Source: a virus. From it: a stretch of DNA of 44,237 nucleotides. The notes under the pieces are model-generated. The model was given only the letters and a program-made list of their open reading frames with translations, made no database searches and had not been told where the DNA came from. The DNA lies in the IMG/VR virus record IMGVR_UViG_3300009009_000579, positions 1 through 44,237 of that record; one strand, 5' to 3'. Both the position numbers and the translations under genes were made by a program. Shown here one piece after another: positions 1-44,237 of this stretch (its first letter is position 1; the number at the start of each line of letters is the position of its first letter).

Positions 1-974
1 ACGGTCCCACTAACCCTAATTATGATATAGCCCCTTTGTTTAACGAAATACGACACTTAGAGCAGGAAGTTCTAAGCAAATATGTTACACGTGAACCAGG
101 TATAGAAATGTTGAGGTTAAAGTTGGCTTGTTGGGCAATTGAACACGAACTTGTTGTTAGTAGACAAAATTGGGAGCATATAGTAGGATTAATTCATCAG
201 GAGAGTCTCAACCGTACTACAGCTGTATCTAGGGTTGGCGCTATGGGATTGACTCAAGTGATGCCAGGTACCCACTTCAGCTATTGTCAAACAGACAATG
301 AGTATAAGAAAACTAAGAAGTGGACTATCCAACAATACAAGGTAGAGTTGTTGTTGCATACCGTAAACAAGGAGAGACCGAAATATGTGGGAACTGGTAA
401 AAATCGTAAGGTATATAAGATCCCAAAAGATTTTACAGTGTTGAAAGGTGATTACAAGCTGAAGGTTGCACAGTGCGGTGTATATTATTTACTGCGTATT
501 TTGCCTAGAGAGATCACCATTATGCCCAATTCATCACATCTTTCTGCTGCGTTTAACGGTGGACCTGGCAAAGCAAAGTTTGTATTACTCAATGGTGATT
601 GGACGGCTTTACATGATGAAACAGTCAACTACGTTATAAAAGTTAAGGAACATACAGCTCGTTTAACCGATAATGTCCCGACATTATCGGGCATGAAAGG
701 GATGGCGCAAGACGGTTATTTTGCAGAACTTAACCGGTTGGGTACCGTTGATCACCCGTATAAACCATGGTATACACGGTTTATGTGTAACCCAAATCCA
801 AATACATACAGGGAGTTCATAAGGAATTATGGAATTGATAACCCGTTTATGGTACATATAGGAAACGATCCGTTTTTGCATAGTAATCACGTAAATTGTT
901 TACAAGAATCATCGACATTGGCATGCAGTGTGTTGAGGGAAGCGATGAAATCAGGGAACCCGGTATGTAAATAA
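1..974 (+). CDS. Lytic transglycosylase (SLT domain), 5'-truncated by window edge
   Basis: The frame is open from base 3 at the window edge, reading GPTNPNYDIAP before the TTG at 36, so the gene most likely starts outside the window and the TTG is not its start. Counting from the TTG there are 312 residues. The SLT signature is clear: a catalytic Glu at about residue 56 in LIHQES, then GAMGLTQVMPGT at about 68-79, and AAFNGGPG at about 171-178, which matches the AYNAGPG motif of the family. Such enzymes cleave the MurNAc-GlcNAc bond and leave an anhydro-sugar. In phages they serve lysis or local wall opening during DNA entry. The C-terminal 130 residues are not recognised. It heads a run of small membrane and envelope genes. 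Confident in the domain; the exact role (virion or lysis) is inference. Confidence 0.85.
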   Translation, partial: GPTNPNYDIAPLFNEIRHLEQEVLSKYVTREPGIEMLRLKLACWAIEHELVVSRQNWEHIVGLIHQESLNRTTAVSRVGAMGLTQVMPGTHFSYCQTDNEYKKTKKWTIQQYKVELLLHTVNKERPKYVGTGKNRKVYKIPKDFTVLKGDYKLKVAQCGVYYLLRILPREITIMPNSSHLSAAFNGGPGKAKFVLLNGDWTALHDETVNYVIKVKEHTARLTDNVPTLSGMKGMAQDGYFAELNRLGTVDHPYKPWYTRFMCNPNPNTYREFIRNYGIDNPFMVHIGNDPFLHSNHVNCLQESSTLACSVLREAMKSGNPVCK

Positions 975-984
975 GCACTAACAA

Positions 985-1006
985 CCTGCCCCGCCTAAGG
1001 GGCAGG
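985..1006 (+). promoter_or_regulatory. 8-bp hairpin placed directly before a Shine-Dalgarno
   Basis: CCTGCCCC (985-992) pairs with GGGGCAGG (999-1006) around a 6-nt loop. The last G of the stem runs into AGGAG and then AAGGA ahead of the ATG at 1018. There is no T-run, so it is not a good terminator. It resembles the hairpins at 2123-2142 and 13435-13457, which also have 8-bp stems ending at an SD. Confidence 0.55.
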
Positions 1007-1017
1007 AGAAAAGGACC

Positions 1018-1182
1018 ATGATACTAAACTCGGTAATCCTACCCCTAATTATAGCATACTTGATAATTAGGTTTAAAATGTTCTTGACTTTGTTTGGTTT
1101 ATTAGCTATAATTTCTTTGTATATTCAAGGAGGAATTGAACTGTGTGGTTTCCTAAATTTTCTACCCTGGAACTTATTTTAA
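1018..1182 (+). CDS. Small membrane protein, 54 aa
   Basis: ATG at 1018 is preceded by GGCAGGAGAAAAGG, a good ribosome binding site. The protein begins MILNSVILPLIIAYLI and has two hydrophobic segments, about residues 5-17 and 21-37, joined by a short basic turn (IRFK). It ends LPWNLF. No family is recognised. The size and topology would suit a small holin or an inner-membrane accessory protein, but nothing more specific can be said. It overlaps the next tiny frame and sits between a transglycosylase and other membrane proteins. Confidence 0.5.
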   Translation: MILNSVILPLIIAYLIIRFKMFLTLFGLLAIISLYIQGGIELCGFLNFLPWNLF

Positions 1183-1211
1183 TTTTAATTGTGGTGATAC
1201 TCATCATCTAA
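1143..1211 (+). CDS. Possible 22-aa single-pass membrane peptide
   Basis: A GTG at 1143 lies 9 nt after a perfect AAGGAGG (1127-1133). The short frame codes for a polar start (VWFPKFSTLE) followed by an unbroken run of about twelve Leu, Ile and Val residues up to the stop. It overlaps the end of the preceding 54-aa frame. The strong ribosome binding site inside another gene is the main argument that it is translated. Function unknown. Confidence 0.35.
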   Translation: MWFPKFSTLELILILIVVILII

Positions 1212-1232
1212 CATAATAGAGGTCAATTGTAT

Positions 1233-1865
1233 ATGTATGACAGAGCAGAGCTTGCGTTATTCGGGCATAGTCATTATCGTCATCTGGATAAACCCTTTTT
1301 CTCATTAGGAGAGATATTAACTACTTGTTATTGGCGGGGTAGTGTTGAGGATGCCTTAAATAAGATTGACTCAGAAAACGTAATGTGCTTACCTGGACTA
1401 AAGTGGTATGTTAGTGTAGAGGGCGTTATTGAGTTAGCACATTCATCTTCAAATTTGCGGTTAAACCTCTTTGAATATCGCACTATGTCCAACGTAGATT
1501 CTCTAGGGGTTGAAATTATGTTGTGGGATATTTTTAAGAAAGCGTTCCCTTATTTCAAATTTGTCCTTCACCCGTCCCCCGAGATGGGATTACCTGACAT
1601 AATGTGCTCGTATCAAGGAAAAGATGTTGTGGGGATTGTATTCCTGAAGCATCACCTTGACGCCTCTCTAGTGTTTTTTCGTGAAAAGGCAATCCGCGAG
1701 CGGTTTTCGGATATTGAGGTAGATAAGTTACACTTATATGAAGCCTCTCTGGATTTTTACTTAACACAATACTTGAGAAATGTTGCGTTTGTCCTGTCTA
1801 AACGAATCAACATGAGTTACGATGAGTTTTTCAAAACCCATTTAAGATTGGAGGCAATATGTTAA
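1233..1865 (+). CDS. BRO/MSV199-like protein with a degenerate nuclease domain
   Basis: ATG 1233 is preferred over an in-frame TTG at 1227, because the only SD-like bases (AGAGG, 1218-1222) are 10 nt from the ATG. The 210-residue protein lines up along its length with the gene at 11855. Its N-terminal part has FFSLGEIL and YVSVEGVIELAHSSSN, matching WTSLHQYF and WITEHGIAELCYRSRN there. The C-terminal half has GLPDIMCSY followed by GIVFLKH, where the other protein has YRVDAVIL followed by AIEIDEYQH. The Asp of the first motif is kept, but the E-x-D pair is replaced by V-x-L, so nuclease activity is probably lost. The alignment is by eye. It overlaps the next gene by 7 nt. Confidence 0.5.
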   Translation: MYDRAELALFGHSHYRHLDKPFFSLGEILTTCYWRGSVEDALNKIDSENVMCLPGLKWYVSVEGVIELAHSSSNLRLNLFEYRTMSNVDSLGVEIMLWDIFKKAFPYFKFVLHPSPEMGLPDIMCSYQGKDVVGIVFLKHHLDASLVFFREKAIRERFSDIEVDKLHLYEASLDFYLTQYLRNVAFVLSKRINMSYDEFFKTHLRLEAIC

Positions 1866-2113
1866 ATTTTAAAACAAACGATGTTCGGTTGATTATGATT
1901 TCTATCCTGATAATGGTTGTGAGTTTTTTGTCTGCTATCTCAATACCCATATGGGTAGTTTTTTTTCTTGGAATAGTTTTAATTTTTGGTATGGCGATGG
2001 GTATGTTATTTATGGTAGAAAAACCCCATCCGGTAACACTCGGCGCTGTCATTACTGCGATGATGTTTGTAACAAACATGATTGTTTCATTACTAATCCC
2101 AGCCTTTAGTTAA
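1859..2113 (+). CDS. Membrane protein with three predicted TM segments (holin candidate)
   Basis: 84 residues. ATG 1859 overlaps the stop of the preceding gene and has GGAGG just upstream (1850-1854). Hydrophobic segments lie at about residues 10-28, 30-52 and 57-81, with almost no soluble part. Size and three-segment layout match class I holins, and it lies near a transglycosylase. A second holin-like gene lies beside the endolysin at 39823-40068, so the role here is uncertain. No family motif is recognised. Confidence 0.6.
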   Translation: MLNFKTNDVRLIMISILIMVVSFLSAISIPIWVVFFLGIVLIFGMAMGMLFMVEKPHPVTLGAVITAMMFVTNMIVSLLIPAFS

Positions 2114-2122
2114 ACCCTTCAA

Positions 2123-2142
2123 CTGCCGGCTTAAGCCGGCAG
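2123..2142 (+). promoter_or_regulatory. Perfect 20-nt palindrome/hairpin fused to a Shine-Dalgarno
   Basis: CTGCCGGC (2123-2130) and GCCGGCAG (2135-2142) form an 8-bp stem with a TTAA loop. The 3' stem bases AG are the first bases of the AGGAGG (2141-2146) that serves the ATG at 2153. No T-run follows. The stem could partly hide the ribosome binding site or act as an mRNA end or processing barrier. Confidence 0.55.
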
Positions 2143-2152
2143 GAGGTAAAAT

Positions 2153-2506
2153 ATGTTAGAATTAGTGTTGCTTATTGCATTGCACGTTCCTGCCAACACG
2201 ATATACGATACCCAAAATAACACGAATGCGCAAAATATGATCGCAATTCGTCGTATGATTGGAAAACTACACAGTTGTTTGAAGAATCCCAAATGTCCAT
2301 ATTTGCATCAAGCTAGATTGTTCAACATTTTTGACGGTAACCCCACACCGACGTCATGGCGTGTGTTTGTGGCTTCTGCAACTAGGGGAGCCCCTAACAA
2401 TTTGGTAAAGGCAATACGCAAATGTGATGAGTTAAAAGCCGAATATACCGGTTGTCTCAATGGAGGTGTGCAGCAATGCGACACATTGCAAAAAGGGCTC
2501 TACTAA
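2153..2506 (+). CDS. Unknown secreted or membrane-anchored Cys-containing protein, 117 aa
   Basis: ATG 2153 follows AGGAGG by 6 nt. The N-terminus (MLELVLLIALHVPANT) is hydrophobic and could be a short signal peptide or anchor. The rest is soluble, with five cysteines (in LHSC, NPKCPY, IRKC, TGC and QQC), which suggests a periplasmic or extracytoplasmic location. It overlaps the following lipoprotein gene by 31 nt. An overlapping pair of a membrane-anchored protein and a lipoprotein recalls i-spanin/o-spanin genes, but the lipoprotein here is a peptidase, so this is only a resemblance. Function unknown. Confidence 0.55.
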   Translation: MLELVLLIALHVPANTIYDTQNNTNAQNMIAIRRMIGKLHSCLKNPKCPYLHQARLFNIFDGNPTPTSWRVFVASATRGAPNNLVKAIRKCDELKAEYTGCLNGGVQQCDTLQKGLY

Positions 2507-3066
2507 TCTTCATCATTTTGCAAACATCTTGTACGGTAGTTGTTTCAAATAAGGAACAGCTACCTCCTATAGAACCCTTGTATCAAGAGCATGTAGAATG
2601 TGTTTTTAACTCAATACAAGCGGTCCTTCCTAATGTACGGGCAAGGATGGTTGTTGATGGTAGTGGACAAATGGGAAGTCAAGTAAGAGTAAATGAGCGC
2701 TTGATAATTATTAACCGGGGATTGATACACAAACCCGTGAATCAGTTAGCCGGGGTTATAGCTCACGAATTTGCACATTTAGCCATGCGTGATGAAAAGT
2801 TCTTGTCCGATTACTCGGGTTTATATGGGCGTAGGTTAAATGAGTTGTGGGCTGACAAACTGGCTGTGATGATAGTTCAGTGGGCGGGGTTTGACCCTTA
2901 TGGGCTTAGTGACTACATTACTAGCTGGGGTCCTGATTCAATCCCTGAATTCGCATCTACACATCCATCTAATATGAGGAGGGTACAGAATATACATTTT
3001 AAGATAGGGCAGGTTAAAGTGCCTGTTATTCGACAACATAACTGCGGGAGCTTAAATGACTTTTGA
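2476..3066 (+). CDS. Lipoprotein zinc metallopeptidase, M48-like
   Basis: The ATG at 2476 is chosen over one at 2452 because GGAGG (2462-2466) is 9 nt upstream and because it places a signal peptide at the N-terminus: RHIAKR, then a hydrophobic core, then LLIFIILQTSC with the lipidation Cys at residue 19. The catalytic signature is VIAHEFAHLAMRDE (HExxH at 97-101). About 22 residues on comes ELWADKLAV (E123, D127), the third ligand region of M48 gluzincins, and STHP at 161-164, also typical of M48 proteins such as the Oma1/BepA/LoiP type. At 196 residues it is little more than the catalytic domain. It should be exported and anchored to a membrane, facing the periplasm or outside. Confident in the family; role in the phage unknown. 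Confidence 0.8.
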   Translation: MRHIAKRALLIFIILQTSCTVVVSNKEQLPPIEPLYQEHVECVFNSIQAVLPNVRARMVVDGSGQMGSQVRVNERLIIINRGLIHKPVNQLAGVIAHEFAHLAMRDEKFLSDYSGLYGRRLNELWADKLAVMIVQWAGFDPYGLSDYITSWGPDSIPEFASTHPSNMRRVQNIHFKIGQVKVPVIRQHNCGSLNDF

Positions 3067-3268
3067 ACAATTTCATTATTACAGTCACCTTTGGGTGACC
3101 GTATTTATACTTGTGGTAACCCTTTTTGGCGTTGGGAAGACGATTATAACAAGGAAAGAATATGTTTACCCACAATGGTTGGGTGTTGCAAATGGAATAG
3201 CGTCATTATATGCTATCGTTTTACTGTGGATGGCATTGCCTATGATAGCACAGGTTTATGGATTATGA
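3056..3268 (+). CDS. Small membrane protein, two TM segments, 70 aa
   Basis: ATG 3056 overlaps the end of the metallopeptidase gene by 11 nt. Hydrophobic segments lie at about residues 11-29 and 43-66, separated by a charged loop (ITRKEYVYP). Its stop TGA overlaps the next ATG (ATGA at 3265-3268), so translation is probably coupled. No family recognised. Confidence 0.6.
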   Translation: MTFEQFHYYSHLWVTVFILVVTLFGVGKTIITRKEYVYPQWLGVANGIASLYAIVLLWMALPMIAQVYGL

Positions 3269-3660
3269 TCTACAATAATCAAGAAACAGGGGGGAGATTT
3301 AAACTCACAGAACACCATAACTCGGGGGATATAAAGCCTGTCCAGATTTTTGACAACGGCTCCTTTAACATTTTAGGAGACCCCATAGAACCTGTATATG
3401 CCCAGGTTAGGGTATTTGTCCTGTTTACCCCAAGTTGGCAAGTAGACAGTTATAGTGCGCTACATGACCCTCAATCAGGATTGTTTTTCATGACAGAGCG
3501 GATGAGGTCTGTTGGAGATGGGACTAACAGCGCCTCTATATTTACCGCGGCTGTAAATGGGGAAGAGGTCATGCTTCAACCCTTACACTTTGATATACAC
3601 GGATTTCTAATTTTAGGAGGAATAACCGATGAGCTATCAAGCGTTATCAGATTTAATTGA
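3265..3660 (+). CDS. Unknown protein, 131 aa
   Basis: The frame is open from 3091, but the 58 codons before 3265 overlap the 70-aa membrane protein and look non-coding. The ATG at 3265 forms an ATGA overlap with the preceding stop, so I start there (MIYNNQETGG). The protein looks rich in beta strands (VYAQVRVFVLFTPSW, FDIHGFLILGG) and soluble, without signal peptide. No family recognised. It ends inside the start of the next small gene. Confidence 0.6.
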   Translation: MIYNNQETGGRFKLTEHHNSGDIKPVQIFDNGSFNILGDPIEPVYAQVRVFVLFTPSWQVDSYSALHDPQSGLFFMTERMRSVGDGTNSASIFTAAVNGEEVMLQPLHFDIHGFLILGGITDELSSVIRFN

Positions 3661-3808
3661 CCAACTTCTATACACCTTAACTGTGTTGATTGAACAATCG
3701 ATTAGTTATGTTGATGAAGGTGAGCTCAATCTTGAGGATTTTAGACTGCTGCTGTTAGAGGGTCTTACAAATTTAAAGAATGATGTTAAGCGAGAGGTAT
3801 TACAATGA
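3629..3808 (+). CDS. Small acidic helical protein, 59 aa
   Basis: ATG 3629 has AGGAGG (3615-3620) 8 nt upstream and overlaps the preceding gene by 32 nt. The product (MSYQALSDLIDQLLYTLTVL at the start, ending DVKREVLQ) looks helical and acidic. It is followed by another small acidic gene with an ATGA overlap. Function unknown. Confidence 0.55.
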   Translation: MSYQALSDLIDQLLYTLTVLIEQSISYVDEGELNLEDFRLLLLEGLTNLKNDVKREVLQ

Positions 3809-3975
3809 CCCCCGCAACAGCTTACTTTATATTGGACGAAATAGACCAAGCGTATATAGAATTTTTAACAACTTACGATGAGGAATATCCATTACCTCCA
3901 GAGGTAATATGTACTTTGTTGTTAGAACCTCTTGACGAAGCTATAGATACTGTAAATCACTGGAATCTATCTTAA
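3805..3975 (+). CDS. Small acidic protein, 56 aa
   Basis: ATG 3805 forms an ATGA overlap with the preceding gene's stop. The product is strongly acidic (DEIDQAYIEF, TYDEEYPLPPEV, EPLDEAIDTV) with one cysteine. Size and charge recall phage proteins that inhibit host enzymes or mimic DNA, but there is no direct evidence. It is the last gene before a terminator. Confidence 0.5.
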   Translation: MTPATAYFILDEIDQAYIEFLTTYDEEYPLPPEVICTLLLEPLDEAIDTVNHWNLS

Positions 3976-3984
3976 CATCATAAC

Positions 3985-4032
3985 AATCCAGGAAAAGAAG
4001 AAATCATTCCCTTCCTTTCTTGGATTTTTTTT
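3985..4032 (+). terminator. Rho-independent terminator
   Basis: AATCCAGGAAAAGAAG (3985-4000) pairs with CTTCCTTTCTTGGATT (4011-4026) with one mismatch and one G-U pair around a 10-nt loop, followed by T8 (4025-4032). It separates the small envelope genes from the replication operon. The right arm is one of four copies of a TTTCTTGGATT element in this window. Confidence 0.75.
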
Positions 4033-4049
4033 AAAAAGGATTAGGTAGA

Positions 4050-7000
4050 ATGAACTTTGAGATTAAAGTAAAAGGGGTGGGATCAAAGATAATCATTGAT
4101 TCTACCAACCCAAAATGGAACCTCCTTAGTAGTCCCAAGTATACCCACCCAGCATACACATATAGACTTTTTAAGGCAAACGGGGAAAGCACATGCGATT
4201 TGTCGGTATTATTAACCTCTAATGACAAACTCTTGTTATACCGTTATTCTAAAGGCTTTGAAAGCAGTGTGTATGAAGGTGTTCATCCGGGTTTATATGC
4301 CGAGGTAGAAGCCAGAGTAGGATCTGTGCCCACTATTAAGGTTGGGGAAACAATTTCAAAACCCGTAGGGGAGCCCTCCCATAACCATCAACTATTACAT
4401 TGCCCAAACTCGATCCCTGAATCGGTGGTAGCGGATTTTAAGAAAAGAGGGGTTCCCTTAAGGTTGTTGGTTGAACTAGGGTATTATCTGATTGAGAAAC
4501 GGCTTTATACACCTGCCTATATTATCGAAACGGGGGAGCTTTGTCCTTTTGTTTGTAGAGATCCTGGAAACGATAAACATCACAAACGTACTTTAAAAGG
4601 GAGTAAATTTGCGTCCTTTGCCTGGATAAAGTCTTCTGTTGAGGAGTGCGAAACCTTAATCGTTTGTGAGGGAATAATGACGGCTCTAGCAATTGCTAAT
4701 TATTTTCCCAACCAACATGTAGTTTCAGTAGGAGCCCATAACAATTACCCTAACCTTATTAACGATACCGCTTTAAGTAGATATTTTCCTGAGGTAACCA
4801 CGGTAGTCATAGTTCCCGATGTGGATTCTAATCATCATTCAACGGATAGTATTTCTAAACTCACTATAAATTCAGAAAAAGTGAGACTGGCTATTTTTCC
4901 TATGAACCCGTCGACTTTGAAAGGGGATTTTGGTGATTTGAAAAGTAAGACTGCCCAGAGGGTTGCAGCTGCCTTGTTTGAGTTTATTGCCTTTGCATCA
5001 GGGAAAACTTTAGCAAACCGTCTTTACTATGAACGTAAAGTCACACCTTGCACTTTGAATAACAACCCCGGGGATTTACCCATGATTCAAGGGAGCAAAA
5101 CCACTTCGTTTTTAGAGCCCATGGGGTTTTTAAATAATTTTTTAAGGTTAGGTCCCAAGTCATTCTATTGCGTTCCTCATCAATTAGTAGTGAGCTTAGA
5201 GCAACTAACTTCTTTAATTGAATCACCAGCAACAATGATTCCTTATACCAGTGCATTAACCGATCTTATGGGAAACGAGCCTAAGGGTAGTGCCGTGTAT
5301 AAAGAAGCACAAGCAGTTCTAGATAAAATCAAAAGATGGTCTACTGACACACTAATAAGTAACATACCTAATCATCCATTGCTTAGACTGGATATGTACG
5401 GTTTTGCATTTAAGAATGGGTACTTTATGCATGATGGTAGCAATCATTGGTTTGTTACAGATAACAAAACACGTCCAGCTGCCGTGAATTTACGATACCC
5501 ACCCATTCACTTAGAGTACGTTCCTGAAGCTATCGACGACATAGCTAAACAAGAAGTTGAGTTTGTTTTGGGTCACTGTATGTGTGGAGGGAGTCGTAAG
5601 TCAAAAGAATCTGTGGCGCGTATGTTGAGGTCATTGTTTTTTGGCAATGAAGACCATATAGCAACCCATGCAAGATCTATATATGTTGTTGAAGGCACGG
5701 GCGGGATTGGTAAATCGCAGCTAGGGTTATTAATAAAATCAATGGACCCTTATGCGGGTGACATTAACCCCATGAGTGTGGCTTCTAAAAACAAGTCTCA
5801 ATTTCATTTCACACATGAGGATGCGTTAAAATCAATAAAGATTTTAGATGATGCACCTCCTATATTTGGGGATGTTAGCTTTCTCAAAACCAGTGCTACC
5901 GGTGGTGAAATGCGAACAGAAGGCAAATTCCAGAATCCGGTATATGTAGAAACATGTGCCTCAATGGTATTTGTTTATAATGAAACTCCTAAATTTGACA
6001 ATGACACTGGATTAGAGCGTCGGTTGAGATATGTAACATTAGAGGGAAAACGTAACAATTCGATTAAAGTAGATACTTTGGGAACGCTGTCTAAACACTT
6101 ACCAGCCGTTTTCAACTGGATTTGCGAAAACATCAACACCGTGGTGTCTGATGAGGATTTTTATCGCAGCACCAAAACAGAAGTTCCCGCTGATGTTATG
6201 GCGTTTGCAGAAGCCGTATTTACACCGTCATTTAATTCCAATCCGGCACTATCAACTTCTGAACTCATGTTTTTCAAACGAGTTTTCATTCAGGACGAGA
6301 ACGAATGTAAAAAATTAAAGCCTAAGGAAAGGACAACACTTTGGCAAAATACCAATCGCAAACAAGAACCTCAATATTCTCTATTCGACGGCTATAAGCG
6401 AACCTTAGGGTTGAAGAATAATATATCGCACAGTCAATTTGAAGATAAATTACGAATTGCTCTGTCGTATAGACAAGTACAACAACAGTTTTTGGGAGTT
6501 GAACCCACGCAGTCCCTGTATAATTACAGGGAATTGTTTTTCACTGTAAACTCCAAAACTCAATATGTGCGAATGAGATTAGAGCAAATTCATGAAAACC
6601 CAGATGACCAGGATCCTGTAACACCACCTCCTGAAAAACAGAATAAGGATATCGTTCCTATAAATCAAGTGAGTCCCGTCCCACAAAAACCTGTTATTGA
6701 TGGGTATTTCCAGGGAGAGGACAGTTTCTTAGATATAGTTTGGCACCTTCAGAATTTTAAAGAGTGGGAGAGATCTGAAGATTTACTTTGGATTGTGTAT
6801 AATCCAAACAAGGACAAAGAATTTGAAGGATTTTTAAAGACTAACTATCACGGGGATGAATTAACCAACTTACTTCGGTTGTTGAGAATGTATAGAGAGC
6901 CTCTTGTTGCTGTAAAATCAAACAACTTCCTCTCACCTGAATTACATACTGCTGTGTTGGATGACTTTGAATTCGCAACCCTCACGGATATGTTTCCTGA

Positions 7001-8222
7001 AAAATTATCTGAATTGAGTGATTTGAAAGATAAGGTCTTAAAAGCCAATCTCTTGTATGACCGCTGTTATGCACACTCGGATGTTAGTATTTTGAGTTTA
7101 GCCAATGACGCTGATAAAGCCGCAGCCCGGGAATTATCGAATTACATAACACCCCCACATAAGAGAGCAAAGTTTATCCCTTTCTTGGATAGCCTTAAGT
7201 TAGATGTGTCCCCCACTTTTGAGGAGTTGCCAACTGATGATGAGCATATGACGGTTTTGAAATTATATGCCCCATATGTGCCCAACACGGAAGAATATCT
7301 AATATCCCAAGGTCGTAAAGTTGATAATTTGGCACGCCAACGGATCGACGATGTTGAGGGGGTAGTTTGTTTAAAGCCAACCGGAGAATCTCGTATTAAC
7401 TTTGATGAAGTTCCTACACGGGTCACAAAGGGACTTACCGGAGTTGCGCCGAATAGAGCAATTCATGGGATAATTGAGGATTGTATTCTCCCTCAACCTA
7501 AAGATATTACATTGATGTATCTTAGTGGTGAATACCCAACTGATAAAAATGCATATCCTGAAATTCCAGGTAATTGCCCTAATCCTTCTTCAACTCTATA
7601 CATGCGCGGACCTCGCCCTATTGGAGATATTTGTGAAGCTGTTGGAGATGAATATCAACCCGAAAAAAGTGACCGGTTTTTTGATCCTATAAAGGAGCAC
7701 GTTCCTTATATGAAAGCCGCTTATTTAGAAGCTAAGACTGTAACCAATACTATTGAAAATCCAGGTAAGTCGGCGATTGCTAAAATGGCAATTAGTGAGA
7801 CAGCTTGTTATCACGGGTTAAGTTGGATGCATCATAACGACCGACTTCGTGAGTTCATGATTTCATTGGCTGCCCCCTTCATCACTGCTCGTGAGGCATA
7901 TAATCGTGGTGAATATGATCACCCGTTTCTTGTGGATTATGTGTATCCTTATGGTGAATTAACTGACAGTTTAGCCGAAGGGTTATTACAAAAGGAAGGG
8001 GAAGAATCTGTAGGGCAACTTATGGATATTTTGACTGGATTTAACCAAGCCCAAGCCATGGCAAATAAGTTAGAATCAGAACCCCAGCGGTTTGAAAAAG
8101 TGGTAAGCGATCTTAAAGCTAAGGATTATTTTTGGAAACGTGCCAATTTCATATCTGGAAAAGGTAGACGCTTCAGAATCATCAACCATGTTAAGTATCT
8201 CGAAGGAGAACAAAATAAATGA
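4050..8222 (+). CDS. Primase-helicase: TOPRIM primase plus SF3 helicase, 1390 aa
   Basis: ATG 4050 is preceded by AAGGATTAGG. The N-terminal third has a TOPRIM domain: LIVCEGIMTA with Glu207, then VVIVPDVDSNH with the D-x-D at 257-259. Residues about 548-556 are a Walker A (GTGGIGKS), followed by KILDDAP at about 600 (Walker B region), MVFVYNETPKF at about 640 (the sensor Asn of SF3 helicases) and GLERRLRYV (arginine finger) at about 655. This layout is that of phage P4/D5-like primase-helicases, which make primers and unwind the fork. A proline-rich linker (about residues 855-885) leads into roughly 500 residues I cannot assign, so the protein is much longer than usual. The stop overlaps the next ATG (ATGA). 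It lies just upstream of the DNA polymerase. Confidence 0.85.
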   Translation: MNFEIKVKGVGSKIIIDSTNPKWNLLSSPKYTHPAYTYRLFKANGESTCDLSVLLTSNDKLLLYRYSKGFESSVYEGVHPGLYAEVEARVGSVPTIKVGETISKPVGEPSHNHQLLHCPNSIPESVVADFKKRGVPLRLLVELGYYLIEKRLYTPAYIIETGELCPFVCRDPGNDKHHKRTLKGSKFASFAWIKSSVEECETLIVCEGIMTALAIANYFPNQHVVSVGAHNNYPNLINDTALSRYFPEVTTVVIVPDVDSNHHSTDSISKLTINSEKVRLAIFPMNPSTLKGDFGDLKSKTAQRVAAALFEFIAFASGKTLANRLYYERKVTPCTLNNNPGDLPMIQGSKTTSFLEPMGFLNNFLRLGPKSFYCVPHQLVVSLEQLTSLIESPATMIPYTSALTDLMGNEPKGSAVYKEAQAVLDKIKRWSTDTLISNIPNHPLLRLDMYGFAFKNGYFMHDGSNHWFVTDNKTRPAAVNLRYPPIHLEYVPEAIDDIAKQEVEFVLGHCMCGGSRKSKESVARMLRSLFFGNEDHIATHARSIYVVEGTGGIGKSQLGLLIKSMDPYAGDINPMSVASKNKSQFHFTHEDALKSIKILDDAPPIFGDVSFLKTSATGGEMRTEGKFQNPVYVETCASMVFVYNETPKFDNDTGLERRLRYVTLEGKRNNSIKVDTLGTLSKHLPAVFNWICENINTVVSDEDFYRSTKTEVPADVMAFAEAVFTPSFNSNPALSTSELMFFKRVFIQDENECKKLKPKERTTLWQNTNRKQEPQYSLFDGYKRTLGLKNNISHSQFEDKLRIALSYRQVQQQFLGVEPTQSLYNYRELFFTVNSKTQYVRMRLEQIHENPDDQDPVTPPPEKQNKDIVPINQVSPVPQKPVIDGYFQGEDSFLDIVWHLQNFKEWERSEDLLWIVYNPNKDKEFEGFLKTNYHGDELTNLLRLLRMYREPLVAVKSNNFLSPELHTAVLDDFEFATLTDMFPEKLSELSDLKDKVLKANLLYDRCYAHSDVSILSLANDADKAAARELSNYITPPHKRAKFIPFLDSLKLDVSPTFEELPTDDEHMTVLKLYAPYVPNTEEYLISQGRKVDNLARQRIDDVEGVVCLKPTGESRINFDEVPTRVTKGLTGVAPNRAIHGIIEDCILPQPKDITLMYLSGEYPTDKNAYPEIPGNCPNPSSTLYMRGPRPIGDICEAVGDEYQPEKSDRFFDPIKEHVPYMKAAYLEAKTVTNTIENPGKSAIAKMAISETACYHGLSWMHHNDRLREFMISLAAPFITAREAYNRGEYDHPFLVDYVYPYGELTDSLAEGLLQKEGEESVGQLMDILTGFNQAQAMANKLESEPQRFEKVVSDLKAKDYFWKRANFISGKGRRFRIINHVKYLEGEQNK

Positions 8223-8704
8223 GCTTATTCCCAGAATTCGGTTTGACTGTTCAGACCGTTGAACCCACAACTAAAAGTTCATCTGAAGATGACGGGAAGC
8301 CCACTAAATCGGGGAAGAACAAAGATTTGTTTGACGGGGGATTTTCAAACATGAACCTAATTCAAGAAGAAGAGAATACAGGGGACTTTCCACTATATAC
8401 TTACGATCCTGATAAACAATTCAAACACCCTTGTAATTGTGTGGAGATAACGTTTGAGAATCAGGTGTTTAATTGGGCATCTCCTAGTAATAAAAAGGTA
8501 GGGGTTGATTTTTCTAAAGGTGCTACACGCACAATACGGTTAACCCTGCCCAGCGAGGTCCCTATTGTTATACCTGAATCTGAGGATATTCGTGAAGTAT
8601 TAGATCATGGGGTGCCTGATCTTTACCTTAGCAAACCCACTCTTGTATCTAAGGGTAAAGAATCACGTCGTAACATCCGGGGAGATTTAAGTAATTATGA
8701 GTAG
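8219..8704 (+). CDS. Unknown replication-operon protein, 161 aa
   Basis: ATG 8219 overlaps the primase-helicase stop (ATGA), and the gene overlaps the polymerase gene by 8 nt, so all three are probably translated together. The first 55 residues are polar and probably disordered (KSSSEDDGKPTKSGKNKD). The middle (residues about 70-125) is beta-rich, for example CVEITFENQVFNW and TRTIRLTLPSEVPIVIP. The C-terminus is basic (SKGKESRRNIRG). Position suggests a polymerase or helicase accessory protein, possibly an SSB-like one, but no motif supports this. Confidence 0.55.
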   Translation: MSLFPEFGLTVQTVEPTTKSSSEDDGKPTKSGKNKDLFDGGFSNMNLIQEEENTGDFPLYTYDPDKQFKHPCNCVEITFENQVFNWASPSNKKVGVDFSKGATRTIRLTLPSEVPIVIPESEDIREVLDHGVPDLYLSKPTLVSKGKESRRNIRGDLSNYE

Positions 8705-10457
8705 AGTAGTGTTATATGACATTGAGGTGTTTCCTAACGCCGCGTTTATGGTATTTTGTATTGACGGGGTGTATTATTACCGAGACTTACTTAAACTGAC
8801 TCACGACGATCATTTTTTCAAATATGCAATGTGTCCAATGACAACATATTTAGGGTATAACTCGTTTCATTATGATAACATTGTGATCAACCGAGTTGTT
8901 GGAAAAGGTTTAACTTACTCACAGATCAAGGAATTGAGTGACTCCATTATTAAGGGTAATTTTAAGGATGAGAATTACCTGTTATTAGGAGGTGAGAAAT
9001 TCACCAATGTAGCTGACTTTGCAGCGGTTATGAGATTACAACAAGTTTTTGGAAAAAAACGGTATCCTATCGGATTAAAAACAGTAGCGGAACTTGAACT
9101 CGGTCTCATTTATGACAGTCCTTTGAGTTTCAACTCTTTAATTGAAACAGAGAGCCATAAAAGAGCTGCAATCACATATTGCTACACGGATGTTAAAGTG
9201 ATGTATGAGATATTAGCAGGTAAAGGGGATTTGTTAGCACAAAATCTGTTTTGGTTTATGAAAACCAAAGGCGAAAATGCGTGGCTAAAACATAATGCTG
9301 GAATTACAAATAACCTATTTAGAAATGAATTGAAAAAGCCCAATTCATTAAGAGCTAATCCTAATGAAAATCTCCTGATTCCTTTGCCAGGTGTAAATTC
9401 AGTATTGGGCAAGGCAATATTGAACAATGGGTTGAAAAAGGATATTGAATTACCGGTACCATATGGGGTTTTAATGTTTGGGGTGGGCGGGGTTCATTTA
9501 AATTATACACAACCCATTTGTTTTAACGGGCGAATTTTAGTAGCGGATATCAAAAGTTTTTACCCGTCTATGTTAGTACACCTCAGAAGCATGCCTGGGG
9601 GCTTGACTGCATTTGTGAAAATTTTAGGGGAGATGCTTGATCATAAACGAAGCGCCGAGATGAGCATTCCCAAAAAATCAACAGAATTTCAAAAGTTGGT
9701 TGTGAATTCTGCGTACGGTTTGTTGTTAGATAAGAACTCGGTAATTTTTTCTGTAGGTACCGCTAACAATATGATTTTTTGTTGTTTCTTATTAGTTGCG
9801 GAGGTGTTTTCAGATTTGACAGACGCGGGTTACCCTCCTATTTATGTAAATACGGACGGCTTTTTCATTCCTAGTCGGGGGGTTCGTGATGACGTTTATA
9901 TTAAACAAGTTATTAAAAGCACTTGTGAACGATTAACAGGGAAGGACGCAATTCAATGGAGTTACAAAACCTACAAAGGAGGTTACATAAAGGACACGTC
10001 TAATTACATTTTGAACACTCAAGAAGAACATTGGGCATTTGTTGCTAAAGGGTGTTTTGAAGGACCTAGTGTTTACCGATTGAATGGCAAGTGGCTTAAC
10101 TTGTTAGCTGTAAATAATTTTCCCGGGGAGGTTACCGGGGAAAAACTGAAGGCGTTTTTTCTAGGGAATCCAAAAGAGCGATATAAATACTTTGTGCGTC
10201 AAGCAAATGCTGACTGGTTTGGCAATGGTAATGAATCAAAAACGTATATCTTTACTAAGAGTACCGATTTAGTAACATCTATTAGGAGAACACAAAAGGG
10301 GATCCAGAGAATTACTAATTGGGTTTTGCAAGGTGCCGTTCCTTTAGGAAAAATTGATTTTACAGGGTATGCCGACTTGCCTATCGACTTCGATCGTTAT
10401 GCAAAGGAAGTTAATGATTTAGTTGATAGAGAAAATTTAATATACCTTGATTGGTGA
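8697..10457 (+). CDS. Family B DNA polymerase with 3'-5' exonuclease, 586 aa
   Basis: All exonuclease and polymerase motifs are visible: Exo I LYDIEVFP (D8, E10), Exo II YLGYNSFHYDN (about 51-61), Exo III YCYTDVKVMYE (about 161-171), motif A VADIKSFYPSM (about 282-292), motif B KLVVNSAYG (about 331-339) and motif C YVNTDGFF (about 383-390), with YKGGYIKD further on as a KxY-like motif. The size is close to that of phi29 polymerase, but only about 53 residues separate the motif A Asp from the motif B Asn, so the fingers and any TPR2-like insertion are very small. No terminal protein gene was recognised, and a clamp-like gene lies downstream, so protein priming is not assumed. Confidence 0.9.
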   Translation: MSRVVLYDIEVFPNAAFMVFCIDGVYYYRDLLKLTHDDHFFKYAMCPMTTYLGYNSFHYDNIVINRVVGKGLTYSQIKELSDSIIKGNFKDENYLLLGGEKFTNVADFAAVMRLQQVFGKKRYPIGLKTVAELELGLIYDSPLSFNSLIETESHKRAAITYCYTDVKVMYEILAGKGDLLAQNLFWFMKTKGENAWLKHNAGITNNLFRNELKKPNSLRANPNENLLIPLPGVNSVLGKAILNNGLKKDIELPVPYGVLMFGVGGVHLNYTQPICFNGRILVADIKSFYPSMLVHLRSMPGGLTAFVKILGEMLDHKRSAEMSIPKKSTEFQKLVVNSAYGLLLDKNSVIFSVGTANNMIFCCFLLVAEVFSDLTDAGYPPIYVNTDGFFIPSRGVRDDVYIKQVIKSTCERLTGKDAIQWSYKTYKGGYIKDTSNYILNTQEEHWAFVAKGCFEGPSVYRLNGKWLNLLAVNNFPGEVTGEKLKAFFLGNPKERYKYFVRQANADWFGNGNESKTYIFTKSTDLVTSIRRTQKGIQRITNWVLQGAVPLGKIDFTGYADLPIDFDRYAKEVNDLVDRENLIYLDW

Positions 10458-10472
10458 AATGTAAATTTACTC

Positions 10473-10494
10473 CTTCCTGGATTATTTTTTTTTT
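10473..10494 (+). promoter_or_regulatory. Recurrent CTTCCTGGATTA-T10 element
   Basis: Between the polymerase stop and the terminase start lies a perfect palindrome GTAAATTTAC (10461-10470) followed by CTTCCTGGATTA and T10. It resembles the 3' arm of the terminator at 3985-4032, but no matching left arm was found here, so a terminator call is uncertain. It is copy 3 of the element noted in the findings. Confidence 0.4.
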
Positions 10495-10506
10495 GTTATT
10501 ATTAAT

Positions 10507-11841
10507 ATGGGAGGTTGCGTGAAATACAATCCTGTAAAATATGGAGAATATATTGCTAAAAAATTCGGAGACACACTAGACCCTTGGCAACGTGAAGAGT
10601 TGACTCGTTTTGGTAGAGTTTTAAACGGGGAGATACCTAACTTGAGAATCTCGTTGCCCGCAGCGCATGGGGTAGGAAAAACGTTTTTAGCAAGCCTAAT
10701 AATTACTTACGCCTTATCGGTTGTCCCACGTATAGCGGGAGTTGCCACATCTAATACCCGGCAACAATTAATCACTAAATTAGTGAGAGAAATTCAGAAA
10801 GTCATTCCTTATAATCCCGGTTTAAAATGCACCACTTACGGAGTTAGGAGGATTACAAAACCGTCTAACGTAGTCTCTTTTGTGACGTTTGATCCCACAA
10901 TGCCCGAGAGTTTTCAGGGGCTACATGAAGAATTTGTTCTTATTGTTATAGACGAGGCATCTGGATTACCGGATGATTTGTTTAGGGTATTAGAAGGCGC
11001 ATTATCCGGGGGAAGATTTTATTACTTGTTGTTGGGTAATCCCACTAAATTAGGGACGTATTTTCATAAAACAGTGACTGATTACAAACATATCTGGGTA
11101 AGTCGTCCTATTTCTTGTTTTGATTCTCACAGAGTGTCTCCCTCATATTCTGAAAATATGGATACGCTGTATGGAAAAGACTCGGATATGTATAGAGTTA
11201 GGGTGTTGGGGTTGTTTCCAAAAATCTCAGGGGGTGATAGTAACCTTTTCAAAACTTCAGATTTTAAAAACGTGTTTGAAGAAAAGTTTGAAGGTTGTCT
11301 AGACGGTGAACGTAGCTTAGGAATGGACGTAGGCGCGGGGGGTGATAAAACGGTATTGGTTGATGTTACAGTCAATAAAGAATTAAAAATAATTTCGATA
11401 AATTCCATAAACCCTTACGGAGAGGCGGATTTAGTTAAAGTGGCAAGATTGCCTATTGATTATATGCGGGATATTGATTTTTTTGACTTTGATTTGAATA
11501 TGGATAGCACAGGATTAGGGGCAGGGGTTTCTCATATGTTAGCAGAAATAATACGCAACAACAACCTATCGACTCGTTTAAACCCGTTTAACTTTTCATC
11601 AAAACCAATATACTTAGACGACCCCTATAATGCTAAAAATATTCGCACGATGTTATACACTAACTTGAAAAAACTACTTGTCCTAGGGTGGCGGATTTAT
11701 GGAATGCCAGAAGATTTGGTGAAGTTGCTCTTGACAATTGTGTTTAGATCTGATACACTGTATTTAGAAATTGTGAATAAGTCTAAAGACCAAAATCATG
11801 ACGCTTTAGACGCCTTACTGTTAAGTATAATATTTGTTTGA
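10507..11841 (+). CDS. Terminase large subunit (DNA packaging ATPase/nuclease)
   Basis: The ATPase domain has Walker A AAHGVGKT (about residues 54-61) and Walker B VLIVIDEAS (about 143-151). The C-terminal RNase H-like nuclease has acidic residues in SLGMDVGAGGDKT (about 273-285), LNMDSTGLG (about 331-339) and NHDALDALLLSI near the end. The enzyme packages DNA into proheads and cuts it. The start is uncertain: ATG 10507 has no SD upstream, while the in-frame GTG at 10519 has GGGAGG (10509-10514) only 4 nt before it. The gene lies with replication genes on the plus strand, away from the structural genes; no small subunit is seen in the window. Confidence 0.9.
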   Translation: MGGCVKYNPVKYGEYIAKKFGDTLDPWQREELTRFGRVLNGEIPNLRISLPAAHGVGKTFLASLIITYALSVVPRIAGVATSNTRQQLITKLVREIQKVIPYNPGLKCTTYGVRRITKPSNVVSFVTFDPTMPESFQGLHEEFVLIVIDEASGLPDDLFRVLEGALSGGRFYYLLLGNPTKLGTYFHKTVTDYKHIWVSRPISCFDSHRVSPSYSENMDTLYGKDSDMYRVRVLGLFPKISGGDSNLFKTSDFKNVFEEKFEGCLDGERSLGMDVGAGGDKTVLVDVTVNKELKIISINSINPYGEADLVKVARLPIDYMRDIDFFDFDLNMDSTGLGAGVSHMLAEIIRNNNLSTRLNPFNFSSKPIYLDDPYNAKNIRTMLYTNLKKLLVLGWRIYGMPEDLVKLLLTIVFRSDTLYLEIVNKSKDQNHDALDALLLSIIFV

Positions 11842-11854
11842 TTAGGTGATTAAT

Positions 11855-12730
11855 GTGAGTATAATCGAGTTTTTTAGATCCGAGGGGCTACCCACTAAAA
11901 ATGGGTGTGTTAAATGGACGTCATTACATCAATACTTCGGATTTGCATCAAAGAAGGCAGCGAACAAACCCCACGTGGCAGACATACCATCCCGGTATGG
12001 AATTAACCGAGAAAACGTCATTACCTTCTCGAATGACAAAGGGCATTGGATAACTGAGCACGGGATCGCCGAACTTTGTTATAGGTCAAGAAACAAAACG
12101 GCAGTTTTACTTTGGGAAAACTATTTCGACAAAGGAAACAAAAAGTTAAATTTAGCTTTTGAGGAATTGTGTAATGCAGGGGTTAACACTCAAGGTCATT
12201 TGTTGAGGGCATTAGACGTGCAATCATTCTTTAGGATTCGCAATAATCCCACTTACGATTTGACTCAATTAGGAATACCCTACGTTTTGGTTAAAGATGG
12301 GATACACCCTAACAATTTACCTGCCACTTATTTTGCCTTGGATTATTTGCCCAGATATTTGGGAGCGCGGCGTAACAAGTTAGTGTATGACTTTGTCCAA
12401 AACTACGAGTTGTCGACTACAATAATGCCTATTGAAGTTGCTATTATATCTGAGTTAGAACGGGAGTTTCCTGATCTATGCTTTCAAAGGCAATACCGGA
12501 TTGGTAAGTATCGGGTAGACGCTGTAATTTTACAGGAGTCTATTCCAGTTATTGCTATCGAAATTGATGAATATCAACATAAGCGAACGAGAAGCAGTGA
12601 GTATGATAAATTGCGTGAAAATTACATCATCACGGCATATCCGGATCTGGTTATTTTGAGAATAGACACAACTGCCAAAGAGTTCTCTTTGGCACCGTAC
12701 TTCAACATCATACAGGAGCTTTGCAAATGA
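11855..12730 (+). CDS. BRO/MSV199-like protein with C-terminal Vsr/DUF559-like nuclease domain
   Basis: The frame opens at a GTG (11846). The GTG at 11855 is preferred because TAGGTG (11843-11848) is at a suitable distance; this gives 291 residues. The N-terminal part (WTSLHQYFGF, WITEHGIAELCYRSRN) resembles the Bro-N/MSV199 DNA-binding region of phage and large-DNA-virus proteins. The C-terminal part has YRVDAVIL (D222) followed by AIEIDEYQH (E236, D238, H242) and KLRENYI, the pattern of Vsr/DUF559-type PD-(D/E)XK nucleases. It may be a DNA-binding nuclease, either a homing enzyme or one that modulates replication or packaging. It overlaps the clamp gene with ATGA. Confidence 0.65.
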   Translation: MSIIEFFRSEGLPTKNGCVKWTSLHQYFGFASKKAANKPHVADIPSRYGINRENVITFSNDKGHWITEHGIAELCYRSRNKTAVLLWENYFDKGNKKLNLAFEELCNAGVNTQGHLLRALDVQSFFRIRNNPTYDLTQLGIPYVLVKDGIHPNNLPATYFALDYLPRYLGARRNKLVYDFVQNYELSTTIMPIEVAIISELEREFPDLCFQRQYRIGKYRVDAVILQESIPVIAIEIDEYQHKRTRSSEYDKLRENYIITAYPDLVILRIDTTAKEFSLAPYFNIIQELCK

Positions 12731-13422
12731 CAACCCTAACATTTACCCCAGTTTTTCTTCACAAGTTGTTGCATCAACATCGGTACAGTGCTAAAGAGAA
12801 TGGTGTGTTGTTCAAATTGGAGGACCATGTATTGCAAGTAGTGTCTACCAATAACCGACTTTTGACAGTTACAAAACTCACCATGCCTGAAATTGACACT
12901 ACGTTAAACGCAACCATTCATAACCGTGGAGTGATGTTTATCAAAGGGTATCTGCGTAAGCTAAAAGGCTTGGTTTCCTTATCGTTTTCTGAGAGTTATG
13001 TCGATTTGAAGCAAGGCGAATCTCAAATCGACAGAAATTATTTGGTCGGGGAAACATATCCCGATTATACAGCGGTAATTCAAAAGGAGGTAGGATACCA
13101 GATTTGGGTTAGATATTCCTCTTTCAAGGATGCCGTTCAAAGTCAAGAAAATGAGCTGATTTTGAAAGAGTACCAACACCGTCTTTTGATCAATCAACAT
13201 TCAATGTCCATTTACGACAGTCGATATGCTGAGGGTAATGCTGTTAAATTGTCAACGGCACCAATCCCCCTAGACACCGATTTATTAATGGGGGCTGTAC
13301 TTTCCCTAAATGCTTTGCCCAACAAACATTTGATTTTGTCCTTTTATGAGGATAGTATAAACGTAGGGCTTGAATTAGAAGGACGCCCTGAAACTAAGGT
13401 TATAATAGCCGCCAACCATTAA
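12727..13422 (+). CDS. DNA polymerase sliding clamp, short DnaN-like
   Basis: ATG 12727 has CAGGAG 8 nt upstream and overlaps the preceding stop (ATGA); an in-frame TTG at 12721 is less likely. The 231-residue protein has the alternating strand pattern of clamp domains (VLFKLEDHVLQVVSTNNRLLTV), and ETYPDYTAVI at about 109-118 matches the FPDYxxVIP-like motif of DnaN domains. The size fits two clamp domains rather than the usual three of bacterial DnaN. It would encircle DNA and tether the family B polymerase. The motif is clear, the rest is divergent, so the call is probable rather than certain. Confidence 0.6.
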   Translation: MTTLTFTPVFLHKLLHQHRYSAKENGVLFKLEDHVLQVVSTNNRLLTVTKLTMPEIDTTLNATIHNRGVMFIKGYLRKLKGLVSLSFSESYVDLKQGESQIDRNYLVGETYPDYTAVIQKEVGYQIWVRYSSFKDAVQSQENELILKEYQHRLLINQHSMSIYDSRYAEGNAVKLSTAPIPLDTDLLMGAVLSLNALPNKHLILSFYEDSINVGLELEGRPETKVIIAANH

Positions 13423-13426
13423 TTAC

Positions 13427-13457
13427 AAAAAAAACCCCCAACTGTATTTGTTGGGGG
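13427..13457 (-). terminator. Terminator of the leftward late operon
   Basis: CCCCCAAC (13435-13442) and GTTGGGGG (13450-13457) form an 8-bp stem with a 7-nt loop. Read on the minus strand the stem is followed by T8 (13434 down to 13427), placed 85 nt after the stop of the tape measure gene. On the plus strand the same hairpin has no T-run; it is followed at once by AGGAGG (13459-13464) for the small gene at 13471. Confidence 0.8.
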
Positions 13458-13470
13458 TAGGAGGAATAAC

Positions 13471-13578
13471 ATGAATAACAATATCAATCAAGCGGGAACT
13501 CTAATATTTATAGCTGTTATGCTGTGGTTAGTTACTCTTTTACTACCGCCGGATGCTTTTCACTTCCCTTGGTGGTAA
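13471..13578 (+). CDS. Small membrane peptide, 35 aa, convergent with the tape measure gene
   Basis: ATG 13471 lies 6 nt after AGGAGG (13459-13464). The product starts MNNNINQAG, has one hydrophobic segment (TLIFIAVMLWLVTLLLPP, about residues 10-27) and ends FHFPWW. It overlaps the 3' end of the tape measure gene by 36 nt on the opposite strand. Translation is supported by the ribosome binding site only. Function unknown. Confidence 0.5.
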   Translation: MNNNINQAGTLIFIAVMLWLVTLLLPPDAFHFPWW

Positions 13579-16500
13579 TCTCTCAGAAGCCTTGGGCGCC
13601 CCAATTTTATTGGTAGCAACCAAGGTTTTTATTTGCACATCTAATTGCCGTTCTAACAAATTTTCTACCTTATTCAAGTTTAGGTTATCGCCCGGCTGAT
13701 TGACTTTCATAGGTTCAACCTTAATGCCATATTTACGTAGGACCTCAGAAGATTTAGGATCTACAATAATCTCCCCTTTATGAATTTCGGCTACTTGGTT
13801 TTCTGCAACATAGCTAGTTCCTACCTCATAACTCCCCATTGCCTTTAAGCGCTTTTCAAGCTCGGCTATATATACGTTATTCTTTTCACGAGCTTCGACA
13901 GACCCTCCGAATAACGTTTTTCCATAACGCTGGGCACGGTCTAACTCATTCTTTAAAGCAGCAACATCAGTTTGGATACTCTTTGGTATCTGTACTTGTG
14001 AACTCATAACTGCGGGTTGTACCGGGGTAACCTTAGGAGCTACCGCTGTAGAGGTTTGTTGTATTGATGCAACCTTAGTGACTGCCGCTATAGAGGTTTG
14101 TTGTATTGATGCAACCTTAGTGACTGCTTCTGTAGGGATTGTTGCATTGACATTTATGATAGGTGATTTATCTGCAATAACCTTTAACAACGTTGTCATT
14201 TCACGCAATTGAGTTAATTGAGATAAATCCGCCGGCGTTTCTCTCAATATAGCGTTCTCCACAACTCTTCCAAAATTATCAGGTAATAAATTAATTGATT
14301 GAGTTGTCTCTTTGGCAGTAGTTATAAGACTCTCAAAATAACCCTGATTTAGCAACAATATATTGGTGTTATCGATTTGAGCTTGCAATTTCAACAACTC
14401 TAAATCGTAAACCTTTTTACTCTCTCCCAATAATAAATTTAACTCCCTGTCCGTTTCTAACTTTAAAACACTCTCTTGTCTTTCTTGGTTTTCTCTGGTC
14501 TGATCCCGTAAAGTTATTAGTTCAGTTTTTAAGATTTCATTAAGCCTAGCTTCCTCAACTTTCAAGCTCTCATCTAAGGCGGCTAAGGCTGCAACCAAGG
14601 CATCTTTTTCAGTTTGAACCTCCAACTTAACCTCATCCATTTTGACGCCCATATGAGCCGTGCCGTTAATTAATTCACGCAAAGAAATTAACTGGGCAGC
14701 GTAAGCTTCATTTGCTTCCATTTTTTTAGCTTCTGCTAAAGTCACATCCCCGCTTAATTTAGTAACATTGTCCGCACTAGCTTGAACATTTTCTAATTCT
14801 CTTAAGCGGGCAATATTTGAATGAAACGCCTCTATGTACTTATCTCCGCTGGCATAACCCTCCCGCATCAACCCATTATACTCTTGAATAAAGTCTATCT
14901 CCTTAGAATAGTCTTTGTTAGCACGGGCTGTTTGAATTTCACTCTTAATATAAGCTTCACGCTCTCCAAAACTTAAAGCCGCGTCTTCACTCATTGTCAT
15001 GTTGTGAATTGTCTCTTTGGCTTTAGCCGCTATATCCTCAAGCATTTGTTTGTAATCGTCAAGGGCTTGTTGCTTAGCTGATAACTCCTCATCAATCATC
15101 GCTAATTTCTCTTCATGTTCTTTCTGAAGAATGTTATAGTACTCACTATAATTTTCCTCTATGATGTTGGAATCCGATATATTTTGAATTGAACTCTTCA
15201 AAGCTTGATAAGCAGTATCTTTTGAAGGTTGCTGATTTCTCAATTCCATAATCTGTCTTGTCAAATCCTTGGTCTTTCCCGCAAACGAATCTAAGATAGA
15301 CCGAATGTTTTCCATTTCTTGTTCTAATATGGCGATTTTAGAGTCACTTGCGTTTTGCAAAGTTTCCTTTTCTTTTTCAAGTCCCTTTTGGAAGTCTGCA
15401 AGATTATCATCACGAATTTTCTTTAGATTATCCACAGGTGACAATACAGGATCTAACTCGTTAATTGCGTTATTTATGGAATCCATAACCTCTTTGTTTT
15501 TATTAACTAAGTCAGTATAGGCATCCATTAAGGATTGAGCTTTATCTTCAATCGCCTTAAACGGATTACTATCTGGAGTATTGTTCAAGGTTTTCAAATG
15601 TCCCTCTATTACGCCCCGTGTATTCTCATATGAACTCGTCAATTCATCAATTTTTGCTTTAAGTTTCTCTAAATCTAATTTAATATTCTCTAAGAATCGT
15701 ATGGGGTTTTCTAGATAGCTAGGCTTGACTTCTTCTTTGGTAACGTTGGTTATTGAACTCCGTAAATCATTTATTTCTTGGGTTAATCTTTCAATTTCGC
15801 CAACTCTCTCGGACAAATCTATTTTCTTTGGCGCTGTGTAACTTTCAATAGTAGATATTAAGGTAGTGTTTTCCTCTGCTAATTCTACCCATGGCTTAAG
15901 CAACTCTTCAACGCCTAACTTTATCTGAGTACTATCCAGCCCATCTTTACTCATAGAATTGATAATTCCATTCAAATCGAAATTATTCTTACTTGTGTAG
16001 CTTTTATACATCGTGATATCAGGGGTTTGAGGTTTGATTAAAGCGTCTGTAACAAGCCCATTCATTTCTTCAAACCAACTTTTTGTCGATTCAATGGATG
16101 ACTTAACAGTGTCTAAACTCACGTTGTATTTTTCGCTTAAATTAACAATATCCGAATATTCAAGAAACTTTATGTCTTTTAGTTTGCTTGGGTCAATTAA
16201 CTCTTCTGAAGTTTTGAGAGATTTCAACCACTCAACGTGCCCTTTCTTAACTTCCAATATTTGTTGCCATTCTTGGAATTCTTCATTAGATGGCAGCGCC
16301 CCGTTAATCCAAGAAAGGAAAGTATTTTTAAAGCCTATGCCTATCAATTTTGGGTCGGTTGTGTCAAATTTAACCTCGTCGTTTATAAACCCTGCAAAGG
16401 AGTCTGTCACTGCACTTTTTATTTCATTGAATCTGTCTTTAGTGCGTGAAATTTCAGTCTGAACTTCCTCAATTGTTAAGTTTAACGTCTCGGCTAAATG

Positions 16501-19500
16501 ATGGATTCTTTCAATAGACAGATCACCAAAATCACGAACCGATTGGATAACCAAGTTATCATCTCCTGTTGACAACATGTCCTTTTTCCAGTTCTCAAAT
16601 TCAACATTGAAAGAAAACGCTTCTGTAAGTTTATCAATTTCAGATTGAGTCGGCAGGTTATTTCTGAACTCAGTGGCTTTAGCTAAGAGGGCGTCTTTAT
16701 CCAAAAGGGTGTATGTGTTAAACGCGTCATCCCCTTTAAACTCCTTAACAGCCTCATCTAAAGATTTAGTAGTGTCTAGCAGCCAAGTCAAATATGTATC
16801 GGTGGCAGAGCTCAAATCGTCTAAATTAGCATTTCCAAATTTTTCAATTACGTCAGTACCTTTCAAACTTTCAAGGCGATTTCGCATTTTGTCAACTGAG
16901 GTTATCCCCTCATTTCTGAAATACGTTTCAACTTCTGGGGGCTTATCACCCTTAAGTTTTTCTATTGATGTCGTTAAGAAGTCGTCAAATTGTTTTTGTC
17001 TTTCTAAAGCAACTTTAGCCTTATCTTGGATAAAATCATAAACCTCAACAGGAGTCTTCTCTAATGAATTGGCTAAATCGATTAACCCTAGCTCACTCAA
17101 AGACAGCGCATCTTTGAGAACTGTGAACCCGCCGCGCATATCCCAAGTCTCATCTAAAGATATTTTCCCATGGTCTTTCATTGATTTACGCAAATCGATT
17201 AAATCTTGGAAAGAAGCAATTTGTGTAGATGCTACCTCTTCTAAACTACTTTTCGCATTTTCGAGTTCAGTGGTTATGTTTTCTAGAGATATTCCATAAG
17301 TATCTGAAACATATTTTATTTGTTCTAATGTAATAGTATTAAGTCTTTCCAAACTTGTGTAATCAAAATCGAATAATAGATTACTCACTTCAATCGGCTT
17401 TGGCTTTTTAAGGTTATCCAGTTTATTTTGTAAATCTTCTAATTCTGAATTATAATCCTTAACCACATTAATGACTGTAGTTGGGTCCAAACCTTTAGCA
17501 AGTAAAATGTTTAGGTTATCTGCAGTTGCTTCCCAGTTCAAACCTAATTCTTTTAAAGCGTCATCAATAACAGGAGGCTCTGTTTTTCTAAGTTCGTCTT
17601 GAATTTTTAACAGAGACAACTCAATAGGTTCTTTAAAATCTTCAAGTAATTTACCCCCTAACAAATCACTAAGTTTACCTTTATCAACAAAAGAAGAAGA
17701 TTCTATGTAATCAGTAATATTGTCAAATGATAGGTTGTCCTTGATCTGATAATAATAAGTTTCCATATCCGATTCTAATTTTTTAACATCACGATTTTCA
17801 AATACCGAATTCAATTGAGTATAAGTTTCCTTCACAACTCCCACAAGCTCGCTTAATTCTCCACTATAATTTGAATCTATTTTGAACTGCTCCCATTCAA
17901 CCAATGACCAATCAGTCAACATACTTTGGAGTTGAGGAAGCCCTAAAGTTAGACTAAATTTAGGAGTGCCAAGTTTGCTATCGTCAATGACTTTCTGAGT
18001 GTCTTTAATCCAAGCATTCTTATCGTCTACAGCTGCGTTAAATCTTTCAATGTCACTGTTATAAAAATCTTTTAAAGTAGCCAACGCATCCAAGTTAAGG
18101 AATTGTGAAGATGTTAAATTCTTTAAAGGATCTATCTCTTCTTTCTTGGGTTGAATTGACACTTTGCTTAAATCTGTATTCTTCAACACTTCTGTAAGTG
18201 ATGCAACATCATTATTGTAAACTTTCAACAACTCTGAGAAAGTCTCGTATGTCTTAGCATTACTCCATTTATTCAATAAATCTACCGGTAATACAACCGG
18301 CTCTTTAACCTCTGCAAAAATATCAGCTAAGGGATTATTAGTTAACAACTCCATATTATTTTTAGATGCCAACATGAATGCTTCAAAATTATCAATCGTT
18401 TTGTTGGTTGTGAACTCAAATAATTCTTTATAAGGTACTTCCTCAGTAACACTATCGCTTAATAATTTGTCTACCTCTTGTAAAGAGTCTTTAAACGTTC
18501 CCAGCACGGCATAATTGTCAAGAGTTTTATCTCTCATAAATGTGATCAAAGGTGACACATCCATCACTTTAGATTTGTTATATGCTAACCATTCTTGATT
18601 AACACCCATTATTTTGTTGCTAGCATCCGAGATAAATGAACTAACATCTTCATAGGGAATTATGCCTTCATACATCAAATTGGTTAAGTTTAGAGCATCA
18701 TTTGCTAGGAAAGATTCTAACTCGGTTAAAGATTTAGATTCAGTCCATTGAGATCCCTTTAAAACACCTGTCTTTGAATCGCCGATATCAACTCTAGCCT
18801 TTTCTAAAGAAGCGTCTATTTCTTTCATTTGTTTGATAAAATCACCCAATTGTGTATTGAATTCCTCTAAGCTCACACTAACATCAACTTGCTCAATCTC
18901 GTCAACTTTAGCTACAACATTTTTGTTTGCTTTTAACCAATCTTCAAAAGTTGACATATCTACCGCCTCAGGCATGGCAACAGAAAATTCATTCCAGAAT
19001 TCACCAAACCCTGCCAACACCACACTTTGATGTAAATTCAACTCTTTAATTTTCTTATTGTTCTCGTCTATCATTGCAAACTGGGAGTTATAATCACTTA
19101 TGGAAAATTCCTTAATTTGTTCAATGTGTTCAGTACCATAAGGAGTTTTTGTGACTTGTGTCATCCCACCCGTAGCCCGAGCTTTCTCAATCGTTTCATT
19201 TATAGATGCATTTTGACTTTCTAGTCTAACTCTGCGTGCTTTAATTACTTCGGCTTCTTTCTGTAAAGGACTTAAATCGCGTCCTTGTATTGTAGTATTA
19301 TTACCTTCTTCTTTACGTGCGGCTTCTTGTAATTTTTTAAAATTAGATGACCAAGTGTTAACCAGAGGGGTTAATCCTGCTGACAAATCTATGGTTGGTC
19401 TCAATTGTTCCCAAAACTTTCTTTGTTGATTAACACCGGCATTCGTTATTTCTTTAAACGCGTTGATAAAAGCCTCATGATCGCTCTTAAGACGATCCGC

Positions 19501-22500
19501 TTCTTCTTTAGCCCGTGTTGCAGCGTCCTCTCTAGCTTGTTGGTCAGCTTCAGCCTGTTGTTGTCTCGCATCTTCAGCAGCTTCTCTAGCCTCTTCAGCC
19601 CGTTGTGTATCAGCCTCTGCCATATCAGATTGGTTAGACGCGGCTTGAGCTTCATCTAATTGTTTACGAGTACGGGCATCTATTCCCACACTTGTAGCTA
19701 CGGGGCGTAAATCATCCTTAATTGATGACACAGTTGTCGCAAATTCTAACATTTGCTTTTGAACTTCAGGGTCGTTTAAAACTTGTTGCGTTATACTAAT
19801 TACCCCTTTAACTTGGTCTACAATTGATGCCAGAGAATTAGCAGCGGCTAAACCACCTGTTGTTAAAGCAGTCCCAGCAACCTGTCCACCCATCATCATA
19901 TCGATATTACTACTCATCAACGGACTAATGAAATTATCTTGTATTATAGTAGATATTTGTTCAACACCTGCATTGAATATAGCCTGATTCATTTGTTGCG
20001 TTATAGCCTCTGGACCTGATTCTTCCCAGTTTGTTAACATCGCACCCCAATCTAAATTAGAAAGTGAAGATTGCATATTTGCAGTTAACTTTTGAGAAGT
20101 GGTACCATATTCACTTAAGGCATTAGTCAACCCTGGAGTCAAGGAGGACAATTCTTTGAATTCTAAAGATAATTGATTCCAGTCAGACAGAGAATCTATA
20201 CTGAAGTCTTGTCCTGTAAATGCTTCTGCTAAATTTTCATATTGTGTTAAAATTGAAGACGATGTTAAATTATCCTTAACTCCTAATTCACTCAAGTTTG
20301 CATAAAATTGTTCAACATGATCGGCGGCGTTTATTAGCGAGTTTTGTCCGGTCTCATCTAAAGAGTTAAACACGTCTATAAACCCTGCCTTTGTTAAAGG
20401 TAACGATTGACCCAATGAAGAGAATAAGTCACTCAAATCTTGGAACGGTTTAATATTGTCGGTTGTTTTGAATACATCAATGAACTTATTTAATTTTTCA
20501 GTCCCAAAATTATCTAGATCCCCGGTTTCAAAATCACGGTTGAAATTGGTAGATTGATTGATCTCTTTCAACATATTCATTGATTCAAAATACTGTTTTA
20601 ATTCTGTACCTGCGTTAATAAGATTTTCTCTACCATCTGTAATTGTCTCAAAGAAACGACTCACATCCCCTATGCTCTTTGGTAACTCTTCACCAGCATC
20701 TTCAAAAATATCAGCTACAACTTTGTTGCTACGTGTATAATTTACATCCCCAGATTTACCCACAAGCTCTAAAAAATCAGTTAAGTTTTGTCCAGTGTCA
20801 ATATCATCTGGATTTATGTCTCCCATAGTTAACCCAATCTTTTGATAAAATTTACCTAAGTCCACAAGTCCTTTCAATTTCTCTTGCATGTCCTCTGCAG
20901 TCATCATTTCATCGTCAATCAAAGTTAGAGAATCGGTTATTGTTTTGTCGATTATTTTCTTTAACCCTGCGTCCATTATGTCGTATTCCCCACTTGTTAG
21001 GGATTCTGTTATAATAGCACGGCTAGTTTCTAATTGTTTAACAATAATCTCGGCAGTCTCTTGTCCTATATCACTATAACCAGCAGTTTTCATGGCTGCA
21101 ATTACCGAGTCCACATTAACCTCAGTTAAACCACCCAAGGCAGAGGAAAACTTCTGAACTAAGGCTTCGCCACGGGGCATCTTGGACAAGGCACCATCCC
21201 AAACTGACATTCTATTTTTGATTCCTAAAGTACCATCATTTAACTGTTGAGCAATGACGTTATATGTGTCAACCATACCGTTAGTCATATTCTCACCAGC
21301 AACAGTCAAGTTATTGAAGTAATAGCTCAAAGCTGTAGCTTTAGATAATTCCTCCATTTTGTTATTCCAGGCGTCCTGCTCACTACCACGATCATACATA
21401 GATGAGATTGTGAACGTATGCCCTTTTAACTTCTCATTAGCCTCACTGTAGCCTCCAATTAAAGATGAACCGAACTCCTCAATAGATTTTTTGAGAGCCT
21501 CAAATGACTTGTTAAGCTCTCTCATTTGCGCCCCAGATAACTCTTCATATTCCTCTTTTGTCTTTGTGCCTCCCAGTCCTTTTTTGCTCATTCGATTTAC
21601 TGTCCGAGCAGTAACACCTTCGTCTGAAATTGTTTTCTCAGTCCATGAGGCTTCCTTCTCATATTTGGCTCCTAATTTTCCTAATAACGCATTACCTAAA
21701 ATTTGAATTGCAGGACCCGCTATTTCTTTAATTCCAGGCGGTAACATTGTTGCAGCAGCAGTACTTAAACCTGCAACAGCAATACCTCCAAATTTTTGAG
21801 TATTACTGGCTCCAGATTGAGTGATAGATGATAATGCACCCAATGCAAAGTTTTGCCAAGCTCTTTTAACGTCTTCACCTCTTTGTAAGGATGCTGCTAT
21901 TTCAGCATCTTGAGCTTGCTTAGATAATTCAGAATGTGTCAATGTACTTTCCAAGAAATTAGCATTCGCCTCACTGTGTGCCTCTAACACCGATTCTAAA
22001 GCCTTACCTTGATCCTGACCTACCTTATACAAAACCTCGTCTGATTTTTTCTTTTGGTCTTCTATCAGTTTCAACTGGTCATTCATTAAACTAGCTTGTT
22101 GCTCACCAGCCTCTCCTATACCTTTCATTTGTTCTTTGAACGGTGTTAAATCAACGTTTTTAAATGCGTCTATTGTGGGATCATTTACAGCTTTAACCAT
22201 TGGATTGACAACAAACAACTTATTCTTTTCTTGTGCTTTCATCCAATCTTCTAAATCTGTTTTAATAACTCCCTTCTTAGAAGAAGAAGACTCCGTAACC
22301 ATCAATTTATTTGTAACTGCATCTTTAATGACCATGACAATGTGGTCAATATCTTTATCAATGTTGCTCCCTGCACGGGCACGACCCCGGCTATAAGCTC
22401 TATCACCATTGTCAATTCCTATAATGTCGCCTTCTTTAAGTGTATTAGTTAAACTAGCATGTTGTCCCACATCGCTAATTTTAACATTACCTGTTGCGTC

Positions 22501-25500
22501 AGCAATATTTTGAATGATACCATGAGCTGAATCTTTTACTGCTTTAAAATCCTCAGGTCCAAACACCGTTTTCCCTGCTTGTGAATTAATAGTCTCAAAG
22601 CTCTTTTGTGCCAGCAAAGATACCCAACCACTGCAATCAATTTTCTTAACTTCTAATAGCTTCTCCATACTTTCGGGTTTGCTATAATTAGAAATAGCAT
22701 TCTTACCTGCGTTGATAAAATAACCAACTTTAGCAGACATCGCTTTATCGACTTCTCCACTTAAGTTGTCTAACAATGCTGTTTTGGTATTGGTTACCAC
22801 AACAGGAGCTGCCGTTTGTATTGCCCCAACTGATTCTTTTAAGCCTGCCTCGTATTTCTTGAATTCGATAGGAACGGGCAATTTTTCCCATTTACCGCCC
22901 CATGATTTTAACCAAGCGTCAGATAAAGCTCTAAGGTCACTCCCATACCCCAACTTATTTTGTTTCAAATATGCGGCGGGTATGTTTTTTATTAGATATT
23001 CTTTGGGCACTTTTCCTGTTCTACCCATTAATAAATTTACAATATTTTTAAATCCTCCAGGACCTTGGTTGTGCATTCCCCAAGCCATTTGACCTTCTTT
23101 AATCCCCAAATTTCTAGCTTCAGACATCGTCTTTGTGCCAACTGTTTTTTGATTTTTGAAGTAATATTTCATGGCAGCTTCTGCACTTTTGTAAGGATCA
23201 TACCGCCCACCGGCAAAGTCTCTCATGCCTACTTCTTCCCAAGCTGGTTTTCCCATTTGATACACACCATAATAACTACCCTTGCCACCCCCACTTCGTG
23301 CTTTTTTATTAAAACTAGATTCCAAAGATGCCTTTCTTGCAAATTCAATAGGATTGATTCCATAAGCCAATGAAACTTTTTCTATAGCTTTAATTACTTC
23401 AGGATCTATTCCTGATTTATAAACCACCTTACCTGTAATCCCAGCAACAGGTCCTCCTTGTGGTGTAAATTCACTATCACTTGATTCAGAACTTGATCCA
23501 GAGTAAGATGATGAAGAATTAGCTACATTAATAACCGCGTTTTGTATGTCAAAAGTTTTTGGTTTATTTCTTTCAATCTCTTCTAAAGTTTTTATCATTT
23601 CATCTAAAGGATCAACTATATCAGCCGGTTTCATTTCTTCTAAAGGAGCTAAATATTTCTCTGTGTTTTTCAAAGGCTCCATTATAGCCTTATCGATTAA
23701 GTCCTTCACACCGCCAGTAGCTGCCCCAAAAGCATTTTTGATTGATGTTACATCTGGGTTAGCTTGTAATAATTTGGTAGCCTCGGCAATAACATCTTCT
23801 TGACCATTACCGAATTCTTTAAACCGCTTTTCGATTTCTGTGATGTTAAATTTAACCTTTTCCAAAGTCTTTGTGTTCAACGGGTTACCTTCAAATATCG
23901 CAACGTTTTTAAGTCTCTCTTCTATTACCTTTTTAGCACCTTCACTTGACGTTTCCAGGGCTTTACTTATAGATGTTAAGTCTGGATAAGCTGACATAAT
24001 GTCATTTACTTCTTTTGTCAAGGCATCACTACCTTTAGCAACGTTTGTAAGTTCCGTTTTTGTTTTCTCAATTGGGTCTAATAAATTCGATTTCAAAACG
24101 TCTTGTAATTCTTTTGATGCTTTTGGTAAATTGTCAGTCATTGTTTTCATTGTGCCGTTTTCACTCAAAAACTTATTAGCTTCCTCAACAAGAGTCTTAT
24201 TATCACCAGCTACCTTTTGAATAATTTGATTCACAACCCCGGTGTTTACTTTTAAAGTCTCAATATCCTTAGGCTTGAGTAATGACGTGAATTCTTTAGT
24301 ATCAAATATCTTGTTAAAATCAATATCCATTTTGACTTGACCGGTTTCAATATTACCCAACTTAGATATATTGTTTTCTAATACTGACTTCATGTGTGCT
24401 GTTTGATTCTTTAAAGTTTCTAGCATAGCCGCTTGTTGGTCTTTTAGGGGATTTATGAAACTATCCTCCAATCCTTTATTACCTGCCTTTAAAGCTGCAT
24501 TACCGGCGCTTGCAATCTGTTCTCGTTCTTTAGTGAAACTGGTTAGAATTTTCTCACTACCTTGGTCACTAACTCCCTTCAAAGTAAGAAGTTGAGCATT
24601 GATAAACTCGGTACTTTTTTCATTCAACGTTGTCAAATAATTCTGAAAATTAACTCGGTTTGTTTCAATCTCATTGGTAATTTCTTGTCCTCCGGACACA
24701 TCGTAAATTACAGGTTTCAATTGTTTCATCAAACCTTCTAACAAAAATGCGTTAAATTGTTTTTTGGTAAAATCATGAATAACTTTAACAGCGTCATCAA
24801 AATTACCTGTGTCTAATAAGGTAGAGAAAAATGAAGAAACCGCTTCTGTAACTGAGTCAATCCAAGATCTGAACGATTCAATTCTACTTCCTAAGGAATT
24901 ATCTAACTCTGTGTTAAATTCTGCCCACGATTTAGTTAACTCATTTAACTTATTAAGGTCTTCACTTATGCTAGGGGCATGTTTTTTCTTGTTTTCATCT
25001 AATTTTTCAAATTCGTCTGTGTACTCTTTCATCTTATTTCTAACATCTTTCACTGTTGCTGATTTACGCTCCGGTCTATCATCTGTTATATCCTTAACCG
25101 TTTTGAATATGTTAAGAGTATCCACTTCATTTACACCGGCTTTTAAGTCTTTCAACCCTTTGACAACATTCTTAACCTCGTCCCCATAAACTCGTGGGGC
25201 TTCCGGTTTGAATATTTCTGTGTTAAGTCTACCCATTCTAGACTTAAGCTGTTCAAATACATTCCCTATGTCTTCATCATTTTTACCTACATTCTTCAAT
25301 TCTCGGATTAAATCAATCGTTTGTGTGATCTTGTCAACATCACCATCAACCTCAATTTTATAACTGAAAACGCGATCACTAAGCTCAAATATATCTTCTT
25401 CTTTAGTCATCCGTTTATTAGTAGCCTTCAAATGATCCTTCATTTTCTTGTATTCTTCAGATTGCCAACGCAACTGGTCATCCCACTTTTTAGACTCAAA

Positions 25501-28500
25501 TTTCTCAGTATCTTTGAGTTCAGTCAACAGAGATTTTCTCTTCTCATATTGCGCTGTAATTTGAGTTAAAGTGTTATACTGACGGGTCAATATTTCTGCA
25601 GACTGCTTTTGGGCTTCGTTTAACTTAGATAAATCAACGTTGGGACCGAATAGTTGGGAGGATGTTTTTTCCCCATCGCGACTTTTACCGCTTAAATTTT
25701 GCTTCATATCCTCTAAAGAATTTTTTAAATTACCGCGCTCGGATATAAACTGGTCTATAAAGTTAGTTTCATTTTTTGCTAATGAGATCGTTTGGTTATT
25801 TAAGTATTCAGTTAACTCTATACGCTTTGAACTCAACTCATTAATCTCTTCTAATCGTGTCTTTTCCTTTTCCAGGATTTTGGTTTTCTTCTCTGCAACA
25901 TCTAAAGCTTGCTGTTGGCTTGCTGTCAGAAGCTCTCTGTTCAAAGCCATATCTCTAAGAATACCGGCGCCCTTCTCTTCTTCTCTACTAACAGCTAGGG
26001 CTCCTAATTCCCCCTGTGAAATCAAACCGGCTTTAAATCCTTGGTTTAAGTTAGTACCAACAGTATCTATAGGTTTAACTAACTCCTCTTGAAAAGCAGC
26101 TTTTTGTTTTAACAAATCGACGTCTTTAGTGCGAGCTTTATAATTTTGCAAAATTGCTTCTCGCTCTTCTTTGGTAGCCTTTACTAAATCAAGTTGGTAA
26201 TTTAATTCTCCGGCTTTTGTAGATAACCTTGCCTCCAATTCTGCTTTATCAAAACCAACGTCATTCAACTCGGCGATCATACCCACACTCCCGCCTTTCA
26301 AAGTGAGAATTTTGGTAAGTGAAGATCCTACTTCTGCTAAATTAAATTTCAACTCCTTAGCATACGAATTCTCTGCCTCGGACAACATAATCAATTGTTC
26401 AGTCTCTTCTTTTTTGGTTTGAATTGCTCTTATCTCCTCCTTAGATAAATTCAATCTGCCTGCCACTAACTCTAATAAAGCCCCTTCTCTTCCTAGTTGA
26501 ACGGCTGTTAATTTGTCAGTCTCTTCATTTAACATTTCTTGATAAATGACATTGCGAGCGTTATCGTCAACTGATAATTTAGGACTATTAAGTAGCGGCT
26601 TAAGATACTCTTGACTAACAGTTCTACCTAAAGAGGTTGTGGTAGACTGCTTATTTTCTAAATCCACAACTGACTTTAAAAATGACAACTCATCTTCTCT
26701 CAACTTAGCAGTTTGAATCAATTCTTCTGTTTTTTCCTTAGATAAATTCAAAGAATTAGCTTCAAATTTAATTAATCCAGTCAAAGAAGAAGTCATCGTT
26801 TTATACAAAACATTTGAGTGCTCTAATTCCTTTGTCCGTTCATAACTTTCAACATCAACAACCCCACTCTTAACCAAACCTGTCAGTTCATTCCCAACAC
26901 CCTCGAAAATGTCAAAGTTTTTGAGTTTGGTTTGATATGCCTCTCTTAAATCCGCCTGATAAGATGATACTATTTCTTGAATCTCGTTTGCATCTTTTCC
27001 AAAGTTTGTTAACATGAGTTTTAATTTATCTAATTCACTCATTTTGTCGAAAACTTCAGATTTTATAGCGTTTCTCAATGTGGTCAGTTTATTTTGAATA
27101 ATGGTATTCTCTAATCCCGCGGCTTCGTCAGTAGATAAACCAGAATCTCCAATTGTATCTTTGTACAGAAAACTAGCTTTGACACTTTCATCACCAATGT
27201 AGTCGTATTCGCTATGCTTGAACTTGTTTGTTAGTTCGTATAACTCTTTTAATTTACCTTGAGACTCAATTTTTTGTTTAATTAAGTCAACTTCTTCTCT
27301 TGAAAACTTTAGTCGTTTAAAAATTAAGTCGTTAATGTTTGATTCGTTTGAAATGTAAGTTTTATAAGCATCTGCCGCCGACTCAATCATCATTGCCGAG
27401 CTTAAATCATATTTCAAACTTTCCCGTTCCTCATCGCTAAATATGTCCTTGTTTGTTAATTGGTTAGCTATGTTCAGTTTATCATTGTCAGATTCAACAC
27501 GTTCTCGACTCATGTTTTTAGTTTTGTTTTTTAGTGTCATCATAGACCCTAAACTAAAAGCTTTAATTAAGCTATTCCTAAGCTCTTCCCCTTCCTTTTC
27601 AGTTCGGACCACCATATCCTTCATTTTTTCTGCTAAGAATTTCTCTTGCTCAGTGAGTCCCTCCATAACTTTCGATTGAATATGTTCAATCCCTATTTGC
27701 TGAGTTTTTTCGTATACCTTATAAACATCTTTGATATTTGTCAATGACGAGGGATCGACTTTAAACGTGGGTCTTAATACTAGATTCTCAGATAAAGATG
27801 TAATCTCCAGTTTGAAGAACTCCTTAACCGACTTTATTTTACCCAACATTTCGGCATGCACACCACCGGTCTCTCTTTTACCTACCCAATTATTTAAAAA
27901 TTTAGTGATTGGGTTGCTTTTGACTACTTCTGCCAGTTTTTCCAATTCCTTTTCAGAATCTTTTATCAACGTTGAACCGATCACTTGTTGAGAAGCCAAT
28001 AATGCTCGCTTTGTTTCAAGTTGTTTTAACTCCATTTGCTCTTCAATACTGTATTGCACACCTTTATATTCAATCACTTCTTTGAGATTTAAAATTTCGT
28101 CGTCTAACATCATTGTCATTTTCGCAACATTATCAACCCCCATCTTTGCTATTTTTAAAGATGCCGTGGGATCTATTTTAATCAAATCCTTTGCACTGGA
28201 GAATGAACTTGCTATTTTAGATTGAATATCTCCCATTACACCTAAAGAGAACTCTGTAGCACTTTCTAGTTTTTTCATCCCGTCTTCAATGCCCAAAAAA
28301 CCAACAACTTCCTCAACTGTTTTCCTGGATTGTAACTCAGTTAACTTAGCAGTTTGACTTTGAGTTTTTCTGCCCATAGAGGCAGTTTTTTTCAAAATAG
28401 CGTCTATCTCAAAATTGATTAAATTCTCCTGCTTTGTTATGGCATCCGCTGCATCATTTAAATCTTTGTACACTTTATCATCAAATCTTAAACCTGTTTT

Positions 28501-31500
28501 GATCATATAGGTTAAGGTAACGTCAGTTTCTATTTGATTGACTTCACTAGCAGTCAACTGAGACCCTGCTTTTTTGATTGCCAATGAAACATCACTATTG
28601 ATAGACTTAAGGATATCCTCTACTTTCTTTTTTGTATCTCCTAAAAGAGTGTCAGCACTGAAATCACCATCTTTTAATGCTTCGTTAAATGCCTTTATGT
28701 CTATATCCGGTTGAATAGCATACTTAACTTTCATACCTTCATTAGCTAACTTACCTGCGACATACCCCTCATCTTTACTGAATAGTCTTGTAAAGAAATT
28801 ACCACTATCCTTAGTATTCACTTTAGTGTTGTGCTTTTGTAATTCAGAAGTTGCATTTGTAATATCCAAGAGTTTTGTCTTTCTCAGAAAATTATCCGTT
28901 ATTCTAACAGACGTACTTAGATTGTTTAAATCGAGCTTAGCATGATCCTTTTGAATGACCGTTTCTAATTTTCCCAACGTGGCTGCAGATATACGATCAT
29001 ACTCGTCCAACAAAGACGTCATACTCAAATTGCCAACTTTTATAGCCTCTTGTTTAAGCACTCCCAACAGAGCTTGGTAACGTTTAGGTTCCTCAGTTTT
29101 AAGTTTGTCAATGTCAATATCAAAATCAATAGCAACCCCCACACTAGCCCCAGTCTTTGCGTATCGTGTATTAAGTTGGTTTTGAGTTTGGGTCATAGAG
29201 TCTCTAACTTGCTTAAACTCGCTTTCCTTACCTAAAATTTTACTTACAAGATTGGGATCTAACTTACTAATGTAGTTGTTAACCTCTGCTTTTAAGTTAG
29301 ACTCTACAGCCTTCTCTTTTTTGAACTCGGTCGCAAGGTTAATGAACTCTTTAGCATCATCATTACTTTTGCTGATTTCTTCTAAGAAAAAATCTTTAAA
29401 CTGTAAGACAGCTTTAGTTCTCAACATGCTCAAATTTTTATTAACATCTTCTTGTTTTAAATCCAGCCCTTCCCCACTCATGGGACTTTTCATTCTCTTT
29501 AATTGAGTATTTAGTAAATGGTCGGCACTCTTAAACTTCTCAAACATCAATGTGTAAAATTCATCATTACTTATATCTAAAGATTTAACAAACCCTTTGA
29601 TTAAATTGTTGTTGACTTCGTAAGCAATTTTAGGATTTAAATCTAGACCAACTCCTTTTGCTTGCTTAGTCACCAAATCCCGCTCGTCCTTTAAAGATCT
29701 AATTTGTCGTGTTGTGTCTATGCTTGCTTTGGTGTTTAAATACCCTGCTTTAATAAAATCCTCTAACTTGGTCAATTGGTCTGTTAGTTTAGTATATTGC
29801 TCAGTATATTCAACTCTTTTTATCCCTTGGACTTCTTCCTGTTTAGAAGCTTTCATTTTATTGTTGAGTTGGTATATGTCCTCAAATTGGTTTCTAGATT
29901 TTACAGGAGGTTCAACACTCACATCTACAGTTTTAACAAGTTGAGGTTCAACCAAAATTTCATAGCGCTTTTTTAGCATTTCTTTTTTAAGAATTGTGTC
30001 GTCTGCTATTAAGGTCACTGTTTGTGGAATGGGCTCCTCAAAATAAGACATGACGGCATTATAACCGCTGTATTCAAGGATTAAATTTTTTAAAGCTTCG
30101 CCATATTTTCCTAAACTTTCTGTTAATTGGTCAAACGACATATCCTCAATAACTTTAATAAAACTGTAAAATGCGGAGGCAACAGCTAAAACCAAAGTGG
30201 GTAATGTGGTTAACATGGTAAATAATTTGTTTCCCTTTTGAAAACCTACCATGGTTTTGTGCAAGAGAATAACAGCGGCAGTTAAAGCAGCCAGCAACAT
30301 TAACACATTGGGAGTGTCTTTTAAGAATATTCCTGTAATTGCCCCTACAATCAAAAATATCATTTTGTATTTACCAAACATGACAGAGAGGTACCCACTT
30401 TGGGCAATGGTTAGTAAAGATAAACCCATGATCACTAACGATAAATTGTCTACCTGTTTGGCAAAATTAACAATTAAAGGGGACATAACAGAAAACAGAG
30501 CGGCTATGATTCCCAAAGGATTGCTCACTTTAAAAAAAGCCATTCCCACTACAGTGATAACTGACACTATATCCAAGAAACCTATATTTAAACTTTTGAT
30601 TTTGTTGCTGATTGTGTCAAATAATTGCCCTACTCTTTCGAGCATAGTAACGTCTAAATTTTCTAAATCTACAGTTACAGTTTCCTGTAAATTATAAGAA
30701 ACGTATTTGTTAACTTCCTCTATAATTTGTGCACTATTCTTTTTATCTTTGAATTGTTGGTAATTCCTTAGTCCCATGTCCACGACACTATTGCCAGGGG
30801 CTGCACTTACAAATCCCAATTCAGAAGCATGGGCTTTATTCATTGTAGACTCTAAAGATAACCATCCCGTCATTACAGCTGCAATCCCCAATGTCCATTT
30901 AGCAAACGGGTTTAACGCTCCTAAACTCACAAAGGAAGATTTAACACTTCCCATTATTTGCACTATATAGGTTAAGGCAGAAATCAATGGGGTGAATTTC
31001 AATCCCACGGTCGAAAACGTCATGCTCATTATGAGACCCAATACTTTTAGCACAGCTGTTAATTGAGATATTACTCCCATTAAACTTTTAGAATGTTGGG
31101 TGATTAGAACAATAGATTTCAAGAAATTCAAATGAATAGCATTGCGTATAATCAAGAACACTTGCGCTAAACTTTTACCTTGTCTTATCAGTGAATACGT
31201 TTGAAATGAAATTGTAGCAAAGAATAACATTAGTACCGCGATAGGCAGCGATTTCTCAAAACTGAGAACGGCTGTAACAAGCAATCCAATAGCAGACACT
31301 AAGGCTAATAAAGGCAACATTGTTGATAACATCCCTATTTTCAGTAATGCTAGGGCGGCGGTTAAAAATCCAATGTAAGTTAAAGATTGTGACCACGAAT
31401 TATTCAAAAGGATGATGACGTTCACAACTGCCAACACTGGACTTATGAATGCTGATAACACGATCAAAGCTAACGTCATACTGGGAATTACAGCGTTCAT

Positions 31501-34500
31501 AATGGTTGACGCCAACGCCTTTAAAATCTCAACAATGGGTCCCATCATATACATCACAGCCCCCATGATTGCGATAGAAACCATTTGACTTTTTACCATT
31601 CCCAAAATACCACTGGTTGCTGTAACAACCGATTGTCCAAATCCTTTAACTACAGCTCCGACTTGTGCAACAGCCCCTGAAAACACCCCAGTTGTTTTCA
31701 CACTGTTTCCTATTGTGGAGTTGTATCTTTCTTGGACTTTGGAGTTTTCTTCTAATATTTTTCGCTCTTCTAACATAGACGCTAATTTAGCTTGTTGTGC
31801 CGCTATACTAGCCTTACCCTCATTGGTCTTTGGATCACTCACGTCTTTAGTAGCTGTTAAAACGCTGGTTTGCAATTTAATATCTAAAGATTTTTGCAAT
31901 AACTCCGCTTTGTAGTCTCTATAAAAATTAGCATTAAACTTTCCTGCTGTATCTCTAACAGAAGTCAGCGATTCTCCCGTAAGTGTTTTGAATGCATCCC
32001 TGATTATTTTAGGGTCTGTTAACAGTTTTATATCTCTACCGAATTCTTTGGACAACCCCTTCATTATTTTGTCTACATTCTTTGGGTTGTCTGCCATAAC
32101 TTTGTCATAAACGTTTTGTGGAATTTTATAAAATTCCTTAAGAGAATTAGCTATTTTATTAACATCTTTCTCCGGGTATTGCCATATAGGTTTCCCTTGT
32201 CTGTCAAGACCTACATGAGGATGGATAGACCCTATTAGAGACTGAATTTTAGTCATGTCACCCTTGTAATTCAAAAGGTCTTTTGTTAATGCTGCCAATT
32301 TACTATTATCAGGTCCTTTTAAAAATTCTCCTGCTTTAGCCTGCCCGCCAATAATATCCCTGTAACTGCCGGTCGAGGGCATAAGGATTGAACGTTGTGT
32401 CTCAAACGATTTATTAACCTTCTCAATATTAGCTGCACTGAATGAAGCTAATATTTTTTGACCCATTTCCCGTCGGTTATCTTCTAATGTCTTAGCTAAT
32501 AACGTATTTCCTGATTTATTAGCTGCGTTAATTTTGCTGGTAATATCTTTGTAATATGCCTCCATTCCCAAAGTTTTTATAGAAACTGAAGGGATGCTAG
32601 AACTGAGAGCAGTTTTTAGCCCTATTGCACCTTTGTGGGTTTTTAGCAACGCCTGTCCTAACATTGCCAACGCTGCTATTAAAATGGTGATTGAGAGCGT
32701 AAAATTGTTATCTACAAATGAAGCAATGCCCTCTATTACATTGAATATGCTATTAAAAAAGCTTATTAAGGGACCGATGTAAGTGCTCACCTTTGCTACA
32801 ATGGCTGCTAGGGAATCCAACAAAAACACAATGATATTTGAAACGTCAGACAACCGCTTATGGAAAATTTCTACCACCTCAGCAGGTAACAAATTAGTAT
32901 AAAAATCTTCAAAACTATCCGCTTTCTGATATAGGTCATTCATCCATAACGCTACGTATGTTAATACGGGAACGATTAAGGATTTTAAACCAAACCCAAA
33001 CTTCATCAACGCGGCAATGTACAACATTAATGACGTAAAGGCATTATTATCTATAAACTCCAGTTTACCTAAATCTTTTAAAACAAACAGCCCTACCAAA
33101 AGGGTTTTGTACATGTTTGCAAATGTTAACACCGGCTTTAAGAAACTAACAAAACGCCCCAATAACGTTATGGCAGGGGGTGTTACAGTTGTCATTTTGA
33201 TGAATATCCCAGCCACTATTAAGATGTATGCCCTGAAGTTCGTAAATCCTTCATAAAACCAAATCTGAAAATCTCTCAAGCCCGTGGTCAAACCACTAAT
33301 ACCTTGGTTTATTCTGTAGATAGCTCCCACGGTTTGACCTAATAACATAGCTGGAGCTGATAGTGCTTTTCCACTAAGGGTAAAGAGTGTTTTTAATAAC
33401 GCAGTTGTGGCAATCAATGAATTGCTTCCTGTCGATAACACAGTGTTTAACTCCCTAAACATGTTCATTATCACAGAGCCTAAAGCCTCAAGGGTATATA
33501 CATCTTCGCCCATTGAGCTCAAATAACTAATGTTGGTTACCAACCCTCCCACGAGCAAAGAAGCGCCCCGAACATAACCTCCAAAATGTAACATTGCCAC
33601 CCCGAGCAACGCCATTTTAGCAGGCAATCCTTCAAGAGCGTCACCATAATCCAATATACTAGATACAAAAAACATAGATATGCCGGTTGATGAAAAGGAT
33701 GAGCTTATAATAAACAACCGTGTTAATGACGCTGCCAGCTCGTCAGATACTTTAATTACAAATAAAGATAGTCCTTTAGTATCTAACGCTTCGATACTTT
33801 TAATTAAACTGACGGGACCCCCTAACGCATTTAGCACGTCTATTGCTAATTTTTGAAAATTAGTTGATACAGACTCGACATCTGCCTTGAGACCTTCCTT
33901 ATCTTCTTTTAACATTAGGGTTGTATACAGCCCCCCGCGCAACAATGCTCTGGTATTGCTAAACACTACTCCTAAAAATTTCAGTTGTAGTGTTAAACTT
34001 TTTAAATCCTCTTCCGGAAACCACTTATCCACTGTAATAGGAGGATCTTTTAAGTTTGTCGAATATACCCCATGTAAAGATTTAATACTTAAGTCTACAG
34101 TAGACAAAATAAACGCTGTCTGTTTCGTGGCTTTGGACAAATTGTTAAATAACAACGTGTATAACGTCAACTTTTTTAAACTTTCCACAGGGACCGTCAC
34201 ATTAGGATCGTAAGTTATAGCCCCTTGAACAGTATGTAGCTTTTTAAACTCAGAAAACAAAACGTTAATACCATCTGTGACCAATTTAGTATATGATAAC
34301 ACTAGGTCTACCACAAACTTGTAAAACATCTCAATTTCAACAAATAGCGACAAAACGGTAGTTAAATTAAGCAGTTGTATAACTGTCGCAATCATCGCCC
34401 CGTAAGATAATATAGTATGAAGAGGTAGTGCGATTTTCGATAATGCTGTGAAACTACCTTGAATTTTAGTAATAACCGCAACAATATGTTGCCCCGACAA

Positions 34501-36777
34501 TTTAATTTTAAAAATCATCATGGTCAAATTATCATAAAACTGTTGATTTGCCTCCCTATTATGGTTTAACGCTTGATTATAAGAATTAGTTTGAGTTATA
34601 ACAGCTGCTATAATTGAAGGAAGCCGCTCTGCAAATACAGTCCCTAACTTAACATCAAATACCATCAACATTGAAGCAAATAATGAAGTTGCCCCTAACT
34701 TTGCTAAATTAAAAGCTTTTATTACGGGCATAAACCCGGCTAACCATGTAGATATAATAGCAACATCAAATGTTGATTTAAATTCCCCAAATTCAATTCC
34801 CAACAGTAAGAAATCAGTTATTAATGAGGATAATATAACACGTAGCAATATGAAATTTGTAAATATTTCATTCAGTGCCACTACTTCTTGTTTTGAATTA
34901 CGCATAAAAACGATAGGGGTTGCGTTAATCTTTTTGGCATTCTCTAAGATGTTGCCTTGAGCTAGTATCACTTTCAAAAAAGGACCTACATAATTGTCTT
35001 CACTAAGATAGTTATTAAGTCTCATTAAGGTAAAAAACATTTTGATCTTTGACAAAACAACCATCATCAAAGCTGCTAACTTTGACATTTGCACACCCAT
35101 CAACACTAAGAGTGAAACAGATGTTTTTTGGGAATGTATGATTTGGAGCCAGATTGTAACAATCGCAACTTTTTCATAAAATAGAAACATCGTTGACGAC
35201 AAATCTAAGACACTCAAATGTAACAAATTTAATTGATGAAACAAATAAACTATGTTGTTATACATAGCATTGTTTAATACCAAAATTTTTGCAGTTGCAC
35301 CCGGTATTGTGTAATAGAATAACACCAATTTACCGATAGTTGTTAAAGTGTTACCTACCCCAATTCCCAACTTTCTAAAATAGGTTTCAATACCGTCAGT
35401 TCGTCTGTAAAGTAAGTCCACCTTTTGCAATGCTGTAACATACGCTTGTAAATGGGTATTCATAGTTGAGGCATTAATAACCCAATTATCGATTAACGTC
35501 ATAGTCAGAAATCTGTTAATTCCAGTTTTGAAAATCTCTAAAGAATTATTCAATGACTCCAAACTTGATTTAACCCTATTTAAAGTTCTAGCCATCAAAA
35601 ACGTAGCATATATTGTATAGGTTCCTATGTTTTTCAACAACGTAACTATCATCAACCCTACTTGTCTAGCATCATTAGTAACCCCTCTCAAAATGATGGA
35701 AATAATCCCATATTGGTGTTTAATAGGGTTTATAAATCCTGCAAAAAAAATCTTTGCGTCATTTTGAAGTCTGAGCATTGTTTTTTCACTAGCCGACAGA
35801 TTAACCCCGATGGGATTTTCTTCAAAATAATTTTCAATTACATCATTCAAGGCTTTGAGAGTATTCACATCAATCGGCATAACTCTTGGTAATAATCTGA
35901 TTCCATAATCTTTAATATTAGTTTTGAATTGTTGGTATTCATCCCGCTTTGTACTTTTAGATTCCCGACTCCGTATATAGTCTACCTTATCCTCTAATTC
36001 ATCCCAGTCAATAGGGTTAAAAAAACTTTTCTTAGTTGTCGATCGGTACTCTTCAATTAATTCCTTCAACCCTCCTTGGTAGTCATTAACAGATTTACCC
36101 GCCTTAAGCATATGATCCGTGAGACCCTCTACTTCATTATTGATTTTCTTTAAATCCGCGGATTGTTCTCTCAAATTAGTTAAATACGCCGTGATTAAGT
36201 CAGCATCAAAACCCAACGTATATGCCTTCATGAAATGTTCTTTGTTACGAACGTTTTCATCTTTTAAAATTAACATCAATAGTCTAAATTCTTTGATGTG
36301 CTCAGATGCAACGTTTATACTCCTCACTATGGAGTCATCTAAGTATGATGAGTTTTTTACGGTTTCTCTAATAGAATACCCAAAAGTCTTACTAAATGTA
36401 CTCAACTCTTTAATATATTCCCCTATATCCCCAACACTATCCTCAACTCTTAAATCGGTTGTTAACTCTTTGATGATGTCCGCATACGACATGCCTGTTT
36501 TGGACTTAATCTGGTCTACTAAATCTACAATAACACTACGTTCTTTTTGGTATATTTTCGCAAGTTTGTCAATTTCTTTGTGTATATCAAAAAATCCCAA
36601 AGCCTCTACCGAGGGTGACATCAATTGGGTTAAAGATTTTTTAGCATTTTTCAACGCTGTTAAATCAAAATCAAATTTTATTTTAAACTCATTATCAAAG
36701 ATAGACGACAAAGACTTGCCGATTTTATCAAGCCCTCGCTCCTCAAAATTAAGCCTTACACTTTCGGTTATTAACAT
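13543..36777 (-). CDS. Giant tail tape measure protein, 7744 aa, with SLT and NlpC/P60 domains
   Basis: ATG 36777 has AGGAGG 8 nt upstream; one open frame runs 23.2 kb to TAG at 13543. The N-terminus is helical. Residues about 370-2230 hold at least 25 hydrophobic segments in two blocks, split by a soluble stretch (about 1380-1700). Then come long charged helical regions with degenerate repeats. An SLT transglycosylase domain lies at about 4465-4600 (KASLESSF with the catalytic Glu near 4484, YYGVYQM, MHNQGPGGF). An NlpC/P60 peptidase-like domain lies at about 4700-4830 (KIDCSGWVSLL with Cys near 4715, DIDHIVMVIKD with His near 4810). An Ala/Glu-rich helix is near 5720-5775. The end (VGTSYVAENQVAEIHKGEII) has the GTxYV...A.IHKGE motif common at tape measure C-termini. 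It sets tail length and probably opens the cell wall. It is the last gene of the late operon. Confidence 0.9.
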   Translation of the reverse strand: MLITESVRLNFEERGLDKIGKSLSSIFDNEFKIKFDFDLTALKNAKKSLTQLMSPSVEALGFFDIHKEIDKLAKIYQKERSVIVDLVDQIKSKTGMSYADIIKELTTDLRVEDSVGDIGEYIKELSTFSKTFGYSIRETVKNSSYLDDSIVRSINVASEHIKEFRLLMLILKDENVRNKEHFMKAYTLGFDADLITAYLTNLREQSADLKKINNEVEGLTDHMLKAGKSVNDYQGGLKELIEEYRSTTKKSFFNPIDWDELEDKVDYIRSRESKSTKRDEYQQFKTNIKDYGIRLLPRVMPIDVNTLKALNDVIENYFEENPIGVNLSASEKTMLRLQNDAKIFFAGFINPIKHQYGIISIILRGVTNDARQVGLMIVTLLKNIGTYTIYATFLMARTLNRVKSSLESLNNSLEIFKTGINRFLTMTLIDNWVINASTMNTHLQAYVTALQKVDLLYRRTDGIETYFRKLGIGVGNTLTTIGKLVLFYYTIPGATAKILVLNNAMYNNIVYLFHQLNLLHLSVLDLSSTMFLFYEKVAIVTIWLQIIHSQKTSVSLLVLMGVQMSKLAALMMVVLSKIKMFFTLMRLNNYLSEDNYVGPFLKVILAQGNILENAKKINATPIVFMRNSKQEVVALNEIFTNFILLRVILSSLITDFLLLGIEFGEFKSTFDVAIISTWLAGFMPVIKAFNLAKLGATSLFASMLMVFDVKLGTVFAERLPSIIAAVITQTNSYNQALNHNREANQQFYDNLTMMIFKIKLSGQHIVAVITKIQGSFTALSKIALPLHTILSYGAMIATVIQLLNLTTVLSLFVEIEMFYKFVVDLVLSYTKLVTDGINVLFSEFKKLHTVQGAITYDPNVTVPVESLKKLTLYTLLFNNLSKATKQTAFILSTVDLSIKSLHGVYSTNLKDPPITVDKWFPEEDLKSLTLQLKFLGVVFSNTRALLRGGLYTTLMLKEDKEGLKADVESVSTNFQKLAIDVLNALGGPVSLIKSIEALDTKGLSLFVIKVSDELAASLTRLFIISSSFSSTGISMFFVSSILDYGDALEGLPAKMALLGVAMLHFGGYVRGASLLVGGLVTNISYLSSMGEDVYTLEALGSVIMNMFRELNTVLSTGSNSLIATTALLKTLFTLSGKALSAPAMLLGQTVGAIYRINQGISGLTTGLRDFQIWFYEGFTNFRAYILIVAGIFIKMTTVTPPAITLLGRFVSFLKPVLTFANMYKTLLVGLFVLKDLGKLEFIDNNAFTSLMLYIAALMKFGFGLKSLIVPVLTYVALWMNDLYQKADSFEDFYTNLLPAEVVEIFHKRLSDVSNIIVFLLDSLAAIVAKVSTYIGPLISFFNSIFNVIEGIASFVDNNFTLSITILIAALAMLGQALLKTHKGAIGLKTALSSSIPSVSIKTLGMEAYYKDITSKINAANKSGNTLLAKTLEDNRREMGQKILASFSAANIEKVNKSFETQRSILMPSTGSYRDIIGGQAKAGEFLKGPDNSKLAALTKDLLNYKGDMTKIQSLIGSIHPHVGLDRQGKPIWQYPEKDVNKIANSLKEFYKIPQNVYDKVMADNPKNVDKIMKGLSKEFGRDIKLLTDPKIIRDAFKTLTGESLTSVRDTAGKFNANFYRDYKAELLQKSLDIKLQTSVLTATKDVSDPKTNEGKASIAAQQAKLASMLEERKILEENSKVQERYNSTIGNSVKTTGVFSGAVAQVGAVVKGFGQSVVTATSGILGMVKSQMVSIAIMGAVMYMMGPIVEILKALASTIMNAVIPSMTLALIVLSAFISPVLAVVNVIILLNNSWSQSLTYIGFLTAALALLKIGMLSTMLPLLALVSAIGLLVTAVLSFEKSLPIAVLMLFFATISFQTYSLIRQGKSLAQVFLIIRNAIHLNFLKSIVLITQHSKSLMGVISQLTAVLKVLGLIMSMTFSTVGLKFTPLISALTYIVQIMGSVKSSFVSLGALNPFAKWTLGIAAVMTGWLSLESTMNKAHASELGFVSAAPGNSVVDMGLRNYQQFKDKKNSAQIIEEVNKYVSYNLQETVTVDLENLDVTMLERVGQLFDTISNKIKSLNIGFLDIVSVITVVGMAFFKVSNPLGIIAALFSVMSPLIVNFAKQVDNLSLVIMGLSLLTIAQSGYLSVMFGKYKMIFLIVGAITGIFLKDTPNVLMLLAALTAAVILLHKTMVGFQKGNKLFTMLTTLPTLVLAVASAFYSFIKVIEDMSFDQLTESLGKYGEALKNLILEYSGYNAVMSYFEEPIPQTVTLIADDTILKKEMLKKRYEILVEPQLVKTVDVSVEPPVKSRNQFEDIYQLNNKMKASKQEEVQGIKRVEYTEQYTKLTDQLTKLEDFIKAGYLNTKASIDTTRQIRSLKDERDLVTKQAKGVGLDLNPKIAYEVNNNLIKGFVKSLDISNDEFYTLMFEKFKSADHLLNTQLKRMKSPMSGEGLDLKQEDVNKNLSMLRTKAVLQFKDFFLEEISKSNDDAKEFINLATEFKKEKAVESNLKAEVNNYISKLDPNLVSKILGKESEFKQVRDSMTQTQNQLNTRYAKTGASVGVAIDFDIDIDKLKTEEPKRYQALLGVLKQEAIKVGNLSMTSLLDEYDRISAATLGKLETVIQKDHAKLDLNNLSTSVRITDNFLRKTKLLDITNATSELQKHNTKVNTKDSGNFFTRLFSKDEGYVAGKLANEGMKVKYAIQPDIDIKAFNEALKDGDFSADTLLGDTKKKVEDILKSINSDVSLAIKKAGSQLTASEVNQIETDVTLTYMIKTGLRFDDKVYKDLNDAADAITKQENLINFEIDAILKKTASMGRKTQSQTAKLTELQSRKTVEEVVGFLGIEDGMKKLESATEFSLGVMGDIQSKIASSFSSAKDLIKIDPTASLKIAKMGVDNVAKMTMMLDDEILNLKEVIEYKGVQYSIEEQMELKQLETKRALLASQQVIGSTLIKDSEKELEKLAEVVKSNPITKFLNNWVGKRETGGVHAEMLGKIKSVKEFFKLEITSLSENLVLRPTFKVDPSSLTNIKDVYKVYEKTQQIGIEHIQSKVMEGLTEQEKFLAEKMKDMVVRTEKEGEELRNSLIKAFSLGSMMTLKNKTKNMSRERVESDNDKLNIANQLTNKDIFSDEERESLKYDLSSAMMIESAADAYKTYISNESNINDLIFKRLKFSREEVDLIKQKIESQGKLKELYELTNKFKHSEYDYIGDESVKASFLYKDTIGDSGLSTDEAAGLENTIIQNKLTTLRNAIKSEVFDKMSELDKLKLMLTNFGKDANEIQEIVSSYQADLREAYQTKLKNFDIFEGVGNELTGLVKSGVVDVESYERTKELEHSNVLYKTMTSSLTGLIKFEANSLNLSKEKTEELIQTAKLREDELSFLKSVVDLENKQSTTTSLGRTVSQEYLKPLLNSPKLSVDDNARNVIYQEMLNEETDKLTAVQLGREGALLELVAGRLNLSKEEIRAIQTKKEETEQLIMLSEAENSYAKELKFNLAEVGSSLTKILTLKGGSVGMIAELNDVGFDKAELEARLSTKAGELNYQLDLVKATKEEREAILQNYKARTKDVDLLKQKAAFQEELVKPIDTVGTNLNQGFKAGLISQGELGALAVSREEEKGAGILRDMALNRELLTASQQQALDVAEKKTKILEKEKTRLEEINELSSKRIELTEYLNNQTISLAKNETNFIDQFISERGNLKNSLEDMKQNLSGKSRDGEKTSSQLFGPNVDLSKLNEAQKQSAEILTRQYNTLTQITAQYEKRKSLLTELKDTEKFESKKWDDQLRWQSEEYKKMKDHLKATNKRMTKEEDIFELSDRVFSYKIEVDGDVDKITQTIDLIRELKNVGKNDEDIGNVFEQLKSRMGRLNTEIFKPEAPRVYGDEVKNVVKGLKDLKAGVNEVDTLNIFKTVKDITDDRPERKSATVKDVRNKMKEYTDEFEKLDENKKKHAPSISEDLNKLNELTKSWAEFNTELDNSLGSRIESFRSWIDSVTEAVSSFFSTLLDTGNFDDAVKVIHDFTKKQFNAFLLEGLMKQLKPVIYDVSGGQEITNEIETNRVNFQNYLTTLNEKSTEFINAQLLTLKGVSDQGSEKILTSFTKEREQIASAGNAALKAGNKGLEDSFINPLKDQQAAMLETLKNQTAHMKSVLENNISKLGNIETGQVKMDIDFNKIFDTKEFTSLLKPKDIETLKVNTGVVNQIIQKVAGDNKTLVEEANKFLSENGTMKTMTDNLPKASKELQDVLKSNLLDPIEKTKTELTNVAKGSDALTKEVNDIMSAYPDLTSISKALETSSEGAKKVIEERLKNVAIFEGNPLNTKTLEKVKFNITEIEKRFKEFGNGQEDVIAEATKLLQANPDVTSIKNAFGAATGGVKDLIDKAIMEPLKNTEKYLAPLEEMKPADIVDPLDEMIKTLEEIERNKPKTFDIQNAVINVANSSSSYSGSSSESSDSEFTPQGGPVAGITGKVVYKSGIDPEVIKAIEKVSLAYGINPIEFARKASLESSFNKKARSGGGKGSYYGVYQMGKPAWEEVGMRDFAGGRYDPYKSAEAAMKYYFKNQKTVGTKTMSEARNLGIKEGQMAWGMHNQGPGGFKNIVNLLMGRTGKVPKEYLIKNIPAAYLKQNKLGYGSDLRALSDAWLKSWGGKWEKLPVPIEFKKYEAGLKESVGAIQTAAPVVVTNTKTALLDNLSGEVDKAMSAKVGYFINAGKNAISNYSKPESMEKLLEVKKIDCSGWVSLLAQKSFETINSQAGKTVFGPEDFKAVKDSAHGIIQNIADATGNVKISDVGQHASLTNTLKEGDIIGIDNGDRAYSRGRARAGSNIDKDIDHIVMVIKDAVTNKLMVTESSSSKKGVIKTDLEDWMKAQEKNKLFVVNPMVKAVNDPTIDAFKNVDLTPFKEQMKGIGEAGEQQASLMNDQLKLIEDQKKKSDEVLYKVGQDQGKALESVLEAHSEANANFLESTLTHSELSKQAQDAEIAASLQRGEDVKRAWQNFALGALSSITQSGASNTQKFGGIAVAGLSTAAATMLPPGIKEIAGPAIQILGNALLGKLGAKYEKEASWTEKTISDEGVTARTVNRMSKKGLGGTKTKEEYEELSGAQMRELNKSFEALKKSIEEFGSSLIGGYSEANEKLKGHTFTISSMYDRGSEQDAWNNKMEELSKATALSYYFNNLTVAGENMTNGMVDTYNVIAQQLNDGTLGIKNRMSVWDGALSKMPRGEALVQKFSSALGGLTEVNVDSVIAAMKTAGYSDIGQETAEIIVKQLETSRAIITESLTSGEYDIMDAGLKKIIDKTITDSLTLIDDEMMTAEDMQEKLKGLVDLGKFYQKIGLTMGDINPDDIDTGQNLTDFLELVGKSGDVNYTRSNKVVADIFEDAGEELPKSIGDVSRFFETITDGRENLINAGTELKQYFESMNMLKEINQSTNFNRDFETGDLDNFGTEKLNKFIDVFKTTDNIKPFQDLSDLFSSLGQSLPLTKAGFIDVFNSLDETGQNSLINAADHVEQFYANLSELGVKDNLTSSSILTQYENLAEAFTGQDFSIDSLSDWNQLSLEFKELSSLTPGLTNALSEYGTTSQKLTANMQSSLSNLDWGAMLTNWEESGPEAITQQMNQAIFNAGVEQISTIIQDNFISPLMSSNIDMMMGGQVAGTALTTGGLAAANSLASIVDQVKGVISITQQVLNDPEVQKQMLEFATTVSSIKDDLRPVATSVGIDARTRKQLDEAQAASNQSDMAEADTQRAEEAREAAEDARQQQAEADQQAREDAATRAKEEADRLKSDHEAFINAFKEITNAGVNQQRKFWEQLRPTIDLSAGLTPLVNTWSSNFKKLQEAARKEEGNNTTIQGRDLSPLQKEAEVIKARRVRLESQNASINETIEKARATGGMTQVTKTPYGTEHIEQIKEFSISDYNSQFAMIDENNKKIKELNLHQSVVLAGFGEFWNEFSVAMPEAVDMSTFEDWLKANKNVVAKVDEIEQVDVSVSLEEFNTQLGDFIKQMKEIDASLEKARVDIGDSKTGVLKGSQWTESKSLTELESFLANDALNLTNLMYEGIIPYEDVSSFISDASNKIMGVNQEWLAYNKSKVMDVSPLITFMRDKTLDNYAVLGTFKDSLQEVDKLLSDSVTEEVPYKELFEFTTNKTIDNFEAFMLASKNNMELLTNNPLADIFAEVKEPVVLPVDLLNKWSNAKTYETFSELLKVYNNDVASLTEVLKNTDLSKVSIQPKKEEIDPLKNLTSSQFLNLDALATLKDFYNSDIERFNAAVDDKNAWIKDTQKVIDDSKLGTPKFSLTLGLPQLQSMLTDWSLVEWEQFKIDSNYSGELSELVGVVKETYTQLNSVFENRDVKKLESDMETYYYQIKDNLSFDNITDYIESSSFVDKGKLSDLLGGKLLEDFKEPIELSLLKIQDELRKTEPPVIDDALKELGLNWEATADNLNILLAKGLDPTTVINVVKDYNSELEDLQNKLDNLKKPKPIEVSNLLFDFDYTSLERLNTITLEQIKYVSDTYGISLENITTELENAKSSLEEVASTQIASFQDLIDLRKSMKDHGKISLDETWDMRGGFTVLKDALSLSELGLIDLANSLEKTPVEVYDFIQDKAKVALERQKQFDDFLTTSIEKLKGDKPPEVETYFRNEGITSVDKMRNRLESLKGTDVIEKFGNANLDDLSSATDTYLTWLLDTTKSLDEAVKEFKGDDAFNTYTLLDKDALLAKATEFRNNLPTQSEIDKLTEAFSFNVEFENWKKDMLSTGDDNLVIQSVRDFGDLSIERIHHLAETLNLTIEEVQTEISRTKDRFNEIKSAVTDSFAGFINDEVKFDTTDPKLIGIGFKNTFLSWINGALPSNEEFQEWQQILEVKKGHVEWLKSLKTSEELIDPSKLKDIKFLEYSDIVNLSEKYNVSLDTVKSSIESTKSWFEEMNGLVTDALIKPQTPDITMYKSYTSKNNFDLNGIINSMSKDGLDSTQIKLGVEELLKPWVELAEENTTLISTIESYTAPKKIDLSERVGEIERLTQEINDLRSSITNVTKEEVKPSYLENPIRFLENIKLDLEKLKAKIDELTSSYENTRGVIEGHLKTLNNTPDSNPFKAIEDKAQSLMDAYTDLVNKNKEVMDSINNAINELDPVLSPVDNLKKIRDDNLADFQKGLEKEKETLQNASDSKIAILEQEMENIRSILDSFAGKTKDLTRQIMELRNQQPSKDTAYQALKSSIQNISDSNIIEENYSEYYNILQKEHEEKLAMIDEELSAKQQALDDYKQMLEDIAAKAKETIHNMTMSEDAALSFGEREAYIKSEIQTARANKDYSKEIDFIQEYNGLMREGYASGDKYIEAFHSNIARLRELENVQASADNVTKLSGDVTLAEAKKMEANEAYAAQLISLRELINGTAHMGVKMDEVKLEVQTEKDALVAALAALDESLKVEEARLNEILKTELITLRDQTRENQERQESVLKLETDRELNLLLGESKKVYDLELLKLQAQIDNTNILLLNQGYFESLITTAKETTQSINLLPDNFGRVVENAILRETPADLSQLTQLREMTTLLKVIADKSPIINVNATIPTEAVTKVASIQQTSIAAVTKVASIQQTSTAVAPKVTPVQPAVMSSQVQIPKSIQTDVAALKNELDRAQRYGKTLFGGSVEAREKNNVYIAELEKRLKAMGSYEVGTSYVAENQVAEIHKGEIIVDPKSSEVLRKYGIKVEPMKVNQPGDNLNLNKVENLLERQLDVQIKTLVATNKIGAPKASERLPPREVKSIRR
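14045..14128 (-). repeat. Tandem 42-bp repeat, two copies
   Basis: Units 14045-14086 and 14087-14128 are nearly identical and code for two copies of a 14-residue unit (AVTKVASIQQTS plus two residues) near the C-terminus of the tape measure protein, at about residues 7550-7577. The flanking sequence is rich in Thr, Val, Pro and Gln and looks like a linker. Confidence 0.85.
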
Positions 36778-36795
36778 AAAATTAGCCTCCTTCTT

Positions 36796-36816
36796 AATCC
36801 AAGAAAAGAAAAAAAA
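36796..36816 (-). promoter_or_regulatory. Recurrent TTTTCTTGGATT element upstream of the tape measure gene
   Basis: On the minus strand the gap before the tape measure gene reads T8, then CTTTTCTTGGATT, then AAGAAGGAGG, the ribosome binding site. There is no complementary left arm, so it is not a hairpin here. The same CTTTTCTTGGATTAA is found in the gap upstream of the endolysin gene. Confidence 0.4.
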
Positions 36817-36818
36817 TA

Positions 36819-37298
36819 TTATACATAGTTTTTAGCATCAACCGACAATTCTAGTTTGTTGATGTTGTCTCCTGTCACTGTCAATTTACGAGACTTTATG
36901 ACACCGTAGAGATAAGGGGATACAAATATTCGCTTTCCTACATTCAATTCAGGGACGTTCATGATAACAACATCCACATCCAAAATAATCACGGTCATCT
37001 CATTTTTCCAGGCTAGAATTCGGTAATCATACATTGTCGATTCAGACCAGTCCTGGTGTAAATTGAAATCAGGTTCGTAATATCCCACATAAGGCAACTC
37101 AAGCATGTATTCTACTGAAAACATCGGACCCGTGCTCTCTAAATCATAACCCCCTAATTGAGACTCATTAACATTCAAAAATTTAGCAGTCTTGCTCTTT
37201 TCCATAGGAAACATTGAAAATGGAAAAAAGAACAATGGGACCGTATAATTACCGGGTCTTGGTTTATCTGCTATCGCATAAATTTTACCGTTTATCAT
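36819..37298 (-). CDS. Tail-region protein, 159 aa, unknown
   Basis: ATG 37298 overlaps the stop of the 843-residue gene by 4 nt, and the gene ends 41 nt before the tape measure gene. The protein is soluble with no signal peptide; the C-terminal half is beta-rich (MTVIILDVDVVIMNVPEL, RKLTVTGDNINKLELSV). Position between a large virion protein and the tape measure suggests a tail component. No family is recognised. Confidence 0.6.
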   Translation of the reverse strand: MINGKIYAIADKPRPGNYTVPLFFFPFSMFPMEKSKTAKFLNVNESQLGGYDLESTGPMFSVEYMLELPYVGYYEPDFNLHQDWSESTMYDYRILAWKNEMTVIILDVDVVIMNVPELNVGKRIFVSPYLYGVIKSRKLTVTGDNINKLELSVDAKNYV

Positions 37299-39826
37299 AT
37301 TAAATACCTAACCATTTTGTAAGTCATATCTCTTGTGAATGGGTTCATTGAATAACCCGTAACATCATAATATTCCCCACCCGCCCCCTCAACATGCCAA
37401 GTCAACTCATAAGGTTCGTATAACGGGTTTATCATTTTACAGGTATAATGTTTAGCTGGAGCATAATAACTAAAAGCTGTACTACTTGCACTACCACCGT
37501 GTGTAATTTCATTAGCCGGGGTTGTTACTGTTGAAATATCCCTCGGTGTGAGAGTTACCGTGGCAGTATCCGCGCGTTCTTTTTCCATAACCAACGTATT
37601 TATAGATGAATACTTAGCGTCGGTATTTATTGTATATCTGACATATCGTTTTGTGAGTGTCCAATGTGATTGAGTTCCTACAGGTATACTTGTTGCTAAT
37701 GTTGAGGGTGAAGTATTTGCATAATAACTGACTGCTAAAATGCTTTTATACCCCTCGTTTAAATGTACTAGCTTGATGTAAGGCGCGTCAGTTATACCTG
37801 TGGGACGCGTAACTTTTCTGCATGTATAAAAATGTATACCATAGAACGAACTTATAGGAACCCTGTAGACTGCCGAAACCAACCCATGAAGGTAAAGTTG
37901 AGAAACTTTAGCCAAAGCTAACATTTTATGTCGGGTTGAGTTTATAATCTCTAACACGTTGGTTGTTTCTCTATATATGTTGTTACGGAGATAATGGCTG
38001 TCTTCGTTAACGATAAACGCGGTATCCATTTCTGTAATTCGCTTTATGAAATCCCAATCTTTAGAGGGATGATTTTTAAGTAAGTAGGCTTTAAGTGCAA
38101 TAAAATTGTCGATTTTGGTAGGAATTTCATATCGATACACACTATTATAAGTCGCCGAATTTGAAGAAGCCCCCTCAACAGAACACAATAAATAATTTAT
38201 GTAAAGAGAAGATAACCCTGATAAAAAGGTTGTTAACCCGGTGCCACTCCCACTCGTAAAGCTATAAATTTTATTGACCCCTAATGTAAGGTCCCAATAA
38301 TACGCCTCTCCGGCGGTAACCCACCCTGCTAAAATTTCCATCCTCCCTGATAAAACAGCGGTTGCTGTCGTGTAGTTATTCTCTCCTTTAGCCCAATTCA
38401 AGGGACTAACCAGTAAATACTCCCTACTATTAAACCCCGCACCAGCAGGACTTCTAAGAGCTTGTAATTCAGGGGTTACTTTTATAACTCTTCCACCGGG
38501 TTTAAGAAAATTGTCTGATGAATTTCCCGGAATATACGCTGTTTCATAACCAGAACAAGCGGTATACGAAACCGTTCCAGCGGGTTTACTATAAAGACTT
38601 ATTTGATAAGCGTTTATCTTCAGCCAACCGGTAGACGCAGAGGAAAGCTTAATGCCATTATCATATACACATAAAGCCTTATCGTGGTTCGTAGAACCTG
38701 GTATACATCCATACCAACTAATGGTACCTTCTGGAAAATCAAAAGAATAAACATATCGCCCCCCCGTTATTCCCACATATTTTGCCTCATGAACCTGGTG
38801 CCCTGATAAATAAGCTAACTCTGGAAAGTTTTGATTATAAACTTCTAAAGAAGGCAACAACTCTAGAGTGTACTCGGCATTTTCAGTGCCTAAATCATCA
38901 CTGGACAACCCCTGTATTAAATAAAACCGTTCATAATTCATCATATAATGACTGGGATACTCACACCTTCTGAAACCCTCATTTACAGGATAATAATGAA
39001 ACTGATTTTTTTGCACAAAGTCAAAAGGAAACCTATTATTAGATTGCCATAACGAATTCGATAAATTTACATAACTTCTGTAGTTGTTTGAGTCTCCAAT
39101 AATACCTAACGGTAAAGGATTATACCAATAGTTATATGTAGTTACGGTTCCGCCATCATAAGGATTACCATAATCCACAAATTTAAAGCCCAACCCAAAG
39201 TTTTCCTTTGATAACTCAAAATTGGGGATTTTAGACTCGAAAGTAATCGAAAATCCTGAATATGTCACTGCCCGAGTTTCAGGATCCATGTAATTATAAC
39301 TTTCCTCCCCATTTACACTCAATAACACCCCTAAAGTGTAGGGAACGTTTATCGAATTTACAGTGGTGTTTTTAGCTCTATAGCTAGCATCTGTTGCAAT
39401 TCTGAAATTGACAAACGTTGAGGTGTGTACCAAAGTATCAATGTCATACGTGCGGGGAATACTAGGGGTGCCTCTAATAATCAAGTCCACAAAACAAGGG
39501 CATCTGACATTGTCAGTAGTTGTGTCATAACAATTTAAACGGGGAGATATAAACCCCTCGTTTCCCAGCCGCTTTTGAAAAAAGATTGTGGTCTCAATCA
39601 ACCCGTTGAAATTGTCATTATGAAGCGAGCCTGCTTTAAACCCCCGAAAAAAATATTTAACTCCTGTTGTTGGATGAGTCCATTCCCTATATTGAATTGA
39701 CACTCGAAAACCCATCCATAGATCTTGTAATTGCCAATATGTAAGTAAACAGGTAACATCTAACCTCTGCTCCCCACAACGTGGATTCTCACCTAAATCA
39801 CTCACCTCTTCTTTCAAAATAATCAT
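37295..39826 (-). CDS. Large virion protein, 843 aa, probable tail or baseplate component
   Basis: The start overlaps the end of the preceding 81-aa gene (ATGA, 39826-39823). The protein is rich in Tyr, Ser, Thr, Asn and Gly, with many short strands and few charged stretches, as in phage tail fibre, baseplate or adhesin proteins. Cysteines cluster near residues about 18-27 and 98-111 (NCYDTT, RCPCF). No collagen-like repeats, peptidase or endosialidase motif was seen. It follows the lysis genes and precedes a small tail gene and the tape measure, so a virion structural role is likely, but the family is not recognised. Confidence 0.6.
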   Translation of the reverse strand: MIILKEEVSDLGENPRCGEQRLDVTCLLTYWQLQDLWMGFRVSIQYREWTHPTTGVKYFFRGFKAGSLHNDNFNGLIETTIFFQKRLGNEGFISPRLNCYDTTTDNVRCPCFVDLIIRGTPSIPRTYDIDTLVHTSTFVNFRIATDASYRAKNTTVNSINVPYTLGVLLSVNGEESYNYMDPETRAVTYSGFSITFESKIPNFELSKENFGLGFKFVDYGNPYDGGTVTTYNYWYNPLPLGIIGDSNNYRSYVNLSNSLWQSNNRFPFDFVQKNQFHYYPVNEGFRRCEYPSHYMMNYERFYLIQGLSSDDLGTENAEYTLELLPSLEVYNQNFPELAYLSGHQVHEAKYVGITGGRYVYSFDFPEGTISWYGCIPGSTNHDKALCVYDNGIKLSSASTGWLKINAYQISLYSKPAGTVSYTACSGYETAYIPGNSSDNFLKPGGRVIKVTPELQALRSPAGAGFNSREYLLVSPLNWAKGENNYTTATAVLSGRMEILAGWVTAGEAYYWDLTLGVNKIYSFTSGSGTGLTTFLSGLSSLYINYLLCSVEGASSNSATYNSVYRYEIPTKIDNFIALKAYLLKNHPSKDWDFIKRITEMDTAFIVNEDSHYLRNNIYRETTNVLEIINSTRHKMLALAKVSQLYLHGLVSAVYRVPISSFYGIHFYTCRKVTRPTGITDAPYIKLVHLNEGYKSILAVSYYANTSPSTLATSIPVGTQSHWTLTKRYVRYTINTDAKYSSINTLVMEKERADTATVTLTPRDISTVTTPANEITHGGSASSTAFSYYAPAKHYTCKMINPLYEPYELTWHVEGAGGEYYDVTGYSMNPFTRDMTYKMVRYLI

Positions 39827-40068
39827 GGTTTTGCAATCTCCCCTATGACAGATTCCGGATGAAGTTTATCCACTAAAATATTCCCCCCTTTATCTCCTAA
39901 CAAAAAAACAACAACTAATACTAAACCATACCTTTTGAATGTAGTTAACTCCTCTTTTAAACTCCTGATTTCATAAGTCATTCCCTCGAGTTTACTTCTA
40001 ATGTCCCTATGATCCTGAAGAAGACTATCCACTGTATCTGACAATTCTTTAACTGTTAAGTTTCCCAT
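39823..40068 (-). CDS. XhlA-like holin or holin accessory protein, 81 aa
   Basis: The first 45 residues form a charged coiled coil (LSDTVDSLLQDH, IRSLKEELTTFKR), followed by one short hydrophobic segment (YGLVLVVVFLLG, about 47-58) and a polar tail. This is the layout of XhlA-type haemolysin/holin proteins and of some spanin-like proteins. It lies directly after the endolysin gene, overlapping it by 13 nt, which supports a lysis role. Only one membrane segment is present, so it may need a partner. Confidence 0.55.
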   Translation of the reverse strand: MGNLTVKELSDTVDSLLQDHRDIRSKLEGMTYEIRSLKEELTTFKRYGLVLVVVFLLGDKGGNILVDKLHPESVIGEIAKP

Positions 40069-40637
40069 GGCACTTCCTTAGTTATATAATAACGTGGTTG
40101 TAGATATTGGGCGTCATATTCTCTCACGTCTAAATGGACCCAAGTCGGGGATAACTCTCTAGGCTCTACAGATTTCATATTGCGCTTTCCCCACCCTATT
40201 TGACAATTACACTTAGAAATAATAGTCTCCCTATTTTTAGCGACAAAATCAACAGCGTTACCCATATGATTTGTTGTGCGACGTCCGTGTTTTTTGTTGT
40301 TTAATTTACATCTATAACCCGACGTGATTATAACATCCCCCACATAAAACTGAATTGCTTTTAAAGTGTAAATCAAAACCTCGTGAATACCCTTACCATC
40401 AAACCCTCCACACGAACAGTTAGGGCATTTTAACTTCTCAAAATCAACGGGATATTTTGTTATGAACTCACACATCGCGGCTTTAGTCTTAGGTCCCGCA
40501 ACACCATCAGGATGTTCATCTCCCATGTAATCATGTTGAAACTGTTTGATTTGTTTTATTGTTTTCGGTCCCATAACACCATCCCAGGTTGTCCCGCCAA
40601 ACCCTGCTAAAATTATTTGTATTCTTTCCACATTCAT
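40056..40637 (-). CDS. Endolysin: PG-binding domain plus M15 peptidase
   Basis: The ATG at 40637 is chosen over an in-frame GTG at 40646, because GAGGAG ends right before that GTG and is 8 nt from the ATG; this gives 193 residues. Residues about 1-60 form a PG_binding_1 domain (WDGVMGPKTIKQIKQFQ, DGVAGPKTKAAM). Residues about 80-185 are a peptidase M15 domain: TSGYRC (105-110), NHMGNAVDF with zinc ligands His124 and Asp130, and WVHLD with His168. Such enzymes cut the peptide stem of peptidoglycan (L-Ala-D-Glu or D-Ala-D-Ala peptidases). Lacking a signal peptide, it needs a holin; the next gene is a candidate. Confidence 0.88.
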   Translation of the reverse strand: MNVERIQIILAGFGGTTWDGVMGPKTIKQIKQFQHDYMGDEHPDGVAGPKTKAAMCEFITKYPVDFEKLKCPNCSCGGFDGKGIHEVLIYTLKAIQFYVGDVIITSGYRCKLNNKKHGRRTTNHMGNAVDFVAKNRETIISKCNCQIGWGKRNMKSVEPRELSPTWVHLDVREYDAQYLQPRYYITKEVPWET

Positions 40638-40661
40638 GAATTCCACTCCTCTGGAAAATTA

Positions 40662-40696
40662 ATCCAAGAAAAGGGAATATTTATCTTTTCTTGGAT
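40662..40696 (-). terminator. Perfect 12-bp hairpin between tail chaperone and endolysin genes
   Basis: ATCCAAGAAAAG (40662-40673) and CTTTTCTTGGAT (40685-40696) pair perfectly around an 11-nt loop. On the minus strand the stem is followed by TAATTTTCC, a weak T-run, so it may be a partial terminator or attenuator between the chaperone genes and the endolysin. Its 3' arm is a copy of the TTTTCTTGGATT element. Confidence 0.6.
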
Positions 40697-40707
40697 CGGG
40701 TGTAAAA

Positions 40708-41352
40708 TTACTTATTCTTGTCCATACTTCTCTTAATCTCCTTAGAGATCGGTTGATCTAGTTGGCGATCTAAGTTAAACAAAACCTCAACAACACTCAA
40801 TTTGTTAAAGTAACTTGCCCATGGGGCAATGTCAACCAAGCGGATGAAAGCGTCGATAGGAACCGGGTTGAAATGGGCACCCCATTCACCTAAAATAATT
40901 GGATATGAGGATCGTGCCATTGAATATAAATTCAAAACCAAGACGTCAAAAAAAGCCAAGTCATGAGTTTTGGACTCAAGAGCTTGGCTTTGGGTTTTCA
41001 ATTCAGGTGGTAGCTCTAGTCCGCTTTCTGTATAGAAATTTATAGCGTCTTGAATAAGGCTTAAATCTGAACCGCCTCCTGTATATGTTTTAACAACCTG
41101 TTCATTCACAGCCTCGATATTGAGATAGTCTCGAATATTGAGCTTTGTGTTTTCACTTCCTAAAGTTGACACTCGGTCTCTAAACACGTCGTCATCCTTT
41201 AAAAATGGAATTAGCTCCTCGGGGGCTGTGAATTCTCCGCCTTCAATTCTAATGAGCAAACTCAAGGCTTCTTCATACGAAACCCCTTCCTGCAATGCTT
41301 CCTGGAAAAAGGGGTTATCAAAAGAGGATACCGAAAAACGAATTAATCCAGT
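40708..41352 (-). CDS. Tail assembly chaperone, frameshifted C-terminal part (GT-like)
   Basis: This frame is open from 41385 and overlaps the end of the preceding gene in the -1 frame. The only early start is a TTG at 41295 (195 residues) with a poor context. If ribosomes slip back by one base on the A8 run at 41359-41352, the upstream protein continues as TGLIRFSVSSFDNPFF and then into this frame: 185 + 214 = 399 residues. The part is soluble, acidic and helical. Paired frames of this kind just upstream of tape measure genes are the G/GT (gp13/14-like) tail chaperones. Sequence similarity to a known chaperone was not recognised, so the call rests on the frame layout and position. Confidence 0.6.
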   Translation of the reverse strand, partial: TGLIRFSVSSFDNPFFQEALQEGVSYEEALSLLIRIEGGEFTAPEELIPFLKDDDVFRDRVSTLGSENTKLNIRDYLNIEAVNEQVVKTYTGGGSDLSLIQDAINFYTESGLELPPELKTQSQALESKTHDLAFFDVLVLNLYSMARSSYPIILGEWGAHFNPVPIDAFIRLVDIAPWASYFNKLSVVEVLFNLDRQLDQPISKEIKRSMDKNK

Positions 41353-41906
41353 TTTTTTTGGGCTAAATAGTAACGATCCGTTGAACTAAATGACGAGATT
41401 AAGGGGTATAGGTTATCGTGCTGACTTAGAGCCAACTTTAGACCTGGTTTGTCTTTGATCGTCAATTCTTGACCTTGATAATGAATGCCGGATGACATGT
41501 CAACAATCAGATGGTCTACCATCATGTCAATTTGATGGCTGCGGGATTCTTCTGCACTTGGGAGTTTCACTCCCGCATTGGTTGACGATCCTGATAAACC
41601 TCGTTTCTTTGAACCTTTGTCATCATTGATAATTCGCTGCGTGTAAAAATTTTGAATCCCATCTCGATATGGTTGATAACTAACATGACGCAGAATAAAC
41701 CAAGGTAACTCGGAAGCTAACTGATTAGCCTCTTCAGAAGATCCCATTGATTTGACTAAGTCCTCATATGAACAAAGATCAAGATCGCGTTCTGCTTGAC
41801 CATCATATTCGACAGCCACGAGATATCCCTTTACTCCCTCAACTAATAGTTGTTTGGAGATATACATCGTTTCCACATCTTTGTTGGGTTTTCCATATTT
41901 AGCCAT
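41343..41906 (-). CDS. Tail assembly chaperone (G-like), 187 aa
   Basis: ATG 41906 has GAGGA 7 nt upstream. The protein is soluble and mixed alpha/beta, with a conserved-looking core (LCSYEDLVKSMGSSEEANQ) and ends YYLAQKKLD. The last codons contain CAA AAA AAA CTG, a -1 slippery run, and the -1 frame is open across the stop. Such proteins coat the tape measure protein during tail assembly and are absent from the finished virion. It overlaps the ParB-like gene by 8 nt. Confidence 0.6.
   Translation of the reverse strand: MAKYGKPNKDVETMYISKQLLVEGVKGYLVAVEYDGQAERDLDLCSYEDLVKSMGSSEEANQLASELPWFILRHVSYQPYRDGIQNFYTQRIINDDKGSKKRGLSGSSTNAGVKLPSAEESRSHQIDMMVDHLIVDMSSGIHYQGQELTIKDKPGLKLALSQHDNLYPLISSFSSTDRYYLAQKKLD
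41352..41360 (-). promoter_or_regulatory. Programmed -1 frameshift slippery site
   Basis: The minus strand reads C AAA AAA AA C, with zero-frame codons CAA AAA AAA CTG GAT TAA. The heptamer A AAA AAA allows tandem slippage of both tRNAs by -1, moving from the stop-bound frame into the long frame ending at 40708. It is the only long homopolymer run in this pair of genes and sits 10 nt before the zero-frame stop. Confidence 0.65.
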
Positions 41907-42492
41907 TGCGTTTTCCTCTTTTAGTGGTAGTTGAGACCTTAGTCTCTGTTGGTTGAACAGGTGGGGTAATGAGCTCTAATGCTGCCTTCTGAAAATCTCG
42001 ATAAAACATTCTACTGAACGTTTCATTATCAGATACAACATACTCTCGTTTAACCGCACGGGCGGACGGTGTGTTGGTTTCATTGGGCTTAACCAAATCC
42101 CAAGAAATGGGTTTGGCATAATAAACGACTAATGGGTCTACAATTTCAGTAATGGCAACCAGCACATTGTGTTTCATAGCTGAATATAAACGATGATGCC
42201 CATCGGCAACATACAAATCACCATTTGAATTACGTTCGCAAACAACGGGAATTCTAACAACCCCGTTTATAATTTCAATTCGATTCGACATTAACTCCAA
42301 AGGACTGTTAACACAAATATTGTCCCAAAATTCCAGTTTTCGATTATCTAAATAGAACTGGGTCGGTCTTACGTTCTCTTTTATTTCACGGGAATTGTAA
42401 AGAGATGTTGTTATGCGCCGTCCTTTGTAGGGTTTGATATCCGGATAATCTTTTAACCCCACATTTTGTAAAAAGGCAATTAAAGAAGTCAC
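41899..42492 (-). CDS. ParB/Srx-like domain protein, 197 aa
   Basis: The start is a GTG at 42492, just after the stop of the 246-residue gene. The motif LYVADGHHRLYSAM (about residues 92-105) is the GHHRxxA signature of the ParB N-terminal/sulfiredoxin-like superfamily, preceded by strands (RIPVVCERNSNG). The C-terminus is basic and Thr/Lys-rich (VSTTTKRGKRNG). Members bind or hydrolyse nucleotides (CTPase in ParB) or act as nucleases. The place within the tail-gene operon is unusual for a partition protein, so a partition role is not inferred. No ParB helix-turn-helix domain is evident. Confidence 0.6.
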   Translation of the reverse strand: MTSLIAFLQNVGLKDYPDIKPYKGRRITTSLYNSREIKENVRPTQFYLDNRKLEFWDNICVNSPLELMSNRIEIINGVVRIPVVCERNSNGDLYVADGHHRLYSAMKHNVLVAITEIVDPLVVYYAKPISWDLVKPNETNTPSARAVKREYVVSDNETFSRMFYRDFQKAALELITPPVQPTETKVSTTTKRGKRNG

Positions 42493-42493
42493 T

Positions 42494-43230
42494 TCAGTTT
42501 ATTCTCCATGTTGAATTTGAATTGAGGGTAAATATAGAGGTGGACAGGTCTATTGAAAACTCTCCAAACCCATCCACAACATCGGTACACGCATATTTAA
42601 TGCCTAGCTGGACATTGAACAGCCCTGTTGAGGGGGGCACAGGTCCTATGCCGCTAATTGAATATTCGTAAGTTTCAACTCCTTTCACAATAGAAGTTGT
42701 CGAGTCGAAATTTGTAACCTGTGAATATATGTTTTTTTTAACAAACGAAAATTCAGTAACAAAATAATTTTTTGGGAATGTCAGCTTATAAAAGCCATCC
42801 TCAAGTTGAATATATCCATTTCTAACAACGCCACTACGATCAATTATCTCTCTAGTGGAATTGTTTGAAATATACTTTATTCTTTCCAGGACGCGGTTTG
42901 AGCTTTGATCCCAAGAATACCCAATCTCATTTATGTGGGCATCTTCAAATGTATATTTGACAATAGATCGGGATACTCCTGGAATAACATGCTCGTTTAA
43001 TGTGTAAAGACTTAAGGTCAGTCCGCTATTAAAAAATACATCGGGGTTAAAATGGATATTTTCTACAGTTAAAGCATACCTTGGGAACTGCCTAACAACT
43101 CTATCAGTTTTCCCTAATGTAACATCAATATAACCTTCATTTGCAAGACCTGTTAAATCGTGAACCTCAGTCCTTATTGGACACCATACTGAACTATTAC
43201 TCTGTAATGGTGATAGAAATACGGATCTTC
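42494..43230 (-). CDS. Tail-region protein, 246 aa; exon 2 (start codon in exon 1 at 44118-44115)
   Basis: The exonic frame has no ATG, GTG or TTG for about the first 165 codons, and the TTG at 43258 lies inside the intron without an SD. Joining 44118-44115 (ATGC) to 43230 gives ATG CGA AGA, so the protein starts MRRSVFLSPLQSNSS and has 246 residues (741 nt, an exact number of codons). It is beta-rich (GYIDVTLGKTDRVV, YALTVENIHFNP) with no signal peptide. It lies upstream of the chaperones, the usual place of tail tube or tail completion genes. The ATG overlaps the 3' end of the upstream gene. No family is recognised. Confidence 0.65.
43197..43230 (-). CDS. 3' exon of the upstream tail gene
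   Basis: After splicing, the upstream reading frame continues GCG AAG ATC and codes KIRISITITE before TAA at 43199-43197. The short strand-like end is a natural C-terminus. It overlaps the start of the 246-residue gene in the +1 frame. Confidence 0.6.
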
Positions 43231-43256
43231 GTGAGATTAGCCGCACCCCCCACCCC

Positions 43257-43291
43257 AAACCGTGCGGGACACTTTCGCGTCACACGGCTTT
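43257..43291 (-). ncRNA. Group II intron domain V catalytic hairpin
   Basis: The RNA reads GCCGUG, a U, then GACGC-GAAA-GUGUC, a CCG bulge side, and CACGGU. The lower stem GCCGUG/CACGGU, the 2-3 nt bulge and the upper stem GACGC/GUGUC capped by a GAAA tetraloop are the standard domain V fold, including the AGCC catalytic triad region. Confidence 0.9.
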
Positions 43292-43304
43292 CAAAGTCTT
43301 ATGG

Positions 43305-43370
43305 CTAGGTTCTGTGACCTATGCCAACATTCAGTTCTATTTGGAAGTCAAGAAGTGTCATTTTGTCCAT
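43305..43370 (-). other. 21-codon frame inside the intron with a strong ribosome binding site
   Basis: AAAGGAGG lies 7 nt before an ATG at 43370, in a frame coding MDKMTLLDFQIELNVG and ending HRT. It may be chance, or a remnant of the deleted intron gene. There is no sign of function. Confidence 0.2.
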
Positions 43371-43396
43371 AGGCACCTCCTTTATTAAGTTAAGTT

Positions 43397-43552
43397 TTAC
43401 ATCTGAATTGATCTTAACTTCCAATTTTCCCTAAATGCTCTAAATAAAGTTGTTTGCAAATACTCAACATGTTTTCGAGCCTTTTTAATTAAGCCCGGTG
43501 TAAATTGCCATTTCTTACGAGGATCGTAAGCTCTGACGGCTTTTTTACTCAC
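43397..43552 (-). pseudogene. N-terminal remnant of group II intron reverse transcriptase/maturase
   Basis: A GTG frame of 51 codons (starting MSKKAVRAYDPRKKW) in the distal part of the intron, where domain IV lies. Its second half, ARKHVEYLQTTLFRAFRENW followed by KLRSIQ, matches the RT-0 pattern of intron-encoded proteins (VxxLQxRIxxAxxxGxWxxVxxLQ). It stops at TAA where the RT domain should begin, and the remaining 165 nt before domain V cannot code for the rest. The maturase has therefore been deleted. Confidence 0.6.
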
Positions 43553-44114
43553 CTTGGTATCCAAAGTTTATTCTTTATCTAGATAGACTCCTAGCGTACT
43601 TCTGCCCCTAACTCCCTTGGGTCGTTGCGTTTCTGTCTGCCAACGTATTGTTCGTCGTCCCTTACTCGCATATTATTACGCCTCTGTGAGATTAAGGTTA
43701 ACTCTCTATAAAGTTGATCTACCTTGACCTAATCTTAACCTCATCCCTAATTTTGATTAATCCGAATATATTAACTGATTTAGACTGAGACTTTACCCCT
43801 TACACTTTTAGATGATTATGCAGTTGTATGCACTGTTGCATATAAGTGTCTTAACTCTGTTGGGATTTAGAGGCTTCAATCGTCTCTTCGCATATTGCTA
43901 GTCATGTCAGTTTCTGCTCAGGCTAAGGTTTTAAACAGAGTTTCCTAATTCCTTAAATACGCCCTTTTGTCCCTTCGCTATACACCCTGATCCTGTTATA
44001 GCAAGTCAGAGGTCTGAAGGTAAGCACACCACGTCTCATCAGTGGCGAGGGAATTGCACCCCATTTCAGATTATCTTTCGTAACCATTTGAGTTGGCTAC
44101 TTATTTAGGCACAC

Positions 44115-44237
44115 GCATACATCCCAAACATAACAGTATAACCCATATTAGATTTACCGGCTGAGAACTCAACATTAACAGCTGTTGGGGTATTAAGAGC
44201 GGGGTTATCATCGTTTGCAATCAATGTTACAGAGGGC
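44115..44237 (-). CDS. Tail gene, exon 1, truncated by window edge
   Basis: The only open minus-strand frame at the right edge codes PSVTLIANDDNPALNTPTAV and continues to SNMGYTVMFGMY, ending two bases into a codon at 44115. Spliced to 43230 it continues A-KIRISITITE and stops at 43197. Unspliced RNA would give the false end ACA and a stop inside the intron. A beta-rich, Thr/Asn-rich C-terminal part, placed upstream of the chaperones, suggests a tail tube (major tail) protein, but too little is visible to be sure. Confidence 0.6.

Follow-up and report, generated by a model that had tools for sequence, protein, structure and literature searches.

The window analysed here, a whole stretch of 44,237 bp, is an IMG/VR record of an uncultured bacterial virus assembled as a metagenomic contig. 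Its minus strand carries an open reading frame of about 23 kb in which 7744 codons follow one another without a stop (Table 1). Across the same interval the other five frames contain 228-910 stops each and are never open for more than 220 codons, so the long frame is not a product of chance. The ATG is preceded by a strong ribosome-binding site, the Shine-Dalgarno sequence AAGGAGG, and codon position 1 has the highest G+C along the entire frame. A second record of the same virus, IMGVR_UViG_3300027762_000294 (75,468 bp), carries the entire gene, which makes up 31% of that contig, with zero differences, bearing in mind that the two records may share reads; 2 mismatches between window and record were found, at 11094 and 11098, both in the terminase gene. 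Given the open frame with its Shine-Dalgarno sequence and ATG, the stop-filled other frames and the identical second record, the giant gene is very probably one true gene. The initial annotation had described an uninterrupted 23.2-kb frame and had asked whether an assembly error might have joined several genes; the frame stands, and both the second record and the uniform coding frame speak against such an error.

Table 1. Features of the giant gene and its surroundings (window positions)
Feature	Coordinates	Strand	Basis
Giant gene, 7744 aa, very likely encoding a tape measure protein	13543..36777	-	ATG start, single open frame
Hydrophobic block, aa 556-2203, 20 predicted membrane segments	30169..35112	-	hydropathy scan
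SLT lytic transglycosylase domain, aa 4465-4548, ESSF and GVYQM motifs	23134..23385	-	PF01464 2.6e-6, exceeds curated cutoff
Possible cysteine peptidase/amidase-like segment, aa 4710-4860 (DCSGW, DHIVM)	22198..22650	-	motifs; profiles not significant
C-terminal tape-measure motif GTSYVAENQVAEIHKGEIIV, within aa 7645-7680	13738..13845	-	motif comparison
159-aa gene directly upstream of giant gene	36819..37298	-	no family match
843-aa gene, possibly tail tip or baseplate	37295..39826	-	tentative
81-aa protein, one hydrophobic segment, holin-like	39823..40068	-	read from sequence
Endolysin, PG_binding_1 and peptidase M15	40056..40646	-	profile matches
Putative tail assembly chaperone, short form, 187 aa	41343..41906	-	upstream of giant gene, frameshift arrangement
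Putative -1 frame extension of chaperone, open through slippery site to stop at 40708	40708..41385	-	frame reading
Slippery heptamer A_AAA_AAA, C next, 2 codons before frame-0 stop	41352..41358	-	sequence
Group II intron, ~908 nt, 3' end of putative tail-tube gene	43207..44114	-	RF00029 1.2e-8; intron-minus allele in L014
Terminase large subunit	10507..11841	+	phrog_2 2.7e-29; tblastn

The encoded protein begins with a charged stretch (residues 1-250), followed by the hydrophobic block, whose 20 predicted membrane segments compare with 2-4 in the checked tape measures of 876-1915 aa, and by a region that is charged in composition and predicted to be helical (residues 2250-4400). Behind it lies the SLT domain, which the initial annotation had recognised and in which both characteristic motifs are kept. 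The NlpC/P60 domain that it had also listed finds no profile match in the giant protein, where only DCSGW (residue 4714) and DHIVM (residue 4811), resembling papain-like peptidases, are present. In the acidic stretch of residues 5200-7500 most blocks show helical periodicity, and over the protein as a whole the hydrophobic period predicted for most blocks is 3.4-3.65 residues. Some 75-95 residues before the C-terminus stands GTSYVAENQVAEIHKGEIIV, with GTSYV...AEIHKGE at residues 7651-7669 and HKGE at 7666. A 42-bp tandem repeat of 2.9 copies (VTKVASIQQTS-type) is located near the end of the gene, at window positions 14029-14150 (-). A fusion of RNA polymerase and tape measure of the kind known from phage P23-45 was rejected for this protein, in which the signature D-x-D-G-D is absent; DFDID, DGDVD and DKDID are present, none with G at the fourth position. 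Structure predictions for the tail-tube candidate and for the SLT/peptidase stretch had mean pLDDT of 27 and 40, too low for use, and PDB sequence searches gave nothing useful.

The giant gene closes a structural operon, which on the 75,468-bp contig begins with portal-like and scaffold-like genes, the gene of a P22-type major capsid protein (phrog_283, 1.3e-34), two genes of unknown function and genes for two paralogues of 831 and 502 aa, and continues with a 254-aa gene, a 197-aa gene, a chaperone-like pair, a lysin, the 81-aa holin-like gene and the 843-aa and 159-aa genes. The best relatives of the capsid protein include the siphophages R5C, Pan1 and MAR10, and siphophages predominate among its relatives; tape measures are annotated in all three, a tail tube also in Pan1 and a major tail protein also in R5C. 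The 502- and 831-aa paralogues match phrog_290 (6e-5 and 1e-4), to which the R5C, Pan1 and MAR10 proteins at the tail-tube position belong (E below 1e-65), and are putative tail-tube proteins; they were matched neither by our own profile of R5C-type tubes nor in an hhalign comparison. The 197-aa protein encoded between the tail-tube and chaperone genes (window 41899-42492, -) has a ParB-like ADGHHR motif, as read from its sequence. The group II intron, with GTGTG at its 5' end, sits in the putative tail-tube gene two codons ahead of the stop and shortly follows an ATG of the next gene. Its position in L007 is 3575-4482, and the strain contig L014 (97-99% identical), which is without exactly that stretch (junction 6916/6917), is a natural intron-minus allele.

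At the end of the 187-aa chaperone-like frame the codons CAA AAA AAA CTG hold the heptamer A_AAA_AAA, inside a 14-codon overlap, and past this site the -1 frame is open for about 210 codons. The lambda G/GT chaperones are likewise encoded by a slippery overlap with a -1 extension. Homology of the pair to known chaperones was not found. By comparison, canonical slippery heptamers number 12 in the 7745 codons of the giant gene. Since the hairpin predicted 3' of the site is not unusual (z -1.25) and a TTG start is possible for the second frame, the pair would be expressed by frameshifting only putatively.

Elsewhere in the genome, a family B DNA polymerase of 586 aa (window 8697-10457, +; phrog_1252) has 20-26% identity to known phages, and an L,D-transpeptidase (YkuD, 4.7e-23) adjoins an SLT-domain protein (L006 15621-16232 and 16229-17341, +) outside the lysis module. 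Both ends of the 75,468-bp contig carry an exact 7,167-bp inverted repeat (L006 1-7167, L007 12303-19469), and L012, a contig of another metagenome, terminates 123 bp inside it; the repeat represents either the long inverted terminal repeats of a linear genome or an assembly path via a shared repeat. The portal-like 345-aa frame beside it need not be broken by the repeat, because a ribosome-binding site and an ATG lie just beyond the repeat boundary.

We consider it very likely that the giant protein serves as tape measure in a phage with a long tail, most probably a siphophage. A long helical chain with membrane segments is a tape-measure trait, predicted for this protein as well, and two features that are frequent, if not universal, in tape measures are present: a peptidoglycan-hydrolysing domain, in the form of the SLT domain, and an H/S-x-GE-x-V/I-V/I motif near the C-terminus. 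In the phage sequences compared here, the C-terminal motif was found 25-130 residues from the end in 12 of the 21 tape-measure homologues versus 4 of the 934 other frames, and it is the best direct evidence for the identity. When a 43-aa motif query was searched against 50,697 phage records, the best match (E 0.2) was the tape measure of Thiohalocapsa phage LS06-2018-MD03, and two of the three distinct matched sequences were tape measures, the other being that of Leptolyngbya phage Lsp-JY19 (E 0.8); the third was an RNA phage polymerase (E 1, under two accessions). On their own these matches have E values of 0.2-2, a point against the identification.

The identification is indirect, since the profile libraries hold no tape-measure match for the protein: no part of it was labelled as tape measure by Pfam, PHROGs or NCBIfam, whereas for two known tape measures PHROGs gave 21 and 47 matches, and tblastn of its body against phages gave zero matches. 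The tape measures form a class by function, and its members diverge widely; a match to a profile is therefore evidence by custom and not a definition, and the missing family profile lowers the claim without excluding it. The place of the gene also counts against a tape measure, given that it comes last in the operon, after the lysis genes, and the usual place is between the chaperone and the distal tail gene. The identity first proposed from the sequence thus draws its support from the motif, the SLT domain, the membrane segments, the helical periodicity and the gene context, for a protein whose body has neither homologue nor profile match.

By the known tape-measure mechanism, we postulate that the short and -1 frameshift forms of the chaperone would coat the extended, mostly helical chain, along which tail-tube subunits would polymerise from the tip and halt at the chain end, so that chain length would set tail length. 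At infection the giant protein would leave the tube, its membrane-segment block (residues 556-2203) would insert into the inner membrane, and the SLT domain (residues 4465-4548), perhaps together with the Cys/His segment behind it, would open the peptidoglycan.

The ratio of chain to tail length is available from several phages. Hotorobo has a tape measure of 3327 aa and a tail of 540 nm, or 0.162 nm/residue (PMC4982279), P23-45 has 5002 aa and a tail of >800 nm, at least 0.16 nm/residue (PMC10770324, PMC9022992), and a 114-aa deletion in the TM4 tape measure made the tail about 20 nm shorter, 0.175 nm/residue (PMC1796659). At 0.15-0.175 nm/residue, 7744 residues would give 1162-1355 nm (1.16-1.36 micrometres). 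A tail longer than 1 micrometre is therefore a fair extrapolation from literature ratios, and we regard it as somewhat more probable than not. Whether it would also exceed all other known virus tails, at about 1.2-1.35 micrometres, with the longest known tape measure setting it in a genome of about 75 kb of which the gene takes about 31%, is in our judgement evenly balanced. The longest tails in the literature searched are those of P74-26/P23-45 (5,002 residues, >800 nm to nearly 1 micrometre), and no longer tail turned up in these searches, for which subscription papers lay mostly out of reach. The expectation that this tail would be among the longest known agrees with that literature, in which the largest characterised tape measure has 5,002 residues (P23-45) and the largest protein of the huge-phage survey 7,694 aa.

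It is possible, though the less favoured outcome, that the tape measure is cut by a protease or that its membrane and enzyme blocks are not extended in the tube, in which case the tail would stay below 1 micrometre (about 0.85-0.99). About 1650 residues are hydrophobic and about 450 enzyme-like, so that only about 5650 residues might count, giving 848-989 nm, and the P23-45 protein likewise contains a folded RNA polymerase domain (PMC10770324). However, the known ratios of 0.16-0.175 nm/residue already count whole chains (P23-45, Hotorobo), and the TM4 deletion, which took out a lytic motif with its 114 residues, still cost about 20 nm of tail (PMC1796659).

Much less probable is that the gene encodes a giant ejection protein carried inside the virion of a short-tailed phage, which would be injected and form a conduit and would measure no tail. 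The lytic and membrane parts would fit such a virion protein. P22-type capsid proteins occur in podophages too. Large virion proteins are known in N4-like and crAss-like phages (PMC10770324). Yet the C-terminal tape-measure motif, the chaperone-like slippery overlap, the putative tail proteins of phrog_290 in the operon and the predominance of siphophages among the capsid relatives all argue for a tape measure instead. An assembly artefact fusing several genes is hardly credible even for a metagenomic contig with no isolate behind it, since the second IMG/VR record is identical over the gene and 7744 codons keep a uniform coding frame with one minor internal similarity.

As a tape measure, the protein would be long even against its nearest detectable kin. 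IMG/VR searches with the terminase, the polymerase and three tape-measure segments returned the same virus only, and no relatives were found in species genomes. In the capsid alignment of 80 loci, a comparably long frame is absent from the DNA examined, where the maximum is 2,321 codons (open-ended); among distant capsid relatives no complete frame at their loci exceeds about 1,230 codons, and identified tape measures, where listed, have 800-1234 aa, so the lengthening is large. Internal repeats were rejected as its source: besides the 42-bp repeat of 2.9 copies only one weak 87-residue similarity was detected, and therefore the gene has not grown by recent (tandem) duplication. A tail of about 1.2 micrometres would test whether the ruler relation, which is established for tails of about 100-900 nm, holds beyond 1 micrometre, and it raises the question of what keeps a chain of about 0.85 megadalton stretched out, coated and threaded while the tail is assembled. 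According to a citation in PMC11500664, microscopy of Baltic sediment has revealed environmental siphoviruses whose tails are extremely long, and this genome is a candidate type for such particles.

Among known systems, the closest in kind is gp96 of Thermus phage P23-45/P74-26 (5,002 aa), a giant siphophage tape measure that combines membrane parts with parts active on peptidoglycan and belongs to a very long tail (PMC10770324, PMC10034513); the protein described here is 1.5 times longer, sequence similarity between the two was not found, and it has an SLT domain where P23-45 has an N-terminal RNA polymerase (DFDGD) and a metallopeptidase. The Gordonia phages Hotorobo, Monty and Woes, siphophages whose genomes are similar in size, combine long tape measures with tails of about 540 nm (PMC4982279), but their tape measure of 3,327 aa takes 13% of coding capacity, compared with 31% of the 75-kb contig for the gene here. 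The motif GT-YV-IH-GE-IV stands about equally far from the C-terminus in two other tape measures, that of Thiohalocapsa phage LS06-2018-MD03 (1646 aa) and that of Leptolyngbya phage Lsp-JY19 (1915 aa), although these are 4-5 times shorter and otherwise without detectable similarity. The Nanhaivirus/Mardecavirus siphophages R5C, Pan1 and MAR10 share the P22-type capsid protein (24-26% identity) and a putative tail protein of phrog_290, whereas their tape measures have 876-1018 aa, their gene order is conventional and the remaining structural genes show no detectable kinship. Similar in size is the largest predicted huge-phage protein (7,694 aa, PMC7162821), some such proteins being tentatively structural, but it belongs to huge-phage genomes and not to a contig of about 75 kb. 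What is new is thus a very likely tape measure of record length, an extreme case of a known kind of protein, with the length of its tail as a prediction.
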